A stretch of DNA of 64,000 bases from Dysgonomonas sp. BGC7 (GTDB lineage Bacteria > Bacteroidota > Bacteroidia > Bacteroidales > Dysgonomonadaceae). A program made the translations under genes and the position numbers. This document shows positions 1 through 64,000 of this stretch, in pieces (position 1 is the first letter of the stretch; every line of letters starts with the position of its first letter). The stretch spans positions 62,001 to 126,000 of the forward strand of contig NZ_CVRP01000006.1 of NCBI RefSeq assembly GCF_001261735.1, in the 5' to 3' direction. Under the pieces are notes generated by a model. The model saw nothing but the letters and a program-made list of their open reading frames with translations. It was not told the DNA's origin and searched no databases.

Positions 1-1
1 T

Positions 2-79
2 GAAGCAAAATGGAAGAAATTTCTAAAAACCGATTGCGGCTTGGTTTTGGTGTTCTATTACCGGAATGTACCTTTGTAA
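2..79 (+). CDS. C-terminal end of an unidentified gene (partial)
   Basis: An open frame enters from the left edge and stops at TAA 77-79, giving 25 residues rich in Lys, Tyr and Val (ending YYRNVPL). It converges on the gene ending at 102. The fragment is too short to assign a family, and it may be chance; only the sequence left of the window can settle it. Confidence 0.25.
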   Translation, partial: EAKWKKFLKTDCGLVLVFYYRNVPL

Positions 80-101
80 ATCAAATAAATAAAGAATTAT
101 A

Positions 102-509
102 CTATCTTCTATCTTGAAAATATGATAGGAGATTCTTTACCGATATTGCATAGCTAGAGCCGTCTATTGAGTAGAAACCTAATTTTTCGGCAAAGCTTCG
201 ACTTTTCTCGTTGGTCGATTCTATTCCGATATGCTTGTAAACATATTTTAAGGCTGTTTCTGACAGAAAACGAACGAAATTAGAGCCGTGCCCTGCACGC
301 TCTTTATTGAAGCTGATTCGGGCGATAATAAGGCAATCGGGCGGGAACAGGCTTTCTATCCTGCGGATGCGCAAATATAAATCTACTCGGCTGTTTCTGC
401 GGGTGCTAATGATATTATCAGGCGTAAGACTGGCAAGGGATAGGCGATATTTGAAGCGTTTCATCAGGTAGACATCTATCTCTTTTTGGATTTCTTCGTA
501 TTCACTCAT
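102..509 (-). CDS. GNAT-like N-acetyltransferase, small
   Basis: This 135-residue protein resembles a compact GNAT acetyltransferase. Residues about 60-80 contain a basic, glycine-containing turn (ERAGHGSNFVRFL) like the acetyl-CoA pyrophosphate loop (motif A). The stretch NEKSRSFAEKLGFY near residue 100 matches the usual motif B in which a neighbour-in-frame Asn/Ser and a C-terminal LGF occur. The N-terminal third is helical and charged. It lies 18 bases downstream of the relaxase-like gene and on the same strand, so it probably belongs to the mobilisation operon. Small GNAT-like genes are often found beside Bacteroidetes mob genes, but the substrate cannot be read from the sequence. Assignment is by motif only. 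Confidence 0.5.
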   Translation of the reverse strand: MSEYEEIQKEIDVYLMKRFKYRLSLASLTPDNIISTRRNSRVDLYLRIRRIESLFPPDCLIIARISFNKERAGHGSNFVRFLSETALKYVYKHIGIESTNEKSRSFAEKLGFYSIDGSSYAISVKNLLSYFQDRR

Positions 510-527
510 ATTGTTGATTTTTACAGT

Positions 528-1445
528 TTATCTTCTTTGTCCTCGCTTGGGCTGCTTCTTTTTCATCGAGAGTTGCGGTTCTTCCTCTTTGGAAATATCA
601 GGTGTAAATATCCCTAATACAGAAGATATTCCTAAATCCGTCTGACTAGGAAAATGTGTCTGTTCTTGCTTGTTCTCCTGCTTATCTGCCGATATGCCTA
701 TCTGCACATCTGTATTTGTGCCGACTTGTGTGTCTGTATTCATTCTTCTTTCATAGGATATTCGTTTCTCCTGCATATTGAGTTGTTCGGAGATACTACC
801 GTTTTTCATGGTGTTGTAATACTCAAAGGATTCGGTTAGTTGCCTGTCGTAGTTAAACAACCTATCAAATCCTTGCTCTGCTTGTTGGAACAGGTTCTTC
901 CTGTCGAAACCGCCTGTTATTACTCCTTTCTTCGTGTTCTTGTGATTGGTTAATGGAGACAACTTGATTTTATTCGATTGATCTTTCCGACTGACAATCA
1001 AATGACAATGCATATTACCTTCTTTATTTTCCGATCTATCTCTATCGAAATGTACCTTTCCGTAGAATTTAATATTCTCTGCTGATAAACCTTTATTAAA
1101 GTTCTTGGCATATTCAGGAATAAATACTTCCCGAACATATCTTCTCATCGCTTCGGCTTGTTCCTGTTCTGTACTTCCCATTACTTGCAATTCCTTTGCA
1201 GATGGACTAACATGGATAGCATAGAATTTGGCATCGGTCTTTAAAAGTTGAGCTTTGTTGTTATCAATATCTTTGACAACTTGAGATTTATAAAGGTCTT
1301 CTGCTGTCAGATTAAAAAAGCCTTCGGTATAAATTCCTTTCTCCATTCTTTCTAAATCTTCATGCTCTAAATAGTCGGCTAAACGTCTACTACTGCCAGC
1401 ATTGTTGTACGTTCCGCTTGATGGTGGTGGAAAATCTATATTCAT
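528..1445 (-). CDS. DUF5712-type mobilisation protein (relaxase-like)
   Basis: The 305-residue protein looks like the DUF5712 family found with BfmA/BtgA proteins on Bacteroidetes mobilisable elements. The N terminus has GTYNNAGSSRRLADYLEHED-like sequence with an early Tyr. Around residues 127-155 two histidine-rich strands occur (FYGKVHFDRDR and MHCHLIVSRKD); the HxH pair is what a metal-dependent HUH-type nickase would need. The C-terminal ~90 residues are low complexity, rich in Gln, Thr and Asn, and end in a basic tail. It starts one base after the stop of the upstream mobilisation gene, so the two are co-translated. It probably processes the element's oriT during mobilisation. The nicking role is family-based inference. 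Confidence 0.75.
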   Translation of the reverse strand: MNIDFPPPSSGTYNNAGSSRRLADYLEHEDLERMEKGIYTEGFFNLTAEDLYKSQVVKDIDNNKAQLLKTDAKFYAIHVSPSAKELQVMGSTEQEQAEAMRRYVREVFIPEYAKNFNKGLSAENIKFYGKVHFDRDRSENKEGNMHCHLIVSRKDQSNKIKLSPLTNHKNTKKGVITGGFDRKNLFQQAEQGFDRLFNYDRQLTESFEYYNTMKNGSISEQLNMQEKRISYERRMNTDTQVGTNTDVQIGISADKQENKQEQTHFPSQTDLGISSVLGIFTPDISKEEEPQLSMKKKQPKRGQRR

Positions 1446-1446
1446 A

Positions 1447-2034
1447 TCATTGGCTATTTATCAAGTTTACAATTTCTGTTTTCAGAGTCTCTTTTTTCTT
1501 ACCTTCCATCACTCCACAAGTAGCCAATTCGCTATAAAGAGCAATTAACTTTAGCATTTTCTTGTTGCCTCCTTGTTGCACTTGAGCCACAGACGAAATT
1601 TGTTTACTTTGATGATTTATTGCATTTGCATGCTCTGTCAATTTATCACTAAGTAGCTTTAGCAAATTACTCTGCCCTTCCTGATTGGCTTTAAGATGGG
1701 AAAGGATAACATCTTCCATCGATTTAGCAATGTTCTCAAATCTAGTTGCAATAGAATTGCTTGTGCGTATCATCGGATTGAGTTGTTCTTCCTCATAGTG
1801 ACGAATAAAACGAATGATATCATCTTGCCGTTTATTAATCTTTTTCAACTCTGCTTTTGTTGATTCGAGAGCTTCGCTTGGATTGATATTTGCTTTATCC
1901 AAATACAGAAAAGCAAGCTTTGTAATTTCTCCTTTTTTCAGTGAATAACGTTTACAGAGTTTTTCTATAATTCTATCGGTTTCTTTGTCTATAGCTATTG
2001 TTGTAAATATGATATTTCGGTTTTGTTTGGTCAT
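1447..2034 (-). CDS. BfmA/BtgA family mobilisation accessory protein
   Basis: The protein (195 residues from the ATG at 2034; a further ATG at 2061 would add nine) begins with a short N-terminal region of ribbon-helix-helix character (IAIDKETDRIIEKLCKRYS, then KKGEITKLAFLYLDKANI). A long helical segment rich in Lys, Glu and Gln follows, probably coiled coil (about residues 60-150). This layout fits BfmA/BtgA proteins, DNA-binding partners of the mobilisation relaxase in Bacteroides elements. The 2034 ATG is preferred because it is followed by a typical start (MTKQNRN) and the longer form would run through a palindrome overlapping the start. The gene abuts the relaxase-like gene and probably autoregulates through that palindrome. 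Confidence 0.75.
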   Translation of the reverse strand: MTKQNRNIIFTTIAIDKETDRIIEKLCKRYSLKKGEITKLAFLYLDKANINPSEALESTKAELKKINKRQDDIIRFIRHYEEEQLNPMIRTSNSIATRFENIAKSMEDVILSHLKANQEGQSNLLKLLSDKLTEHANAINHQSKQISSVAQVQQGGNKKMLKLIALYSELATCGVMEGKKKETLKTEIVNLINSQ

Positions 2035-2057
2035 AGTTATAACTATTTTATAGTTAT
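2033..2057. promoter_or_regulatory. 14-bp palindrome plus half-site at the start of the mobilisation operon
   Basis: ATAGTTATAACTAT (2033-2046) is a perfect palindrome overlapping the preferred start codon of the BfmA/BtgA-type gene, and ATAGTTAT recurs at 2050-2057 as an extra half-site. Such a position suits an operator bound by the ribbon-helix-helix protein encoded just downstream, but binding is inference. Confidence 0.45.
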
Positions 2058-2074
2058 TCATATAGCTAACTTGC

Positions 2075-2310
2075 TTAAACAGGATCGTCTATCAATTCCA
2101 GTTATAGCAAGTGTTATAACAGTGCTTTTTGATAAAGCACTAAAGCCGAAGGCTTTGCCCCGAAGGGCAAGAGGAGAACAGGACGATAGTCCAGTTCCCT
2201 CTTGCTTTGGTTTAGCTAAACAATCCGAAGCGGTTGAGCGAGGGTGTTTCTGCTAAATGCGGAGCCTTTAGGGAGGGGGATGACCTAAACACAGCCCTCA
2301 CCCTTTTGCT
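2075..2310. other. Hairpin-dense non-coding region, candidate origin of transfer
   Basis: Between the mobilisation operon and the HTH gene lies a GC-richer stretch with consecutive inverted repeats: GTGCTTT/AAAGCAC (2122-2140), AAAGCC/GGCTTT (2142-2156), TTGCCC/GGGCAA (2155-2170), GAACAGGAC/GTCCAGTTC (2176-2197), GTTTAGCTAAAC (2210-2221), and GAGGGTGTTT (from 2239) facing AAACACAGCCCTC (near 2286-2298). No convincing gene fits here. Hairpins directly upstream of mobilisation genes are the usual layout of an oriT. The nick site cannot be placed from sequence alone. Confidence 0.5.
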
Positions 2311-2339
2311 CTATTCTGCTCAGATCAGTAAATGCAGAA

Positions 2340-2675
2340 TCATTTCAAGGTTTTGCCATCTTCTATGCTCTTGTTGAACATCACAACTTCATTTTTGGAG
2401 GCATAGGATTGGATAAAGTCTTTGATGTCAGCCATACGATAGAAGGTCTTTCGCCTAACTAGGAAATATCGAAGTTGACCACTATCCCGATAACGTTGGA
2501 GTGTTCGATAACTCACCTTGAGAAGAAAGGCAAGATCTTGATTATCCAATAATTTATCATCATTGGTAAATGCTTCTCCTGTTGCTATTACTGCTTTCAA
2601 ATCGCCACCTATAGTTGTGAGCTTCTTGTTGAGTTTCTCCATCCATGATAGGAAGTCTTCATTATCTAAATACAT
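2340..2675 (-). CDS. Helix-turn-helix (excisionase-like) protein of the mobile element
   Basis: A 111-residue protein with a C-terminal HTH_17/MerR-like DNA-binding domain at about residues 42-95: LLDNQDLAFLLKVSYRTLQRYRDSG then a basic wing (RYFLVRRKTFYR) and an acidic helix (MADIKDFIQSY). The N-terminal 40 residues are helical and may mediate dimerisation. Proteins of this shape act as excision/recombination directionality factors or as regulators of excision operons in Bacteroides elements. It is one of three such proteins in the element (others start at 8054 and 8346). It is alone on its strand between the oriT candidate and rteC. Whether it acts in excision or mobilisation cannot be told. 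Confidence 0.7.
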   Translation of the reverse strand: MYLDNEDFLSWMEKLNKKLTTIGGDLKAVIATGEAFTNDDKLLDNQDLAFLLKVSYRTLQRYRDSGQLRYFLVRRKTFYRMADIKDFIQSYASKNEVVMFNKSIEDGKTLK

Positions 2676-2834
2676 AATTCTTTGTTTTTGAAATTAATAT
2701 TCTGATTAATTCCAATCGATTGGTAAGGCAAAGAACTGACAATTGGAGACAGAAAAATAGAGGGGTAGTTAACTTCCCCTCTAATGATTGTTTGAAATAT
2801 GCTTATATACAATGTATTACAAATGTATTATTTT

Positions 2835-3453
2835 TCATCTTGTTTCTTTGTCCTTACGCATGATCATATTGCGAAGAAAATCAAGAGCTTTGGTTCGGTT
2901 GAAAGGTTTTCGTTTATATATCTCACTGGTCTTGTCAGAAATATCTCCAAACGAAATATTAAATATTAATTCAAATTTGTTTCCAATCTGGCTTCTACTT
3001 GCTGGCTTACCTTCTTTATTCAATATCTCCTTACTTAGATAGAGGCTTTCGACTATCTCAGCCAATGCAACAATCCCCAAGTCTTTTGACTTAGGGATTA
3101 TATGCAGATCGGATTTAAATGTCTGCTCTTTTACGAATCGTTCAGGATGGGTAAATCTTGTTTCTAATAAGATTAGTTCATAATCGACAACAGCAATAGC
3201 TTTCTCTAAATAGAGATTTTTTACGGCATTTTTTCCCCTGCTCGTATAAAATTTGTGATTGCAATGACCGGAACTCTACACGAGCTAAGCTCATAGTTCG
3301 AAAAACAACCTGATAGTCTGTTTCTCCCTGATTAAGGATTTCTACCTCTGCTAAAAAATCTTCATAGGCTCTTTGTATTTCTTTATTTGTGACCTGCAAA
3401 GGTTCAGATAATAAACCAATAAATCGGTCTCTAAACATTTCGTTCATATGCAT
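2835..3453 (-). pseudogene. rteC: RteC-like regulator, split by a frameshift
   Basis: The first frame starts at 3453 (MHMNEMFRDRFIG...) and reads as the N-terminal part of an RteC protein up to LYEQGK near 3235. There the run of six A bases (coding strand, about 3222-3233) shifts the frame, and the ORF ends in a nonsense tail at 3178. With one A fewer, translation continues without a stop (NAVKNLYLEKAIAV..., then ELILLETRF...) into the second frame down to 2835. That frame carries the family's C-terminal signature (FELIFNISFGDISDKTSEIYKRK, FNRTKALDFL). The rebuilt protein would be about 205 residues, normal for RteC, which activates excision genes in tetracycline-inducible Bacteroides conjugative transposons. 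A homopolymer error in sequencing is possible. Confidence 0.8.
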
Positions 3454-3637
3454 AAGTTTTAGTAAAAATATTAATAGATAAGGCTCTCACCTTCATTTAC
3501 GCTATATGAAAGGATATTTCTTAGGATTTTAGATTGGTTCTTTAAGAATTAAAAAAAACTTCTTTGTTGTTAGCTCATTGATTATTCATGGCGTTATCAA
3601 TATTCTAGATTTCACGATAATATGGGTTGATTATTTT

Positions 3638-4030
3638 TCATTTATTATAAACTTCTGCAAAAGGTTTTACAAAATCTTTAAGCTTTGTTTTACTTAATCT
3701 TAGTCGATTCTGATAATAGCCATTATATAACCTTCCATTATGTTAGCCTTATTGCATTTCTACTAGTCTTTAGCAGCTTTTTCATTAAGGTTTATTTATA
3801 TCTTTTATCAGATACAAAAGCTGATTTTGGATCTTTGAGGTATACAATTACTTCTCCTTAAATTCAGGCTACTTCATCATATGTTAATTCTTCATTGGCA
3901 ACATAACGGATTGTTCTTTCTGCAAAAGGTTTTTCGATGTCTTCAATAACAACTCTTGCCGTTACTTTGTGGTAATGGCAAAAATTGTTGCCACTTTTAT
4001 AGAAATAACTATATATCTCTATGTTCTGAT
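3638..4030 (-). pseudogene. Remnant of an NmrA-like NAD(P)-binding oxidoreductase
   Basis: No intact gene exists between 3454 and 4086, but the minus strand keeps recognisable pieces. Around 4020-3865 a frame reads SGNNFCHYHKVTARVV then IEDIEKPFAERTIRYVAN and EELTYDEVA before a stop. Further down, YYQNRLRLSKTKLKDFVKPF and AEVYNK end at a TGA (3638-3640). Both match the C-terminal half of NmrA/SDR-like NAD(P)-binding proteins, in which the phrase RYVASDELT... is followed by a C-terminal KLxDFAKEFAxVYN. The part between them is disrupted by stops and shifts, and no N-terminal Rossmann motif remains. It is therefore a decayed, non-functional gene. Confidence 0.65.
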
Positions 4031-4086
4031 CAATAAATTAATTATCTTAATTTATTGATTTCCTTCATAAGTGTCTCTAAATTATC

Positions 4087-5145
4087 CTAATCATGACGGA
4101 TCACAACTTTGCCAACTCTCTTGCCGTGTTCAAAATGTTCAAACGCAGCACGTACTTTGTCGAAATTGAAGATGCAATCAATGACAGGATGTATGCCGTG
4201 GTATTCTATTGCACGGTTCATCTGCTCGAAATGGAGTCGGCTTCCCACACGAGTTGGATGAAGATGTAGCCCTCGCATCATGAATTTGAGATCCATGTTA
4301 TAGTCGTTCACCAAGTCCATGGCACCGACCATACTAATCCTTCCATTTTCACGAGTTAAACTAACTGTATCATTCCAATTTGATGGTCCCACTACATCAA
4401 CTGTCACATCAACACCTCGACCATTAGTTGCGGCGAGTACCTGCTTGTGCCAACCAGCTCCCTGAGAAGTGTCAATGACCACATCTGCACCAAGGGCTCG
4501 TAAGGTCTCCATCTTGGCAGGCGAGGTCGTTGTTGCAATAACGCGTGCACCCGATATTTTGGCAAATTGAAGTGCGAATACTGATACACCACCGGTACCC
4601 TGTACCAATACATCTTCTCCAGGAATGAGAGGTATATCTCCAAAGAGTGCAGCCCATGCAGTCACACCTGCACATGGCAACGTGGCGCCTTCCTCAAAGG
4701 ACAAGTGTTTGGGAAGATGTACAAGTTCGCTTTCGTCGAGTAGCGTCAGCTCTGTCAGCATACCATCATTACCTTTAATACCACGACCAAACATTTGAAG
4801 AGAATCAGGTATCGGCCCAGCTATCCAATCCCAATGAAAAATTGCAGCTACGCGATCTCCAGGTTTAACGCGGGTTACATCAGGCCCGACAGCCACGACT
4901 TCACCAGCACCGTCGCACAGCGGAAATCGGCCATCTCGGATAATTTCCTCACCCAAAATACCTTTTTTCAATGTGAGCAAATCTTTGAAATTTAGAGAGG
5001 AAGCACATACGCGCATAAGTACTTGTCTTCCAACTGGTGTACTTGGTTCCGCTTCCTCTACTTGCTGCAGCCCCTCTATACCAAAGTATTTAAGATGATA
5101 TGTTTTCATTGTTTTAGTTTTAGTTTCATTATTCATTGATTCCAT
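4087..5145 (-). CDS. Zinc-independent MDR alcohol dehydrogenase / quinone reductase-like enzyme
   Basis: This 352-residue protein belongs to the medium-chain dehydrogenase/reductase superfamily. An N-terminal GroES-like domain (about 25-150) lacks the catalytic-zinc Cys (the site reads SSLNFKDLLTLKKG) and the structural-zinc Cys cluster. The Rossmann domain follows with VQGTGGVSVFALQFAK (about 180) and the C terminus ends GKRVGKVVIRHD. It most likely reduces an aldehyde or quinone with NADPH. The start is uncertain: ATGs exist at 5145, 5136 and 5109 (MKTYHLKYFG), the last being closest to the family's usual start. The gene is visibly richer in G+C than its neighbours, suggesting separate acquisition. 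It follows the broken quinone reductase gene on the same strand. Confidence 0.8.
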   Translation of the reverse strand: MESMNNETKTKTMKTYHLKYFGIEGLQQVEEAEPSTPVGRQVLMRVCASSLNFKDLLTLKKGILGEEIIRDGRFPLCDGAGEVVAVGPDVTRVKPGDRVAAIFHWDWIAGPIPDSLQMFGRGIKGNDGMLTELTLLDESELVHLPKHLSFEEGATLPCAGVTAWAALFGDIPLIPGEDVLVQGTGGVSVFALQFAKISGARVIATTTSPAKMETLRALGADVVIDTSQGAGWHKQVLAATNGRGVDVTVDVVGPSNWNDTVSLTRENGRISMVGAMDLVNDYNMDLKFMMRGLHLHPTRVGSRLHFEQMNRAIEYHGIHPVIDCIFNFDKVRAAFEHFEHGKRVGKVVIRHD

Positions 5146-5202
5146 AATTTACTTAATTTTACGGTTTGCTGATTGTTATTTATTACTTTTTGCGACATAT
5201 AA

Positions 5203-5861
5203 TCAAATTCGTCCACTTAGATATCCTTGCGACTGTAGTTTTGCCAAAAGTGCCCCGTTACCTATTTTGCCGATTCTTCCCAATTCCACATTGAAAATCT
5301 GGTCTGTAAATTCGGATGCCTCTTTCAGGTAGTTTTGTCGTTCTTCATCGGTAGATGATGCGATATTCCTAAAATATTTGAGTGCTACATCACAGAAGCC
5401 AACAAAACCGAAAAGATTATCCCAAAGAAATTCAATCCCCTTATATTGGTTCGACAATTCAAGGTATGTATCCCCGCTTCCCATCGTGAAAAGAGAAAAG
5501 ATTCGTTTACCTTGTAATAGACCATTCCCTTTTTCATCGTAACCGAAACCCATGACGAACAGTTTGTCAAAATATGCTTTCAGAAATCCGGGTACGTTAC
5601 CAAACCAGACAGGAGATATGGTAACTAAAACATCTGCCCAAAGGATATCTGCTTGTTCGGATTTGACCTCACTTGTATACTCCTTTGTCTTCGCTGCCTT
5701 TAGATCTTCCGGACGCATAACTGGGTCGAAATTCATTTTAACAAGGTCTTTTACTTTAACATTAGCACCTCTTTTTTCGAGGTTCGTGATAACGGTATCT
5801 AATAATGCTTTACAAAAGCTCCCATCTCATATGGGTGTGAATAAACAACAACTACATTCAT
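5203..5861 (-). pseudogene. NAD(P)H quinone reductase (flavodoxin fold), frameshifted near the N terminus
   Basis: An ATG at 5861 opens MNVVVVYSHPYEMGAF and hits a stop about 20 codons in. If one G is added in the GGG run at 5821-5823, the frame continues GSFCKALLDTVITNLEKRG then ANVKVKDLVKMNFDP and joins the 177-residue frame ending at 5203. That frame holds the flavodoxin-like NQO core: ADILWADVLVTISPVWFGNVPGFLKAYFDK with the substrate/FMN loop PVWFGNVPG, then FGYDEKGNGLLQGKR. Normal NQO1-like proteins start with the YSHP loop that binds the FMN phosphate, so the shortened product from an internal Met (5736) would lack it. The gene is divergent from the HxlR regulator at 5985, a usual pairing for quinone/electrophile stress. 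Confidence 0.75.
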
Positions 5862-5917
5862 AATGATTTTTCTTCTTAATTTAAATAATATTGCAGTGAT
5901 TACAGACACTTTTTTTA

Positions 5918-5986
5918 GTATCTGATACAAAAATATAAGAAAAATAGTATACTTTTAATACCAGTTACATAAAGGATACCAGGTAT
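5918..5986. promoter_or_regulatory. Operator-like repeats between quinone reductase and HxlR regulator
   Basis: The divergent intergenic region holds an inverted repeat GTATC-T-GATAC (5918-5928) and a direct repeat ATACCAG at 5958-5964 and 5976-5982, the second just ahead of the regulator's ATG (5985). Starts are 18 bases apart, near two helical turns. They fit binding sites for the HxlR regulator controlling itself and the divergent genes. This is inferred from position. Confidence 0.4.
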
Positions 5987-6326
5987 GAATGATGAGAAAA
6001 TGACAACAGAACAAAGTATCAAGTATATGCAGGATACTTTATATGTTCTAAACGGGAAATGGAAACTTCCAATATTAATTGCTATACATCAGGGAAATAA
6101 TCGATTTCGAGAAATTCAACGTTGTGTCTCTGGAATTACATCAAGAGTACTCTCTAAAGAGTTAAAAGAATTAGAATTAAATAAATTAATTAGGAGAACA
6201 GTCTATGACACTAGTCCTGTTTTGGTCGAATATACACCCTCCTCTTATTGTAGTACATTACAGAATTTAATAGAAGAAATGATAAAATGGGGAAAAGATC
6301 ATAGAGATAAGATCAGGGAAGAATAA
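5985..6326 (+). CDS. HxlR family winged-helix transcriptional regulator
   Basis: The 113-residue protein has the HxlR signature: LNGKWKLPILIAIHQGNNRF at about 22-41, REIQRCVSGITSRVLSKELK as recognition helices, then the wing ending LIRRTVYDTSPVLVEYTPSS. Members of this family are dimeric repressors or activators responding to aldehydes, quinones or disulfide stress; the usual N-terminal sensing cysteine is not obvious here. The likely start is the ATG at 5985, with AAAGGA about nine bases upstream; an ATG at 6000 is an alternative. It is divergent from the oxidoreductase genes and probably regulates them through the repeats in between. Confidence 0.85.
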   Translation: MNDEKMTTEQSIKYMQDTLYVLNGKWKLPILIAIHQGNNRFREIQRCVSGITSRVLSKELKELELNKLIRRTVYDTSPVLVEYTPSSYCSTLQNLIEEMIKWGKDHRDKIREE

Positions 6327-6497
6327 GATAATGATATAGAAGTATTATAGTATCGTCTTACTCTTGCTGGAACAGCGATTTATTAGCCTCTTATTTTATA
6401 TATCAGATATATTCAATGATTAAGATTAGCTATTTTCAGAAAAGACAAAGGGTAGCACTGGCTTATGATACCCCTCACATCGTTATTTATAGTAAAG

Positions 6498-6845
6498 TCA
6501 ATCATTCCCTTTTATGAATTTGGCAATTTCTCGAACTTCCACACTACCTCCAATTTTGAAAATTGGGTTAGCTTTAGCTATTTCTACAGCCTCGTCAATC
6601 GTTTCGGTTTTTATGACCACATATCCTGTTACGATCTCCTTGCCTTCTGAATGAGGACAGTCTGTAATACTTTCATCAGAATGAATTGTTTTTGCACCTG
6701 CGGGAGATAAGGTATTCCCTTTATCTGATACTTTATTCTGCTTTATTAGATTACCAAACCATTCCGTTCTTTCTTTCACTTGTTCGGGAGATGGTTTTAT
6801 CTCTGAATCTTTATCTAACCTGAATATCAATAGAAAATCTTTCAT
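6498..6845 (-). CDS. YciI-like (YCII/DGPF domain) protein
   Basis: A 115-residue protein of the YCII-related/DGPF type: start MKDFLLIFRLDKDSE, an acidic helix PSPEQVKERTEWFGNLIKQ, the strand NTLSPAGAKTIH, then TGYVVIKTETIDEAVEIAK and ANPIFKIGGSVEVREIAKF. The ferredoxin-like fold spans the whole protein. Relatives are encoded near ECF sigma factors or stress genes; their biochemical role is generally unknown. Here it stands alone, 72 bases downstream of the AraC-type regulator gene and on the same strand, so co-expression is plausible. The stop lies about 170 bases from the convergent hxlR-like gene, a stretch with nothing recognisable. Confidence 0.75.
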   Translation of the reverse strand: MKDFLLIFRLDKDSEIKPSPEQVKERTEWFGNLIKQNKVSDKGNTLSPAGAKTIHSDESITDCPHSEGKEIVTGYVVIKTETIDEAVEIAKANPIFKIGGSVEVREIAKFIKGND

Positions 6846-6916
6846 ATCATATATTTTAATTAATATTAAAAACTAATACAAATATAAAGGTGTCAATATG
6901 AAATGTATCAGGACTT

Positions 6917-7741
6917 TTAGGGTTGTTTTCGGTACTTTTTAATAAAAAAACTAGGTGAAAAACCTGTCTTTTTCTTAAAGATTCGCGCGAAATATGAGGA
7001 ATCTTCGAATCCAATCTGAAAAGTAATTTCATTTATATTGTGATCTGAGTATATCAATAAGCGTTTAGCTTCTGTTATCTTAAGATTTAGTAAATATTGC
7101 TTGGCTGAGATCCCAAGTATCTTTTTACATGTTTCATTTAACTTTTCTTCTCGAACATTTAGTCTATCTGCGTAATAAGCTATTGTATGTAATCTCGAAT
7201 AGTCAGATAAGATCAAACCTTTCAGTTGTTCTATTAATGCATTATTTTGATGTGTTTTTATCTGTTTCTTTTGTGCTATTCGGAATAATAAGCGGGAATA
7301 ATATAAGAGTCCTGCTTTTATATTTTCCTCTGAGGCATCATCCTTGTATAACAGTTCCTTATTAACATTATCAAGGATAGATAAATGAAGGGATATATCA
7401 ATGTCATCAATATCAATATAAGGAAAACTATAGCTCAAATTTATATCCAATCCAGCTAGTTGATCGATAAAAATAATATATCCCTGAGCATCATCATAGA
7501 AACTCCAATTATGGATTTGTTTTGGAGCAACGTAAAATACCCTTTGCGGTTTTATTATATATTCTTCCGAGTCAATAACGTAGAATCCGCTTCCATGAGT
7601 AAACCAAACAAAAGAAAAGAAAGAGTGACTATGAGGCCATTCTATTCCTACATCTTCTTCTGATTCAAAATGCCTGATAAAAAATGATTCTGATAAGGCA
7701 TCATCAGGTAAAACTTCCGCCATGGAGTATTCTTTTATCAT
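6917..7741 (-). CDS. AraC family transcriptional regulator
   Basis: The 274-residue protein has an N-terminal cupin-like sensing domain (about 20-110: HSHSFFSFVWFTHGSGFYV, then YIIKPQRVFYVAPKQIHNWSF) and a C-terminal pair of AraC helix-turn-helix motifs (about 172-272: LHTIAYYADRLNVREEKLNE and INEITFQIGFEDSSYFARIF, ending KKTGFSPSFFIKKYRKQP). Such proteins usually bind a small ligand through the cupin and activate a neighbouring gene; the YciI-like gene downstream is the only near candidate. The ATG at 7741 is supported by full domain length. It is carried as cargo in the element. Ligand unknown. Confidence 0.85.
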   Translation of the reverse strand: MIKEYSMAEVLPDDALSESFFIRHFESEEDVGIEWPHSHSFFSFVWFTHGSGFYVIDSEEYIIKPQRVFYVAPKQIHNWSFYDDAQGYIIFIDQLAGLDINLSYSFPYIDIDDIDISLHLSILDNVNKELLYKDDASEENIKAGLLYYSRLLFRIAQKKQIKTHQNNALIEQLKGLILSDYSRLHTIAYYADRLNVREEKLNETCKKILGISAKQYLLNLKITEAKRLLIYSDHNINEITFQIGFEDSSYFARIFKKKTGFSPSFFIKKYRKQP

Positions 7742-7823
7742 ATATCAAATGTAATTAAAAATGACATGTCTCTATTAATTGAATATCATTTTTTCTTTTC
7801 AACTGATAAACCACCCATTTAAA

Positions 7824-7926
7824 AAGAGAATAATAAAAGCAAGGTTTTGATAAATAATACTCTTTCGTAGAAAGGAAGATTATTTATTCAAACTCGCAGA
7901 GCTAGACCTTGCTGAATTATTCTCTT
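7824..7926. repeat. Large imperfect inverted repeat (about 103 bp)
   Basis: The left arm AAGAGAATAAT (7824-7834), GCAAGGT (7839-7845) and ATAAATAAT (7850-7858) is mirrored by ATTATTTAT (7879-7887), ACCTTGC (7906-7912) and ATTATTCTCTT (7916-7926). One side has an extra ~12-base insert (near CTCGCAGAGCTAG, itself partly palindromic), so the folded strand would have a bulge. The stretch 7742-8053 holds no gene, just this structure and the promoter at 7993. It could be a recombination site, a bidirectional terminator or a small RNA gene. Confidence 0.6.
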
Positions 7927-7992
7927 GATTATATCTTCGTGTTCAAATGAAAGAAAGACAATAGTACACATTTACTGTCACAAAACGATATT

Positions 7993-8025
7993 TTTGACAA
8001 TCAATATTTTACAGGTTTATATTTG
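7993..8025 (+). promoter_or_regulatory. Bacteroidetes-type promoter for the HTH gene pair
   Basis: TTTG (7993-7996), 21 bases, then TATATTTG (8018-8025) fits the Bacteroidetes -33/-7 pattern. It sits about 29 bases upstream of the ATG at 8054, a normal leader length. It is one of the clearest promoters in the element. Confidence 0.7.
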
Positions 8026-8053
8026 TTGGAAAAACAAGTAAAACCAAACAAAT

Positions 8054-8338
8054 ATGAATATTATCGCAATAGAAAAAGACGCTTTTGAATCCTTCAAGAA
8101 GATATTGGAGCAAATGGCCTCATTAGCTCCAAAGCAATCCTCTAATAACACACATCTCATTGAACAGGAATGGATAGAGGGTAAAGAATTGGCTACCTCT
8201 CTGAATATATCTCTACGTCATTTACAAACACTGCGAGAAAATGGAAAACTTTCATTCTCTACCATCGGAAAGAAAGTCTATTATCGGATTGCCGAAGTGA
8301 AGTCATTATTGGAAGAACATAAAATCAGCTCAAAATAA
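8054..8338 (+). CDS. Excisionase-like helix-turn-helix protein 1
   Basis: The 94-residue protein has a helical N terminus and an HTH_17/excisionase-like domain at about residues 38-90: WIEGKELATSLNISLRHLQTL, then RENGKLSFSTIGKKVYYRIA and EVKSLLEEH. Such tandem small HTH proteins lie near the integrase in Bacteroidetes tyrosine-recombinase elements and usually act as excision factors or operon regulators. It starts 29 bases after a good promoter and ends 7 bases before the second HTH gene, so the two form one transcription unit. Confidence 0.75.
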   Translation: MNIIAIEKDAFESFKKILEQMASLAPKQSSNNTHLIEQEWIEGKELATSLNISLRHLQTLRENGKLSFSTIGKKVYYRIAEVKSLLEEHKISSK

Positions 8339-8345
8339 CTTTTCC

Positions 8346-8645
8346 ATGCAACTATATACCAATCAGGATAGCCAAGAATTACTACAGGCATTAAACGATA
8401 CCCTGCCATATATTGAATACGTTTTGAAAACTCACAAGCCATTATTTGACGGTGAACGCTATCTGACAAGTGAAGAGCTATGCTCTATTCTCAAAATAAG
8501 TAGACGAACTTTACAGGATTATCGTAGCAATGGAGTTTTGCCATTTATCCAATTGCCTGGCAAAGTGTTGTTTCGGGAGTCAGATATTAGGACGGTGTTG
8601 GAAGAACGGTTTCGTCCGGGTTATAATTTTGATTATAAAGGATAA
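8346..8645 (+). CDS. Excisionase-like helix-turn-helix protein 2
   Basis: A 99-residue protein with the same architecture as its upstream neighbour: an N-terminal helix (SQELLQALNDTLPYIEYVLK) and an HTH_17 domain at about 40-88 (YLTSEELCSILKISRRTLQD, then YRSNGVLPFIQLPGKVLFRE and SDIRTVLEERF). The two proteins are clearly related but not near-identical, so they may form a heterodimer or bind neighbouring sites at the attachment region. It starts 7 bases after the first gene. The short stretch after the stop (8653-8679) has a small AAACTG/CAGTTT repeat that may end the transcript. Confidence 0.75.
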   Translation: MQLYTNQDSQELLQALNDTLPYIEYVLKTHKPLFDGERYLTSEELCSILKISRRTLQDYRSNGVLPFIQLPGKVLFRESDIRTVLEERFRPGYNFDYKG

Positions 8646-8711
8646 CTATCAAAACTGGATGAAGGAGAAGTTCAGTTTAAACAGGATCGGTATTACAATT
8701 ATAATACGAAG

Positions 8712-8745
8712 TTGGGTTTATAAGATATTTATATCCTATCTTTGC
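8712..8745 (+). promoter_or_regulatory. Bacteroidetes-type promoter upstream of the cyclase-family gene
   Basis: TTG (8712-8714), 22 bases, then a perfect TATCTTTGC (8737-8745). Transcription would start near 8752, giving a leader of about 160 bases before the gene at 8911, unusually long, with a tiny ORF right after the start point. Confidence 0.65.
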
Positions 8746-8758
8746 GACTGATTACAAT

Positions 8759-8806
8759 ATGAAAATGAAAAAAGTAGTAAAAGTTTATAATCCGGCCTTT
8801 TGGTGA
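8759..8806 (+). CDS. Possible 15-residue leader peptide
   Basis: Seven bases after the predicted transcription start, ATG at 8759 opens MKMKKVVKVYNPAFW and stops at TGA 8804-8806. The position, the basic N terminus, and the following GGTGA/TTCACC pair (8802-8846) are what a leader peptide with an attenuator would look like, but 15 codons can arise by chance. Function unknown. Confidence 0.25.
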   Translation: MKMKKVVKVYNPAFW

Positions 8807-8910
8807 TTGTGTTTACAGAACATTTTTTTACCTAAATATTTCACCTTGAATACTGGTTGTGCATATATAGCCATGTTTCGAGGCCTGTCGAATTATAAAT
8901 AAAAAACAAA

Positions 8911-9453
8911 ATGAATTTGCATATTGAATTAGATTCCAGCCATCCCGCATATGAATGGTTGGAAAAACAAGCCGATAAAATCGGTGCCAAAGGTCACTTC
9001 GGGACACATATCGATTGTTATACTTCCTCTCCGTCTGAAAATAAATATAACCTCCCTATTTATCTGATGAATTGTATCAATGGTATGTCCTCGGCTGAAA
9101 CCATACAATCATTGTCCCAGTTGAACGGACAGGCGCTTATCCTCTATACGGGTAATCTCCATAGAAACGGATATGGGACGCAAGAGTATTTCGGAGCTGA
9201 CACAACTTTATCTCGGGAAGCATTGACTTTGATACTGGAAAAGAAACCCTCTTTTATATTGATCGATTCTTATGGTATCGGGCATCATGGAGAGAACCAT
9301 CAAAGTCTGGATAAGCAATGTGAGGCATCCGGTTGTTATGTAATTGAGAATATTTGTATTGCTCCTGAAGAAGTTCAGAAGATACAACGTATCAATATCG
9401 AATTTGATCTTGACTATCCTTCTTCGGGTAAACCGTGTAAAGTAACATATTGA
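8911..9453 (+). CDS. Cyclase-family (kynurenine formamidase-like) protein
   Basis: The 180-residue protein carries GHFGTHIDCYTSS at residues about 28-40, close to the metal-binding HxGTHxDxPxH motif of the cyclase family (kynurenine formamidase, polyketide cyclase-like hydrolases). Later it has ALILYTG (about 75), a DSYGIG turn and ENICIAPEEV, as in this family. The motif is incomplete: Pro and the last His are replaced (DCYTSS), so metal binding or activity may be altered, and the protein is somewhat shorter than typical members (about 200-250). It is a single cargo gene with its own promoter and a shared terminator with the recombinase. Confidence 0.6.
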   Translation: MNLHIELDSSHPAYEWLEKQADKIGAKGHFGTHIDCYTSSPSENKYNLPIYLMNCINGMSSAETIQSLSQLNGQALILYTGNLHRNGYGTQEYFGADTTLSREALTLILEKKPSFILIDSYGIGHHGENHQSLDKQCEASGCYVIENICIAPEEVQKIQRINIEFDLDYPSSGKPCKVTY

Positions 9454-9463
9454 TGTAAAATAA

Positions 9464-9498
9464 GAATAGGCTGATTCCATTGTAGAATCAGCCTATTC
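9464..9498. terminator. Bidirectional terminator between cyclase gene and integrase
   Basis: Perfect 14-bp stem GAATAGGCTGATTC/GAATCAGCCTATTC with a 7-base loop, flanked by A and T tracts, between the convergent cyclase-family and recombinase genes. Confidence 0.85.
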
Positions 9499-9502
9499 CC
9501 TT

Positions 9503-10720
9503 TTATTTAGCAAAGCTCTTTCTTACTCCCTGCATATCTCGAAGAATACTCCGGTCCATTACTTTTGCATATCGTTGTGTCATCTTTGTGCTGGTATGAC
9601 CTAGCATTTTAGCTACATTCTCTAATGATACATTGTTCGCTAAGGCAACTACAGTCGAGAATGTGTGCCGCCCGGTGTGCGTGGTCAGGTGCTTCTTAAT
9701 TCCGCACATATCAGCGATTTCTTTCAAGTACGAATTAAGCTTTTGATTCGCCATTACAGGTAATAGAATCCCTTTCTTCTGGCAATACGGATGCCCTTCA
9801 TATTTCGCTAAAATCTGCAAAGGAATATCAAGCAGAGGAACATTGCACATAATTTTTGTTTTTTGTCTTGCTTTACGAATCCATAAATTACCCTCATTGT
9901 CGGGAACAATATGTTCCTCTTTCAGTTCTGATACATCTATGAAGGCAAGCCCAGTCCAGCACGGGAAAAGAAAAACATCGCGAACTAATTCCAAGCGGGG
10001 AATATCAAATTCTTTGGAGCGAAGCATTTCCAATTCTTCTTTAGTTAAGAACTCCTTGTGTACTTCCTGTTCATGGAATCGGATATTGACAAATGGATTC
10101 TTCGTCATCCAATCATTTGCCAAAGCCAGATTGGTAATCTTCTTGATCACCTTCATGTAACGAATCAGGGTGTTTTCCGATAATCCTTTCTCCACTTTCA
10201 AGAAGTGAATATAGTCTTGTATAAATGCGTGATTGACCTCTTTGAGCAGAATATCTTTAATTCGATATTTTTTCAAAGTCATTTCCTTCATGTATTTCAG
10301 ACAAGTATCAAAGCGAGAGATAGTAACTTTGGCATAATCTATCCCGATTAGCTCCCTACATTTGTCGTTATGTTCCTGAAACACCTGAAAAAACATTTTG
10401 TGTTCTTCGTCCAAGCCAAGAAATTTCCGCTTGATCTCCATTGGATTGATTAGCTTGTCTTCCAACTCTAAGTTTCGATGAATGTCCAATAAACGGAGTT
10501 TTACCGAATCGAGATAACGGTTGATTTCCATAGATGCGGCGTCTTTGCCTGTGCATCGTTCTTTCTTTTGATTCCACAGATTTGGTTTTACAGCTCTTTT
10601 TAGCTGCATCTCGGCTAATTGTCCACCAATAGAGATACGCAACATAATTGGATTCTCTCCTGATTTTAATGCTCGTGTTTTTCTAATAAAGAAAAGCACG
10701 TTAAAAGTTTGACGTTTCAT
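9503..10720 (-). CDS. Tyrosine recombinase / integrase of the element
   Basis: A 405-residue phage-type integrase of the Bacteroidetes kind. The N-terminal arm-binding region (about 1-100) starts TFNVLFFIRKTRALKSGENP, the SAM-like core-binding domain follows (about 110-205), then the catalytic domain (about 215-400). Catalytic residues visible are Lys in ARQKTKIMCNVP, the HxxR box HLTTHTGRHTFST, His in MLGHTSTKMTQ and the nucleophile Tyr in RYAKV. The usual first Arg is missing: the site reads CWTGLAFIDVSEL, with Ala where classic enzymes have Arg, as is common in Bacteroides integrases. It reads away from tRNA-Phe, so its attachment site should lie between 10,720 and 10,958. Confidence 0.93.
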   Translation of the reverse strand: MKRQTFNVLFFIRKTRALKSGENPIMLRISIGGQLAEMQLKRAVKPNLWNQKKERCTGKDAASMEINRYLDSVKLRLLDIHRNLELEDKLINPMEIKRKFLGLDEEHKMFFQVFQEHNDKCRELIGIDYAKVTISRFDTCLKYMKEMTLKKYRIKDILLKEVNHAFIQDYIHFLKVEKGLSENTLIRYMKVIKKITNLALANDWMTKNPFVNIRFHEQEVHKEFLTKEELEMLRSKEFDIPRLELVRDVFLFPCWTGLAFIDVSELKEEHIVPDNEGNLWIRKARQKTKIMCNVPLLDIPLQILAKYEGHPYCQKKGILLPVMANQKLNSYLKEIADMCGIKKHLTTHTGRHTFSTVVALANNVSLENVAKMLGHTSTKMTQRYAKVMDRSILRDMQGVRKSFAK

Positions 10721-10806
10721 ACGCTATAAATTAATGGTTTAAAGATACTTAAACCATGCCTTTTGGCGTGCATTCAACGATAAGACAATCAGAGACTTAT
10801 AACGCA

Positions 10807-10847
10807 AATCGTGGACACTTTTTTTGTGGACAAAATTGTCCACGATT
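10807..10847. other. Nested inverted repeats near the integrase start (candidate recombinase sites)
   Basis: GTGGACAA-AA-TTGTCCAC (10826-10843) is an 8-bp inverted repeat. A second arm AATCGTGGAC (10807-10816) is mirrored by GTCCACGATT (10838-10847), so GTGGAC appears three times in 41 bases. The place, between the integrase start and its tRNA target, suits recombinase or excision-factor binding sites, or an operator for the integrase gene. Confidence 0.45.
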
Positions 10848-10901
10848 TAGCCTTGCGGAATTGCCTAATATTGCCTAAAAAGTGGGGGTGTTGGAAAAAG
10901 A

Positions 10902-10933
10902 AAATCCCTGAAACGTTTTATTTTCAGGGATTT
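10902..10933 (-). terminator. Terminator after tRNA-Phe
   Basis: AAATCCCTGAAA (10902-10913) pairs with TTTCAGGGATTT (10922-10933); on the minus strand the hairpin is followed by TTTTCTTTTT. It lies 25 bases downstream of the tRNA and would end its transcript. Confidence 0.75.
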
Positions 10934-10957
10934 ACCAAATTTGAAATCTTTTAAAAG

Positions 10958-11030
10958 TGGTGCCACCAGGAATCGAACCGGGGACACAAGGATTTTCAGT
11001 CCTTTGCTCTACCAACTGAGCTATGGCACC
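10958..11030 (-). tRNA. tRNA-Phe (GAA)
   Basis: A 73-base cloverleaf: acceptor GGTGCCA/TGGCACC, D arm with AGTTGGTA, anticodon loop CTGAAAA (anticodon GAA), T arm with TTCGATT, discriminator A. CCA is not encoded. A perfect promoter lies upstream (11059-11090). Its 3' end is the probable integration target of the neighbouring element. Confidence 0.97.
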
Positions 11031-11058
11031 ATAGTACTGTAGTTTTGTGTTTGCGTGT

Positions 11059-11090
11059 GCAAAGATAGAATATATTTTACATTATCCAAA
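11059..11090 (-). promoter_or_regulatory. Promoter of tRNA-Phe
   Basis: On the minus strand: TTTG (11087-11090), 19 bases, TATCTTTGC (11059-11067), an exact Bacteroidetes consensus, about 29 bases before the tRNA 5' end. Confidence 0.85.
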
Positions 11091-11238
11091 AATATACTGT
11101 GAAATATTTAAAGATTGTATTCTATATTTCCTTGCGTATAATATTCATTTTACAATAATAATCTTATTATCAGAGTATTCATAATACAATAAAACTACTT
11201 ACTCTTCTCTATAAATAAAATACTGAACAGTATTTTAT

Positions 11239-11685
11239 TTATTTAGCAAGACACACGTTTATTGCATTCATGCCTCTCGGGCCTCGTTCTAATTCGAAAT
11301 TAACAATATCGCTTTCAGAAATATCTCCCTGTACATTGCTTTTGTGAAAAAAGTATTTTTCTACACTATTCAGATCCTTAATAAAGCCAAAACCTTTAGA
11401 TGAATCAAAAAATTCAACTCTTCCTTTCAATTCTGTAGGCTCGTCTACTTCAGTCTTTTTAGGAGTAGAGACTAAAATATCTTCTATTTCTATTTCTTCT
11501 TTATTTTGAAAATCAGGAGGAGTATCTGTTATCACTCCATTTTCGTCAACATATGCAATCATATCTTCAAAAGAAGTATTACCTGCATTAGCTTTTCTAT
11601 CTTCTTTACGTTGTTGTTTTTCAAGACGTTTACTTTGCTTTTTCTTTTCTATTTCTCTTTTATTAAATGAATTTGATTTTGCCAT
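11239..11685 (-). CDS. Cold-shock domain protein with basic N-terminal extension
   Basis: The C-terminal ~65 residues (about 80-148) form a cold-shock (OB-fold) domain: LKGRVEFFDSSKGFGFIKDL with the RNP1-like KGFGFI, then EKYFFHKSNV (RNP2-like FFH) and DIVNFELERGPRGMNAINV. Ahead of it, about 35 residues are almost all Lys/Arg/Glu (KREIEKKKQSKRLEKQQRK), followed by an acidic linker. The domain binds single-stranded RNA or DNA as a chaperone; the basic tail, common in Bacteroidetes versions, probably adds nucleic-acid affinity. The 5' flank has TATATTTG (minus, 11720-11727) as a possible -7 element 35 bases upstream. Confidence 0.88.
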   Translation of the reverse strand: MAKSNSFNKREIEKKKQSKRLEKQQRKEDRKANAGNTSFEDMIAYVDENGVITDTPPDFQNKEEIEIEDILVSTPKKTEVDEPTELKGRVEFFDSSKGFGFIKDLNSVEKYFFHKSNVQGDISESDIVNFELERGPRGMNAINVCLAK

Positions 11686-12053
11686 TTATATTTATTTAAA
11701 TTTAGTATTACTATTTATACAAATATATCATAATCAGAAGATTATAACTAAAAACAATAAAACCTAAAAATTATCTAGCTTCTTTATTTCAATTATGTAG
11801 AAAGTCTACCGGTAAGTAATATAATACTCTCTCGAGTATTTAATATAATATGACTCAAATAATATACATTGTTATTTAATTATAGCAAGTATATCTTGAA
11901 TAAGAAGAAAACGAAATAATTTGAAATATAGATCATTTACTGATGTACCAAAGGTAATCATTTTTTTTCGGTAATTTTGCCTTATATATTTCTTTTTCAG
12001 AAGATAGATAAATTTATCTTAGAAAAATAAACATATATTTACCAATATATATA
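11686..12053. other. AT-rich intergenic region between divergent genes
   Basis: No gene is seen. It contains the leader side of the cold-shock gene (possible minus -7 element 11720-11727) and a TAATTTTGC element (11972-11980, plus strand) upstream of the DUF2284 gene, without a convincing -33 partner. Confidence 0.5.
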
Positions 12054-12638
12054 ATGATAATGTATATTTTAAATAATTATATAGTTCATATTGATACCAA
12101 AAATTACATTGCAGATTACAGGAATCCTGAAAAGTTCATCGGATTTTGCAAGCAATGTAATAAATACAATAATTGCTGGGCATGTCCTCCTTATAATTTT
12201 GATACTGAATATAATATTACAAAATACAATAGAGTATATATTATAGGAACAAAGATAATCCCTTCTGAAACTATAAGATCAAGATGCGACAATGCAGAAA
12301 ATAGCAAACAAACAGGTGCAGATATAATAACTCATGTAAGGAGTAAATTAGATAGACAATTATTAGATCTGGAAATAAAATACCCGGAAAGTAGAGCTTT
12401 TTTTGCCGGTACGTGCCATGTATGTGGTAAAGAAGATTGTACCCGACTAACGAATAATCCTTGCCGCTATCCGGAAAAAATACGCCATTCTTTAGAATCC
12501 TTTGGATTCGATATAGGAAAAACCACCAAAGAATTGCTCGATATAGAACTCAAGTGGAGCAATGACGGCTTACTCCCTGAATACTTTACTTTGGTAAGTG
12601 CACTATTTACAAATGAGGAAATAGATATTCAATTATAG
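12054..12638 (+). CDS. DUF2284 family predicted metal-binding protein
   Basis: The 194-residue protein is rich in patterned cysteines: FCKQCNKYNNCWACPPYNF at about 31-49, and TCHVCGKEDCTRL plus NNPCRYPEK at about 120-145. This matches the DUF2284 family of predicted metal-binding (perhaps Fe-S or zinc) proteins, often found in anaerobes, with the conserved CPP and CRYP motifs. The biochemical role is unknown. It is a single gene ending at a strong terminator shared with the convergent thiL. The start could also be the second Met (12060). Confidence 0.82.
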   Translation: MIMYILNNYIVHIDTKNYIADYRNPEKFIGFCKQCNKYNNCWACPPYNFDTEYNITKYNRVYIIGTKIIPSETIRSRCDNAENSKQTGADIITHVRSKLDRQLLDLEIKYPESRAFFAGTCHVCGKEDCTRLTNNPCRYPEKIRHSLESFGFDIGKTTKELLDIELKWSNDGLLPEYFTLVSALFTNEEIDIQL

Positions 12639-12642
12639 AAAA

Positions 12643-12671
12643 GAGAGATACCTCTTATTTTGGTATCTCTC
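12643..12671. terminator. Bidirectional terminator between DUF2284 gene and thiL
   Basis: 10-bp stem GAGAGATACC/GGTATCTCTC (12643-12652 and 12662-12671) with a 9-base loop, between two convergent genes. Confidence 0.75.
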
Positions 12672-12708
12672 CTATTATGTATAATCAGGTGGAAACACTG
12701 ATAAACAT

Positions 12709-13737
12709 TTATTTACCTATCGAATCCCATCCCTGAGCTTTCAGTTCTATCTCTGCACCATCGCGAGTTTCGAGCATAAGTCCATAATCTGCTTTAGTAA
12801 TATGCCCTATAACATGTACTCCTTTTATTTTCGAAACCTTATCGTGCATATAAAGAGGTACTGTAAATAATAATTCATAATCTTCACCTCCATTCATGGC
12901 CACAGTGGTAACGTTCATATTAAACTGTTCGGCCATCATTGCAGTCTGATAGTCGATAGGAATACGTTCTTCAAATACCCTGCACCCTACCCCACTCTGC
13001 TTGCAAATATGCTTAAGTTCGGACGACAAACCATCGGAAATATCAATCATCGAAGTAGGAACAATTCCATCGTCAGACAAGAACTTTACTATATCTTTAC
13101 GTGCCTCGGGCTTCAATTGACGCTCGAGTAAATATTCTTTCCCTGTAAAATCGGGCTGAAAATCCTTTTCACCATCATACACAGCTTTTTCACGCTCAAG
13201 AATCTGTAAGCCCATGAAAGCTGCACCCAAATCTCCCGAAACACAAATAAGATCGGTATCTTTCGCACCGTTACGATAAGCTATTTTATCACTTTCTCCT
13301 TCGCCAAGACAAGTAATACTGATTGTAAGCCCTGTAAGCGAAGCAGAAGTATCACCTCCTACTATATCTACCCCATGATGTTCGCATGCCAGATAAAGCC
13401 CTTCATAAAAAGCCTCCATATCTTCTACCGAGAAACGTTTAGAGATACCTATAGATACCGTTATCTGTTTCGGTTGACCATTCATAGCATAAATATCCGA
13501 AAAGTTGACCATAGCCGACTTATATCCCAAATGCTTTAAAGGAACATACATCAAATCGAAATGAATACCCTCGAGCAACAGATCTGTAGTAACAAGAGTT
13601 TTTTTATCGCCATATAATAATACGGCAGCATCATCTCCTACCCCTTTCTCTGAGCTCGTATTTTTCAATTCTACACTCTTAGTGAGATGTTCTATAAGTC
13701 CAAATTCACCTAAACTGGATATTTCTGTTCGTTGCAT
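12709..13737 (-). CDS. thiL: Thiamine-monophosphate kinase
   Basis: The 342-residue protein has the ThiL hallmarks: GVGDDAAVLLYGDKKTLVTT with the metal-binding DD, LLLEGIHFDL, the helix LGYKSAMVNFSDIYAMNGQP, VDIVGGDTSAS, and late DISDGLSSELKHICKQS and GGEDYELLFTVP. It phosphorylates thiamine phosphate to thiamine diphosphate with ATP, the last step of cofactor synthesis, in the cytoplasm. The length is normal. No other thi gene is near. A TAACTTTGC element (minus, 13766-13774) 29 bases upstream is a likely -7 box. Confidence 0.95.
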   Translation of the reverse strand: MQRTEISSLGEFGLIEHLTKSVELKNTSSEKGVGDDAAVLLYGDKKTLVTTDLLLEGIHFDLMYVPLKHLGYKSAMVNFSDIYAMNGQPKQITVSIGISKRFSVEDMEAFYEGLYLACEHHGVDIVGGDTSASLTGLTISITCLGEGESDKIAYRNGAKDTDLICVSGDLGAAFMGLQILEREKAVYDGEKDFQPDFTGKEYLLERQLKPEARKDIVKFLSDDGIVPTSMIDISDGLSSELKHICKQSGVGCRVFEERIPIDYQTAMMAEQFNMNVTTVAMNGGEDYELLFTVPLYMHDKVSKIKGVHVIGHITKADYGLMLETRDGAEIELKAQGWDSIGK

Positions 13738-13765
13738 TTGTTGTTATCATTTTATAATGAGAGAT

Positions 13766-13774
13766 GCAAAGTTA
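13766..13774 (-). promoter_or_regulatory. -7 element for thiL
   Basis: Minus-strand TAACTTTGC, matching TAnnTTTGC, 29 bases before the thiL ATG. No clear -33 TTTG is seen. Confidence 0.5.
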
Positions 13775-13816
13775 AGTATTTGTTTAATATAAAAAAGATA
13801 CTATTGTAAAAACCAA

Positions 13817-14017
13817 ATTTTAACTAAAACCTGACAAACTTGTACACTATCAAGCCCCTCTTCGTCTCCCCAAAGGGGGAGAAACTGCTGACGTAAAAAA
13901 TTTGTTCCTCCTATGCTAACTGTTAACTGATTACTGTTAACTGATCAATTTTCAACCCTCTTGGCTTTGCCTAAGCCTCCCTTTTGGGGAGGTTGGAGGG
14001 GCTTTATAGATAAAGTT
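13817..14017 (-). repeat. Dispersed ~200-bp intergenic repeat, copy 1
   Basis: Read on the minus strand, this stretch matches copies 2 (47,382) and 3 (61,454) nearly throughout: CTTTATCTATAAAGCCCCTC, a CCTCCC/GGGAGG-type hairpin, a conserved core with TTAACAGTAATCAGT and GCATAGGAGGAAC, a second CTCCCC/GGGGAG hairpin, GAGGGGCT, and a conserved tail GTCAGGTTTTAGTTAAAAT. AGCCCCTC and GAGGGGCT form inverted ends. No ORF of note. It fills most of the gap between thiL and the secreted-protein gene at 14086. Confidence 0.9.
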
Positions 14018-14028
14018 CTGTAAACCCA

Positions 14029-14065
14029 TAAAAAAAAGCCCTTATCAGTATTTGATAAGAGCTTT
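14029..14065 (-). terminator. Terminator of the secreted DUF3836-like gene
   Basis: On the minus strand AAAGCTCTTATCA pairs with TGATAAGGGCTTT and is followed by a T run; it lies 20 bases after the stop at 14086. Confidence 0.75.
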
Positions 14066-14085
14066 CAATATTGCAATGCTTTACA

Positions 14086-14526
14086 TTACTTCTGAGCCAT
14101 AAATTCACCATTATTGTCTATCTTGATATGTTTTACTACCAACAGGCCTCCCTGATTGTCATATACATGTATGAATTGTTCTATTTTCGAAGACCAGCTG
14201 CTCATATTATTATCCCACTCTGTATATGTCAAATAATCTACATTTCCGCTATTATTATACACATAGTCATATTTATTCACTGCTTCCCATCCGGTCTTAC
14301 TATCCCACACATATGAAACTTTCTTTTGCATATTTCCATTAGCATCGTAATGATAAACCGATTTGCTTATAGCTTTTGAAATAGCTTCATCGTAGGTAAT
14401 AAATTCTTTAACGCATCCTATCTCCGTTTTTTCTATATTGGAATAAACCTTCTGAGTATTTGCTGCTGATAAATTTACTATTGAAAAAAGTATTGTTGCT
14501 ACTGCTGATAAAATAATTGTTTTCAT
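14086..14526 (-). CDS. Secreted DUF3836-like protein
   Basis: A 146-residue protein with a clear signal peptide (MKTIILSAVATILFSIVNLS, cleavage near AANT). The mature part repeats short beta-strand units with Tyr, Asp and Asn: SVYHYDANGNMQKKVSYVWD, KYDYVYNNSGNVDYLTYTEW and QFIHVYDNQGGLLVVKHIKI. This resembles the DUF3836 family and the YD-type KYxYxYDxxGN units of Bacteroidetes secreted proteins. It is probably exported to the periplasm or surface; function unknown. It is a single gene with its own terminator, and repeat copy 1 lies just beyond it. Confidence 0.7.
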   Translation of the reverse strand: MKTIILSAVATILFSIVNLSAANTQKVYSNIEKTEIGCVKEFITYDEAISKAISKSVYHYDANGNMQKKVSYVWDSKTGWEAVNKYDYVYNNSGNVDYLTYTEWDNNMSSWSSKIEQFIHVYDNQGGLLVVKHIKIDNNGEFMAQK

Positions 14527-14616
14527 AACTTGTATTTTTTTATTGATTGTTGTTTATAATATTTTCAATTCTTATTTAAGCGCTTTCTGAAAATATGACG
14601 TTGCAATAATAAAAAT

Positions 14617-14659
14617 GGTTACAATATTTTGATTTATTTTTTTCAAAAATATTGTAACC
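14617..14659 (-). terminator. Terminator after the SGNH hydrolase gene
   Basis: GGTTACAATATTTT (14617-14630) pairs with AAAATATTGTAACC (14646-14659) around a T-rich loop, 33 bases after the stop at 14693. Confidence 0.7.
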
Positions 14660-14692
14660 AACTAAAATACAATTATATAATTTATAAAAAAA

Positions 14693-15382
14693 TTATTTTA
14701 TAACTTCATCTATTACTTTTTTCACCACTTTCTCCATCACTTTATAGCCTTCATCGTTAGGATGCACACCATCGTTTCCGTATGAGCCTATAAGAGCCAG
14801 ATTATCATCATGCATCACTGCATAATAGTCTACATAAGCAAAACCATTAGATGCTGCATACTCTTTTATACCTCCATTCAAAGACGCTATTTTGACTGGT
14901 ACATTTTTTATCTCTTTTCTCCAAGGATACTCCCCTACCGGTAACACTGACGAAAGAATTACTTTTATTCCGTTCGCCTTGGCAAGTTCTGCCATAGATT
15001 TTATATTGCCAAGAGTAAAATTTTCATCGTAAAGTCCCGTATTTTCAGCAATATCGTTTGTTCCTATATTGATAATTACAGCTACAGGCTTCAGATTAAT
15101 TACATCCTGACGAAAGCGTGACAACAACTGAGGACTGGTCTGCCCGCTTATTCCACGACCAACATAATTGTTAGATTTAAAAAAATCAGGACGTTTTCCG
15201 GCCCATCCTTCTGTAATAGAATTACCAATAAACACTACCCTTTTTTCCCCTTCCGCCGGAGCAGGTAATTCTGAATTCGCCTTTCCATACTTCTTCAGAT
15301 TGATTAATTCATTGAAACCCTGAGCACCTAAATAAAAACTAAAAACAGACATAAATAATGCTATAAACACAATTTTCTTCAT
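14693..15382 (-). CDS. Secreted SGNH/GDSL hydrolase (esterase or acetylhydrolase)
   Basis: From the ATG at 15382 the protein has 229 residues, including a signal peptide MKKIVFIALFMSVFSFYLGA; an upstream ATG at 15400 would spoil the signal, so 15382 is preferred. The SGNH blocks are present: FIGNSITEGW (catalytic Ser), GRGISGQTS (Gly), NIGTNDIAEN (Asn) and GNDGVHPNDEGY (Asp and His). It probably removes acyl groups from carbohydrates or lipids in the periplasm or outside. It lies directly downstream of an outer-membrane protein gene (two bases from the alternative start), so the two are one operon ending at a strong hairpin. Confidence 0.88.
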   Translation of the reverse strand: MKKIVFIALFMSVFSFYLGAQGFNELINLKKYGKANSELPAPAEGEKRVVFIGNSITEGWAGKRPDFFKSNNYVGRGISGQTSPQLLSRFRQDVINLKPVAVIINIGTNDIAENTGLYDENFTLGNIKSMAELAKANGIKVILSSVLPVGEYPWRKEIKNVPVKIASLNGGIKEYAASNGFAYVDYYAVMHDDNLALIGSYGNDGVHPNDEGYKVMEKVVKKVIDEVIK

Positions 15383-15401
15383 AATTATATAATTTTTCAA
15401 T

Positions 15402-16010
15402 TTAAAATCTGAATGTATAACCTATCGAATAAAACAGATTATCACCATAAGGTGAGTTCTTATTCTGAACAACATCATATTGTATCATAGCTATCATACC
15501 ACCAAGACGCACTCCCCCTCCTATAAGAAACGAAGGAACGAATTCATTTTCGCTATGCTTGTATCCGTCATTGTATTTTAGTATTTGCCACAAACGGCTT
15601 ATTTCGGGCTGAACTCCTATAACCAGATATTCTACAGGATAGAAACGGCCAAACAAATTGAAACTTAGATAACTGCCACTATAGTCGTAATCGTAAAAAT
15701 CTTCTTTAAAATAAGTATATCCCAATCCGGCTCCGGCAGTTAAATATTTAGAAAAATCATACCCCACCTGAGGCGATATGCCGACCAATGTATAATCTCC
15801 GAATTGCAGGCTAAGATTTCCTCCTATAGATAGCTTAGAAACATCGAATGAAGATGCCGACTTCTTCTGAGGTAAAGTCCTTTGAGAAGTATTTGTAGCG
15901 GTTGTTTTCCTCTGATCGTAAACATTACCATTTTTGTCTACATATATTTGAGAAAAAGAATTTAAGCAAATTCCCAAAAGCAATATAAGCAATATACTAT
16001 TTTTATTCAT
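15402..16010 (-). CDS. Outer-membrane beta-barrel protein
   Basis: A 202-residue protein with a signal peptide (MNKNSILLILLLGICLNSFS), a short Thr/Gln-rich linker starting YVDKNGNVYDQRKT, and then alternating aromatic strands: LSIGGNLSLQFGDYTLVGIS, YLTAGAGLGYTYFKED, YLSFNLFGRFYPVEYLVIGV, with the last residue Phe after SIGYTFR, as needed by the outer-membrane assembly machinery. It is likely an 8-strand barrel; no ligand can be inferred. It is the first gene of an operon with the SGNH hydrolase. Confidence 0.8.
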   Translation of the reverse strand: MNKNSILLILLLGICLNSFSQIYVDKNGNVYDQRKTTATNTSQRTLPQKKSASSFDVSKLSIGGNLSLQFGDYTLVGISPQVGYDFSKYLTAGAGLGYTYFKEDFYDYDYSGSYLSFNLFGRFYPVEYLVIGVQPEISRLWQILKYNDGYKHSENEFVPSFLIGGGVRLGGMIAMIQYDVVQNKNSPYGDNLFYSIGYTFRF

Positions 16011-16544
16011 CTATTATAATTTTTTAGAGACATACTCTCCTATTAAAGAGTTATCATCAATTATATTAATATTATATTTTTCTTTTTAATATTCAAAAAA
16101 ACTTATTGTGATCATAATTGGCTGTTAATACTGTTCATTCTTTTTATAGAAAATACTTGTATTATCTGTTATTAAAATCTTATCAGTAGATAAAACAAAG
16201 TTATTAAACGAATCAAAATTATACAATTTATTTATATAAAGCTTTTTATGAACTTTATTAAAACATTGTTAATAACTACGATTGTTTAAAACTATTTTTG
16301 AGGAAAATACTTTTTGTTGTTAATAGTGTCTTAATATATCATTTGATAATTAGTAGTGATTTTTAATTGTTAGTTGCGACTTATTTTATATATGGCAATG
16401 AGATTGATAAAACAATCATTTTTGTTTAATAAATATATCAACAGTTTTTAACAGGTTATCAACAGTGAGAATTTGGGCTATTAAATAACCTATTACCAGA
16501 TAAATATATTAATTTTGTTATTAGTTAAAATAAAAAACGATAAA
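16011..16544. other. Long AT-rich divergent intergenic region upstream of sppA
   Basis: 534 bases without a convincing gene. TGTTAATA occurs three times (16123-16130, 16267-16274, 16318-16325) and TATCAACAG twice (16436-16444 and 16457-16465), exactly 21 bases apart on the same strand, about 80-110 bases before sppA. These may be regulator sites; the region is so A+T-rich that chance repeats are expected for the shorter motif. Confidence 0.4.
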
Positions 16545-18311
16545 ATGAAAGATTTTTTTAAGAGTTTGTTAGCTTCCATTCTGGGATGTTTTATTGTTCT
16601 GGGATTGTTTTTTCTTATAATATTTGTCTCTATAGCAGCTATGTCTTTTAGTTCTTTAAGCTCTACAGATACGTATACATTGAAAGATAATACAGTATTA
16701 ACACTTAAGCTCGAAGGAGAGTTGTTGGATAGGGTAGAGGAAGAAAATCCTTTTCTGGCTCTTTTGGGACAAGCATCCGATTCGCAATTGGGATTGGACG
16801 ACATTCTGTTGTCTATAAAGAGAGCTAAAGAAAATGATAAAATAAAAGGTATTTATATAAATGCGGGGATGTTTCAGGCATCGAGTGCATCGCTTAAAGA
16901 AATAAGAGATCAGCTTTTGGATTTTAAAGAGAGCGGTAAATTTATAGTTGCATACGGTGATGTTTACACACAAGGATGTTATTATCTTTCTTCTTTAGCC
17001 GATAAAATTATTATGAACCCGCAAGGTAACCTCGATCTGCATGGTTATGCCGCTAATCCTATGTTTTATAAGGGGTTGCTCGAAAAGGTAGGTATAGAAG
17101 TACAGATATTTAAGGTAGGTACTTTCAAATCGGCTGTAGAACCTTTCATTCTCGACAAGATGAGTGATGCTAATAGGGAACAGGTATCTTCATATTTAGG
17201 TGATATGTGGTCTACTCTTACTTCTGATATTTCAGCTTCAAGAAATATTTCAGTCGAAAAATTGAATCAATTCACCGATTCGCTGGTTACATTCAAAAAA
17301 GCAGAGCAAACTATACAGTATGGTCTTACCGATACTTTGATGTACGAAACAGGAGTGAAGGAATATCTGAAAACATTGCTCAAAGTAGATGATGTAAAAG
17401 ATGTACGTCTGGCATCAATAAAAAATATATCTTCTGTTCCATCTCTTAAAGAGAGTAATTCGGGTGATGTTATAGCTGTTTTGTATGCAGAAGGAAGTAT
17501 TACCGATGGTTCAGGTAAAGATGGCATTACCAGCAAAAGATATATGAAAGAAATAGAGAAATTGAAAGATAATGATAAGGTAAAAGCTGTTGTTTTTCGT
17601 GTAAATTCTCCCGGAGGTAGTGCATATGCTTCCGAGCAGATATGGAAAGCCATTAGCGACCTGAAAGAGAAAAAACCTGTTGTAGTATCTATGGGAGACT
17701 ATGCTGCATCGGGCGGTTATTATATTTCCTGTAATGCGTCTAAGATAATAGCGCAACCTAATACTCTTACAGGATCGATAGGTATATTCGGTATGTTTCC
17801 TAATGCAGAGGGTCTTACTAAGAAGATAGGAGTATCGTTCGACGTTGTGAAAACAAATAAATATTCAGACTTTGGCGATCTCACCCGCCCTATGAGAGAA
17901 GATGAAAAAGTGATACTTCAAAATTATATAGAACGTGGATACGATTTGTTTCTTACCCGTTGTTCCGATGGTCGTGGCATTGCTAAAGATTCTTTAGATA
18001 ATATTGCACAAGGTCGTGTATGGACAGGAAAACAAGCTCTCGAAATAGGTTTGGTAGATGCTTTAGGTAGTATAGATACTGCAATAGAAGAAGCTGCTAA
18101 ATTGGCTAAACTGGAAGATTATTCTTTGAGTTCTTTTCCTAAAAAGACAGACTTTTTTGAAAGTTTCTTATCTAACCAGAAAGAAGAACTTACTACAAAA
18201 GCTATGAAAGAATATCTTGGTAGCGATTATCAGTTCTTTAAAACTTTGAAAGAAATAAAAGATCAGGATTTTGTACAGGCTCGTATGCCTTACGATGTAG
18301 TTGTAAGATAA
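16545..18311 (+). CDS. sppA: Signal peptide peptidase SppA, 67-kDa type
   Basis: From the ATG at 16545 the protein has 588 residues, in the range of the long two-domain SppA. One N-terminal membrane helix (about 8-36, GCFIVLGLFFLIIFVSIAAM) anchors it in the inner membrane. Two S49 domains follow (about 80-270 and 315-500). Expected catalytic residues are present: Lys195 in VGTFKSAVEPF of the first domain and Ser359 in VNSPGGSAYASEQ of the second, forming the Ser-Lys dyad. It degrades leftover signal peptides. The upstream in-frame start at 16515 is a TTG and is rejected. The gene is followed 3 bases later by lpxK. Confidence 0.95.
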   Translation: MKDFFKSLLASILGCFIVLGLFFLIIFVSIAAMSFSSLSSTDTYTLKDNTVLTLKLEGELLDRVEEENPFLALLGQASDSQLGLDDILLSIKRAKENDKIKGIYINAGMFQASSASLKEIRDQLLDFKESGKFIVAYGDVYTQGCYYLSSLADKIIMNPQGNLDLHGYAANPMFYKGLLEKVGIEVQIFKVGTFKSAVEPFILDKMSDANREQVSSYLGDMWSTLTSDISASRNISVEKLNQFTDSLVTFKKAEQTIQYGLTDTLMYETGVKEYLKTLLKVDDVKDVRLASIKNISSVPSLKESNSGDVIAVLYAEGSITDGSGKDGITSKRYMKEIEKLKDNDKVKAVVFRVNSPGGSAYASEQIWKAISDLKEKKPVVVSMGDYAASGGYYISCNASKIIAQPNTLTGSIGIFGMFPNAEGLTKKIGVSFDVVKTNKYSDFGDLTRPMREDEKVILQNYIERGYDLFLTRCSDGRGIAKDSLDNIAQGRVWTGKQALEIGLVDALGSIDTAIEEAAKLAKLEDYSLSSFPKKTDFFESFLSNQKEELTTKAMKEYLGSDYQFFKTLKEIKDQDFVQARMPYDVVVR

Positions 18312-18314
18312 TTT

Positions 18315-19415
18315 ATGATAAAAACGAAGCCTGTACATATCAATAAATGGTTACTTCCTTTTTCTTGGTTGTACGGGCTTGTTGTATATATACGTAACAA
18401 GTTTTTCGATTTAGGGATTTTAAAACATGAAGAGTTTGATGTTCCTGTAATCTGTATTGGTAATATTACGGTAGGAGGTACCGGAAAAACGCCGCATACC
18501 GAATATCTGATCAGTATTCTGCAAAAAAAATATAGGGTAGGGGTGCTCAGTAGAGGATATAAGAGAAAATCGTCAGGTTTTGTGCTTGCTACTTCACAGT
18601 CTACAAGTAACGATTTGGGAGACGAATCGTTGCAAATAAAACGTAAATTTCCGCAAACAATAGTTGCTGTGGATGGAAACAGAAGAAGAGGAATCAGGCG
18701 TATGCTGGCACTCGATGATGCTCCTGAAATCATATTGCTCGACGATGCCTTTCAGCATAGGTATGTAAAGCCATCTTACACAATTATTTTATCGGACTTT
18801 AATCGTCCTGTATACGAAGATAGCCTTTTGCCTGCCGGGCGTTTGCGTGAACCTGCTTCGGCTCTTAAAAATGCAAATATGATAGTAATTACCAAATGTA
18901 CGGATGATTTGCAACCCATCGACTTTAGGATAATATCGCATGATATAAATGCATTTCCTTATCAGGAATTGTATTTTACTACATTTGCTTATAAAGGGTT
19001 ATACCCTGTATTTGATGGTAGCGGCGATAAACTACCTTTAGATAGTCTCGAAGATAAACATGTTCTGTTGGTTACAGGTATAGCTTCTCCAAAGATGTTG
19101 ATAAAGAAACTATCTGAATATACGGATAGGATAGATACAATATCCTATCCCGATCATTATAGTTTCAAGAATAAGGATATAAAACATATTACTAACAAAT
19201 TCAATAATATACCGTCCGATAATAAAATCATTTTAGTTACAGAAAAAGATGCAACACGGCTACTTTTCCGAGAAGATATAAGCGATGATATAAAAAATAG
19301 TTTATATTATCTGCCTATCGAGGTTGCATTTATGGACAAAGAAGACAATTTTAAAGAAAAAATATATAAACATGTTAGAGAAAATTCAAGAAACCGCAAC
19401 ATTTATAAGAAATAA
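18315..19415 (+). CDS. lpxK: Tetraacyldisaccharide 4'-kinase (lipid A)
   Basis: The 366-residue protein phosphorylates the 4' position of the lipid A disaccharide at the inner membrane. The N-terminal helix WLLPFSWLYGLVVYIRNKFF is the membrane-binding segment. The Walker A loop is IGNITVGGTGKTPHTEYL (about 52-69), followed by VLSRGYKRKSSG, the Walker B-like region IILLDDAFQHRYV, LPAGRLREPASAL and the late GIASPKMLIKKL and TEKDATRLL, all standard for LpxK. It sits between sppA (3-base gap) and punA (44-base overlap), so the three are one operon. Confidence 0.95.
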   Translation: MIKTKPVHINKWLLPFSWLYGLVVYIRNKFFDLGILKHEEFDVPVICIGNITVGGTGKTPHTEYLISILQKKYRVGVLSRGYKRKSSGFVLATSQSTSNDLGDESLQIKRKFPQTIVAVDGNRRRGIRRMLALDDAPEIILLDDAFQHRYVKPSYTIILSDFNRPVYEDSLLPAGRLREPASALKNANMIVITKCTDDLQPIDFRIISHDINAFPYQELYFTTFAYKGLYPVFDGSGDKLPLDSLEDKHVLLVTGIASPKMLIKKLSEYTDRIDTISYPDHYSFKNKDIKHITNKFNNIPSDNKIILVTEKDATRLLFREDISDDIKNSLYYLPIEVAFMDKEDNFKEKIYKHVRENSRNRNIYKK

Positions 19416-20187
19416 AGTGAATGTGGTTCCTGATATTGCAATAATTCTTGGTACAGGACTTGGCGAATTGGTACACGAAATAAGCAGCAAAACAGAAATT
19501 CCTTACGAATCAATTCCTAATTTCCCGGTTTCTACAGTAGAAGGGCATAGTGGAAAACTTATTTTGGGAAAGCTCGGGGATAAGGATGTTATTGCTATGC
19601 AAGGCCGTTTCCACTATTACGAAGGATATATGATGCAGGAAGTTACATTTCCTATTCGTGTATTTCAGGCTTTGGGAATCAGTTATTTGTTTGTTTCTAA
19701 TGCAGCAGGAGGAATGAATGGTAGCTTCGATATAGGAGATATTATGCTTATCGACGATCATATCAATCTTTTCCCTGAGCATCCTCTGCGTGGCAAAAAT
19801 CATAAGGAGTTGGGAACTCGTTTTCCGGATATGAGCAATGCTTATGACAAGGAGCTTCGTATAATGGCAATGCAAATAGCTAAAGAAAGTAATATAAAAC
19901 TTCAGCACGGGGTATACGTAGGTACACAAGGACCTACTTTCGAAACGCCTGCCGAATACAATTGGTTTCGTATTATCGGGGGCGATGCTGTGGGTATGTC
20001 TACAGTTCCTGAAGTTATAGTAGCCAATCATGCCCGGATGAAGGTGCTGGCATTCTCTATAATCACCGATATAGGCATTATCGGCAAAATAGTAGAGGTG
20101 ACACACGAAGATGTCCAGGAAGCCGCCAAAATAGCTCAACCCAAAATGGCATATATTATGCAAGAGGTAATAAAACGAATATCTTAA
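19372..20187 (+). CDS. punA: Purine nucleoside phosphorylase
   Basis: From the ATG at 19372 the protein has 271 residues, normal for trimeric PNP; the frame is open further upstream but that part overlaps lpxK and is not family-like. Landmarks are AIILGTGLGELV (phosphate loop), PVSTVEGHSGKLI, MQGRFHYYEGY, VSNAAGGMNGSFDIGDIMLI, GVYVGTQGPTFETPAEY and GGDAVGMSTVPEVIVANH (purine site). It cleaves guanosine or inosine with phosphate for purine salvage in the cytoplasm. Its start lies inside the lpxK 3' end, so the two are translationally coupled. Confidence 0.93.
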   Translation: MLEKIQETATFIRNKVNVVPDIAIILGTGLGELVHEISSKTEIPYESIPNFPVSTVEGHSGKLILGKLGDKDVIAMQGRFHYYEGYMMQEVTFPIRVFQALGISYLFVSNAAGGMNGSFDIGDIMLIDDHINLFPEHPLRGKNHKELGTRFPDMSNAYDKELRIMAMQIAKESNIKLQHGVYVGTQGPTFETPAEYNWFRIIGGDAVGMSTVPEVIVANHARMKVLAFSIITDIGIIGKIVEVTHEDVQEAAKIAQPKMAYIMQEVIKRIS

Positions 20188-20207
20188 AGGGTAATATTTA
20201 TAAAGTA

Positions 20208-20242
20208 AAAAAGCACTGATATGTATTTTATCAGTGCTTTTT
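20208..20242. terminator. Bidirectional terminator between punA and the plug-domain gene
   Basis: AAAAAGCACTGATA pairs with TATCAGTGCTTTTT around a short loop, flanked by A and T tracts, between the convergent genes. Confidence 0.85.
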
Positions 20243-20260
20243 CTATTTTAAACGAGGGAA

Positions 20261-22918
20261 TTATCTTTTATTGATAACTTTGTGTTCATTAATAATTATT
20301 CCTTCCTCTGTAATGCCTTGAATAATGACAGTGTATTCAGCCTTACTATCAGAAGTAAAAAAACTTAAAGAAGCATTACCTTCATTAGTAGTATTAATGT
20401 TTGGTTGCCAAAATAAAGTAGGCCTGTAATCTACATGAGTACTTTCTCTTTCTTCTTTTGTTTCGTATTTTGGAGAATAAAATTCTTTTGGAACTGTGTA
20501 TCCTAAAGGTTTTATTTCTTTTGTATTATATCTGATTCTTTCAATACTTGAAAAATTAAAATTACCACTTTTGGTAGTAATTGAAATAACACCTTTAGAA
20601 CCTCTGCTTCCCCAAATAACAGTACTTCCTCCTTTGAAAATGTCGACCCTTTCTACATCAGGCATATTTATTATATCGAGGTCAAAGCCTTCATCAAATC
20701 CTTCTTGGTCGATTGCATCCACAATAACGCCATCAATAGCTATAGCTGCATAAGAATTTCCATATATACTCGATTGCCCTCTTATTATAACTTTATTTCC
20801 AGCAAGTCTTATTCCAGGAATTCTTCTTAATAATTCATGTATGCAAGTGGCATTTAACTCTTCTATTTTTTTACTATCGAATGAAACATCAGCCATTGCT
20901 GAATAGGTAGATTCCGGTTTATTTATTTTTGGAGCATTTACATATACTTCGCTAAGTTTTATAGTGCGTATACTACTAATATTCTGATCATGTTCTGTTA
21001 CTTTTCTTTCATTGATAAAAGGCAAATCTGTAATATCAACTGTTGGGTATTCATCTTCATTTATAGAAAGTGACACCCAATCACTGCCTTTAGTATCATA
21101 GGCCTGTAAGATGAAATTGGTATTGTTTTTAAAATCTAATCCAATAAAAGAGAACTTTCCATCTTTATCTGTAAGTGTTTCATTCGCATATGTATTGTCA
21201 AATGATATTATTCTTACAGGGCTATTGGCTATGGCTTTCTTCTGGGATATATTTTTTACTGTGCCTGATATTTCTTGTCCCAATTCTATAAAACCCGATG
21301 ATTCTTGTATCTTTCCCTTTATTATTTGTGGTATGTCATATCTTGTCCAACCTTGTGTCAACATAAGGTTGTCCAGTGCTTTTAATGACTTTTGTCCATC
21401 TTTTTTGAAGTAATAGGATGGTTCTTCTATATATCCTCTCAAATCTGATGTTAAAAGTATGTAGGTGAGTATATTTAAATTATTATCTACACTCGTATAA
21501 TTGTTATCTGTTACCGACATCGAAAGATTTCCTTTAATGGGATTGTTATCTTTATCTTTGATTGATATATCTAATTTTACTTGCTCTCTTTCATTGTAAT
21601 TTTGTTTATCTGCATTTACAGATGAGTACGCCTTGTTTTCATCATTGATACAGAATACTATTCGTTCACTTAACGGATTATAATCAGAGTCTAATAGTAT
21701 TATTTTTAGAATACCTGAAGGTAGATCTTTTTTAGCAAAAGCTAATGAAGGTATATTCTTATCCCATTTTTTCATATAACTTATAATACCTCTCGAATGA
21801 ATAAGAAGATACATAGGATTTTCATTGTAATTAGGCTTATTCTTTTGTCCATTTACTGCAACTATTAATTTACTTTCAGACCATTTTGCCGAAATTGATA
21901 ATATATTGTCAAGTGCTTTTGGTAAGGTAAATACAGATGTATCATTCTTTTCATTTATCATTGTTGCATAATATGTTCTACCTGCTTCAGGTTTTAGAGA
22001 GAAAGAGCCAATACCTTTGAAAAGAGTTGATACATTTTTCAGAACAATGTTTCCTTCATTGTCTGAAATATATCCGGATACTTCCTCCGAAATGCCTTTC
22101 GTATTTAATGCTTTCATTCCTACTAAACAATCTGCACCATTTATTAAATATCCACCTTCGGGGAAAAAGGATACATCAAATTCTTCTTTCGGATATGGAA
22201 TATTAATGTATTTATCAAAAGATATATTTTCATAGTCGAATCGTAGATGTAATATACGGCTTTTGTTATTATCTGCTATTTTGAATGATAACTCTCCAGC
22301 ATTGTTTTTGCTCATATTCAATACTTTAGTATAATCATTATTAATAGATATTTGTACTTCTTTTACAGGAATTATCTCCTCATTATCAGGTCTTGTAAAG
22401 TAAAAAGAGGCGGTTATTTTATCTTTTTTAAAATTGTAGCTTATATTTTCCTTTACCTTTGAAGAAGAGTTTACGATATATATATTCTTGTTAAAGAAAT
22501 AGTCATGTGGCATTTCGTACATTGTTCCGGTATAGGCACGTAAGTAATAATTCCCTTCGGGTAGGGTAGATGGTATTCCTATTTGTCCGTATGAGTCTGT
22601 TTTTCCTATTTTTATTTTTTGTCTTTTTATGATTGAACCAATCGGATTTATCATTTCCACGTAGGCAAATCGACTATTTTCGGAAGGTAAATGGACTATT
22701 GCATCAATTAAATATAGTTTGAACCATAATGTATCGCCAACAATGTAGGATGTTCGGTCGGTATGCATATATATTTTTTCTTGAGGCGATGCTTTAATTT
22801 GTTCAAGAAATTTATTCTGATATAAATTTAATGAAAGCGGATCTGAATTTTGTGTATAAGCCTTGTTGAGATTGATAAATAAACCAAGAAGGATAAGTAG
22901 GTAACAATTATACTTCAT
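20261..22918 (-). CDS. Large secreted protein with MG2-like and TonB-receptor plug domains, no barrel
   Basis: The 885-residue protein has a signal peptide (ending NKAYTQ). An MG2/macroglobulin-like beta domain follows at about 45-150 (EKIYMHTDRTSYIVGDTLWF, then EGNYYLRAYTGTM); further Ig-like or carboxypeptidase-regulatory-like domains lie in the middle (SGTVKNIS... to FSFIGLDF at about 545-600). Near the C terminus (about 680-790) is a TonB-dependent receptor plug: LRRIPGIRLAGNKVIIRGQS, AAIAIDGVIVD and VERVDIFKGGSTVIWGSRG. The chain ends about 100 residues later, so there is no 22-strand barrel. Such plug-only proteins are known in Bacteroidetes but their role is unknown; they might partner with a separate barrel or peptidase. 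Confidence 0.82.
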   Translation of the reverse strand: MKYNCYLLILLGLFINLNKAYTQNSDPLSLNLYQNKFLEQIKASPQEKIYMHTDRTSYIVGDTLWFKLYLIDAIVHLPSENSRFAYVEMINPIGSIIKRQKIKIGKTDSYGQIGIPSTLPEGNYYLRAYTGTMYEMPHDYFFNKNIYIVNSSSKVKENISYNFKKDKITASFYFTRPDNEEIIPVKEVQISINNDYTKVLNMSKNNAGELSFKIADNNKSRILHLRFDYENISFDKYINIPYPKEEFDVSFFPEGGYLINGADCLVGMKALNTKGISEEVSGYISDNEGNIVLKNVSTLFKGIGSFSLKPEAGRTYYATMINEKNDTSVFTLPKALDNILSISAKWSESKLIVAVNGQKNKPNYNENPMYLLIHSRGIISYMKKWDKNIPSLAFAKKDLPSGILKIILLDSDYNPLSERIVFCINDENKAYSSVNADKQNYNEREQVKLDISIKDKDNNPIKGNLSMSVTDNNYTSVDNNLNILTYILLTSDLRGYIEEPSYYFKKDGQKSLKALDNLMLTQGWTRYDIPQIIKGKIQESSGFIELGQEISGTVKNISQKKAIANSPVRIISFDNTYANETLTDKDGKFSFIGLDFKNNTNFILQAYDTKGSDWVSLSINEDEYPTVDITDLPFINERKVTEHDQNISSIRTIKLSEVYVNAPKINKPESTYSAMADVSFDSKKIEELNATCIHELLRRIPGIRLAGNKVIIRGQSSIYGNSYAAIAIDGVIVDAIDQEGFDEGFDLDIINMPDVERVDIFKGGSTVIWGSRGSKGVISITTKSGNFNFSSIERIRYNTKEIKPLGYTVPKEFYSPKYETKEERESTHVDYRPTLFWQPNINTTNEGNASLSFFTSDSKAEYTVIIQGITEEGIIINEHKVINKR

Positions 22919-23046
22919 ATGTTTTCATTTTAGTAGATTAGATATATATTATATTATTTATGAATAGATTAGATGTATTCATAGCAATAAATATGGTTGC
23001 GCAATATACTAAAAATATTTAAGGTTTATTTCCAAGTATATATAAA

Positions 23047-23078
23047 AAAAGACGACTACATTTCTGTAATCGTCTTTT
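23047..23078 (-). terminator. Terminator of the tRNA-Tyr/tRNA-Gly transcript
   Basis: AAAAGACGA-C-TACA pairs with TGTA-A-TCGTCTTTT with a single mismatch, followed on the minus strand by a T run, 8 bases after the tRNA-Gly 3' end. Confidence 0.75.
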
Positions 23079-23085
23079 CATTGAG

Positions 23086-23158
23086 AGCGGAAGACGGGGC
23101 TCAAACCCGCGACCCTCAGCTTGGAAGGCTAATGCTCTATCAACTGAGCTACTTCCGC
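23086..23158 (-). tRNA. tRNA-Gly (TCC)
   Basis: 73-base cloverleaf: acceptor GCGGAAG/CTTCCGC, D arm AGTTGATA, anticodon loop CTTCCAA (anticodon TCC), T loop TTTGAGC, discriminator T, CCA not encoded. It is co-transcribed with tRNA-Tyr eight bases upstream. Confidence 0.96.
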
Positions 23159-23166
23159 AAAGTTAG

Positions 23167-23249
23167 TGGGCAGTGATGGATTCGAACCACCGTAAGCGTA
23201 AGCTATCTGAGTTACAGTCAGACCCATTTGGCCACTCTGGTAACTGCCC
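23167..23249 (-). tRNA. tRNA-Tyr (GTA)
   Basis: 83-base class II tRNA: acceptor GGGCAGT/ACTGCCC, anticodon loop with CTGTAAC (GTA), a long variable arm (GATAGCTTACGCTTAC region), T loop TTCGAAT, discriminator A, CCA not encoded. Confidence 0.96.
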
Positions 23250-23266
23250 GGTTATCTTTTGCGATT

Positions 23267-23298
23267 GCAAAGGTAACACTTTTATTTATTCCTCCAAA
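23267..23298 (-). promoter_or_regulatory. Promoter of the tRNA-Tyr/tRNA-Gly unit
   Basis: Minus strand: TTTG (23295-23298), 19 bases, TACCTTTGC (23267-23275), a full consensus. It overlaps the 3' end of ribH, so the tRNA unit has its own start inside the preceding gene's end. Confidence 0.85.
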
Positions 23299-23783
23299 TT
23301 TCTACGATAAAAATCTATCATTTTTAATGCCGTTATTGCGCATTCATCCCCTTTGTTTCCATGTATGCCCCCTGCTCTTTCTTCGGCTTGTTTCATGTTG
23401 TCTGTAGTTAATAAACCGAAAATGAATGGGATATCGTATCTTATATTCATATCGGCAATACCCTGAGTGACTCCGCTACATACATAATCGAAATGTGGAG
23501 TATCTCCTCTGACTACACAGCCAAGAGCTATTACTGCATCCAATTCTTTATTTTCTACCATATGTTTCGAGCCGAAAATAAGTTCGAAGCTTCCCGGAAC
23601 AAAGTCTATAATTATATTTTCCTTTTTCACACCATGCTTCAATAGTGTATCGTGTGCTCCTTGGAGTAGGGGAGTGGTTATAGTTTCGTTCCATTCCGAA
23701 ACAACGATTCCTATTCTCATATTCTCTCCGCTGGGAACTGTTTCAGGATTGTAAGATGATAGGTTGTGGTATGCTGTTGCCAT
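23286..23783 (-). CDS. ribH: 6,7-dimethyl-8-ribityllumazine synthase
   Basis: The 165-residue protein condenses the ribityl-uracil intermediate with a C4 sugar phosphate in riboflavin synthesis, forming a 60-mer or pentamer. Typical blocks are [56 protein letters not shown] (catalytic His in GDTPHFD), [20 protein letters not shown] and [12 protein letters not shown]. Other rib genes are not near. It lies 45 bases downstream of deoC at the end of a leftward run, followed at once by the tRNA-Tyr promoter. Confidence 0.95.
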
Positions 23784-23828
23784 AATTCCTTTTTTATAGT
23801 TATTTTATTTTTTGTTTAAAGATAAGAT

Positions 23829-24695
23829 TTATTCTTTTATATCATTTAATAAATTCTTTGCAAGGCGGCTTGCTCCGATTCTGAAATATTCGCTAGTTAA
23901 ATATTCTTCGCCTAGCACTTCTTTTACTATCGTATAGTATTTGACAGCGTCTTCGGTGGTGGAAATTCCTCCAGAGGCTTTAAAACCTGTCTGACGGCCA
24001 TTCTTAGAGGTGTATTCTTTTATTGCTGTACACATTACGTATGCAGCCTCTAATGTTGTCCCTTCATATACTTTGCCGGTAGATGTTTTAATGAAGTCGG
24101 CTCCCGAATATAGAGAAAGTATTGAGGCTTTCATAATATTTTCTGCCGTTTTCAATGCACTTGTTTCCAGTATTACTTTCAACTTCGCTTCGCGGCATGC
24201 ATGTTTTATCTCGTCTAGTTCTTCTGTCAGTTCTTCGTAATTTTCATCGAAAAAGAATCCCAGATTGAGAACGGTATCTATCTCGTCAGCTCCACTGGCT
24301 ACGGCCAGGGCTGTTTCGGCTATTTTTACTTCAGTAAATGTTTGAGACGACGGGAATCCGCCTGCTACGGATGCTATTTTAACATCAGCTGTCAGAGCTT
24401 CTTTTACGGTTTCTACAAAGTTGGGGTACACACAGATTGCTGCTACATTATTTATGTCGCTCGATCCTTCAAAATCGTTTACACCTTCTGTCAGATTCCA
24501 GATGCTTTCTCTTGTATCTGTTGCGTTAAGAGAAGTTAGGTCTATGAGCGAATATATCTTCTTATAAACTTCTTTTGTATTGTTTTCTGCAAATTTCTTG
24601 CTTATTATTTCATTTACTTTTTTGGTAATGTCCGAATCTTTCAGATTGGTCTCATATTTTTTGAGAGTATCGGTATACTTGTTTACTTCTGCCAT
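23829..24695 (-). CDS. deoC: Deoxyribose-phosphate aldolase
   Basis: A 288-residue class I aldolase that splits deoxyribose 5-phosphate into glyceraldehyde 3-phosphate and acetaldehyde in nucleoside breakdown. The barrel motifs are IDLTSLNATDTRESI, AAICVYPNFVETVKEAL, KIASVAGGFPSSQTFTEVK, EIDTVLNLGF, the Schiff-base Lys in GADFIKTSTGKVYEG, and GRQTGFKASGGISTTEDA with the second active Lys. Like other Bacteroidetes DeoC it is longer than the E. coli enzyme at the N terminus. It starts one base after the mazG-like stop, and the dtd-mazG-deoC order is typical for Bacteroidetes. Confidence 0.95.
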   Translation of the reverse strand: MAEVNKYTDTLKKYETNLKDSDITKKVNEIISKKFAENNTKEVYKKIYSLIDLTSLNATDTRESIWNLTEGVNDFEGSSDINNVAAICVYPNFVETVKEALTADVKIASVAGGFPSSQTFTEVKIAETALAVASGADEIDTVLNLGFFFDENYEELTEELDEIKHACREAKLKVILETSALKTAENIMKASILSLYSGADFIKTSTGKVYEGTTLEAAYVMCTAIKEYTSKNGRQTGFKASGGISTTEDAVKYYTIVKEVLGEEYLTSEYFRIGASRLAKNLLNDIKE

Positions 24696-24696
24696 T

Positions 24697-25023
24697 TTAT
24701 TTTAATTTATCGTTATTTATATGCCTGTCTTTATCTCTGTTTGTTTTCTTTTCTATATTCTTTTTGAATGCCTCTGTCAGATCTATTCCTGTCTGATTGG
24801 CCAGACATATAAGTACCCATAGCACATCGGCCATTTCGTCTCCTAGATTTTTGTCTAAATCTGATTTCTTAAATGACTGATCTCCGTACGTGCGAGCCAT
24901 TATACGAGCTAATTCGCCTACTTCTTCGGTGAGGATAGCCATATTGGTAAGTTCGCTGAAATAACGTACTCCTATGGTCTTTATCCAGTTGTCTACTTCT
25001 TTCTGAGCTTCTTCTATAGTCAT
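24697..25023 (-). CDS. MazG-like nucleotide pyrophosphohydrolase
   Basis: The 108-residue protein is a single-domain MazG-type all-alpha NTP pyrophosphohydrolase. The metal-binding motif is MAILTEEVGELARIMARTYG (EExxE) followed by KNLGDEMADVLWVLICLANQ (ExxD). It probably removes pyrophosphate from non-canonical or excess nucleotides, in line with its neighbours in nucleotide and tRNA quality control. Its start codon overlaps the dtd stop by one base (TAATG), implying coupled translation. Confidence 0.85.
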   Translation of the reverse strand: MTIEEAQKEVDNWIKTIGVRYFSELTNMAILTEEVGELARIMARTYGDQSFKKSDLDKNLGDEMADVLWVLICLANQTGIDLTEAFKKNIEKKTNRDKDRHINNDKLK

Positions 25024-25475
25024 TATTCTTTTGTTTTAGAATCTATCCATATGGTGACAGGTCCATCGTTTATTAATTCGACTTGCATGTCTGCTCCAAA
25101 TTCTCCTGTTTTAACTTCTTTTTCTAACTTATCTTGTACACAAGCACATAGCTGCTCATAGAGGGGTATAGCTACTTCGGGCCTTGCTGCTTTTATGTAC
25201 GATGGTCTGTTTCCTTTCTTTGTTGATGCATGAAGAGTAAACTGAGATACAATTAATATCTCGCCGTCTATTTCTGATATAGACTTATTCATTACTCCGT
25301 TTTCGTCATCAAAGATACGTAAATTAACCACTTTTCCCGACAACCATTCGATGTCATTTATATTATCGGCGTCTTCTATGCCTGCCAATATAAGTAGTCC
25401 TTTTCTTATTTTAGACTTTTCTGAGCCGTTTATGCTTACAGATGCTCTTTGCACACGTTGTATGAGTAATCGCAT
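25023..25475 (-). CDS. dtd: D-aminoacyl-tRNA deacylase
   Basis: The 150-residue protein matches DTD throughout: MRLLIQRVQRASVSINGSEK, LLILAGIEDADN, WLSGKVVNLRIFDDENGVMN, the SQFTLHAST active-site motif, RPSYIKAARPEVA and the C-terminal GPVTIWIDS motif. It hydrolyses D-amino acids (and glycine) wrongly attached to tRNA. It lies between a membrane glycosyltransferase gene (2-base gap upstream) and mazG (1-base overlap downstream). Confidence 0.95.
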   Translation of the reverse strand: MRLLIQRVQRASVSINGSEKSKIRKGLLILAGIEDADNINDIEWLSGKVVNLRIFDDENGVMNKSISEIDGEILIVSQFTLHASTKKGNRPSYIKAARPEVAIPLYEQLCACVQDKLEKEVKTGEFGADMQVELINDGPVTIWIDSKTKE

Positions 25476-25477
25476 TT

Positions 25478-26995
25478 TTATTTTCTTTTGTATAGGTATA
25501 TTTCGCCATACGGGTCTTGCATTTCTGTATAAGTTGCTATCATCGTATAATTTTCATTCAAATAAGGAAAATTGGTACGTGATGTAACAATGAACATAGG
25601 GCCTGAATTTTTAACTATATTTTTTTGAAATTCAGATATATCCGGGAATACTGTGTTGTCTATGGCAGGGTGGAAAAAGTATTTATAAGAAGGAACTATG
25701 TCAGCTGCCATATATATTCCTTTATCTAATTGCAGATCGAGTAGGGTAGGGTTATGTTCTTTATTTATAATTTCTGCAAATTCTTTTTGACCATAGCTGC
25801 AATTCTCTTTGCAGAAGAGTGCAGATCGCTCGTTTGCCAGTAATCCCTGATTGTAGATATTGAGAGCCAGTATGCAGATAAATGAAAGTATGTAGATGGG
25901 ATAATGATTACTCTTTTTTTTCATCAAATATTTGTCTAAAAATCCGAAAATATATACCAGACCCATAATTGCAAATACATAAAGAACAATATATGCATAG
26001 AGATGGTGATCCCTGCTGTTTACAATAGGTAAATATAGAAAGACGAAAGAAAAGAATATCCCTATTTTATATTCCTTTTCTTTGATATATTTTTTTGTAA
26101 ATATTAGTACTGCCAGCCCCAATAAGACTAAAGGAAAGGCAATGTAAAACCGTGATGTAAGTTTTACAAAGCGTACTGCTATATTTAATACTACATCTAT
26201 AGTAATCCCTGTTGATGCGTACATGGAATTGAATGTAAAATAGGCAAAAATGAAATCTGCAAAAGCATTATTCAGCAGAAAATAGAGTAAAAAAGGGAAA
26301 GCTAATATTATAAATCCTACCATAAAATACATGAAACAAAACACAATCTGTTTGTACTTTTTTTCTGTGTATATTCGGTAACATATTGCTAGTATAAGGG
26401 GAGCCCAGAAAACACAAACGCTAAACTTCACAAAGAATGCAAATGCAAATGTGAATCCCTGTATCAGCATTATCTTATACAGCCCTTTTGGAGATTGATA
26501 ATTACCATTGAAATAGGAAAGAAAATAATAGAAACTAATAGTTATAATAGGCACAATAAACTCGTCGGCAGAGCCTCCTGATCCACTTTTGCTATACAGA
26601 ATAGTAGTATATAGCAGTGCTATGATAAAGGATGAGATATTGCTTAAGAATAATTTGGCAGTGCGGTATGCAAACAGTATGCTTAGAAACCAGAAGCAAG
26701 ATTGTATGAGATATATACCAAGGAGTGAAGTATTAGATACCAGATAGCCGATTCCATATATGAAATAGATGAGAGGTCCTTTATGGTCGAAGAGGTCCTT
26801 GTATGGTACTTTTCCATTGAAAATACCTTTTCCTATAGAGAAATATATTTGAGGATCGCACCATTCATTAAACAGGTAATATGGAGAATTTAATGTATTG
26901 AAGAAACAAACTATAAAAGAGAATAGTAGAAAGATAAAAATAAAATAGCTGTCTTTTTTTATAGATAAAGAATTATTTGTTAGGTTATTAACCAT
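25478..26995 (-). CDS. GT-C type membrane glycosyltransferase
   Basis: A 505-residue integral membrane protein with about 11-12 hydrophobic helices from residue 18 to about 375 and a soluble C-terminal tail of about 125 residues. The first extracytoplasmic loop carries NEWCDPQIYFSIGKGIFNGK then VPYKDLFDHKGPLIYF; the acidic residues and DHKGP motif are typical of ArnT/PMT-like GT-C enzymes that use lipid-linked sugars. Acceptor and sugar cannot be inferred. It is tightly linked to dtd (2-base gap). It and the next two genes upstream separate uvrC from dtd-mazG-deoC, an apparent insertion into an otherwise common cluster. Confidence 0.75.
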   Translation of the reverse strand: MVNNLTNNSLSIKKDSYFIFIFLLFSFIVCFFNTLNSPYYLFNEWCDPQIYFSIGKGIFNGKVPYKDLFDHKGPLIYFIYGIGYLVSNTSLLGIYLIQSCFWFLSILFAYRTAKLFLSNISSFIIALLYTTILYSKSGSGGSADEFIVPIITISFYYFLSYFNGNYQSPKGLYKIMLIQGFTFAFAFFVKFSVCVFWAPLILAICYRIYTEKKYKQIVFCFMYFMVGFIILAFPFLLYFLLNNAFADFIFAYFTFNSMYASTGITIDVVLNIAVRFVKLTSRFYIAFPLVLLGLAVLIFTKKYIKEKEYKIGIFFSFVFLYLPIVNSRDHHLYAYIVLYVFAIMGLVYIFGFLDKYLMKKKSNHYPIYILSFICILALNIYNQGLLANERSALFCKENCSYGQKEFAEIINKEHNPTLLDLQLDKGIYMAADIVPSYKYFFHPAIDNTVFPDISEFQKNIVKNSGPMFIVTSRTNFPYLNENYTMIATYTEMQDPYGEIYLYKRK

Positions 26996-27021
26996 TTTAT
27001 TGTCTGCTGTTTTGAAAAAAT

Positions 27022-27054
27022 AAGGTTGTATATTCGGTACAAATATACAACCTT
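27022..27054 (-). terminator. Terminator after the DUF308 gene
   Basis: AAGGTTGTATATT (27022-27034) pairs with AATATACAACCTT (27042-27054); on the minus strand it is followed by ATTTTTTC. It separates the DUF308/acyltransferase/uvrC side from the glycosyltransferase-dtd-mazG-deoC-ribH side. TATATTTG on the minus strand (27040-27047) inside it could also be the -7 box of the next unit. Confidence 0.7.
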
Positions 27055-27098
27055 AAAATATAATGCAGTTTCTTTTATATTTTTTTGGATAATATCTT

Positions 27099-27683
27099 TT
27101 ATTCTTTTTCCATATCGTCTAGTTCTTTATGCACAGTCCTCATTCTGAAACCATAATATATTCTCATAATACCATAGCAGAAAAGTGCAAATGACATAAG
27201 ATATATTATAAATCCGGCGGCGAATAATGGACTACTAATAAGGATGAATGCCAATATGAGAGTTAATATGGCAAAAGCAAGTATCCATCCCCAGCCTTTA
27301 ACTCCGTTCCTTTGCAAGTCTATCGCTGTACCAATGCCCCATATAGCCTGAAACATAACCCAAAAGCCTACCATGAAGAGTATAACGGCTATTGTGCCAA
27401 TCGGCATGGCTATAAGTAAGAGACCAAACAGCAGGTCTATTATACCACTGGCTAAGGTCCATCCCCAACCTTTCAGGGTATTCATATTTGATAGTGAGAA
27501 TACTATTTCGAATATTCCACTAACAAGGAACCCTGCAATAAAGAATGCTCCCAAAATAGAAAGAGTTGCGCCCGGATTGCCCAAACACCATACACCTAGA
27601 ATAATGGCTATAACTCCGATTATTGGCGAAATCCACCAATATTTTACAGCCTGTTTTACTGAGTAAAAAAGATCATTTTTCAT
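27099..27683 (-). CDS. HdeD-like (DUF308) membrane protein
   Basis: The 194-residue protein has six hydrophobic helices in pairs, each with the small-residue-rich pattern of the HdeD/DUF308 family: WWISPIIGVIAIILGVWCL, GAFFIAGFLVSGIFEIVFSL, GWGWTLASGIIDLLFGLLLI, IAVILFMVGFWVMFQAIWGI, GWGWILAFAILTLILAFILI and AGFIIYLMSFALFCYGIMRI. The repeated GWGW turn links the units. E. coli HdeD helps acid resistance at high density; the role here is unknown. The C-terminal tail is charged and cytoplasmic. It follows the acyltransferase gene on the same strand. Confidence 0.82.
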   Translation of the reverse strand: MKNDLFYSVKQAVKYWWISPIIGVIAIILGVWCLGNPGATLSILGAFFIAGFLVSGIFEIVFSLSNMNTLKGWGWTLASGIIDLLFGLLLIAMPIGTIAVILFMVGFWVMFQAIWGIGTAIDLQRNGVKGWGWILAFAILTLILAFILISSPLFAAGFIIYLMSFALFCYGIMRIYYGFRMRTVHKELDDMEKE

Positions 27684-27749
27684 AATGCGTTGTTTTTAAC
27701 ATTGTCATATAATATAACGCACAAAAATGAACTATTGTTCATTTATTTT

Positions 27750-28829
27750 TTAAATGATCCACTTATTGAGAACAGGTATTTTTTTGATGATGAGTACAAC
27801 GCTCAGCGAACATAAATATACGAATAGGGCGAGTATGGGAACTGATATAATAGCCGGAAATGTCCCTGTGTTTATATTTAATAAACTGAGCAATACATTA
27901 AACAGATCGTGAACAAGATATATGCCCAGACTGCAATTGGCCAGTAATGTTATATACTTATTATTCTTCAGTTTTTGAATGCCTGTATTGCTATTTATAA
28001 AATTTTTTGCAAAAACAAAGACTGCATATGCTACTATCATTGTCAGCGGACTTATGTTTTCGAAATAATGGGTGCTTAAAGTGTGTTCGGTAACAGCTGT
28101 GTATGTTGACCATGATAACATCCATATCATTATACAGATACCGGCAGTGTATAGTGACTTCTTTTGGATAGATGTAAGGTCATATTTCGAGAAAAAATAA
28201 CCTGCTATAAAATAGCCGGTGTATGAGTATAATTCATTTATTCCGAAGCTTATATGTAGGTTATAGGCGGCATCTATTTTGGGTATTACAGCTCCGAATA
28301 TGAGATAGAGAATAAGGAAGTATATATAGTGTTTTTTTTCGGCATTGGCTGTAAAAACTCTTATAAGTGGTGATAAAATATAGATAGAAATTATTGCATA
28401 CATAAACCATAAGTGATGCCATGGGGTACCGAATAGTATATCCAAATATATTTTTTTCCAATCATCTGAGGTTACCTCTTTGACTTGTAATAGCATGGAT
28501 ACAATAGGTGATAATGTTCTGTATACTATAGCCCAAAATATAAGAGCAATAATGAGTCTGGGTAATGTTTTGGTATATAGTTTTTTAAATGTAAGGTTGT
28601 ATTTGGGATCAAGAATTATTATACCACTCAGCATAAAAAAAACAGGAATACACCACCTGAACATCGTCATAAAAGTATTTAGTACATACCATTCTGATGT
28701 ACCTATTGTAGAGTACCATCTGACTCCGCATATATGTATTATAAGAACAGCATATATTGTGAATGTTCTTAAGATATCAGCATATAATATTCTCTCGTTA
28801 CTTTTATTTTCGATTCTTATTTCTGCCAT
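27750..28829 (-). CDS. Membrane acyltransferase (OafA/WecH-like, acyltransferase 3)
   Basis: A 359-residue membrane protein of the acyltransferase-3 family with about 10 helices. The N-terminal motif RILYADILRTFTIYAVLIIH (R/D-xx-R and an H at the membrane face) and MFRWCIPVFFMLSGIIIL, with FGTPWHHLWFMYAIISIYIL further in, are diagnostic. It probably transfers an acetyl or succinyl group to a cell-surface polysaccharide or lipid, which fits a nearby membrane glycosyltransferase. The gene is 38 bases downstream of uvrC and on the same strand, but is probably a lineage-specific addition. Confidence 0.85.
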   Translation of the reverse strand: MAEIRIENKSNERILYADILRTFTIYAVLIIHICGVRWYSTIGTSEWYVLNTFMTMFRWCIPVFFMLSGIIILDPKYNLTFKKLYTKTLPRLIIALIFWAIVYRTLSPIVSMLLQVKEVTSDDWKKIYLDILFGTPWHHLWFMYAIISIYILSPLIRVFTANAEKKHYIYFLILYLIFGAVIPKIDAAYNLHISFGINELYSYTGYFIAGYFFSKYDLTSIQKKSLYTAGICIMIWMLSWSTYTAVTEHTLSTHYFENISPLTMIVAYAVFVFAKNFINSNTGIQKLKNNKYITLLANCSLGIYLVHDLFNVLLSLLNINTGTFPAIISVPILALFVYLCSLSVVLIIKKIPVLNKWII

Positions 28830-28867
28830 TTTGTAAAAAATAGGGGTGTCTTTATGTAAAGATATTA

Positions 28868-30667
28868 TTAGTTACTTTTATCTTCAAAATATTTTTTCAA
28901 TAAAAGAGTTTTGTGTTTACCTACTATTTTTTCCAGCTCTTGTTGAGATGCGGCTTTTATTCTTTTTACGCTTCTAAACTCTTTGAGTAATAATCTTTTA
29001 GTTTCGTCACCAATACCTTTTATATTGTCTAGTTCCGATTTTACCTGACTTTTGCTTCTTTGGTTTCTATGAAAAGTAATACCAAATCTGTGAGCTTCAT
29101 CTCGCAGATGCTGGAGAACTTTCAGAGATTCAGAATTTTTGTCGAGGTATAACGGTATTGAATCTTCAGGGTAGTAAATTTCTTCCAGCCGCTTGGCTAT
29201 ACCTACAATGGCAACTTTGCCGTATATGCCCAATGACTTGAGCGATTCGCATGCTGAACTTAATTGCCCTTTTCCTCCGTCTATCACAATCAGTTGGGGT
29301 AGGGGAGAGCCTTCTTCCAAGAGTCGGTGATAACGTCTGTATACTACTTCACGCATAGTCGAAAAATCGTCCGGACCTTCTACTGTTTTCACATTGAAGT
29401 GGCGATAGTCTTTTTTCGATGGTTTTCCCATTTTGAATACTACGCATGCCGATACAGGATTAGTTCCTTGTATATTCGAATTGTCAAAACACTCTATCTG
29501 TACAGGTAATTCTTTGATATTCAGATCTTTCTGTATTTCTTTTAGTATTCTTATGTTTCTTTGCTCGGGATTCAGACTTTCTGCTTTTTTTAATTTGTCT
29601 ATTTTATACTGTCTTACATTTTGTGTGGATAGAAGCAAAAGCTTTTTTTTATCTCCTCGCTGAGGAATTACGTATTCTACACCCTCGAGAGCCAGATCGG
29701 GATAGAAAGGTACTACAATTTCTTTTGCTTTCGACCCGAAACGTTCTCTCATCTCTACTATACCCATGCCGAGAAGATCTTCTTTACTTTCTTCTATACG
29801 CTTTCTATATTCAAAGGTATATACTTGTATTATAGCTCCATTATGAACATTCAGATAATTTATAAATGCTGAGTTTTCATCTTCATCGTAACTGTATACA
29901 TCGATATTGTAATTTATATTGCTTACAACAGTCGATTTGTTTTTGAAGTTTTCAATCAGCAGATATTTATTCTTAAGCTCGTTCGCCAATTCAAACTCTT
30001 GTTTTTCCGCCATTTCTAACATTTGATTATAAATACGGTCACTCACAAGATTTGTATTTCCTTTTAGAATTTCTTTTATAGATTCTATGTCCTTATTATA
30101 GTCTTCGTATTTTTGTAAACCTACACAAGGAGCAAGACATCTTTTGATATGATATTCCAGGCACACCTTATATTTTCCTTCTGCTATTTTCTCCGGAGTC
30201 AGATTTAACGAGCATGTACGGATAGGATATAATTTATGTATAAATTCGAGAAGAACTTTTACACTTGGTACATTAGAGTAGGGACCAAAATATTGTGATC
30301 CGTTTTTTATAATTTGTCGTGTTAATTCTACTCTTGGATAAAACTCATTTCTTATAGCAATAGAAGGATAAGACTTGTCGTCTTTTAACAATACATTATA
30401 TCGCGGTTGAAATTCTTTTATAAGATTATTTTCAAGAAGGAGAGTGTCTGCCTCAGTATCTACTATAATGTATCTGATGTCTTTTATCTTACTTACTAAT
30501 ATCCGTGTTTTGGGACTGTCGTGATTTTTTGTAAAATAAGAAGAAACTCTTTTTTTCAGATTCTTTGCTTTACCAACATATATAATTATACCCTTGTCAT
30601 CATAATATTGATAACATCCCGGCTTTTCAGGAATATTTCTGATGATATTTTTTAGATAATCATTCAT
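28868..30667 (-). CDS. uvrC: Excinuclease ABC subunit C
   Basis: The 599-residue protein makes the dual incisions in nucleotide excision repair. It has the N-terminal GIY-YIG nuclease domain (about 12-95: PGCYQYYDDKGIIIYVGKAK then NLKKRVSSYFT), a Cys motif (KVCLEYHIKRCLAPCVG), the UVR helix pair (about 200-240), the RNase H-like nuclease (ECFDNSNIQGTNPVSACVVF, LIVIDGGKGQL) and two helix-hairpin-helix motifs at the end (LDNIKGIGDETKRLLLKEF, RSVKRIKAASQQELEKIVG). Length is normal. It lies downstream of apt and mnmG, a common Bacteroidetes order. Confidence 0.96.
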   Translation of the reverse strand: MNDYLKNIIRNIPEKPGCYQYYDDKGIIIYVGKAKNLKKRVSSYFTKNHDSPKTRILVSKIKDIRYIIVDTEADTLLLENNLIKEFQPRYNVLLKDDKSYPSIAIRNEFYPRVELTRQIIKNGSQYFGPYSNVPSVKVLLEFIHKLYPIRTCSLNLTPEKIAEGKYKVCLEYHIKRCLAPCVGLQKYEDYNKDIESIKEILKGNTNLVSDRIYNQMLEMAEKQEFELANELKNKYLLIENFKNKSTVVSNINYNIDVYSYDEDENSAFINYLNVHNGAIIQVYTFEYRKRIEESKEDLLGMGIVEMRERFGSKAKEIVVPFYPDLALEGVEYVIPQRGDKKKLLLLSTQNVRQYKIDKLKKAESLNPEQRNIRILKEIQKDLNIKELPVQIECFDNSNIQGTNPVSACVVFKMGKPSKKDYRHFNVKTVEGPDDFSTMREVVYRRYHRLLEEGSPLPQLIVIDGGKGQLSSACESLKSLGIYGKVAIVGIAKRLEEIYYPEDSIPLYLDKNSESLKVLQHLRDEAHRFGITFHRNQRSKSQVKSELDNIKGIGDETKRLLLKEFRSVKRIKAASQQELEKIVGKHKTLLLKKYFEDKSN

Positions 30668-30739
30668 ATACTGATGGCTTTTTGTTAATAAAATAGTCTG
30701 TGTTAAGAGCGTTTAAATTCTTTATAATTCTCTATGCTT

Positions 30740-31297
30740 TTAAATAGAGAATGTTATAAGAGATTTTATATCTACGTCGGCAGGAAATACTTCTCTTCCT
30801 CTCAATTCTTCTAGCTCTATGATAAAGTTAATGTATATCTTCTTAACTCCCATCTTCTTTACAAGTTTATATGCTGCAAGCATTGTGCCGCCTGTTGCAA
30901 GTAAATCGTCATGTATAAGAACTACATCATTCTCTCCGAGAGAATCTTTATGTATTTGTATTTTGTCTACACCGTATTCTTTTTCATACTCTTCCTCGTA
31001 GACTTCTGCCGGAAGTTTGCCCGGTTTTCTAATTGGGACAAATCCTGCACCAAGTTCTAATGCCATTATGGGTCCCATGATAAATCCTCTTGATTCTATG
31101 CCTACTACTTTTGTTATTCCAAGATCTTTGTATTCGTCCAAAAGTGTATCAGTGAGCATAGATAAAGACTCCTTTGTGTTGAAGAGTGGGGTGACATCTT
31201 TAAACTGAATTCCTGGGATAGGGAAGTCCGGAATGTTTCTTACTGTTTTTCTTAACTCTGCTAATTTTTCCTCCGATGTTAGTTCTTTCATGTTCAT
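30740..31297 (-). CDS. apt: Adenine phosphoribosyltransferase
   Basis: From the ATG at 31297 the protein has 185 residues (31291 is also possible). It converts adenine and PRPP to AMP. Blocks: RNIPDFPIPGIQFKDVTPLF, GIESRGFIMGPIMALELGAG, RKPGKLPAEVYEEEY and the PRPP-binding loop VVLIHDDLLATGGTMLAAY. The open frame extends up to 31324 (MFHVEQ...), but those residues are just the translation of a parS-like palindrome, so the extended start is rejected. It lies between mnmG and uvrC; two parS-like sites occupy the gap to mnmG. Confidence 0.95.
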   Translation of the reverse strand: MNMKELTSEEKLAELRKTVRNIPDFPIPGIQFKDVTPLFNTKESLSMLTDTLLDEYKDLGITKVVGIESRGFIMGPIMALELGAGFVPIRKPGKLPAEVYEEEYEKEYGVDKIQIHKDSLGENDVVLIHDDLLATGGTMLAAYKLVKKMGVKKIYINFIIELEELRGREVFPADVDIKSLITFSI

Positions 31298-31307
31298 TAA
31301 AGTTGAT

Positions 31308-31323
31308 TGTTCCACGTGGAACA
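31308..31323. other. parS-like palindrome, site 1
   Basis: TGTTCCACGTGGAACA, a perfect 16-bp palindrome matching the bacterial parS pattern (TGTTNCACGTGNAACA) bound by ParB. It is 44 bp from an identical second copy, in the mnmG-apt gap. Confidence 0.8.
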
Positions 31324-31351
31324 AATCCGATTTATACTTGTTTTTATTTTG

Positions 31352-31367
31352 TGTTCCACGTGGAACA
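31352..31367. other. parS-like palindrome, site 2
   Basis: Identical TGTTCCACGTGGAACA, 8 bases beyond the end of mnmG. Two identical perfect copies so close strongly suggest a functional ParB site rather than chance. Confidence 0.8.
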
Positions 31368-31374
31368 ATTTCGT

Positions 31375-33249
31375 TTATCGTCCTAAAAGTACTAATAATA
31401 CTGATATGTCGTTTGGTGAAATGCCTGGAATTCTACTTGCTTGGGCTATTGTTTCAGGATCTATTTTCGATAGTTTTTCTCTGGCCTCGGTGGAAAGGGA
31501 TAATATCTCTTTGTAATTAAACTTCCCCTTTATCTTTATTGTTTCCAGTCTGGAAATCTTGTCGGCTATAAGTTGCTCTCTTTTTATATATCCGTCGTAC
31601 TTTATTTTTATTTCGGTAGCCTCTATTATTTCTTCTTTTCTGTTTGGTATTTTGTCCAATTCGCTTTTTAGGGCAGGGATGAATTCCGAAATATTCTCTA
31701 TTGTTATTTGTGGACGTGTTATAATATCCTTAAGTTTTACTTTTTGTTTTAGAGGAGTTGTACCTAAAGATGTGAGTCCTTCATTAATGTATTCCGGTTT
31801 GATAGAGTAGGAGGCTGTGAAATCTATGAGTCTTTCTATTTCCTCTCTCTTCTGGTTTAGCAGGTCTATTCGTTCCTGTTTTGCCAAGTTGATATCGAAC
31901 CCTTTTTCGGTTAGTCTCATGTCTGCATCATCCTGGCGAAGAAGGATTCTGTATTCTGCTCTCGATGTAAACATCCTGTATGGTTCGTCTACTCCTTTTG
32001 TAACAAGATCGTCTATCAACACACCTATATATGCTTCATCTCTTTTCAGAATAAATTCATTTTCGCCATGTGCATTTATATGTGCATTTATTCCTGCGAT
32101 AAGTCCTTGTCCTCCGGCTTCTTCGTATCCGGTAGTTCCGTTTATTTGTCCGGCAAAAAATAGATTTTTTATCAGCTTTGTTTCCAACGTATGCTTCAAC
32201 TGTCTTGGATCGAAGAAGTCATATTCTATAGCATAGCCCGGTCTATATATATGTATATTTCGAAATGCCGGAATTTTTTGTAATGCCTCAATCTGTATAT
32301 GTAGTGGGAGAGAAGAAGAAAATCCATTCAAGTAATATTCCTGAGTGTTTACTCCTTCGGGTTCTAAGAATAATTGATGAGCAATCTTATCGGCAAAAGT
32401 CACTATTTTAGTTTCTATGCTCGGACAGTATCTTGGTCCTATACTTTTTATCTGACCGTTATATAGTGGAGAATCATCCAATCCATCGCGCAATGTATTA
32501 TGCACATCTTCGTTGGTATAAGTGATCCAGCAGCTGAGTTGTTTCAAAGTGCGTGCAGGATAGTCGAGGTATGAAAACTTGTGGAAGTCATCATCTCCTT
32601 TTTGCTCTTCCATAAGGCTGAAGTCTACGCTTCTTCCATCTATTCGGGCAGGCGTTCCGGTTTTCATCCTGTCGGTTGTAAATCCAAACTCTCTTAGTTG
32701 TTCGGTTATTCCCGATGATGCCGGTTCCGATACCCGACCTCCTCCTAATTGAGTTTTCCCGATATGCATCAATCCATTAAGGAAAGTACCATTGGTGAGA
32801 ACTACCGATTTGGCAGAAAAGGTCACTTCCATCGCAGTTTTTACTCCCACTACAGTGTTGTTTTCTATTACCAGTGATTTAACAGTGTCTTGCCAAATGA
32901 ATAGATTTTCTGTGTTCTCTATTATTTCTCTCCACTTAAGAATGAATTGAGCTCTGTCGCTCTGAACTCGTGGACTCCACATTGCAGGGCCTTTCGACTT
33001 ATTGAGCATTCGAAATTGTATGGCTGTTTTATCGGATACAATTCCCATTTGTCCGCCCAAGGCATCTATTTCTCTTACTATTTGTCCTTTTGCTATTCCT
33101 CCTACGGCAGGGTTGCAGCTCATTTGGGCAATTTTGTTCATGTCCATTGTTATGAGCAGAGTTTTAGATCCCATGTTGGCCGCAGCTGTAGCCGCTTCGC
33201 AGCCGGCATGACCCGCACCGACGACAATTACATCATATTTGAAGTTCAT
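31375..33249 (-). CDS. mnmG: tRNA uridine 5-carboxymethylaminomethyl modification enzyme MnmG
   Basis: The 624-residue FAD protein, with MnmE, modifies the wobble uridine of several tRNAs. Blocks: VIVVGAGHAGCEAATAAANM (FAD loop), MSCNPAVGGIAKGQIVREID, AIQFRMLNKSKGPAMWSPRV, RMKTGTPARIDGRSVDFS, RYCPSIETKIVTFADK, and FFAGQINGTTGYEEAGGQGL, all family signatures. Helices fill the C-terminal domain to PGISPNDISVLLVLLG. The Bacteroidetes order mnmG-apt-uvrC follows. A TACCTTTG box (minus, 33292-33299) 43 bases upstream is a possible -7 element. Confidence 0.97.
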   Translation of the reverse strand: MNFKYDVIVVGAGHAGCEAATAAANMGSKTLLITMDMNKIAQMSCNPAVGGIAKGQIVREIDALGGQMGIVSDKTAIQFRMLNKSKGPAMWSPRVQSDRAQFILKWREIIENTENLFIWQDTVKSLVIENNTVVGVKTAMEVTFSAKSVVLTNGTFLNGLMHIGKTQLGGGRVSEPASSGITEQLREFGFTTDRMKTGTPARIDGRSVDFSLMEEQKGDDDFHKFSYLDYPARTLKQLSCWITYTNEDVHNTLRDGLDDSPLYNGQIKSIGPRYCPSIETKIVTFADKIAHQLFLEPEGVNTQEYYLNGFSSSLPLHIQIEALQKIPAFRNIHIYRPGYAIEYDFFDPRQLKHTLETKLIKNLFFAGQINGTTGYEEAGGQGLIAGINAHINAHGENEFILKRDEAYIGVLIDDLVTKGVDEPYRMFTSRAEYRILLRQDDADMRLTEKGFDINLAKQERIDLLNQKREEIERLIDFTASYSIKPEYINEGLTSLGTTPLKQKVKLKDIITRPQITIENISEFIPALKSELDKIPNRKEEIIEATEIKIKYDGYIKREQLIADKISRLETIKIKGKFNYKEILSLSTEAREKLSKIDPETIAQASRIPGISPNDISVLLVLLGR

Positions 33250-33291
33250 CTTATTTTATAAAAGCTAGCTGTAAAAATTTATTTCCGGCTA

Positions 33292-33299
33292 CAAAGGTA
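33292..33299 (-). promoter_or_regulatory. -7 element for mnmG
   Basis: Minus-strand TACCTTTG(T), 43 bases before the mnmG start; no clear -33 partner. Confidence 0.4.
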
Positions 33300-33360
33300 A
33301 TACTTTTATACAGTAAATTTTTATTGCCGTAATCGCTGTAAAAATTATTAACACTGTAGA

Positions 33361-34095
33361 TTAAATATTATTGGCATTTTTTATCGCCTTACTTACTTTT
33401 TCTTTGTCCGTTTGTAGTATTACGAACTCTTCTTCTTCACAAAATGCCGGAGCCATATATGTCATTTTGCTTCTTACCGGACTTCTGAACGATCCGTGAA
33501 ATTCTTTCAGGCCTGTTGAGTTTACGAGATCTCTTACATTATCTTCCGTAATGCCTCCACCAGGCATAATGATGATTCTGTCTGCTGCTTTTTCTATAAG
33601 TTGCTTTATGATCTCTTTTCCAGCAAGAGCTGTTTTTTTACCTCCCGAAGTTAGTATTCGATTGCAACCTATTTCTATTATATCTTCGAGTGCTTTATAT
33701 AGATTGGAAGATCTGTCGAAAGCCCGATGAAATGTTACTTCCATCTTGTATTGATGTGCTATTTTTACAAGTTCCTGATTCCTTATTTTATCGATAGAAC
33801 CGTCAGGATTCAAGATACCGAAAACTACTCCGTTACACTTAGCCTGTCCACAATAATGAATGTCTTGTTTCATTGTCTCAAACTCGAGGTCAGAGTACAG
33901 AAAATCACCTTCCCTCGGTCTTATTAATGTATTAGTCTGTATATCAGATAGTTGTTTGGATTTTGTGATTTGTGATGGAGAAGGAGTTGTTCCTCCTTGC
34001 GCCAGATTATCGCAAAGCTCTATTCTGAATGCTCCACCCTGTTGAGCTTCTACCGCAGATTGTACCGAACCGGCGCATACTTCTACTAATATCAT
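33361..34095 (-). CDS. cutC: CutC family protein
   Basis: The 244-residue TIM-barrel protein has the CutC blocks: MILVEVCAGSVQSAVEAQQG, GAFRIELCDNLAQGGTTPS, LIRPREGDFLYSDLEFETMK, CNGVVFGILNPDGSID, MEVTFHRAFDRSSNLYKALE, CNRILTSGGKKTALAGK and IIMPGGGITEDNVRDLV. The family was named for copper tolerance, but its biochemical activity is uncertain. It is oriented with mnmG and ygiQ but separated from them by gaps, so it may be its own unit. Confidence 0.93.
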   Translation of the reverse strand: MILVEVCAGSVQSAVEAQQGGAFRIELCDNLAQGGTTPSPSQITKSKQLSDIQTNTLIRPREGDFLYSDLEFETMKQDIHYCGQAKCNGVVFGILNPDGSIDKIRNQELVKIAHQYKMEVTFHRAFDRSSNLYKALEDIIEIGCNRILTSGGKKTALAGKEIIKQLIEKAADRIIIMPGGGITEDNVRDLVNSTGLKEFHGSFRSPVRSKMTYMAPAFCEEEEFVILQTDKEKVSKAIKNANNI

Positions 34096-34145
34096 ATATG
34101 TAAATTGTTGATATATAGATTATTAATATCTATTCGAGAGAATGA

Positions 34146-35978
34146 TTACTTCGAAGGATAAAGTTTATTTATTAAATCTTCTCTTTTTATCTTTCTTAAT
34201 GATCTTATTATCTGTGGCTTATAGTCTTTGTCGTACCAAAAGAAGAATTGTCTTTGAGCTAATTTCTGTTCTTTGGTGCGTGCAGTATAGACTTTTTCGA
34301 GAGTATAAGGATGATATCCTGTATAATACATTTCGGTAGCTACAGTCATTGGTGAAGGAGTAAAATCCTGTATCTGCTCCAGTTTAAATCCTAAAGGCTT
34401 CGTTTTTACAGCTAATTCTGCCATATCCTCTTCTCCACAGCCGGGATGCGATGATATGAAATAGGGAATAAGCTGCTGTTTTAGTCCGGCTTGCGTGTTT
34501 ATTTTATCAAATATTTTCTTAAACGCATAGAACTGTTCAAAGCTGGGCTTTCTCATGTATTTGAGGACAAGGTCAGATGTATGTTCCGGAGCTACTTTAA
34601 GTCTTCCTGATACATGATTGACTATTAGTTCTTCTGTGTATCTCTCTGCGGCTTTGTTTAGAGCCTCGTTCTCGCTTCGGTGTAATAACATGTCGTAGCG
34701 AACACCACTCCCTATAAATGATTTTTTTATCTGTGGTAAAGCATCTACTTCTTTATAAATTTCGAGTAGTGAGGTGTGATCCGTATTGAGATTCTTACAT
34801 ATCTTAGGGTGTATACATGAAGGACGTTTGCATTTTGCACAGATCTGTTCATCTATTCCCTTCATATTGTACATATTGGCAGAAGGACCACCCAAATCGC
34901 TTAAATATCCCTTAAAATCCGGCATTTCTGTAATGTTTCTTACTTCGTTGATTATTGATCTTTTAGATCTTGAAGCAATAAATTTACCTTGATGTGCCGA
35001 TATGGTACAGAATGCGCAACCCCCGAAACATCCTCTGTGCATATTGACCGAAAATTTGATCATTTCGAATGCCGGAATTGTTTTTCCTTTATATTTAGGA
35101 TGAGGTAGTCGTGTGTATGGCAAATCGAATGAAGCGTCTATCTCTTTTTCCGACATTGGAGGGTAGGGAGGATTGATAATTACCGCCTTTCCATCACAAT
35201 ATTGGATAATGCGAGACGCGTTCATCATGTTAGATTGTTCTTCAACTATTTTAAAATTCTTCGCTTGCTTTAGTTTGTCGGTCAGACATTCTTCGTGCGA
35301 AGCCAGATATATATCGTCTTCTTCGTTGAAAGACGCATTTAAATCGTTTTTATCGCTTAAATATACAGTTTGTGGTATCTCGGTAAAGCTTTGTGCTTTT
35401 TCTCCGTTCTTTAGCCTCGATATTATCGTTTTCAACGGTGTTTCACCCATACCATATACAAGTAAATCTGCTTTGGAATCTATTAGTATAGATTTGTGTA
35501 GTTTATCGTCCCAGTAATCATAGTGCGTTACTCTTCGCAACGAGGCTTCTATACCCCCCAGTATAACAGGAACATCTGGAAAAAGATCTTTTAAAATGTT
35601 GGTATATACAACCGAAGTTCTGTCGGGGCGCATATCTGCCCGTCCGTCAGGTGTGTAAGCGTCGTCGGAACGAAGACGCTTATTGGCTGTATAATGATTA
35701 ATCATGGAATCCATTGCACCGGCCGTTACTCCGAAGAATAATTTCGGTTTGCCCAGTTTTTTGAAATCCCGCAGATCATCGCGCCAGTTTGGTTGCGGTA
35801 CAATAGCTACTCTGAGCCCTTCTGCTTCAAGAATACGACCTATTACTGCAGCTCCGAAAGAAGGGTGATCTATATACGCATCTCCCGAAAACAGAATTAC
35901 GTCAAGTTCATCCCATTTTCTTAATTCTACTTCTTTTTTTGTAGTAGGCAGCCAGTCTGTCAATCGGTATTCTTTCAT
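34146..35978 (-). CDS. ygiQ: YgiQ family radical SAM protein
   Basis: From the ATG at 35978 the protein has 610 residues. It has an N-terminal B12-binding-like segment (WDELDVILFSGDAYIDHPSF, RILEAEGLRVAIVPQPNWRD), the radical SAM Cys triad in MHRGCFGGCAFCTISAHQGK (CxxxCxxC), and a later Cys cluster (ICAKCKRPSCIHPKICKNL). YgiQ proteins are of unknown function and very widespread. A TATCTTTG box (35988-35995, minus) ends about 10 bases before this ATG, so a nearly leaderless message is possible. The earlier Met (35990) lies inside that box. Confidence 0.9.
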   Translation of the reverse strand: MKEYRLTDWLPTTKKEVELRKWDELDVILFSGDAYIDHPSFGAAVIGRILEAEGLRVAIVPQPNWRDDLRDFKKLGKPKLFFGVTAGAMDSMINHYTANKRLRSDDAYTPDGRADMRPDRTSVVYTNILKDLFPDVPVILGGIEASLRRVTHYDYWDDKLHKSILIDSKADLLVYGMGETPLKTIISRLKNGEKAQSFTEIPQTVYLSDKNDLNASFNEEDDIYLASHEECLTDKLKQAKNFKIVEEQSNMMNASRIIQYCDGKAVIINPPYPPMSEKEIDASFDLPYTRLPHPKYKGKTIPAFEMIKFSVNMHRGCFGGCAFCTISAHQGKFIASRSKRSIINEVRNITEMPDFKGYLSDLGGPSANMYNMKGIDEQICAKCKRPSCIHPKICKNLNTDHTSLLEIYKEVDALPQIKKSFIGSGVRYDMLLHRSENEALNKAAERYTEELIVNHVSGRLKVAPEHTSDLVLKYMRKPSFEQFYAFKKIFDKINTQAGLKQQLIPYFISSHPGCGEEDMAELAVKTKPLGFKLEQIQDFTPSPMTVATEMYYTGYHPYTLEKVYTARTKEQKLAQRQFFFWYDKDYKPQIIRSLRKIKREDLINKLYPSK

Positions 35979-35987
35979 AATCAGGCA

Positions 35988-35995
35988 CAAAGATA
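35988..35995 (-). promoter_or_regulatory. -7 element close to the ygiQ start
   Basis: Minus-strand TATCTTTG(T) ending 10 bases before the chosen ygiQ ATG; no clear -33 TTTG. Confidence 0.4.
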
Positions 35996-36070
35996 TTCTT
36001 TTTTTTCCCTGCTATATATAGCCTAAGACTATTCTTAACATTTTTGAGTTATACTATTTGTTAAACATTG

Positions 36071-36078
36071 TATATTTG
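36071..36078 (+). promoter_or_regulatory. -7 element upstream of the Omp85-like gene
   Basis: TATATTTG, 18 bases before the ATG at 36097; a TTTG (36043-36046) lies 24 bases upstream, somewhat far for a -33 element. Confidence 0.4.
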
Positions 36079-36096
36079 TAATGTGTTTATAAACTA

Positions 36097-38406
36097 ATGA
36101 GAAAACTTAGCTCTTTTTTAATTTCAATGCTATTCCTTGGGTTTGTTGCCTGTAGTACAACAAAAAATATACCTGAAGGTAGCTACCTGCTCGACAATTT
36201 CGAAGTTAAGCATGATACAAAAAATGCGTCTTCAGATCTGGAAGACTTCGTCCGTCAGCAGCCTAACTCCAGTATGCCATTGTTGGGAAAGGTAAGGCTT
36301 AAAATATACAATATGGCAGGACAGGATACAAGTAAGTGGATGACTCGTTTTATTCGAAAAATGGGGCAGCCTCCTGTTTTATATAACAATTCGCAGACAG
36401 CAATATCTGCAAGCCAACTAAAAAAGGAACTGAACAATCAGGGGTATCTGAATGCAGAGGTCGATACTATTCTTAAAATTAAAGGGAATAAGATGTCTGT
36501 AGTCTACAACATAAAGGGACATACTCCTTATCGTATCCGAAATTATACGTATGCCATATCAGACACTACGATGTCTCGTATAATGAATAAAGTACCCTTG
36601 AGGCCATTACTGAATAAAGGCGATTTCTTTGATATGTCTATGCTCGAAGAAGAGAGGCTTCAGGTGAATACTGTGATGAGAAATGTAGGATATTATAACT
36701 TTTCGAAAGAATATGTTTATTTTAAAGCAGATACAACACTAAACTCTCATCAGGTAGATTTATTTCTCGATATCTATCCTACCAAAGACAGTGTGCCTTA
36801 TCCCAGATATAAGCTTGATAAAGTGACAATAATTTCGGGTATAAATTCGATAGATAATATGATGGGCCCGGGTGGCCAGATAAATACAAACAGATGGTTT
36901 TTTAGAAATGCTGATACTACCGAATATCGGGATATTAAGATAATACGGGGCCGTAATAAATTTCTTCGATCGACTAGTATTTACCGAAATAACTATGTGA
37001 GGCCGGGATCTTACTTCTCTGATATGGCTCAGAGTTATACTTATCAGGCTTATACCAAAATGGGAGCCATAAAACAGGTAAATATAACGATGAATCCATC
37101 CGTCACAGATAGTACAAAGCTAGATGCTACTATTATTTTACTACCTGCCAATGCTCACTGGTTCAAAGCTGCCCTCGATGGCACAAACTCTGCCGGAGAC
37201 CTGGGTATAGCCCCGAGTGTATCTTATCAGCACCAAAACCTGTTTAATGGTTCTGAGCAATTGAGTATTAAGTTGAAAGGAGCCTATGAGTTTATTACAG
37301 GAGGTCATAGTACCGATCTTATGAATCAGAGTTTTTATGAATATGGAGCAGAGACCAGTCTTACATTTCCTCTCTTTCTATTCCCATACCTGAAAAAAAG
37401 CTGGCGGGAAAAACCTACTGCAACAACTACTTTTACAGTCGGACTGAATAATCAGCATCGGCCGGAGTATACACGGCAGTTTTTTAATACAACGATCAAT
37501 TATGGTTGGACTACCTATAAAAGCAGGTTGAGACACAGTTTCGATTTTGTAGATATAAACTACATACGTATGCCTTGGATGTCGCAGAATTTTAAAGATA
37601 ATTATCTGAACAATTCTGATAATACGCTTTTGATGGAAAGTTACAGGGATCAGCTGGTTGCTAGAAATGCCTATACAGTAACATTGATAAACGGAAGACG
37701 ATTCAATCCTTTATATCCCACCTATTCCCTTCGTGGAACGATAGAAGTGTCCGGAGCTATTCCCAGACTGGTGACAACAATAAATGGTTCAAAAGTAGAT
37801 GAATACGGGCAAAAAAGAATACTGGGTGTTGCATATGCCGAGTATGTAAAAGGAAGTGTGGATTATGCCCGTACATTTTATTTTTCGAAGAAGCATTCGC
37901 TGGCATATCACGTAATGCTCGGATTAGCCCATCCTTATGGAAATTCAGATATCCTTCCGTTCGAAAGACGTTTTTTTGCAGGAGGTGCAAATAGTATAAG
38001 GGGATGGTCTACACGCTCTTTGGGACCCGGATCGTACCGAAAGAATCGGGAAGGGAGTGATTTTGTAAATCAGACCGGAGATATGAAACTGGAACTTAGT
38101 ATAGAAAATAGGATGAAAATAAGTTCTATGTTCGAATTTGCTCAATTTATAGATGCAGGTAATGTTTGGACTTTACTCAGTTATAAAGAACAGCCGGGAG
38201 GTTTGTTCCAGTTCAATTCTTTTTATAAAGAAATAGGACTGGCTTATGGTGTAGGTCTTCGGCTCGACTTAGACTTTCTTCTACTCCGATTCGATGCGGG
38301 GATGAAAGCCTATGATCCCGGATTGGAGCAATCGAGACGTTTTGTTTTATTTAAACCTACTCTCAATCGTATGGCATTTCATTTTGGTATAGGCTATCCT
38401 TTCTGA
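36097..38406 (+). CDS. BamA/TamA-like Omp85 outer-membrane protein with lipoprotein signal
   Basis: The 769-residue protein starts with a lipoprotein signal (LISMLFLGFVACSTTKNIPE, Cys at about 19). POTRA-like periplasmic repeats follow (about 30-330: KLRLYNM... region, NYTYAISDTTMSRI, LDKVTIISGIN). The C-terminal Omp85 barrel (about 350-769) has FFAGGANSIRGWSTRSLGPG, the loop-6 RGW motif expected of the superfamily, and ends with FHFGIGYPF (terminal Phe). It may assemble or translocate outer-membrane components, as TamA or BamA do; this family is separate from the main BamA. The combination of lipid anchor and barrel is common in Bacteroidetes. It is a single gene. Confidence 0.88.
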   Translation: MRKLSSFLISMLFLGFVACSTTKNIPEGSYLLDNFEVKHDTKNASSDLEDFVRQQPNSSMPLLGKVRLKIYNMAGQDTSKWMTRFIRKMGQPPVLYNNSQTAISASQLKKELNNQGYLNAEVDTILKIKGNKMSVVYNIKGHTPYRIRNYTYAISDTTMSRIMNKVPLRPLLNKGDFFDMSMLEEERLQVNTVMRNVGYYNFSKEYVYFKADTTLNSHQVDLFLDIYPTKDSVPYPRYKLDKVTIISGINSIDNMMGPGGQINTNRWFFRNADTTEYRDIKIIRGRNKFLRSTSIYRNNYVRPGSYFSDMAQSYTYQAYTKMGAIKQVNITMNPSVTDSTKLDATIILLPANAHWFKAALDGTNSAGDLGIAPSVSYQHQNLFNGSEQLSIKLKGAYEFITGGHSTDLMNQSFYEYGAETSLTFPLFLFPYLKKSWREKPTATTTFTVGLNNQHRPEYTRQFFNTTINYGWTTYKSRLRHSFDFVDINYIRMPWMSQNFKDNYLNNSDNTLLMESYRDQLVARNAYTVTLINGRRFNPLYPTYSLRGTIEVSGAIPRLVTTINGSKVDEYGQKRILGVAYAEYVKGSVDYARTFYFSKKHSLAYHVMLGLAHPYGNSDILPFERRFFAGGANSIRGWSTRSLGPGSYRKNREGSDFVNQTGDMKLELSIENRMKISSMFEFAQFIDAGNVWTLLSYKEQPGGLFQFNSFYKEIGLAYGVGLRLDLDFLLLRFDAGMKAYDPGLEQSRRFVLFKPTLNRMAFHFGIGYPF

Positions 38407-38439
38407 CAATGTTTTAAATGTCATATGTAAAAATATAAA

Positions 38440-38471
38440 TTTGTCAGTTTTCTATCTCTTTCATATTTTTG
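38440..38471 (+). promoter_or_regulatory. Promoter of the surface lipoprotein gene
   Basis: TTTG (38440-38443), 20 bases, TATTTTTG (38464-38471), 43 bases before the ATG; a good Bacteroidetes promoter. Confidence 0.7.
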
Positions 38472-38514
38472 TAGTTGTATACATGAAACCTTTAACATAA
38501 AACAAACAAAAAGT

Positions 38515-39276
38515 ATGAAAAAACTGTTTTTACTATTATTACTCACTCCTTTTTTATTTGCAGCTTGTAGTTCCGATGATGACGGAAGCAACGATAGCAT
38601 GGCCGTTATTAAAGTAGAGTCGGAAGTTGTATCATATAATACAATCAAACTGAGTTGGCCAAAAATTCTCAACGCATATAGATATCAGGTTTTCTTCAAG
38701 GCCGAAGGAGGTGCCGAATGGCAGAATTCTAATTCTATAATGCCTGTCGATCAGTCTACAAGCGTTATATTTGAGCAGTCTTATTTTACTCCCGATACAA
38801 AGTATACGATCGTAGTCAAAGCATTCAGAGACTCGGGAAGTGGTTCTATTATTGGCGAATCGGAGGAGTTTGTGCTTAAAACCTTTAAGCCTAATGAGGA
38901 AAATATTATAGGAACTTGGGATTTTGTTTCTTTCGATCCGATAGTAACCGCATCTAGTGATGAAATAAAAAAAGCAGTAGAAAAAGCCGTTAATAATGAT
39001 ATCGATTTTTTTGATTATATTACTTTCAGCGAAGACGGAAAAATCTCTGATAGTGGGTCTGAAAAGAATGGGTCTTACAGCCTATATGGTAATAGTCTAA
39101 CTGTGACATATCTTGATGGTGGCAAGGAATATACAGATGTCGCTGATATTTCTATGTCCGAAAACAGACTGATTATTTATACCGATGATACAGAAGCTTA
39201 CATAGAAGAATTTCCGGGAGTGAGCAAAGTGATTGTGAAATCAACTTACGAAAGAAGGGAAAGTCCTGCAAATTGA
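38515..39276 (+). CDS. Surface lipoprotein with fibronectin-III-like domain
   Basis: The 253-residue protein has a lipobox (LLLLLTPFLFAAC, Cys18) followed by SSDDDGSND, an acidic stretch right after the Cys like the lipoprotein export signal that sends Bacteroidetes lipoproteins to the cell surface. A fibronectin type III-like domain follows (about 33-122: VVSYNTIKLSWPKILNAYRY, then FTPDTKYTIVVKAFRDSG), then a lipocalin-like beta domain (about 128-245: IIGTWDFVSFDP, YITFSEDGKISDSGS, SYSLYGNSLTVTYLDG). Ligand and role are unknown. It stands alone between a promoter and a terminator. Confidence 0.75.
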   Translation: MKKLFLLLLLTPFLFAACSSDDDGSNDSMAVIKVESEVVSYNTIKLSWPKILNAYRYQVFFKAEGGAEWQNSNSIMPVDQSTSVIFEQSYFTPDTKYTIVVKAFRDSGSGSIIGESEEFVLKTFKPNEENIIGTWDFVSFDPIVTASSDEIKKAVEKAVNNDIDFFDYITFSEDGKISDSGSEKNGSYSLYGNSLTVTYLDGGKEYTDVADISMSENRLIIYTDDTEAYIEEFPGVSKVIVKSTYERRESPAN

Positions 39277-39296
39277 TTCTTTTTTAAATTATAGAG

Positions 39297-39328
39297 TCCT
39301 GTTATCATTGCGATAGCAGGATTTTTTT
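39297..39328 (+). terminator. Terminator of the surface lipoprotein gene
   Basis: TCCTG-t-TATC pairs with GATA-g-CAGGA (one mismatch) and runs into ATTTTTTT. Confidence 0.75.
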
Positions 39329-39418
39329 ATTTATGCGGTTTTTAGGACTATGCTTCACTCTGTCGAATATTGTTTCGTTACTTTTTAGCAAAAAACTGTT
39401 TCTTAAGATTTGAATGAT

Positions 39419-39427
39419 TACTTTTGC
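39419..39427 (+). promoter_or_regulatory. -7 element upstream of the EamA transporter gene
   Basis: TACTTTTGC fits TAnnTTTGC, 58 bases before the ATG at 39485; no convincing -33 element. Confidence 0.45.
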
Positions 39428-39484
39428 AGGCTCTATTTTAATTACACAGACAAAATAATAAAATAGGTCTTATGACCTAAATAA

Positions 39485-40372
39485 ATGATGGACAAAACAA
39501 AAGGTATTATATTAGCTCTTATCTCTTCCGGTACATTCGGACTTATAGCATTCTTCTCTCTACCATTGCTGAAGGCAGGCATTCATGCCCCTTCTATCCT
39601 GTTTTATCGTTGCCTTATATCTACTATTCTGATAGGGATAGTATCTCTCGCAAGGAAAAAAAATCTTAAGATTTCACCCAAAGCTGCTGCTCAGCTCATT
39701 TGTCTCGGGCTTTTATATCCTATAACGGCTATGGGTTTGCTCTATTCTTATAGCTATATCTCTACCGGAGTATCTACTACACTCCATTTTCTTTATCCTA
39801 TATCGGTTTCTTTTCTGATGATTATCTTTTTCAGAGAAAAGCCCTCACGGAATTTGTTGTTTGCTGCAATACTGTCGCTGATCGGAGTTGCACTGCTCAG
39901 TTGGAGCGATAATGGTTTTATCAGTACCAAAGGTTTACTGATTGTTTTGCTCACAGTGTTCACCTATTCCATATACATTGTATGGCTGAATAGTAAAGAG
40001 ATAAAGAAGTTGGAAGCGGAGACAGTGACTTTCTATGTTATGCTTTTTGGTATATTTATTTTCTCCGTGTTTTCTCATTTTACGACAGGCATACAATTGA
40101 TTCCCGATACCGGATCGTTGTTCAACCTGATTGGACTATCTGTTTTTGCAACCGTATTGTCCAATCTTGCGCTTGTCAGAGCTGTCAAATATGCGGGGTC
40201 TACTATCACATCTATACTTGGTTCGTTAGAGCCTGTGGTCGCTACCCTTGTGGGTGTATTTCATTTCCATGAGCCTTTCGGATGGAATAGCCTTTTGGGG
40301 CTTATGATCATTATCGGAGCTGTAATTTTTGTAATATTGAGCACTAAAAAACCTTCGAATAATCAGGGATGA
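39485..40372 (+). CDS. EamA/DMT family transporter
   Basis: A 295-residue membrane protein with ten hydrophobic helices in two EamA repeats (about 5-140 and 150-287). Motifs: LISSGTFGLIAFFSLPLLKA, FYRCLISTILIGIVSLA, LYSYSYISTGVSTTLHFLYP (the conserved STGV turn), then in the second half TVLSNLALVRAVKYAGSTIT and SILGSLEPVVATLVGVFHFH with LEPV as usual. It likely exports a metabolite such as an amino acid or nucleotide-related compound; substrate unknown. The start MMDKTK gives two adjacent ATGs. It is a single gene. Confidence 0.85.
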   Translation: MMDKTKGIILALISSGTFGLIAFFSLPLLKAGIHAPSILFYRCLISTILIGIVSLARKKNLKISPKAAAQLICLGLLYPITAMGLLYSYSYISTGVSTTLHFLYPISVSFLMIIFFREKPSRNLLFAAILSLIGVALLSWSDNGFISTKGLLIVLLTVFTYSIYIVWLNSKEIKKLEAETVTFYVMLFGIFIFSVFSHFTTGIQLIPDTGSLFNLIGLSVFATVLSNLALVRAVKYAGSTITSILGSLEPVVATLVGVFHFHEPFGWNSLLGLMIIIGAVIFVILSTKKPSNNQG

Positions 40373-40415
40373 GTATTTTTAGGGCAATTTTAGATTATAT
40401 ATTGCACATTTTTAC

Positions 40416-40426
40416 TAATTTTGTGC
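40416..40426 (+). promoter_or_regulatory. -7 element and small inverted repeat upstream of fabI
   Basis: TAATTTTG (40416-40423) fits the -7 pattern, 72 bases before the fabI ATG. GCACA (40404-40408) facing TGTGC (40422-40426) brackets it and might be an operator, though the arms are short. Confidence 0.4.
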
Positions 40427-40494
40427 GATAACCTGATTCTAAAAATACGTTTTAGTATATTAAAGAATTGACAATCAACTAAATAATAATAAAT

Positions 40495-41313
40495 ATGAGT
40501 AACAATTTATTAAAAGGTAAGAGAGGTATTGTCTTCGGAGCACTGAATGACAAATCAATTGCCTGGAAAGTAGCTGAAAAAGCAGTAGAACAAGGAGCTA
40601 TAATAACTTTGTCTAATACACCTATGGCTGTAAGAATGGGTGAAACAAACGCACTGAGCGAAAAATTGAATACACAGGTAATAGCAGCTGATGCAACCAG
40701 TGTCGAAGATCTTGAGCAAGTGTTTGTAAAATCTATGGAAATACTTGGTGGTAAGATCGATTTTGTTCTTCACTCGATAGGTATGTCACCGAACGTACGT
40801 AAAGGACGCGATTATGACAATCTTGACTATGGCTTTTATGATAAGACGCTAGATGTATCAGCTCTTTCGTTTCATAAAATGATGCAAGTGGCCAAAAAAC
40901 TTGATGCTATTGCAGACGGTGGTTCTATACTTGCTCTTACTCATATTGCTGCACAACGTACATTTACAGGTTATAACGATATGGCCGATGCCAAAGCATT
41001 GTTAGAGTCTATCGGACGCAGCTTTGGTTATGTGTATGGACGCGACAAAGGTGTACGTGTAAATACTATCTCTCAGTCACCAACAATGACTACCGCCGGA
41101 CAAGGTATCGGAGGTATGGGTGCATTCTTCGATTTTGCCGAAAAGATGTCTCCACTAGGCAATGCCAGTGCTGACGAATGTGCAGACTATTGTATAGTGA
41201 TGTTCTCTGACCTCACGCGCAAAGTTACGATGCAGAACTTGTTCCACGACGGAGGATTTTCTAGTATGGGTCTCACTCAGGCGATTGTTACAGATTATAT
41301 CGAAAAGAAATAA
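40495..41313 (+). CDS. fabI: Enoyl-[acyl-carrier-protein] reductase (NADH)
   Basis: The 272-residue SDR protein carries out the last reduction of each fatty-acid elongation round. The cofactor motif is LLKGKRGIVFGALNDKSIAW, the D/V loop HSIGMSPNVRKG, and the catalytic Tyr-x6-Lys occurs in TFTGYNDMADAKALLESI. It ends RKVTMQNLFHDGGFSSMG, as in FabI. It is the divergent Bacteroidetes type of FabI and the target family of triclosan. It is transcribed alone, with a strong terminator 20 bases after the stop. Confidence 0.93.
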   Translation: MSNNLLKGKRGIVFGALNDKSIAWKVAEKAVEQGAIITLSNTPMAVRMGETNALSEKLNTQVIAADATSVEDLEQVFVKSMEILGGKIDFVLHSIGMSPNVRKGRDYDNLDYGFYDKTLDVSALSFHKMMQVAKKLDAIADGGSILALTHIAAQRTFTGYNDMADAKALLESIGRSFGYVYGRDKGVRVNTISQSPTMTTAGQGIGGMGAFFDFAEKMSPLGNASADECADYCIVMFSDLTRKVTMQNLFHDGGFSSMGLTQAIVTDYIEKK

Positions 41314-41332
41314 GAAATAACGATAATTGGTG

Positions 41333-41366
41333 AAAGGCTCATAAATAACAATTTATGAGCCTTTTT
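41333..41366 (+). terminator. Terminator of fabI
   Basis: GGCTCATAAA pairs with TTTATGAGCC, followed by TTTTT. Confidence 0.9.
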
Positions 41367-41409
41367 CTCATATAAATCACTAAATTTGGGAATTAAAATT
41401 ACCTGTAGC

Positions 41410-42018
41410 ATGTTTATAAAGTTATACGACGAAAATCCGAACCAGAAAGAGATAGATAAGATTGTGAAAGTTTTGCAGGATGGAGGTCTTATTATCTATC
41501 CTACGGATACTGTCTATGCTATTGGTTGCGATGCTCTTAATGTAAGGGCTGTGGAAGAAATCTGCAAAATGAAGGATATTAATCCGGCCAAAAGTAATCT
41601 TTCTATTATCTGCTACGATTTGAGTAATATAAGTGAATATGCGAAGGTAGACAATGCCACCTTCAAGCTGATGAAAAAGAATCTTCCCGGGCCATTTACT
41701 TTTATCCTCAATACTACATCTTCCCTTCCCAAAATATACAAGAATAAGAAGACGGTGGGCATACGTGTTCCCCATAATAATATCATCCGTGAACTGGTTA
41801 ATGCACTTGGCAATCCTATTTTGACCACTTCGGTGAAAGATGAAGATGAGGTGATTGAATATACTACCGATCCCGAGCTTATTTATGAAAAATATGAGAA
41901 TCTGGTAGATATAGTTATCGACGGAGGATATGGGGGCATAGAGGCTTCTACAGTTGTCGATTGTACAGGAGATGAGCCCGAGATAATACGTCAGGGCAAG
42001 GGTGAATTAATTTTGTAA
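41410..42018 (+). CDS. tsaC: TsaC/Sua5/YrdC family L-threonylcarbamoyladenylate synthase
   Basis: From the ATG at 41410 the protein has 202 residues; the frame also extends upstream to a TTG at 41386. The YrdC domain spans nearly all of it: KVLQDGGLIIYPTDTVYAIG, CKMKDINPAKSNLSIICYDL, KKNLPGPFTFILNTTSSLPK, TVGIRVPHNNIIRELVNALG then NPILTTSVK and STVVDCTGDEPEIIRQGKGE. It makes threonylcarbamoyl-AMP for t6A in ANN-decoding tRNAs. Some YciO-type paralogues share this fold, so the exact orthologue is not certain. It follows the fabI terminator. Confidence 0.85.
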   Translation: MFIKLYDENPNQKEIDKIVKVLQDGGLIIYPTDTVYAIGCDALNVRAVEEICKMKDINPAKSNLSIICYDLSNISEYAKVDNATFKLMKKNLPGPFTFILNTTSSLPKIYKNKKTVGIRVPHNNIIRELVNALGNPILTTSVKDEDEVIEYTTDPELIYEKYENLVDIVIDGGYGGIEASTVVDCTGDEPEIIRQGKGELIL

Positions 42019-42043
42019 TAGAACATTTAATCTATATATTTGC
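42012..42043 (+). promoter_or_regulatory. Promoter of the S41 protease / thrA / apgM unit
   Basis: TTTG (42012-42015), 19 bases, TATATTTGC (42035-42043), an exact consensus. The -33 box overlaps the end of tsaC. An inverted repeat overlaps the -7 element. Confidence 0.8.
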
Positions 42044-42057
42044 AGACATCTGCAAAT
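42038..42057. promoter_or_regulatory. 20-bp palindrome over the -7 element (candidate operator)
   Basis: ATTTGCAGA-CA-TCTGCAAAT, arms of 9 bp with a 2-bp centre. It covers the promoter's TTTGC and the start point. A repressor bound here would block initiation; alternatively the 5' end of the RNA folds into a hairpin. Confidence 0.6.
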
Positions 42058-42107
42058 ACATATTCTTTGCGAGCAAAAATATATTAATGCTAATATAATA
42101 AGTCCTT

Positions 42108-43619
42108 ATGAAAGTAAAATATGTGAATTTGCTGTCACTTGTACTGCTTCTGGTCATGCTGGTTGCATGTGAAGATAAAGACGAGGGTAAAAATAAAAAA
42201 CAACGGGCCGATAATGAATATGTAAATAATTGGATCTACCAAAACATGGATTTCTATTATTATTGGCGAGACAAGATGTCTTCAGAAAGGACGTTGGATA
42301 AGACAATTTCTCCTTCTGATTTTTTCGATAAACTTTTATTTCCCTATAACGAAACTACATACGAGGGCGATAGATTCTCTTGGATACAAGCCAGCTATGT
42401 AGATCTGCTGAATTCGTTAAGTGGTGTTTCTTCTAAAGAGATCGGATTTGATTTTATACCTTATCTCAGACAAGAGGGAAAGTCTGATGTTATGTTTTAT
42501 GTAACATATATAAAGAAAGGAACTAATGCCGAAAAATCGAATCTTAAGAGGGGACATGTTATAACGAAGGTAAACGGTGTGGAACTGAATGATAAAAACT
42601 GGTCGAGTGCATTATATCAGAATGCGGCGGAATACAAACTGGAAGGACTGAATTTTTCGGGAGCTATAACCGTGCAGCCTACCGGTAATTATTCCGAAAA
42701 TCCTATCTATCTCGATAGTATTTATACCGACAACAAGGGGAAAGAGGCCGGCTATATTGTCTATAATCAATTTACGATGGACAATGCAGATGGATCATAT
42801 AAATATGACAAACAGCTAGCTAAGATATTTTCTAAGTTCAATGATAGGAATATAACTACCCTTATTCTCGATTTGCGTTACAATGGTGGCGGATATGAGA
42901 CTTGTGCGCTAAATATAGCGAGTGCCTTAGTCCCCGGCAGAAATAGCACGTCGAAGCTCTTTGCATATAAAGAATTTAATCCGGTATTCACAAGCTATGC
43001 AAAACAGGAACTGGGAAGGAATTACAACAGTTTTGTAAATAGTTATTTCAAAGAAAACATAGAGGTTCAGGACTCGAAGGGTAACATTACTGTTTCAGAC
43101 TTCATCCCCAAATATGGAGACAAGATAGAAAAGCTGTATATTCTTGTAGGTAGGAATACTGCTTCTGCTAGTGAACTTGTTATCAATGGGCTATATCCTT
43201 ATATGGGCGATAAAATAGTTTTGATAGGAGAGCGAACGTATGGAAAGAATGTCGGCTCTTTCTCTCTGTACGAAGAAAACGACAGTCGCAACAGATGGGG
43301 TATGCAACCAATTGTCTCTAAGACTTATAATAGTGAGAACAAGTCTGAATATGCAATGGGATTTACTCCTGATTTTATTGTCGATGATTTTACCGGAATA
43401 GAAAATGGATTGCTATACTCTTTGGGCGATGAGAACGAAACTCTTCTAAATTTTGCTCTTGCTAAAGCAGGAATAAAATCTCAGAAAAAAACAGTTAAAA
43501 CAAAGCCTGCTACGATGAAATCTATCGGATGGTCACGTGCCCTTAAAAGCGGTACTTACGACTTGATAATTAATGATAATAGAATTCAGCAATTAATAGA
43601 TTCTAAGTTGCAATACTAA
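42108..43619 (+). CDS. S41 family C-terminal processing protease, lipoprotein
   Basis: A 503-residue lipoprotein (MLVACEDKDE; Cys at about 21 followed by acidic residues, a possible surface signal). A helical N-terminal segment (YVNNWIYQNMDFYYYWRDKM) is followed by a PDZ domain (about 125-205: TYIKKGTNAEKSNLKRGHVI, VNGVELNDKNW), then the S41 catalytic domain: TTLILDLRYNGGGYETCALN, LYILVGRNTASASELVINGL (Ser nucleophile about 353) and LIGERTYGKNVGSF with the Lys of the dyad. It probably trims periplasmic or surface proteins. The stop is 30 bases from thrA, so it may be the first gene of that transcript. Confidence 0.88.
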   Translation: MKVKYVNLLSLVLLLVMLVACEDKDEGKNKKQRADNEYVNNWIYQNMDFYYYWRDKMSSERTLDKTISPSDFFDKLLFPYNETTYEGDRFSWIQASYVDLLNSLSGVSSKEIGFDFIPYLRQEGKSDVMFYVTYIKKGTNAEKSNLKRGHVITKVNGVELNDKNWSSALYQNAAEYKLEGLNFSGAITVQPTGNYSENPIYLDSIYTDNKGKEAGYIVYNQFTMDNADGSYKYDKQLAKIFSKFNDRNITTLILDLRYNGGGYETCALNIASALVPGRNSTSKLFAYKEFNPVFTSYAKQELGRNYNSFVNSYFKENIEVQDSKGNITVSDFIPKYGDKIEKLYILVGRNTASASELVINGLYPYMGDKIVLIGERTYGKNVGSFSLYEENDSRNRWGMQPIVSKTYNSENKSEYAMGFTPDFIVDDFTGIENGLLYSLGDENETLLNFALAKAGIKSQKKTVKTKPATMKSIGWSRALKSGTYDLIINDNRIQQLIDSKLQY

Positions 43620-43649
43620 TTAAAGAAAAATAAAGATTAAAATATACTG

Positions 43650-46091
43650 ATGAAAGTAATGAAATTTGGTGGAACCTCGGTAGGTTCTGCTACTAACATA
43701 GCCAATGTAAAAAAAATAATAGGGGCAGTAGAAGAGCCCATAGTTGTAGTTGTTTCTGCTTTCAAAGGTATTACGGATAAATTATTGATGACGTCCGAAC
43801 TGGCGGCTTCCGGCGATTATTCTTACGAACGTGAGTTTAGGGAAATAGTCGAACAACATATCACTGTTGTCAGCAAGCTTAATATATCGGACGAAAAAAG
43901 ACCGTTGTTGGAGTCGGATGTGAATAAGCTGTTGGAAGAACTGAGCAACATCTTCAAGGGCGTGTTTCTTATCAATGACCTGTCTCCTAAGACTTCCGAC
44001 AAGATAGTAAGCTACGGAGAGCGTTTGTCTGCATTGATTATAAGTTATGCCTTTCCCGAGTTTGAACTGTGGGATGCAACAGAGCTAATCAAGACCGATT
44101 CGGCTTTCGGAAAGCATACTCCCGACATCGAATTGTCGAGTAAACTTATTCAGGATGCGTTTGAACTTTCTTCTAAAAAGATACTGGTTGCAGGGTTTAT
44201 CTCTACTTGCAAAACCAGCGGAGAAATTACTAATCTGGGGCGTGGAGGATCAGACTACACTGCCGCAATTTTTGCGTCGGCGCTCAATTCCAATATTTTA
44301 GAAATATGGTCAGATGTAGATGGTTTCATGTCTGCCGATCCGAAGGTTATAAACGGAGCGCATGTGATCGAAAATCTGTCGTTTACCGAAGCTACGGAAC
44401 TGTGTAACTTCGGAGCAAAGATCATTTACCCTCCTACAATATTCCCTGTCTATCATAAGAATATACCTATCAGAATAAAGAATACCTTCAAGCCCGATGC
44501 TCCGGGAACATACATTTCGCACAACGGAGAGTCGAAAAAAAGTAAAGCTCTGATAAAAGGAATATCTTCCATTTCCGACGCATGCCTTATCACTGTCCAA
44601 GGGCTGGGTATGGTAGGTATTATCGGGGTAAATTTCAGAATATTCAGGGCATTGGCCAAGAACGGCATCAGCGTGTTCCTTGTTTCCCAGGCTTCATCCG
44701 AAAACAGCACTTCGATAGGAGTCCGTTCGGTAGATGCAAATCTTGCAGTACAAGTGCTCGAAGAAGAGTTTGAAAAAGAAATAGCTTTGGGCAGCATCAA
44801 CCGTGTTCTGCTCGAAACCGAATTGGCAACAGTGGCCATTGTAGGCGAAAACATGAAATATACTCCGGGTATTGCCGGCAAGCTGTTCGAAACGCTCGGA
44901 AAGAGTGGCATCAGCGTTATTGCCTGTGCTCAGGGAGCATCGGAGGTTAATATCTCTTTCGTTATCAAAAATAAATATTTGCGTAAAGCATTAAACTCTA
45001 TTCACGATTCGTTTTTCCTTTCCGACTACAAAGTTCTCAACCTTTTTGTTGTGGGTATAGGTACTGTAGGTGGTAATCTTATAGAACAAATTTGCCATCA
45101 GCAGCCAAAACTTATGGAACAATATGGACTGAAACTCAACGTAGTAGGAATAGCCAGAGGAAGTAAGGTCTTGTTTTGTAGAGAAGGTATAAATCTTGAT
45201 AATTACAGAGCCGAACTTGAAGAAAAAGGTATCCCCAGCAATCCCGAAATACTTAAAGACGGTATTATAAACATGAATATTTTCAATGCCGTGTTTGTAG
45301 ACTGTACTGCCAGTGAGGCTGTATCTAAGATTTACGGAGAACTGATGTCGAAGAATATTTCGGTGGTTACGGCAAATAAGGTGGCTGCATCTTCGGCATA
45401 CGACAATTATATTCAACTGAAGAATACAGCCCGCGAACGTAATATTAAGTTCCTTTTCGAGACGAATGTCGGAGCAGGACTTCCTATTATAAATACGATG
45501 AATTCACTTGTTAATTCGGGCGATAAAATTGTAAAGATAGAAGCTGTTCTTTCCGGAACGCTCAACTTTATATTCAATACTATCAGTGCCGATATTCCGT
45601 TCAGTAAAGCGATCTATCTGGCCAAAGAAAGCGGTTATTCAGAACCCGATCCACGTATCGACCTGAGTGGCATGGATGTAGTTCGCAAGTTAGTTATTCT
45701 TACCCGCGAGGCAGGTTACAGAGTAGAACAGCCCGATGTACAGAAAAACTTGTTTGTTCCTCAGGAGTATTTTGAAGGAACAATAGAGGAATTTTGGGCA
45801 AACATAAGACAACTGGATGCCGAATTTGAGAGTAGGAGAGAGAAGCTGGAAAAAGAGCATAAGCATCTCCGCTTTGTAGCCAAGTACGAAAATGGCAGTT
45901 GCGAAGTAGGTCTTCAGGAAGTAGGACAAAACCATCCTTTTTATGATCTCGAAGGCAGTAATAATATAATCCAGATAACGACCGAGAGGTATAATGAATA
46001 TCCGATGATAATAAAAGGCTACGGAGCCGGAGCCAGCGTTACGGCAGCCGGGGTATTCTCTGATATTATCAGTATCGCTAATGTGAGATAA
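43650..46091 (+). CDS. thrA: Bifunctional aspartate kinase / homoserine dehydrogenase
   Basis: The 813-residue fusion catalyses the first and third steps of threonine synthesis. The N-terminal kinase (about 1-290) has VMKFGGTSVGSATNIANVKK, then SYGERLSALIISYAF and TSGEITNLGRGGSDYTAAIF. Two ACT regulatory domains lie at about 310-450 (LGMVGIIGVNFRIF, VAIVGENMKYTPGIAGKLF), and the dehydrogenase (about 465-813) starts VVGIGTVGGNLIEQI and has TANKVAASSAYDNYIQLK, FLFETNVGAGLPIINTMNSL and FNTISADIPFSKAIYLAKES. Feedback by threonine is usual. It follows the S41 gene by 30 bases and precedes apgM by 68. Confidence 0.96.
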   Translation: MKVMKFGGTSVGSATNIANVKKIIGAVEEPIVVVVSAFKGITDKLLMTSELAASGDYSYEREFREIVEQHITVVSKLNISDEKRPLLESDVNKLLEELSNIFKGVFLINDLSPKTSDKIVSYGERLSALIISYAFPEFELWDATELIKTDSAFGKHTPDIELSSKLIQDAFELSSKKILVAGFISTCKTSGEITNLGRGGSDYTAAIFASALNSNILEIWSDVDGFMSADPKVINGAHVIENLSFTEATELCNFGAKIIYPPTIFPVYHKNIPIRIKNTFKPDAPGTYISHNGESKKSKALIKGISSISDACLITVQGLGMVGIIGVNFRIFRALAKNGISVFLVSQASSENSTSIGVRSVDANLAVQVLEEEFEKEIALGSINRVLLETELATVAIVGENMKYTPGIAGKLFETLGKSGISVIACAQGASEVNISFVIKNKYLRKALNSIHDSFFLSDYKVLNLFVVGIGTVGGNLIEQICHQQPKLMEQYGLKLNVVGIARGSKVLFCREGINLDNYRAELEEKGIPSNPEILKDGIINMNIFNAVFVDCTASEAVSKIYGELMSKNISVVTANKVAASSAYDNYIQLKNTARERNIKFLFETNVGAGLPIINTMNSLVNSGDKIVKIEAVLSGTLNFIFNTISADIPFSKAIYLAKESGYSEPDPRIDLSGMDVVRKLVILTREAGYRVEQPDVQKNLFVPQEYFEGTIEEFWANIRQLDAEFESRREKLEKEHKHLRFVAKYENGSCEVGLQEVGQNHPFYDLEGSNNIIQITTERYNEYPMIIKGYGAGASVTAAGVFSDIISIANVR

Positions 46092-46159
46092 TCAATCGCC
46101 TGAATCTTCCTGTGAAAAACAGAAACTAAGTAGTATAATTCTGTTTATATTTTATTTTT

Positions 46160-47371
46160 ATGAAAACTATTATAATCTTGGCAGATGGTGCTGCCGATGA
46201 ACCTATTGCCCAACTGGGTAATAAAACTCCTTTGCAGGCAGCAAAGAAGCCATATATAGATATGTTGGCTGCCAAAGGAAAGAGTGGAGAACTGGATACT
46301 ATTCCTGCCGGCTTTAAGCCTGGGAGCGAAATAGCTAATCTTTCGGTATTGGGTTACGATGTGCCGAAGGTATTTGAAGGCAGAGGCTCACTTGAGGCTG
46401 CCAGTATGGGTGTAGATATTCTGCCCGGAGAAATGGCTATGCGTTGCAATCTTATTTGCATCGAAGACGGAAAGATTAAGAACCACTCTGCCGGACACAT
46501 ATCGAGCGAAGAGGCTGCGGAGCTTATTCAGTTTCTGGATAGTAAATTGAATGACGGAAAGGTAAGCTTCTATCCGGGAGTATCGTACCGCCATTTGCTT
46601 AAGCTGAAAGGCGGAAATAAGAACTTGGATTGCACTCCGCCACATGATGTTACGGGTACACCATTTAGTGAAGTCCTTATAAAGGCGGAAACATCCGAAG
46701 CCCGCGAATCTGCCGATTATCTTAACGAGATAATCCTCAAATCGCAGGAATTGCTCAAAGATCATCCTGTAAACCTGAAACGCATATCGGAAGGAAAAGA
46801 TCCTGCCAATAGCATCTGGCCTTGGTCGCCGGGTTATCGTCCACAAATGCAGACTTTACAGGAGTTGTATGGCATCAAAAGCGGATCGGTGATATCTGCT
46901 GTAGACCTTATTATGGGTATCGGTGTGTATGCCGGTCTTAAACTGATTCATGTAAAGGGTGCGACAGGGCTTTACGATACCAATTATGAAGGAAAGGCTC
47001 AGGCTGCTATCGATGCTCTTAAAAATGACGATTTTGTATATCTGCATATCGAAGCCAGCGATGAGGCCGGACATGAGGGAGATTATGCTTTGAAAACAAA
47101 GACCATCGAGTATCTGGACAATAGGGTAGTAAAAACTATATACGAAGCTACTAAAGACTGGGACGAGCCTATTACCATTGCCATTCTTCCCGATCATCCT
47201 ACTCCTTGTGCTCTCAAAACACATACAAATAAGCCTATTCCGTTCCTTATCTACCGTTCCGATGAGGCAGGGGATGCTGTACAGGTTTATGATGAATTTG
47301 AGTCTCCTAAGGGTGCTTATGGGCTTATAAGAGGAAATGAGTTTATGAAAACTCTTTTTGGGAAAATATAG
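46160..47371 (+). CDS. apgM: ApgM-type phosphoglycerate mutase-like protein, proposed homoserine kinase
   Basis: The 403-residue protein belongs to the archaeal-type cofactor-independent phosphoglycerate mutase family: TIIILADGAADEPIAQLGNK, NLSVLGYDVPKVFEGRGSLE, EMAMRCNLICIEDGKIKNHS, VYLHIEASDEAGHEGDYALK and AILPDHPTPCALKTHTNKPI give the metal-binding His/Asp set. When clustered with threonine genes, relatives are annotated as proposed homoserine kinase replacing thrB. Its place right after thrA supports this, but activity is not shown here. A thrC gene, common next in relatives, is absent; repeat copy 2 follows. Confidence 0.9.
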   Translation: MKTIIILADGAADEPIAQLGNKTPLQAAKKPYIDMLAAKGKSGELDTIPAGFKPGSEIANLSVLGYDVPKVFEGRGSLEAASMGVDILPGEMAMRCNLICIEDGKIKNHSAGHISSEEAAELIQFLDSKLNDGKVSFYPGVSYRHLLKLKGGNKNLDCTPPHDVTGTPFSEVLIKAETSEARESADYLNEIILKSQELLKDHPVNLKRISEGKDPANSIWPWSPGYRPQMQTLQELYGIKSGSVISAVDLIMGIGVYAGLKLIHVKGATGLYDTNYEGKAQAAIDALKNDDFVYLHIEASDEAGHEGDYALKTKTIEYLDNRVVKTIYEATKDWDEPITIAILPDHPTPCALKTHTNKPIPFLIYRSDEAGDAVQVYDEFESPKGAYGLIRGNEFMKTLFGKI

Positions 47372-47381
47372 TATTCGCTAA

Positions 47382-47574
47382 AACTTTATCTATAAAGCCC
47401 CTCCAACCTCCCCGAAAGGGAGGCTTAGGCAAAGCCAAGAGGATTGAAAACTGATCAGTTAACAGTAATCAGTCAACAGTTAGCATAGGAGGAACAATTT
47501 TTTTGCGTCAGCAATTTCTCCCCGGAGGGGAGACTAAGAGGGGCTCGTACAAGTTTGTCAGGTTTTAGTTAAAA
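47382..47574 (+). repeat. Dispersed ~200-bp intergenic repeat, copy 2
   Basis: Same element as copies 1 and 3, here on the plus strand: AACTTTATCTATAAAGCCCC, a CCTCCC/GGGAGG hairpin, conserved core with TTAACAGTAATCAGTC and GCATAGGAGGAAC, a CTCCCC/GGGGAG hairpin, GAGGGGCT and the GTCAGGTTTTAGTTAAAAT tail. It occupies almost all of the gap between apgM and the unknown membrane-protein gene. Confidence 0.9.
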
Positions 47575-47614
47575 TTGTATTTAAATGCAGAGGAATAAGA
47601 GTTCATTCTAAATA

Positions 47615-49078
47615 ATGATTGATACCGAAGTAAAAGTACATGACAATTTTTCATTGGAATTTAAAATAGGTTTTATTACCAATGGGAGTGGGGCAGACAT
47701 CAACGAGTTTAAAATTAATACTTGGATGTTTGTTCCTAATAGTCTTGATATTAATCGCTTCACATATCAGAAACCTGATTTTTATAAGGATGTAAAAAAT
47801 AATATTCGCTTGATTACTCCTGTCTACTCTTTAGGCGAAATATTAAAAACAGGTCGGGGGCCTATTCCCCGTCTGCAAAAAGCGGTAGATGAATTAGCTG
47901 TTGATCCGGAAAATGCCGTAAAAACGGAAAGCTATGTGTATCAGGTAAAAATGCTTGTTTGTATTGTCAAGAGTGCCCTGCGTCGTCAGGTACAGGTTGT
48001 AACAAAAGCGACTTCTGACGAAGAAATTATCTCTGAAATAAAATCCTATATTGGCGATGTCAGAGAGATAGCATTGCAATACAGGGAAATATGGGAAGAA
48101 TTGGAGAACCCTGAAATTACGGTGCAACAGCGTGAATATTTTCTTTTCGGAGACAACTTTCTGGGAAATATTATCGAGCAGTATACTTTCCAAATAATCA
48201 AGTTTCTGAAAGGGAAACCTGTATTCGAAATTCTTAAACCTGAACTAAATAAGCTGTTGGAAGACGAAATAGCTCATCGTAAAAAACGAGGCTTTATGTT
48301 GCTCGAAAAAGAAGATGAGAAGCACAACAGTCTGGTGATAACTCAGCGGAATATTCTCAAGAAGTTTGTAGAAAGTGACCTCTTTCTTCAGACTTTGAAG
48401 AAGAAAGACGGTCTTTTAGCCCAGCAGTTCTATTATAGCATTGCTGCCGGTATAGCTATGATATTTGCTACTGTAATATCTTTTTTCGCCACTCAGCGCT
48501 TTGGTAATTTTACTACCGACCTTTTCATTATACTCGTCTTTAGCTATATGTTCAAAGACCGTATCAAAGATATGATGCGCTACTATTTTTCGTCGAAGCT
48601 CGGGAAAAAATATTATGATACGAAGCTTAAATTGAGTATCCGTAAGCAAGAGATTGGCTGGGTGAAAGAAGCATTCGACTACATCGAAGAAAATAAGCTG
48701 CCCGAAGAGGTTCGTAACCTGCGTGCTCGAAGCCCCCTTGTAGAAGCAGAGAATGAAGTGTATGACGAAAAAATTATTCTGTATCGTAAGTGGGTGAATC
48801 TGTCGAAAGAGGAGATAGAAAAGTATAAGGAATATCGCCTGTCGGGGATTAATGATATTACCCGCTTCAATCTGTTGAATTTTACTCAGAAGATGGACAA
48901 TCCGTATATTCCACTTTATCTGGCCGATGAAGAAAAAGGATTTGTTAGTATCGAAGGCAACAAAATGTACTCACTGTATTTTATCTTACAGTGTATATCT
49001 GACGAAACAGAATATTATAAAAAATACCGTATCCTGTTTAATCGCAATGGGATAAGTGATGTTACAGAGCTTGCTTAA
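47615..49078 (+). CDS. Unknown two-helix membrane protein
   Basis: I do not recognise this 487-residue protein. The first ~110 residues are beta-rich (KVHDNFSLEFKIGFITNGSG, INTWMFVPNSLDINRFT); residues about 110-265 are helical and charged. Two hydrophobic helices lie at about 270-292 (FYYSIAAGIAMIFATVISFF) and 300-315 (TTDLFIILVFSYMF), followed by a basic segment (KDRIKDMMRYYFSSKLGKKY). The C-terminal ~150 residues are again soluble. The layout suggests two large cytoplasmic lobes around a short membrane hairpin. It sits alone between repeat copy 2 and a convergent 39-residue peptide gene. Confidence 0.75.
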   Translation: MIDTEVKVHDNFSLEFKIGFITNGSGADINEFKINTWMFVPNSLDINRFTYQKPDFYKDVKNNIRLITPVYSLGEILKTGRGPIPRLQKAVDELAVDPENAVKTESYVYQVKMLVCIVKSALRRQVQVVTKATSDEEIISEIKSYIGDVREIALQYREIWEELENPEITVQQREYFLFGDNFLGNIIEQYTFQIIKFLKGKPVFEILKPELNKLLEDEIAHRKKRGFMLLEKEDEKHNSLVITQRNILKKFVESDLFLQTLKKKDGLLAQQFYYSIAAGIAMIFATVISFFATQRFGNFTTDLFIILVFSYMFKDRIKDMMRYYFSSKLGKKYYDTKLKLSIRKQEIGWVKEAFDYIEENKLPEEVRNLRARSPLVEAENEVYDEKIILYRKWVNLSKEEIEKYKEYRLSGINDITRFNLLNFTQKMDNPYIPLYLADEEKGFVSIEGNKMYSLYFILQCISDETEYYKKYRILFNRNGISDVTELA

Positions 49079-49194
49079 ATGAAAGTCATAGGCAAGTTTC
49101 TACGTCTTTCTTTCTTCTTTTTCTGAATATATGCGTATACGGCGACACTAGCTACAGCCGCTACTAAAGTTGCTGCTAATACTTTCTTTGTCAT
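49075..49194 (-). CDS. Small membrane peptide, 39 residues
   Basis: ATG at 49194 opens a 39-residue frame: MTKKVLAATLVAAVASVAVY is a single hydrophobic helix with a basic start, followed by AYIQKKKKERRRNLPMTFI. It ends with TAA at 49075-49077, overlapping the convergent unknown gene by 4 bases. The composition (one Ala/Val-rich helix plus a Lys/Arg cluster) is typical of YtxH-like or other small membrane proteins. The spacing between flanking genes leaves room for it, and a TATCTTTA-like box lies near 49229-49237. It is too short for a firm call. Confidence 0.5.
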   Translation of the reverse strand: MTKKVLAATLVAAVASVAVYAYIQKKKKERRRNLPMTFI

Positions 49195-49304
49195 ATTATT
49201 GTTAAGATTAAGTCAATTTATTTATAAGTAAAGATAGGAACAAAAAATTGAATTAGTATCTTTCGTTTGAGGGATTTTTCTATTTTATGAAAAGGAGGTT
49301 GTTG

Positions 49305-50129
49305 TCAAAACTCTCTTAGTCCCGAAGCTTTATATCTGCTGAGGGTTTCGAGCCTCACGGTTTCCCCTATTACAGCACCTTTCTCTTTCAATGCCTGTTC
49401 TACTGTTTTGAAGGCTATTTCAGGATGATTATTGTCCTGACTGAGATGGCAGAGCCATATGTTGTATAGGCTTTTGTTGTATATGCTGGCTATAAATTCG
49501 GCCGACAAGCGGTTGCTCAGGTGGCCTGTACCATTCTTGATTCTTTCTTTCAGATAATAAGGATATTTGCCTGCCTGCAACATATACTCGTCGTAGTTGG
49601 CCTCTATCACCAAATGGTTGGCAGTGGAGGCATATTCTTTGATTTTGTCGGTAATGCAGCCTACATCGGTGAGGAGTACGAATGTCTGTTCGTCAAACTG
49701 TATTTGGTAACCTACGTTTGCTATACTGTCGTGCGGTACATCAAATGCTGTTATCCGGAAGTCATGTATAGAGAATGTTTCTTCCTTGTTTATTGCTCTT
49801 CTGGTTTGTTTTAGGCTGGCTTGTACGGCTCTGTTTCTTAAAATACCTTCGTGTACGGTTTCTGTAGCATAGATGGGGATATTATATTTGTCGCCAAAAC
49901 ATCCTACAGTTTTTATGTGGTCGGCATGGTCGTGTGTAATGAGTACGGCTGCTATTTTGTCGAACGAAACACCGTATTCACGTAATGTTTTTTGAACATT
50001 GCGTATGCCCACACCGGCATCTATTAGTATGCCATAATCGTTGGTTCCCAGATAATAACAGTTCCCGCTGCTGCCGCTTCCAAGGCAAAAGAATTTGTAT
50101 TTATATTGTGTAAATAAGTTGTATTGCAT
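49305..50129 (-). CDS. MBL-fold metallo-hydrolase (YycJ/WalJ-like)
   Basis: From the ATG at 50129 the protein has 274 residues. It starts like other YycJ-type proteins (KFFCLGSGSSGNCYYLGTND), with the metallo-beta-lactamase motif LITHDHADHIKTVGC (HxHxDH), DVPHDSIANVGYQIQF, VLLTDVGCITDKIKEY, LVIEANYDEYMLQ and LCHLSQDNNHPEIA. It probably hydrolyses a phosphodiester; relatives act in cell-wall or DNA-related processes. The longer frame to 50195 lacks family similarity and is rejected. TAACTTTGC (minus, 50137-50145) lies only eight bases before the ATG. Confidence 0.9.
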   Translation of the reverse strand: MQYNLFTQYKYKFFCLGSGSSGNCYYLGTNDYGILIDAGVGIRNVQKTLREYGVSFDKIAAVLITHDHADHIKTVGCFGDKYNIPIYATETVHEGILRNRAVQASLKQTRRAINKEETFSIHDFRITAFDVPHDSIANVGYQIQFDEQTFVLLTDVGCITDKIKEYASTANHLVIEANYDEYMLQAGKYPYYLKERIKNGTGHLSNRLSAEFIASIYNKSLYNIWLCHLSQDNNHPEIAFKTVEQALKEKGAVIGETVRLETLSRYKASGLREF

Positions 50130-50136
50130 GATGCTT

Positions 50137-50145
50137 GCAAAGTTA
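50137..50145 (-). promoter_or_regulatory. -7 element very close to the MBL gene start
   Basis: Minus-strand TAACTTTGC ending 8 bases before the ATG at 50129; the transcript would have almost no leader. No clear -33 TTTG. Confidence 0.45.
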
Positions 50146-50160
50146 CTAGAGTCTGTCCAT

Positions 50161-50197
50161 AAAAAAAGTGCCCGTAACGTTAAAGTTATGAACACTT
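50161..50197 (-). terminator. Terminator of yjdM
   Basis: AAGTG and TAAC pair with GTTA and CACTT around a short loop, followed on the minus strand by seven T; 24 bases after the yjdM stop. Confidence 0.65.
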
Positions 50198-50220
50198 CAG
50201 TTTATTTTTATCAAGTAATG

Positions 50221-50553
50221 TTAACCTTTTTTCAGAAAGCAAGTCTTTAAGACAATACTCGATCCGTCTATCTTACAATCCACTTCGGTTGGTTCTTCTG
50301 TCAGGCGGATGCTTCTTACTTTTGTTCCACGTTTTATTACCATTGACGAGCCTTTCACCTTCAGGTCTTTTATTACAGTTACTGCATCTCCGTCGAGAAG
50401 CTCGGCTCCATTACTGTCGCGGGGGGTAGTGTCTTCAATTTCTGTGTGCGCTTCGCCTGTCCATTCATGAAAACAATCGGGACAAATAAAAGCTGTTCCG
50501 TCAAAATAAGTATTTGCCATATTACAAGCCGGGCAATTCGGTGTTTCTTCCAT
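50221..50553 (-). CDS. yjdM: YjdM/PhnA-like zinc-ribbon protein
   Basis: The 110-residue protein has a zinc ribbon at the start (CPACNMANTYFDGTAFICPD with a second CxxC, then CFHEW) and the PhnA C-terminal domain: LLDGDAVTVIKDLKVKGSSM, VIKRGTKVRSIRLTEEPTEV and DCKIDGSSIVLKTCFLKK. Family members are widely distributed and named after the phosphonate region in E. coli, but their role is unclear. It is expressed from its own consensus promoter and ends at a hairpin before the MBL gene. Confidence 0.92.
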   Translation of the reverse strand: MEETPNCPACNMANTYFDGTAFICPDCFHEWTGEAHTEIEDTTPRDSNGAELLDGDAVTVIKDLKVKGSSMVIKRGTKVRSIRLTEEPTEVDCKIDGSSIVLKTCFLKKG

Positions 50554-50585
50554 CTCTAAGTTTGTTTTTTATTAGTGTAATCTTT

Positions 50586-50616
50586 GCAAAGATAACCTAA
50601 ATAAGGCTAGGCTGCA
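50586..50616 (-). promoter_or_regulatory. Promoter of yjdM
   Basis: Minus strand: TTG (50614-50616), 19 bases, TATCTTTGC (50586-50594), 33 bases before the ATG. Confidence 0.75.
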
Positions 50617-50692
50617 ACTGTATATATTCCTAATAGGGGTTATTACTTTCAATAATAGCAGTTAATTATAATCTTGAAAACGAGAAAAAACT

Positions 50693-50701
50693 TATCTTTG
50701 C
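50693..50701 (+). promoter_or_regulatory. -7 element upstream of the PMT-type glycosyltransferase
   Basis: TATCTTTGC, 22 bases before the ATG at 50724; TTG at 50674-50676 is 16 bases upstream, a little close for a -33 element. Confidence 0.55.
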
Positions 50702-50723
50702 AGAAATATTCAAATGGCTATAT

Positions 50724-52496
50724 ATGAAGAAGTCTCATTTTTTACAAACGCTTTACCTTCAAAAGCCCCTTCTTTTGATTCTGCTTATTGCAACATTATC
50801 CACTTTGCCGTGGATAGGTTTAGGGGATTTTTATACTAAAGGAGAGCCTCGTGAGGCCGTTTTAGCTGTTTCTATGATAGAGAAAGGCGAATGGGTGATT
50901 CCCTCGAACTATGCAGATGAATTTGCATATAAACCGCCATTGAATCACTGGATGATTGCCGGATTGTCTTTGGTGCTGACCAAAGGTGAAGTTACTCCGT
51001 TTACATCCCGCTTGCCTTCTACAATCGCTTTCATTGCTATGATAGGCGTTTGTTTTATGTTCTTTGCACGCCGTCGTCCTGTTTTGGAGGCCTTTGTCTC
51101 TTGTCTTATACTTATCACCTGCTTTGAAATACATCGGGCTGCTATGACTACCCGTGTCGATATGGTTCTTACATTCTTTCTTGTAGCGGGACTTATACAG
51201 ATGTATACGTGGTATGAAAAGCGGCGAATAGGACAACTTATATCCGTTTGGTTTTTGCTTAGTATGGCTACTTTGACAAAAGGGCCTGTCGGAATACTAC
51301 TGCCATGTATGATATTTGGAGTATATCTCCTTTGCCAAAAGGAGAATTTCTTCAAAGCAGCTTTGAAATGTATTGTAGCCGGATTACCGGCATTGATAAT
51401 TCCGCTTATATGGTATTATGCTGCTTATGAGATAAAAGGAGACGCATTCTTCGACAGGGTTTTCTATGAAAATATAGGAAGGTTTATTCACATGCAGTCG
51501 TCAGACCTCAATGCTGGCTACGAATTGGGGCATGAAGGATCTTTCTGGGTATATTTTGCATATCTGGCTTCGGGCTTCCTTCCTTGGACTATTTTGTTGG
51601 TTATATCCCTGTTTTTTATCAAATACAACAAACCCGGTTCGCTGAAAGCTATTGTAAATAGACTGCTGTCGATGGATAAGGTTCTTCTATTTAGCCTGTC
51701 TGTTGTAGTAATATCGCTGATCTTTTATTCGATACCTATTTCCAAGCGTAGTGTTTACATAATGCTTGTCTATCCGTTTTTGGCTATATTTATTGCGCGC
51801 TTCTTCATATATCTTGCCGATTTCAAGCCGAGAGCAGTACGTATCTCTACATGGATATTAGTTTCTATAGCTTTTATTGCACTACTTGTTGTGGGATTGT
51901 CTTATACAGGCGTACTCAATATAGAAGAACTGTCTCATAATTTCTCTAAACGAGAAAGAACATTACGGGATATGAAAATATTCTCCGATATGTTTCTCAG
52001 TCCGGGAGGCTTCGGCTTGTTTGCCCTTTTTGTTCTGTTATGGGCTATTATAAATAGCATTTATTTACTGAGCAAAAGAATGAATGTGAAGATTCTGATG
52101 GCAGGATTTGGAGTTATGCTGGCAATCAACATCTTTCTCGATGCTTATCTTCTACAGGGATTTAAGAATACATACTCTTCCCGTCCTTTTGCAGAACATC
52201 TTTCTCAGAAATACGATCTGGAGGGTAATGTGTATGTAACTAATAATCTTGAGAAATATAATAACCTTTACGGTCTGAATTTTTATTTACACAATATTTT
52301 CCAGAATATAGATATCGCAAAACCTGAAAAAGGGTACTTTGTTACTCTCAACCGATACTCGGAGCAAGTTCAGGAAGAATACAGCAATTATAAATTTACC
52401 TTGTTGCAATCAAGCGATAAATACAATGACTTGAAAGATGAGATTCTCTTTTTCAAAATAGAAAAGAAAGAGAGTCCGAAAGGAAATACAAACTAA
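50724..52496 (+). CDS. ArnT/PMT-2 type lipid-linked glycosyltransferase
   Basis: A 590-residue GT-C protein with about 11 helices through residue ~470 and a soluble C-terminal domain. The first periplasmic loop has STLPWIGLGDFYTKGEPREA (the acidic GEPREA motif typical of ArnT/GT39), then ANYADEFAYKPPLNHWMIAG with the KPP motif, and TLTKGPVGILLPC further in. It probably transfers a sugar from a polyprenyl phosphate to lipid A or another envelope acceptor, as ArnT does for aminoarabinose. It begins a three-gene unit with a GtrA protein 9 bases downstream, which may supply or flip the lipid-linked sugar. Confidence 0.88.
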   Translation: MKKSHFLQTLYLQKPLLLILLIATLSTLPWIGLGDFYTKGEPREAVLAVSMIEKGEWVIPSNYADEFAYKPPLNHWMIAGLSLVLTKGEVTPFTSRLPSTIAFIAMIGVCFMFFARRRPVLEAFVSCLILITCFEIHRAAMTTRVDMVLTFFLVAGLIQMYTWYEKRRIGQLISVWFLLSMATLTKGPVGILLPCMIFGVYLLCQKENFFKAALKCIVAGLPALIIPLIWYYAAYEIKGDAFFDRVFYENIGRFIHMQSSDLNAGYELGHEGSFWVYFAYLASGFLPWTILLVISLFFIKYNKPGSLKAIVNRLLSMDKVLLFSLSVVVISLIFYSIPISKRSVYIMLVYPFLAIFIARFFIYLADFKPRAVRISTWILVSIAFIALLVVGLSYTGVLNIEELSHNFSKRERTLRDMKIFSDMFLSPGGFGLFALFVLLWAIINSIYLLSKRMNVKILMAGFGVMLAINIFLDAYLLQGFKNTYSSRPFAEHLSQKYDLEGNVYVTNNLEKYNNLYGLNFYLHNIFQNIDIAKPEKGYFVTLNRYSEQVQEEYSNYKFTLLQSSDKYNDLKDEILFFKIEKKESPKGNTN

Positions 52497-52505
52497 AAAC
52501 TACAC

Positions 52506-52979
52506 ATGAAGCAAAAGATCGTAGATCTATCTAAAAACAAATCAGTCAGGCAACTGATAAAATATGGAATAGTAGGATCTGTAGGAGCGCTGATAGATTT
52601 TGGAGTATTCTATTTACTTGCAATAAAACTATCGGTACATTATCCCTTTTCTCCACATATTGTAGACTTACTAGGCAGTAAATTGCCTGTTCACATCATT
52701 GATATGGATGTGTCACATATTATTAGCAATATTCTGGCTATTATCAATAATTTTGTACTGAATAGTTATTTTACATTTAAGGTAACTGACAACAAGCTTA
52801 AGCGTTTTTTCTCTTTTGCCGGAGTTGCTGCTATTGGTCTGGTAATAAGTACAACCCTGATGACAGTATTTATTGGTCAATTCGAAATACCCGAAATGGT
52901 TTCGAAAGGCTTGTCTATTGTTATAGTTGCTGCTATTCAGTTTGTTATAAATAAGCTATTCACATTCAAAGAAAACTAA
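52506..52979 (+). CDS. GtrA family membrane protein
   Basis: The 157-residue protein has four helices and the GtrA pattern: RQLIKYGIVGSVGALIDFGV, then FYLLAIKL, SHIISNILAIINNFVLNSYF with TFKVTD, and a second half FFSFAGVAAIGLVISTTLMT and AAIQFVINKLFTFKEN ending in the typical KxFTF. GtrA-like proteins move lipid-linked sugars across the inner membrane or partner with glycosyltransferases. Nine bases separate it from the PMT-type gene. A ~50-residue loop between helices 1 and 2 is longer than usual. Confidence 0.87.
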   Translation: MKQKIVDLSKNKSVRQLIKYGIVGSVGALIDFGVFYLLAIKLSVHYPFSPHIVDLLGSKLPVHIIDMDVSHIISNILAIINNFVLNSYFTFKVTDNKLKRFFSFAGVAAIGLVISTTLMTVFIGQFEIPEMVSKGLSIVIVAAIQFVINKLFTFKEN

Positions 52980-53115
52980 AAATTGAGACGTCCTAATTTT
53001 AACTTTTGAGATCTATAAATCGGCAAACAATATTAAGATTCATTTGTTTATTAGGGTATATACAGACCTTCGATCTATATTAATACGGACTTCCTACTCT
53101 GACAATTGTAAAAAT

Positions 53116-54246
53116 ATGCTAAATAAGGGAATTAGAAAATATGTATCCAATCCGGCTATCGGACTTTTGCCATTTATATTATTTATTGTTCTACGGTCTT
53201 TTACCATCTCTGTAGGGCCGGCTCTGATTATATCTTTTGTGTGGACTGTAGTCTGTGAGATGTTTCTCAGACTATCATATAAAACCAGAGGCTTTAGCCT
53301 TACTTTCTATATATCTGCAATAGCCATCCTCATCACTCTTATTGTTTGGTTTTTTTCATATAAGTATGTAAAAAAGCCCTTTGTCTATGTTGTTGTTTTC
53401 GAGGCATGTATAGTCTGTTTGTTTATGATATTGAGAGCTAGTAAATTATATATAGGAGTATTCTTTTTCCGGCAGAAAAACTTAATAGAGAAAGCGTTAT
53501 TGAATGAGTTTTATGATTCCGTCACTCTTATACAATATGGACTTACCCTGCATATATTCAGTATATTATTATATACACAATTTACAATCAGTGTACATGA
53601 GGCTGTTGTGTTAGACATAATTATGTTTACTGTAATACCATCTCTTATTATCTTGCTTGTTGGTGTTTATCAGGTCTTCAAAGTAAGTACACTGGCATCT
53701 AAACTGAGAAAAGAAGAATGGTTGCCGATTGTTACCGATAAAGGTGAAGTGACAGGAAAGATAGCAAAAAGTGTATCTCTCAATATGAAGAATAAGTTTC
53801 TTCATCCGGTAGTGAGAGTGGCTCTTATATCGAATTCGAAGGTTTACTTACAGGAACGTCCTCTAAGTGACAATCTGAGTCCGGGAAAGTTGGACTATCC
53901 GTTCGAGAAATATATGCTCTATAATCACGAAATAAATCTGGCTGCACGCAATAGTATAAGGCAAATGCTGGGGCAAGAAATGGACTTGTCTATAAAATTC
54001 TTGTTGAAATATGTTTTCGAAAACGATGATACAAAGCGTCTTATATTTCTGTTTGTAGTTCATCTGGATGATGAAGACCTTATAAAACGTGATGGCAAGA
54101 TGAAAGGTAAATTCTGGACTGTAAAACAGTTAGAAGAGGCTTTTGCCGATGAGGTTTTCAGCGAATGCTTCGAGTTAGAATTTGAGTATTTAAAGAATAT
54201 GGTTCTTGTACCTTCCGATATAATGGCTCATCCTAGTGGTAACTAA
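53116..54246 (+). CDS. Multi-helix membrane protein fused to a degenerate Nudix-like domain
   Basis: From the ATG at 53116 the protein has 376 residues; the frame is open from 53044 but that part has no good start. The N-terminal half (about 1-190) has six or seven hydrophobic helices (IGLLPFILFIVLRSFTISVG and others). From about residue 200 a soluble domain resembles Nudix: EEWLPIVTDKGEVTG, HPVVRVALISNSKVYLQERP, DYPFEKYMLYNHEINLAARN and SIRQMLGQEM. The Nudix box GX5EX7REUXEEXGU is largely lost (the REUXEE part reads RNSIRQML), so pyrophosphatase activity is unlikely. It may be a sensor. It lies 136 bases after gtrA-like gene on the same strand. Confidence 0.7.
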   Translation: MLNKGIRKYVSNPAIGLLPFILFIVLRSFTISVGPALIISFVWTVVCEMFLRLSYKTRGFSLTFYISAIAILITLIVWFFSYKYVKKPFVYVVVFEACIVCLFMILRASKLYIGVFFFRQKNLIEKALLNEFYDSVTLIQYGLTLHIFSILLYTQFTISVHEAVVLDIIMFTVIPSLIILLVGVYQVFKVSTLASKLRKEEWLPIVTDKGEVTGKIAKSVSLNMKNKFLHPVVRVALISNSKVYLQERPLSDNLSPGKLDYPFEKYMLYNHEINLAARNSIRQMLGQEMDLSIKFLLKYVFENDDTKRLIFLFVVHLDDEDLIKRDGKMKGKFWTVKQLEEAFADEVFSECFELEFEYLKNMVLVPSDIMAHPSGN

Positions 54247-54307
54247 AACCTACGTTATATTTTTTACCTCTATTTTTGTGTTAACGTGAAGGAAAAAAGC
54301 CATTAAG

Positions 54308-55213
54308 CTATATTCCTTTTCGGTTTCTCCATACCTGATAAGAATTTACTATATTTTGCCAAAGCACATAAGCTCCCGGTCCAATGGATGAAATAGGATT
54401 CAGATATGTTTGAGCCATCCATATGGCAAGGATTGTGTTTTTCTGTCCTAAGCCTTGACCTCCTGCTATTGTGTCGTTGTATATTCGTCCTAGTCGGCGT
54501 CCGATAAGAAATTGACCTATACAGATGATGAGCGCAATCAGAGCAATACTAATCTCGACTGTAAATTGAGGGTTCTCCTGATCTATTATAAACTGAACGG
54601 TCTTTCCTGTAATAATAATAAGTGCGACCGACCAAAGATAGAACGGTAGTGATTTCGCTTTCTGAATTTCGTGATGTACCCTTGGCAAGTATTTTTGCAA
54701 TATTAAAGCTCCGAACAGAGGAATGAATAATAGAACAAATACTTTACTGAATACAATCCAGAATGAATTGACAAAAGAAGCTGCATCGACTTCTCCTGTG
54801 AATGCAAAGATAATGGGTGCAATAACGATAATGGTGAGGTTGCACAGCAAGCTGTATGTTGTGAGACTTTCTACACTTCCACCCAACATACCTGTTATTA
54901 CGGGAGCAGATGTTGCCGTAGGAGCCAATATACAGATCATAGCCCCTTGCGCAACAATATGATTGAGTGGTAACAACAGAAGGTAGACCACTATACTTCC
55001 TGCTACCTGTATAACTATTAGCCATAAGTGGAGGCGAGTAAAGTGCAGTTCACGAAACGAAATGCTACAATAGGTTATTAGTAGCATGATGGCTATGAGG
55101 TATGGTGTAAGAAAAGATAACTCTCCCACATAGCGATGAAATATAATACCTATTGCCATCGCAATAGGCATCATATAAGCTTTTATTTTACCAATCATAT
55201 TGCTGTATTTCAT
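54308..55213 (-). CDS. BASS-like (bile acid:sodium symporter family) transporter
   Basis: From the ATG at 55213 the protein has 301 residues and nine or ten helices. IMLLITYCSISFRELHFTRL and ICILAPTATSAPVITGMLGG (the conserved crossing region with a Pro and small residues) and GQGLGQKNTILAIWMAQTYL near the end resemble the BASS/arsenite-type transporter fold. The substrate is unknown; relatives carry bile acids, pantothenate or ketopantoate and other organic anions. The upstream frame to 55252 is not used. It is a single gene convergent with the Nudix-like fusion gene and downstream of the valS terminator. Confidence 0.72.
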   Translation of the reverse strand: MKYSNMIGKIKAYMMPIAMAIGIIFHRYVGELSFLTPYLIAIMLLITYCSISFRELHFTRLHLWLIVIQVAGSIVVYLLLLPLNHIVAQGAMICILAPTATSAPVITGMLGGSVESLTTYSLLCNLTIIVIAPIIFAFTGEVDAASFVNSFWIVFSKVFVLLFIPLFGALILQKYLPRVHHEIQKAKSLPFYLWSVALIIITGKTVQFIIDQENPQFTVEISIALIALIICIGQFLIGRRLGRIYNDTIAGGQGLGQKNTILAIWMAQTYLNPISSIGPGAYVLWQNIVNSYQVWRNRKGI

Positions 55214-55289
55214 TATCTTTTGTTCTGACTGAAAGAGAATGACCAAAGGCAATATTTAGCCTTTTAATTACTACGTATAAAGTTAGTGA

Positions 55290-55320
55290 AAAAAGAAGGG
55301 ATAACATTCGTTACCCCCTC
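55290..55320 (-). terminator. Terminator of valS
   Basis: AGGG and TAAC pair with GTTA and CCCCT around ATTC; on the minus strand it is followed by TTCTTTTTT. It lies just after the valS stop. Confidence 0.75.
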
Positions 55321-55327
55321 TGTTTCA

Positions 55328-57946
55328 TTATTGCTTATTCAGGTTAGTTATACTTTCCTTTATCGTCTTTATCTTGCTTTCCGCATCGGCCTGTTTCTTG
55401 CGTTCATTGTCCACTATTTCAGGTTTTGCATTGGCTACGAATTTTTCATTGCTGAGTTTATTTGCTACCGACTTGAGGAAGCCTTCGAGATAAACTAATT
55501 CTTCGTTCAGTTTCTTTAATTCGGCCTCTATGTCGATGTTGTTTCCCAATGGGATGGAAAATTCGGTAGTACCTACCAGGAATGAAGCTGCGGTAGGGTC
55601 TTTTTCTTTTACTATGTTGATAGCAGATAAGTTGCCCATCTTGGTAATTACACTGTTGTATCGTATGTTGTGTTCGCCTGCAACATCAAGAGCCAATTCC
55701 TCCTTGTTTGGTATGTTCTTTTGAAGTCGTATTGTGCGTATGCCCGCGATAATTTCTTTTGCCTTATCGAACGTTGCGAGCAAATCATTATCAATGGCTG
55801 TCTGTTTCGGTATTGATGAGGTCATAATGCTTTCCCCTTCACCTCTCTCTTTCAACGCTTGCCATAGCTCTTCTGTGATAAATGGCATAAACGGATGGAG
55901 CAAACGAAGCAAAGAATCGAAATACCCGAGAGTAGCCTCGTAGGTTCTTCTGTCTATCGGTTGCTGATAAGCCGGTTTTACCATTTCGAGATACCAAGAT
56001 GAAAACTCGTCCCAGAATAGCTTGTAAACAGCCATCAGGGCTTCAGAAAGACGATACTTTTCAAACAGGTCGTTTAGTTCGTTTATTGTTTTCGACAATG
56101 TGTTTTCGAACCATTCTATAGCTGTTTTTGCAGCTTCGGGTTGTTCTATGCTATCGCTAACTTCCCATCCTTTTACAAGGCGGAAAGCATTCCATATTTT
56201 ATTGTTGAAATTACGTCCCTGTTCGCACAGTCCTTCATCGAAGGGCAGGTCGTTTCCGGCAGGGGCGGTAAGGAGCAATCCCATACGGACTCCATCGGCA
56301 CCGTATTTCTCCATCAATTCGATAGGATCGGGCGAGTTACCTAATTGTTTCGACATCTTACGTCCCAGCTTGTCGCGCACAATTCCTGTGAAATATACAT
56401 TTTCGAAACAGGCTTTTCCTCTGTATTCATATCCCGACATAATCATGCGGGCTACCCAGAAGAAAATGATATCCGGCCCTGTTACAAGATCGTTTGTAGG
56501 ATAGTAGTAATTTATTTCTTTATTGTCAGGGTTGTTGATGCCATCAAATACGGATATTGGCCACAACCATGATGAGAACCACGTGTCGAGGCAGTCTTCG
56601 TCTTGACGTAGATCAGCCATCGTCAGATTTGGATTCGTCTTCTGAGCTTTTTCCAAAGCTTTTTCATCTGTTTCGGCAATAACAAATCCTCCTTCGGGGA
56701 GGTAATATGCTGGTATTCGATGTCCCCACCACAACTGACGGCTGATGTTCCAATCCTTGATGTTCTCCATCCAGTGACGGTATGTATTCTTGAATTTTGC
56801 AGGATGGAATTTAATCGTATCATTTTCTACTGCATCAAGTGCAGGTTTTGCCAGATCTTCCATTTTCAGGAACCATTGCATAGATAGTTTCGGCTCGATA
56901 GGAACATTTGTACGTTCCGAAAAACCTACACTATTTGTATATGCTTCTACTTTCTCGAGCAGGTCTGAGGCTTCCAGATCTTTTTCTATCTGCTTGCGCA
57001 CATCGAATCTGTCTATACCTTCGTATTGCAGGGCATGGGCGTTAAGAGTACCATCATCGTTTAGTATGTCGATGCTCTCAAGATTATATTTTTCTCCCAA
57101 CATGTAGTCGTTCACATCGTGGGCAGGAGTTACTTTCAGGAATCCTGTACCAAACTCCACATCTACATATTCGTCTTCTATAATAGGTACTATACGGTTA
57201 GCAATAGGTACAATAACCTTTTTGCCCTTCATATGGGCTGTTTTTGGATCGTTCGGGTTGATACATACAGCAACGTCTCCGAATATTGTTTCGGGACGGG
57301 TTGTAGCTACTACAATGTATCCATCTTCTCCCTCTACTTTATATCGTACATAATATAGTTTGCCATTTACTTCCTTGTGTATTACTTCTTCGTCCGACAC
57401 TGCTGTTTTTGCAGCAGGATCCCAGTTTACCATACGGATGCCCCGGTAGATGAGCCCTTTTTCGTAGAGGTCGACAAATACTTTGAGTACACTTTCGGAA
57501 CGCTTTTCGTCCATTGTAAAGCAAGTTCGTTCCCAGTCGCATGATGCACCCAGTTTTTTCAACTGTTCGAGTATAATACCTCCGTGCTTGTGTGTCCAAT
57601 CCCATGCGTGCTTTAGGAATTCGTCACGGCTCAGGTCGGTCTTCTTTATTCCTTCCGTGGCAAGCTTAGCAACTACCTTTGCCTCCGTGGCAATAGACGC
57701 ATGGTCTGTACCCGGTACCCAGCAGGCATTTTTGCCCATCATGCGTGCACGCCGCACAAGTATATCTTGTATGGTATTGTTCAGCATGTGCCCCATATGT
57801 AATACTCCGGTGACGTTGGGTGGAGGAATAACAATCGTATAAGGTTCGCGACTATCCGGCTCGGAATGGAATAATTTATTTTCCAGCCAATATTTATACC
57901 ATTTGTCCTCTACTTCGGCAGGGTTGTATTTACTTGCAATTTCCAT
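55328..57946 (-). CDS. valS: Valyl-tRNA synthetase
   Basis: From the ATG at 57946 the protein has 872 residues. The class I HIGH motif is [20 protein letters not shown], followed by [16 protein letters not shown]. The CP1 editing domain lies at about 200-330 ([36 protein letters not shown]). [20 protein letters not shown] holds the KMSKS motif, then the anticodon-binding helices and a C-terminal coiled-coil arm ([36 protein letters not shown]). Length and motifs are complete. TATTTTTG on the minus strand (57977-57984) is a possible -7 box, 31 bases upstream. Confidence 0.97.
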
Positions 57947-57976
57947 ATTAATAGTTGAATAACTTTTTAGAGGGAA

Positions 57977-57984
57977 CAAAAATA
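57977..57984 (-). promoter_or_regulatory. -7 element for valS
   Basis: Minus-strand TATTTTTG, 31 bases before the valS start at 57946; no clear -33 element. Confidence 0.45.
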
Positions 57985-58015
57985 CGAAATAGTTTCTTAT
58001 TTATTAGTATAGATA

Positions 58016-58057
58016 AAAAAGGAGTTGTCTTTTTTACTATTAAGACACCTCCCTTTT
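58016..58057 (-). terminator. Terminator of the sigma/anti-sigma operon
   Basis: GGAG and TGTCTT pair with AAGACA and CTCC (one mismatch) around a T-rich loop, followed by T on the minus strand; 28 bases after the stop of the last operon gene. Confidence 0.75.
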
Positions 58058-58084
58058 AAACAGTTATTTATTATCCGAAAGATT

Positions 58085-58780
58085 TTATTTTCTTATACTT
58101 CCTCCTCCTGATTTTTTTGAGTTGAGGTTATCACATCTAAATTCTTTGATATCCACATCCGATCCTCCACTGGCGATAATATCGGCAGACTTGGCTTTTC
58201 CTTTCAGTTCTACGTCTGATCCTCCGCTTACTGCTATTTTCACATAATCGGCATCTGCAATATTTATATCAGTATCGCTGCCTCCCGACGCTGCAAGATT
58301 AAGATTTTTTACCTGAAGATTTTTGATATCGCAATCTGCACCTCCCGAGAGGGCTATTTTACAGTCTTCTGCAGCTAACCTGCCTATTTCTATATCTGCA
58401 CCTCCCAATGCTGCTATAGAGAAGTCTCCCTTATTGGTTACTTGCGTTGCTTTAAAGTCTGCACCGGAAGATATAGCAACTGCATTGAGGTTGGGGGCTG
58501 ACACATATGCATTTATTTTTACATTGTTATTTCTTCTCATTTTGGTGTTTCTTCCCAGATTGAGGGATTTGTCAGTTACGCTTACTGCTATCTCTTTCAT
58601 GGTTTCGGCATCGGTTTCTATTTCTACCGAGTACGAACTGCCTTGAGTAAAATATACATTTATTCCTGCATTAGCGTTTATCTTCTCGAAATTAGCAGCT
58701 TGCCTTTTTTCCTTAATCACTTGAGCAGATATGCCAAATGATATAGAACAGCAAATGAGTAAAAGGGTGATAGTTTTCAT
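58085..58780 (-). CDS. Secreted head-GIN/DUF2807 repeat protein
   Basis: The 231-residue protein has a signal peptide (MKTITLLLICCSISFGISAQ). The mature part starts with the GIN motif region (ANFEKINANAGINVYFTQGS) and continues as a right-handed beta-helix made of short units whose turns repeat SGGAD/SGGSD every ~19-22 residues: AISSGADFKA, AALGGADIEI, ALSGGADCDI, AASGGSDTDI, AVSGGSDVEL, IASGGSDVDI. The Asp-rich turns could bind calcium. It is probably secreted or at the cell surface. It is the last gene of the ECF sigma operon, 26 bases after the preceding gene. Confidence 0.88.
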   Translation of the reverse strand: MKTITLLLICCSISFGISAQVIKEKRQAANFEKINANAGINVYFTQGSSYSVEIETDAETMKEIAVSVTDKSLNLGRNTKMRRNNNVKINAYVSAPNLNAVAISSGADFKATQVTNKGDFSIAALGGADIEIGRLAAEDCKIALSGGADCDIKNLQVKNLNLAASGGSDTDINIADADYVKIAVSGGSDVELKGKAKSADIIASGGSDVDIKEFRCDNLNSKKSGGGSIRK

Positions 58781-58806
58781 AATGTAATTTTTAATTTATT
58801 AGAGTG

Positions 58807-60036
58807 TTATCTTATAACGATATCTGCATAGGCGTTAGACACTTCTATTTTTGCAGTAGGAGTTCCGGAGCCAATAATACCTTTTTTTGTAATCCGGCCT
58901 ATCGCTTCTGAAGATTGAATATGCTTTACCGGATATTTCTTCGATATGCTGATGTCACCGTAAGTGAATGCTGCATCAAATTCTACAGTGAGCGTGGAAG
59001 GTAGAGATATGGCAACATCTGCATAACTGCCTTTTATTTTTATCGCTTTCAGCTTCGGCGAAACTGATTTTACAGTAAGGTCGCCGTAGGTTGTTGTTGC
59101 TGTCAGATTCGATATAAGATTGTCGATGACAATATTTGTATATTTGAGATTGATATCTATATTTGTTGCTGTTCCTACCTTTAGGTCTCCGTATGAAGAT
59201 TGATTGCTTTTTGTTATTATTTCGTTTGCTTCTCCAATTTTATAGTTAGAGTAGTTTCCCCAAAACTCTATCTTTTTTGCCTTGGTTATGCTTACATCAG
59301 AATACGATCCTGTTATATCAACATTCTGTATTTCTCCTATTTTTACATCGCTATATCTTAACTTTAATTGTACTTTGTCACTATTCAGGCTTTGTGCATT
59401 CAGGTTACTGTACGACAAGTCTGCTGTAAAAGGTCCTTGATATTTGTCCAGTTTAATATTGCCATATTTAAGATCAATATCTAATCCTATGTTTCGCGGA
59501 ATACTTATAATGTAATTGATCTTTGCTCCTCGGTTTCCACTACTTGTACCGTTGGTACTAATAGATAGAAGCTTGTTTGTAGTAGATACATTACATGATC
59601 CTTTCATGACTCTCGAGTCGAAATATTGTATTTCCAGATCTATCTGATTCGATGTAGCTTCCCGTATGATAATGTCCCCGTATTTGTGAAAAAACTCTAT
59701 TTCGGATATATTGGTAAATGTTTTCTTTTCTATCCTTGTCGGAGTTTTGTCATCCGTTTTTTCAGAGAAGCTGAAATTAAAGATCTTCGTTCCGTTCCTC
59801 TTTTGCATATCCAATACGAGGTCATTGCTGCTGGAGTTGAAGGCCATAATCATCGAAGAATCAAACTCGGGGATGTCTATCTTCAGATCTTTCAGGCTTT
59901 CGAAAACTTCTTCCATATCCGGTAAGCCTGGTTTCTTTTCACGTTGAGGTATCGAGTCTGAAGAAAGAGATGCAAATATCAGACTCGGAAGCATAGCCAG
60001 AACAAATAAACAGGCCGTTGATATATACTTTTTCAT
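58807..60036 (-). CDS. Secreted beta-helix-like repeat protein (DUF4097-like)
   Basis: From the ATG at 60036 the protein has 409 residues with a signal peptide (MKKYISTACLFVLAMLPSLI). An alternative ATG at 60054 overlaps the anti-sigma gene. The mature chain is low in cysteine and built of repeating strands with the pattern YGDIxI / YSDVxI / YADIVI (KYGNIKLDKYQGPF, RYSDVKIGEIQNVD, SYSDVSITKAKKIE, TYGDLTVKSVSP, AYADIVIR at the end), as in DUF4097-type putative adhesins. It is predicted to be extracytoplasmic. It follows the anti-sigma gene by 11 bases. Confidence 0.75.
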   Translation of the reverse strand: MKKYISTACLFVLAMLPSLIFASLSSDSIPQREKKPGLPDMEEVFESLKDLKIDIPEFDSSMIMAFNSSSNDLVLDMQKRNGTKIFNFSFSEKTDDKTPTRIEKKTFTNISEIEFFHKYGDIIIREATSNQIDLEIQYFDSRVMKGSCNVSTTNKLLSISTNGTSSGNRGAKINYIISIPRNIGLDIDLKYGNIKLDKYQGPFTADLSYSNLNAQSLNSDKVQLKLRYSDVKIGEIQNVDITGSYSDVSITKAKKIEFWGNYSNYKIGEANEIITKSNQSSYGDLKVGTATNIDINLKYTNIVIDNLISNLTATTTYGDLTVKSVSPKLKAIKIKGSYADVAISLPSTLTVEFDAAFTYGDISISKKYPVKHIQSSEAIGRITKKGIIGSGTPTAKIEVSNAYADIVIR

Positions 60037-60047
60037 ATTTTGAGTTT

Positions 60048-60584
60048 TTAGCATTTTGTATGTTTACCTAATTTTTCATTTATATTTTCCAGTGCTTCTA
60101 TGTTTGCTTTATAATGCTTTACAAGATAGCGCATGGCTATTTCTTTATTATCGTTGTTTTCCATTTCGCTCACAAATTTAGAATTATTATCTACTATCTT
60201 CTGTAAGTCGGCAGTTAGCTGCGCCTGATTTTCGCTGTCTGTATTTGCCAGCTTACACATAATATCGGCAATTTGCTCTTTCATTTGTTCATTGTAGTAA
60301 TCGTTTGTGGCCTGAAATTCGTCTATAGTAATGCTGTTTTCTATTGGTTTTTCACTTCCCATATATGGCATATAGAATTTCGATGAAACGAATACCAGAA
60401 TGGCGATGGAAGCCGCAACAGATATTATGGCAATAAGATTTTTTCTTATTGTGCGTTTCTTCACAGGAGTTTCGCCCTGTTTGTTCAATAGAGCTTCGAA
60501 TCGTGCGCTATGTCCTTCCTGTGGATTTTCGTCGTCAAATATGGCTCTGTTGTCTTCTATATATTTTTTCCTGTCTTTTTCCAT
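60048..60584 (-). CDS. Anti-sigma factor-like membrane protein
   Basis: A 178-residue protein with an acidic cytoplasmic N terminus (EDNRAIFDDENPQEGHSARF, EALLNKQGE), one membrane helix at about 47-68 (NLIAIISVAASIAILVFVSS) and a helical, Lys/Asn/Glu-rich periplasmic part (about 75-178). Its place 6 bases after the ECF sigma gene and the single-helix topology make it the likely partner anti-sigma, although the N terminus is not a classic zinc anti-sigma motif. Its stop overlaps an upstream alternative start of the next gene. Confidence 0.75.
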   Translation of the reverse strand: MEKDRKKYIEDNRAIFDDENPQEGHSARFEALLNKQGETPVKKRTIRKNLIAIISVAASIAILVFVSSKFYMPYMGSEKPIENSITIDEFQATNDYYNEQMKEQIADIMCKLANTDSENQAQLTADLQKIVDNNSKFVSEMENNDNKEIAMRYLVKHYKANIEALENINEKLGKHTKC

Positions 60585-60590
60585 ATTCTC

Positions 60591-61121
60591 TCAAATAAGT
60601 TCTATCAATTTTTGCTTCGCTCTCATGTATTGTACCCGGATTGTGCCGGGAGCTGTTTGCAGTATTTCAGCTATTTCGTCATGGTCGTATCCTTCCATGA
60701 GGTATAAGCTCAATATAATTCTGCTGGTTTCAGGTAACTTTTTTATTGCTGCTTTTACTTGTTCTACTTTGTTTATTATATACTCCCATTCGTCACTATC
60801 ATTTTCTTCGGCAGTATCGAAGTGGATATTTTCGTTCAGATTTATAACATCCAGATCCTTTTTCCTCAATTTGTCGATAGAGGTATTGATCGCAATGCGT
60901 ACCAACCAAGCTTCGAAAGGGGTAGCTTCGTCATATTCGTTGAGTTTCGAAAATACTTTCAGAAAGCTTTCCTGCATAGAGTCTTCCGCTTCGGACGAAT
61001 TTTGCAGCACCCGATAGCAGGCATTGTACACTCTCTTGGAGAAAGTATTGTACAATTGCATCTGCGCTCTGCGTTCGCCTCTTCTGCATTGTTCTATTAT
61101 GCCGTAATCGAAACTAATCAT
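60591..61121 (-). CDS. ECF RNA polymerase sigma factor
   Basis: The 176-residue protein has sigma region 2 (about 8-75: EQCRRGERRAQMQLYNTFSK, RVYNACYRVLQNSSEAEDSM then QESFLKVFSKLNEY) and region 4 (about 120-172: AIKKLPETSRIILSLYLMEG, YDHDEIAEILQTAPGTIRVQ, YMRAKQKLIELI with the helix-turn-helix). It directs transcription of stress or envelope genes, probably including its own operon. It starts the operon sigma, anti-sigma, two secreted repeat proteins. A repeated GGTTACCC lies at 61129 and 61263 upstream. Confidence 0.93.
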   Translation of the reverse strand: MISFDYGIIEQCRRGERRAQMQLYNTFSKRVYNACYRVLQNSSEAEDSMQESFLKVFSKLNEYDEATPFEAWLVRIAINTSIDKLRKKDLDVINLNENIHFDTAEENDSDEWEYIINKVEQVKAAIKKLPETSRIILSLYLMEGYDHDEIAEILQTAPGTIRVQYMRAKQKLIELI

Positions 61122-61453
61122 CTATCTTGGTTACCCTTTCATTATATATGTACGGACGAAAAAAATGATTGTTACAAAAGAATGAATATTTTTTGTAAAT
61201 TTTTCCGGTTTTTAAATAATCAATAAGAATTACCGATATGTTTTTGTCGGCGTAACCCTTGTGGTTACCCTCAATTATAGAGCAGGTACAAGCCCTGCCC
61301 TTATAGATAAAAATATGGCTATAAATTATAAATAAAATTTCTTGTCTTGTTTAAATCTTGTTTTGTCTTGTCTTATTATATAGTATAGGTGAGCGTATCA
61401 CTAACTGTATCTTATAAGATACGCTTGATGATACTTTTCGTGAAATTTCCGAA
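61122..61453. other. Upstream region of the ECF sigma operon
   Basis: No gene. It contains GGTTACCCT at 61129-61137, just before the sigma ATG, and again at 61263-61271 as part of an inverted repeat GTAACC-CTTGT-GGTTAC (61252-61268). These may be autoregulation elements, but no -35/-10 spacing is established. Confidence 0.4.
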
Positions 61454-61666
61454 GGTTTATCTATAAGGAAAAGCCTCTCAAGCCCCTCCCACCTCCCCTG
61501 GGGAGGCTTAAGCGAAGCCAAGAGGGTTGAAAACTGATCAGTTAACAGTAATCAGTCAACAGTTAGCATAGGAGGAACGAATTTTCTGCGTCAGCAGTTT
61601 CTCCCCCTTTGGGGAGATGAAGAGGGGCTTGAAAAATGTACAACTTTGTCAGGTTTTACTTAAAAT
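61454..61666 (+). repeat. Dispersed ~200-bp intergenic repeat, copy 3
   Basis: Same element as copies 1 and 2, plus strand, with about 16-18 extra bases near its left end (after GGTTTATCTATAA): then AGCCCCTC, an ACCTCCCC/GGGGAGG hairpin, the conserved core, a CTCCCC/GGGGAG hairpin, GAGGGGCT, and a tail reading GTCAGGTTTTACTTAAAAT (one change). It lies between the sigma operon and the DUF4831 gene. Confidence 0.9.
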
Positions 61667-61728
61667 CGGGTTTTGCCAAGATTCAGAAAGTGATAATGTG
61701 AGATTACTAGATTTTAATAAAAAATACT

Positions 61729-61736
61729 TAGCTTTG
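61729..61736 (+). promoter_or_regulatory. -7 element upstream of the DUF4831 gene
   Basis: TAGCTTTG(T), 29 bases before the ATG at 61766; no clear -33 TTTG. Confidence 0.45.
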
Positions 61737-61765
61737 TCAGACTAATATCTTAAAATATAAGACGT

Positions 61766-62845
61766 ATGAAATATTATATAAGCCTGTTCTTATCGCTTAC
61801 TATAGCTGCCAATACTTCTTTTGCTCAAACAACAGTGAAAATGAGCGCAGTGAAAAGTAACAACTACGGAGTAGCTTATTCTCTGCCCAAAACAGCAATA
61901 AAGGTAACGGCCGATTATACTAAAACTACCCGTAAAGCAGGAGAGTTTTATCAGTATGCCGAGCGATATCTGAGCATAAGTAATCCGATAACAGAAGATG
62001 CAGTTATATATTCTTTGGCCGGTATTGATGCTGTCACCGAAGGGGTTGTGGACAAAGACAAGTCTTATCTGGTAGAATTCAGGTCGAATAGCACTTCTCC
62101 TTTTGTTACTCTAAGCAAAGATGGTTTGATATGTGCGATCAATGACGATTATACTTTTCCTAAGCCTGAGGTTGCCAGAGTGGCTACACCGGATGCGGTG
62201 CAAGCGGTGAATCCTCGAAGCTATCTGTCGGAAGAAATATTAAGAGCCGGCTCTACTGCCAAACAGGCAGAGCTGATTGCCAAACAGATATATCGCTTGC
62301 GTGAAAGCCGCAACAATATACTTACCGGCGAAGCCGATAATATGCCGCCCGATGGCAATGCCTACAAACTGGTTATGGCACAGCTTGAAGAACAGGAAAA
62401 AGCCCTGACTGCAATGTTTGCCGGAACAGAAATAAAAGAGCAGGGGTATAAAGAGTTCAGGATAGTACCTGATGAAAAAGATATTGCCAATAAGATTCTT
62501 TTCAGGTTTTCTTCGAAGTTGGGAGTTGTTGACGCCAACGACCTGTCGGGTGCTCCTGTCTATATCTCGTTAGTGAATAAGGCTCCTCGTGCCGAACAAA
62601 TACTTACCCCGAAAGAAGAGAAAGAGATGGATAAGAAATTCTCTTCGGGTATCATATACAATATTCCAAACAAGGCAAGCCTTCAGATCACATATAGTGG
62701 TAAGGACTATGTCCGTAAAGAGTGTGATGTGGTTCAGTTCGGAGTGCAGGATGTGCTTACCAAGCAAATGTTTGATAACAATAAGCAGCCGATCAAGGTT
62801 ATTTTCTACCCTGACTTGGGTGCTGTAAAACAAATAATTCAATAG
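61766..62845 (+). CDS. DUF4831 family secreted protein
   Basis: The 359-residue protein has a signal peptide (MKYYISLFLSLTIAANTSFA) and matches the Bacteroidetes DUF4831 family: NYGVAYSLPKTAIKVTADYT, then KTTRKAGEFYQYAERYLSIS, EDAVIYSLAGIDAVTEGVVD, LRESRNNILTGEADNMPPDG, EEQEKALTAMFAGTEI and GIIYNIPNKASLQITYSGKD. It is probably periplasmic or outer-membrane associated; function unknown. It lies 5 bases before the CYTH gene on the same strand, so the two are likely one transcript. Confidence 0.85.
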   Translation: MKYYISLFLSLTIAANTSFAQTTVKMSAVKSNNYGVAYSLPKTAIKVTADYTKTTRKAGEFYQYAERYLSISNPITEDAVIYSLAGIDAVTEGVVDKDKSYLVEFRSNSTSPFVTLSKDGLICAINDDYTFPKPEVARVATPDAVQAVNPRSYLSEEILRAGSTAKQAELIAKQIYRLRESRNNILTGEADNMPPDGNAYKLVMAQLEEQEKALTAMFAGTEIKEQGYKEFRIVPDEKDIANKILFRFSSKLGVVDANDLSGAPVYISLVNKAPRAEQILTPKEEKEMDKKFSSGIIYNIPNKASLQITYSGKDYVRKECDVVQFGVQDVLTKQMFDNNKQPIKVIFYPDLGAVKQIIQ

Positions 62846-62850
62846 GGCTT

Positions 62851-63327
62851 ATGGCTTTGGAAATCGAACGGAAGTTCCTTGTTTCGGGAGATTTTAAGAA
62901 AGATGCTTATGCCCATCAAGAGATTGTGCAAGGTTATCTTTCGTCTGTGGCAGAGCGTACTGTGCGTGTGCGTATAAAAGGGGAAAAAGCCTACCTTACT
63001 GTAAAAGGAGAAAGCTCTTCTTCGGGCGTCTCCCGCTTCGAGTGGGAAAAAGAGATATCGACAAGCGATGCCCGTGAACTACTGACTCTCTGCGAACCGG
63101 GCATAATAGATAAAATCCGCTATCTGGTGAAAATGGGATCTCATGTTTTCGAAGTAGACGAATTTCACGGCGAAAATGAAGGCTTGATTGTTGCCGAAAT
63201 TGAATTGCAAAACGAATCTGAGCCTTTCGAAAAACCCGAATGGCTAAGTATTGAAGTAACAGGAGATATCCGTTACTACAATTCTTCACTAATAAAAAAT
63301 CCGTATAAAAACTGGAAAGGGCAGTAG
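62851..63327 (+). CDS. CYTH domain protein (inorganic triphosphatase-like)
   Basis: The 158-residue CYTH protein has the ExExK-type start (MALEIERKFLV), the alternating basic strands RTVRVRIKGEKAYLTVKGES and FEWEKEISTSDAREL, IIDKIRYLVKMGSHVFEVDE and NEGLIVAEIELQNESE, forming a tunnel that binds triphosphates with a metal. It likely hydrolyses inorganic triphosphate or a nucleoside triphosphate. It is 5 bases after the DUF4831 gene and convergent with pyrC. Confidence 0.92.
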   Translation: MALEIERKFLVSGDFKKDAYAHQEIVQGYLSSVAERTVRVRIKGEKAYLTVKGESSSSGVSRFEWEKEISTSDARELLTLCEPGIIDKIRYLVKMGSHVFEVDEFHGENEGLIVAEIELQNESEPFEKPEWLSIEVTGDIRYYNSSLIKNPYKNWKGQ

Positions 63328-63339
63328 CGTACTATCCTG

Positions 63340-64000
63340 TTATCTGTCGAACTCAAGCATCTGCCCTCTGACTTCGTTCACTATTCCGTTCTCGAATGCT
63401 ATCTTTCCGTTGAGGAATGTCTTTTCTATCGAGGTAGACATTGTTTCACCCTCCAGTGGAGACCATTTGCACTTGTAGAGGATGTTGTCCTGAGAGATTG
63501 TATATGGCTTATTTGGGTTGACGAGTACAAGGTCGGCAAAGTATCCTTTGCGTATGTATCCACGCTTGTGTACCTGAAAGAGGGCAGCCGGAGCATGACA
63601 CATTTTACATACTACCTGCTCTTTGGTTATTTTTCCTTTCTTAGACAGCTCGAGCATCATTTGCAGCGAGTGCTGTACAAGAGGCCCTCCGGATGCAGCT
63701 TTGAGCGCACCGCCTTGTTTTTCTTCTAACAGATGGGGAGCGTGGTCGGTAGCTATTACATCAAGTTTGCCTTTTAGCAAGCCTTGCATCAGAGCACCTC
63801 TGTCTTGTCTTGTTTTCACAGCAGGATTCCACTTTATGCGTGTTCCATACTTGGAATAGTCTTCGTCCGAGAACCAAAGGTGGTGTACGCATACTTCGCC
63901 TGTTATCTTCTTTTCTGCCAAAGGCTTTATGTCGAACAAGCTGATTTCTTTCTCAGTGGAAAGGTGGAGAATATGCAGGCGTGACTGATATTTGTCAGCC
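63340..64000 (-). CDS. pyrC: Dihydroorotase (partial, N terminus beyond the window)
   Basis: The frame stays open to the right edge, with [15 protein letters not shown] just inside it (the substrate-site RLHxLHLST motif), so the start lies outside. Visible residues also include [40 protein letters not shown] (metal-binding DHAPH), [20 protein letters not shown] and the late [18 protein letters not shown]. This is the class I dihydroorotase of pyrimidine synthesis, closing carbamoyl-aspartate to dihydroorotate. It ends 12 bases from the convergent CYTH gene. Confidence 0.93.

Follow-up and report, generated by a model that had tools for sequence, protein, structure and literature searches.

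A candidate family of mobile modules in Dysgonomonas with asymmetric ends, a TerS-like gene and putative binding sites ahead of host genes

We describe a family of short repeats in Dysgonomonas whose longer members carry a TerS-like gene. Our reading, held with confidence and doubt in about equal parts, is that these are mobile modules, kept in place as putative binding sites beside promoters. The two ends of the element are unlike each other: the left end (LE) is TTTATCTATA and the right end (RE) is GTACAA[C/G]TTTGTCAnnTTTTAGTTAAAAT. The family is restricted to Dysgonomonas and close kin among the genomes searched. The analysis started from three repeat copies in a 64-kb stretch of the Dysgonomonas sp. 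BGC7 genome, hereafter the window. We read these, as an evenly balanced call, as non-coding members of the mobile Dysgonomonas family; they carry, in addition, a REP-like insert. The BGC7 genome is labelled G000, other G numbers are other genomes, and L numbers are loci. The three copies and their parts are as follows.

13,817-14,015 (-): copy 1, whole
14005..14014 (-): copy 1, LE TTTATCTATA
13853..14003 (-): copy 1, REP-like insert AGCCCCTC...GAGGGGCT, with two GC-rich hairpins and the TTAACAGTAATCAGT / GCATAGGAGGAAC core
13817..13845 (-): copy 1, RE, GTACAAG followed by TTTGTCAGGTTTTAGTTAAAAT
47,384-47,575 (+): copy 2, whole
47385..47394 (+): copy 2, LE TTTATCTATA
47396..47545 (+): copy 2, REP-like insert AGCCCCTC...GAGGGGCT
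47547..47575 (+): copy 2, RE
61,455-61,666 (+): copy 3, whole
61456..61465 (+): copy 3, LE TTTATCTATA
61481..61629 (+): copy 3, REP-like insert AGCCCCTC...GAGGGGCT
61638..61666 (+): copy 3, RE, differing by one base: TTTTACTTAAAAT

All three predicted copies were located and are real repeats, with pairwise identities of 93.8, 91.9 and 91.0% over ungapped columns. They are intergenic and non-coding, as had been proposed, the longest ATG ORFs within them being 5, 5 and 16 aa. Each RE faces the start of an ORF: 79 bp separate copy 1 from ORF 12709-13737 (-), which has a Pfam AIRS domain, 39 bp separate copy 2 from ORF 47615-49078 (+), whose protein has no Pfam match, and 99 bp separate copy 3 from ORF 61766-62845 (+), a DUF4831 protein. 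The genes flanking copy 2 are separated from each other among the relatives listed. The RE pattern has four matches in the window, three of them the known copies, versus 0.27 expected.

The repeat is modular, and its pieces recur separately in the BGC7 genome, where BLASTN, with 40 of 127 first-look candidates scored, gave at least 65 matches to the repeat or to parts of it. No part recurs more often than the last 22 bases, TTTGTCAGGTTTTAGTTAAAAT; when as many as 3 mismatches are allowed, these occur at 113 places, while the reversed pattern occurs at none. This bears out the large genome-wide family of the original prediction; neither a set of just three copies nor inconsistent ends, which would have spoken against it, was what we found. 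RE is built from GTnAC/GTACAA-TTT blocks followed by TTTTAGTTAAAAT. The layout is LE, spacer and RE, with a distance from LE to RE of mostly about 70-107 bp and a spacer that is A-rich near RE. We studied this anatomy in 80 stretches of the BGC7 genome plus the window, which together hold 93-94 of the 113 REs. With at most two mismatches allowed in 11 bases, and with one LE serving several REs in tandem arrays, an LE was found upstream of 59 of 94 REs within 120 bp, of 83 within 330 bp and of 88 within 800 bp. The same distances gave 5, 10 and 18 for the reversed LE and 3, 12 and 24 for its reverse complement. Tandem arrays in which an RE closes each unit occur at L012, L013 and L059. Four of the 88 LE-RE pairs in the sampled BGC7 stretches contain the TerS-like gene; in the remaining ones ATG ORFs reach at most 36 aa, except for an antisense ORF of 80 aa in the wide and doubtful L074 pair. 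The family is short, non-coding, multicopy and intergenic, so the description of the repeat as a small MITE-like element stands. Terminal inverted repeats were not found at the LE-RE ends, which differ from each other.

Other parts of the original prediction have to be revised. AGCCCCTC and GAGGGGCT had been taken as inverted termini of the repeat; they bound the REP-like insert, which lies in the spacer between LE and RE and is absent from the short members. AGCCCC...GGGGCT repeats similar to this insert occur without LE or RE in other genomes, for example at L173. Conservation had been expected along the whole length; family-wide it lies in LE and RE. An alignment of 59 short members (from G000 and G004) has neither the hairpins nor the core, and only LE, two A-tracts and GTGTACAA[C/G]TTTGTCAnnTTTTAGTTAAAAT stand out in it. 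The two A-tracts are clearly positioned, at about -22 and -12 from RE. Curvature by phased A-tracts was considered and discarded, the spectral test peaking at 12-13 bp (and 9 bp) and not at 10.5. Of the 88 LE-RE pairs in G000, 10 are accompanied by outer inverted repeats, scored as a 14-mer at each end with no more than 4 mismatches, versus 43 of 3560 random places. The outer palindromic repeat GCGAATCAGTAGTTGA was also rejected as the true end; 13 of 22 of its matches among those listed are at sampled elements, and as it accompanies only a subset of the elements it looks like a side feature.

Further information came from the gene between the ends. A partner transposase with the same ends had been suggested; the gene found there encodes a TerS-like DNA-binding protein instead. 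The BGC7 genome has six gene-bearing copies, with proteins of 174-189 aa, and LE and a variant of RE are present in all six. At four of these places LE directly precedes the gene start and the stop lies six bases before RE. The protein contains an N-terminal HTH (Pfam HTH_Tnp_1, E 2.5e-6, above its cut-off). Most of its length, residues 1-177 of 187, matches profile positions 135-309 of 319 of phrog_309, the phage small terminase (E 4.4e-14), which relates it to the TerS family, and a Pfam Sf6_terminase match falls under its cut-off. Over residues 1-89 it shares 39% identity with the TerS of a Porphyromonas phage (two phage records from one host strain), and a PDB sequence search returned nothing meaningful. 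Lentzea (L120) has a weak match of 24 residues, which was taken as chance.

Of the 25 genus genomes, 20 contain a match to the gene, and the number per genome is 0-19, fragments counted. Outside the BGC7 genome we distinguished 38 gene copies. Both an LE-like end and, on loose criteria, an RE-like end are present in 27 of these, one of the two in 9 and neither in 2; strict TTTTAGTTAAAA is present at 8 of the 38. That 11 of the 38 coding copies lack one or both ends, even loosely scored, is an observation against our main reading. Gene copies that are 96-98% identical sit between unrelated flanks, which argues for mobility. In G012, the sequence common to other gene copies (93-95% identical) ends sharply at ...TTAGTTAAAAT. 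A Dysgonamonadaceae record, L107, has the gene and the ends too.

With a stricter RE pattern (one mismatch), 16 of the 25 genus genomes have between 1 and 116 places: 116 in G018, 107 in G000, 100 in G012, 49 in G010 and 42 in G004. Across 295 genomes sampled from the order, that of BGC7 alone has RE, with none in the other 294 (293 outside the genus and one of the same genus). RE copy number within the genus spans 0 to 116, a range hardly expected of a needed regulatory site. The variable dinucleotide of RE differs between species. It is GG in 63 of 86 cases in G000, 0 of 20 in G004 (GT 9, CC 5, CT 4) and 0 of 26 in G010 (CC 15, CT 8). Among the papers listed by our literature search, which mostly lacked subscription papers, there was no account of the LE-RE family.

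Comparison of sites between species gave an all-or-none picture. Among 20 sampled G004 loci, six are syntenic with element-bearing G000 loci and a seventh was added later. Leaving out L295, L296 and L298 (the last with no G000 match), 17 G004 loci could be settled: 7 are occupied in G000, 10 are without trace, and none is half decayed. In nine of the G000 orthologues, nothing in the 330 bp before the gene (about 270 bp at L350) matches RE better than shuffled sequence does, and the L309 site is likewise empty. The 31 bases of RE in the six G000/G004 pairs are identical at 169 of 186 positions (91%), a value biased upward because the pairs were chosen for a recognisable RE on both sides; the lack of half-decayed sites is the one result that bears on this bias. 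The flanks of the syntenic loci align at about 69-81%, and the shared interiors are near background (ranks 12, 16, 25, 29, 5, 50 and 13 of 84). Parallel insertion at a preferred spot could explain shared sites. In three pairs (L302/L070, L327/L294 and L325/L293, all ranking first) the bases that directly follow RE show clear homology, and at these sites descent is favoured over parallel insertion; the other pairs have little or no such homology. Three sites are common to G010, G004 and G000, and all four coding sites of G002 and G020 are common to both. At the orthologous locus L324/L295, G010 carries a coding form (586 bp from LE to RE) and G004 a short form (86 bp). Nine G019 sites were also tried in G005. 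One of them, L214 compared with L245, is a clean empty site with 940 bp extra and TAA-like flanks; this 940-bp unit has added outer inverted repeats, GTAACTGTTTA, and is a composite rather than a plain LE-RE element. L213 and L212 seem to be occupied in the two genomes alike, L217 retains just the LE, at L207 there are about 380 bp of different sequence, L215 and L210 match on just one side, and L211 and L218 are uninformative.

The elements lie ahead of genes in a preferred orientation. In G000 we classified 86 element groups, 3 of them without a neighbour, using genes from a simple ORF script: 50 are tandem and co-directed versus 3 tandem and opposed (p 6e-12), 29 are in divergent regions and 1 in a convergent region. 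As divergent and convergent regions look alike both ways, the 50:3 ratio is the only free test of orientation, and the single convergent site in 83 is a bare count. The gene on the RE side is directed away from RE at 79 of 83 sites. G004, with 20 of its 42 sites, gave 9 sense, 2 antisense, 8 divergent and 1 convergent, the RE-side gene being co-directed in 17 of 20. Thirty further loci (25 of G010, 4 of G012 and 1 of G018) gave 15 sense, 2 antisense, 9 divergent and 3 convergent, with one unclassed and the RE-side gene co-directed in 24 of 29. The Bacteroidetes promoter consensus is quoted as TTTG/TAnnTTTG in PMC7366714 (see also PMC9723704). A near -7 box 18 bp after the TTTG of RE is present at 12 of 94 G000 sites, versus about 1.2 expected per offset. 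This signal for a standard promoter at the RE junction is partial, and at several loci RE ends merely 4-20 bp ahead of the called ATG; such a junction promoter is therefore not general, and we rejected it as a general explanation of the family. The promoter part of our main reading is accordingly thin.

LE-RE modules differ from each of the known systems that they resemble. As far as PMC10969869 describes them, Correia elements (Neisseria MITEs) number more than 100, are short, lie mostly directly upstream of genes, and some have promoters or an IHF site. On that description they work most like the LE-RE family, which also has more than 100 short elements ahead of genes. However, Correia elements have terminal inverted repeats, whereas the LE-RE ends are asymmetric, and the longer LE-RE members encode a TerS-like protein and no transposase. 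Like REP/BIME sequences, the inner AGCCCCTC...GAGGGGCT insert is palindromic, lies between genes and contributes to mosaics, but neither LE nor RE is a REP hairpin. A REP/RAYT system was ruled out by the lack of any Y1_Tnp/RAYT (PF01797) match in the BGC7 genome, a profile that matches 5 of 14 control genomes. The LE-RE gene shares with phage TerS (phrog_309, Sf6-like) the N-terminal HTH and a profile match that spans most of its length; unlike phage TerS, it is multi-copy, with fixed flanking ends and no other gene between them. Integron gene cassettes are tandem units each closed by the same recombination-like site. The tandem LE-RE units, which likewise all end in one such site, recall them, but the LE-RE sites are short and scattered over the genome.

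Several alternatives have to be weighed against our reading. An ordinary selfish MITE family, with one-way upstream insertion targeted (or other insertions purged) and no host role, would treat the shared sites as repeat insertions. We consider this possible, though doubtful. It accounts well for a copy number varying from 0 to 116, for the 10 of 17 settled G004 sites that are empty in G000, for the tandem arrays and mosaic units, for gene-bearing forms with the same ends and for shared interiors near background. It is harder to reconcile with the 91% identity of RE at shared sites (in a biased set), with the three pairs that also share the bases directly after RE, with the lack of half-decayed REs and with the species-wide shift of the RE dinucleotide. 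Another view, in which LE and RE are merely binding sites of a host regulator in a large regulon and form a non-mobile bipartite operator, is unlikely and already disfavoured. Orientation and position before genes fit it, as do conserved ends around a drifting spacer, but the duplicated gene-bearing copies have sharp sequence borders, tandem arrays exist, presence and absence differ at orthologous loci, and one genus ranges from 0 to 116 copies.

The two remaining alternatives are less probable still. The ends could be pac-like sites, bound by the TerS-like protein and packaged by the large terminase of a helper phage, which would make the family a minimal phage satellite. The TerS profile match over residues 1-177, the similarity to the Porphyromonas phage protein and the two positioned A-tracts beside RE are in line with this idea, but it leaves the position before genes unexplained, and we think it very improbable. 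Lowest of all we place the RNA-level element of the original prediction, a structured RNA or processing site. Hairpins are visible in the window copies; however, in the 59 short members RNAalifold gave an energy of 0 (mean z -0.9 versus mononucleotide shuffles) and no common fold, which leaves this claim unsupported, and Rfam at gathering scores detected only three tRNAs in the 64-kb window, none at the repeats.

To explain the family as mobile modules retained as binding sites, we hypothesize that an ancestral LE-gene-RE unit multiplied, moved by a putative enzyme acting in trans. Short forms would have arisen by internal deletion or loss of the gene, and REP-like repeats may have entered some spacers later, those of the window copies included. 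The element-encoded protein or a relative is predicted to bind RE and LE, so that retained copies would serve where they lie as binding sites, either at the promoter of the downstream gene or a short way upstream of it. On this proposal, it is this role as binding sites that preserves the ends of the retained copies as their spacers drift. Intact ends, the orientation ahead of genes and a lineage-wide shift of the free bases would together point to a DNA-binding protein on RE and LE, most simply the TerS-like one. Judging from these sequence patterns, the short members are probably docking sites for the TerS-like or a similar protein.

One genus here brings together the site, a candidate protein, the orientation, retention across species and drift of the site from species to species. 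Moreover, the sole gene of a multi-copy mobile unit encodes a protein related to one that packages phage DNA, and one is led to ask which enzyme moves the unit. The spread of binding sites into regulatory networks by transposons is well argued for eukaryotes and, to our knowledge, has rarely been shown in bacteria. It is tempting to propose, tentatively and with more doubt than belief, a new class of mobile element, consisting of a TerS-like gene between fixed asymmetric ends and no recombinase of its own. Such elements may have seeded about a hundred binding modules before host genes, with protein and sites co-evolving in each species as a genome-wide regulatory network.

TTTATCTATA occurs six times in the whole window against 0.8 matches expected, and some of these matches stand without a paired right end (RE). 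An RE-like site, with three mismatches, follows the ORF at 47615-49078 and is possibly a remnant or a chance match.

Unpaired end-like sites in the window:
26960-26969, 58008-58017, 61302-61311 (-): single TTTATCTATA matches without a paired RE
49187-49208 (+): RE-like site

In the strain's own genome, a subset of the elements bounded by a left end (LE) and RE is enclosed by another palindromic repeat, whose inverted ends are GCGAATCAGTAGTTGA...TCAACTACTGATTCGC, as exemplified by loci L030, L057, L067 and L081. In another genome of the genus (G015), the AGCCCC...GGGGCT REP-like repeat is found without LE or RE (L173, about 1500-1595); the gene search of the genus genomes gave no match to the TerS-like gene in G015.

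Four records (L100, L101, L109 and L118) are titled Prevotella. These labels look wrong, since three of the records appear to correspond to genomes grouped here with Dysgonomonas.

The TerS-like gene is carried inside a 940-bp unit in G019, a further genome of the genus, and the orthologous place in G005 (L245) is without this unit.

L214 (G019), 723-1662: 940-bp unit, inverted ends GTAACTGTTTA, TAA-like flanks
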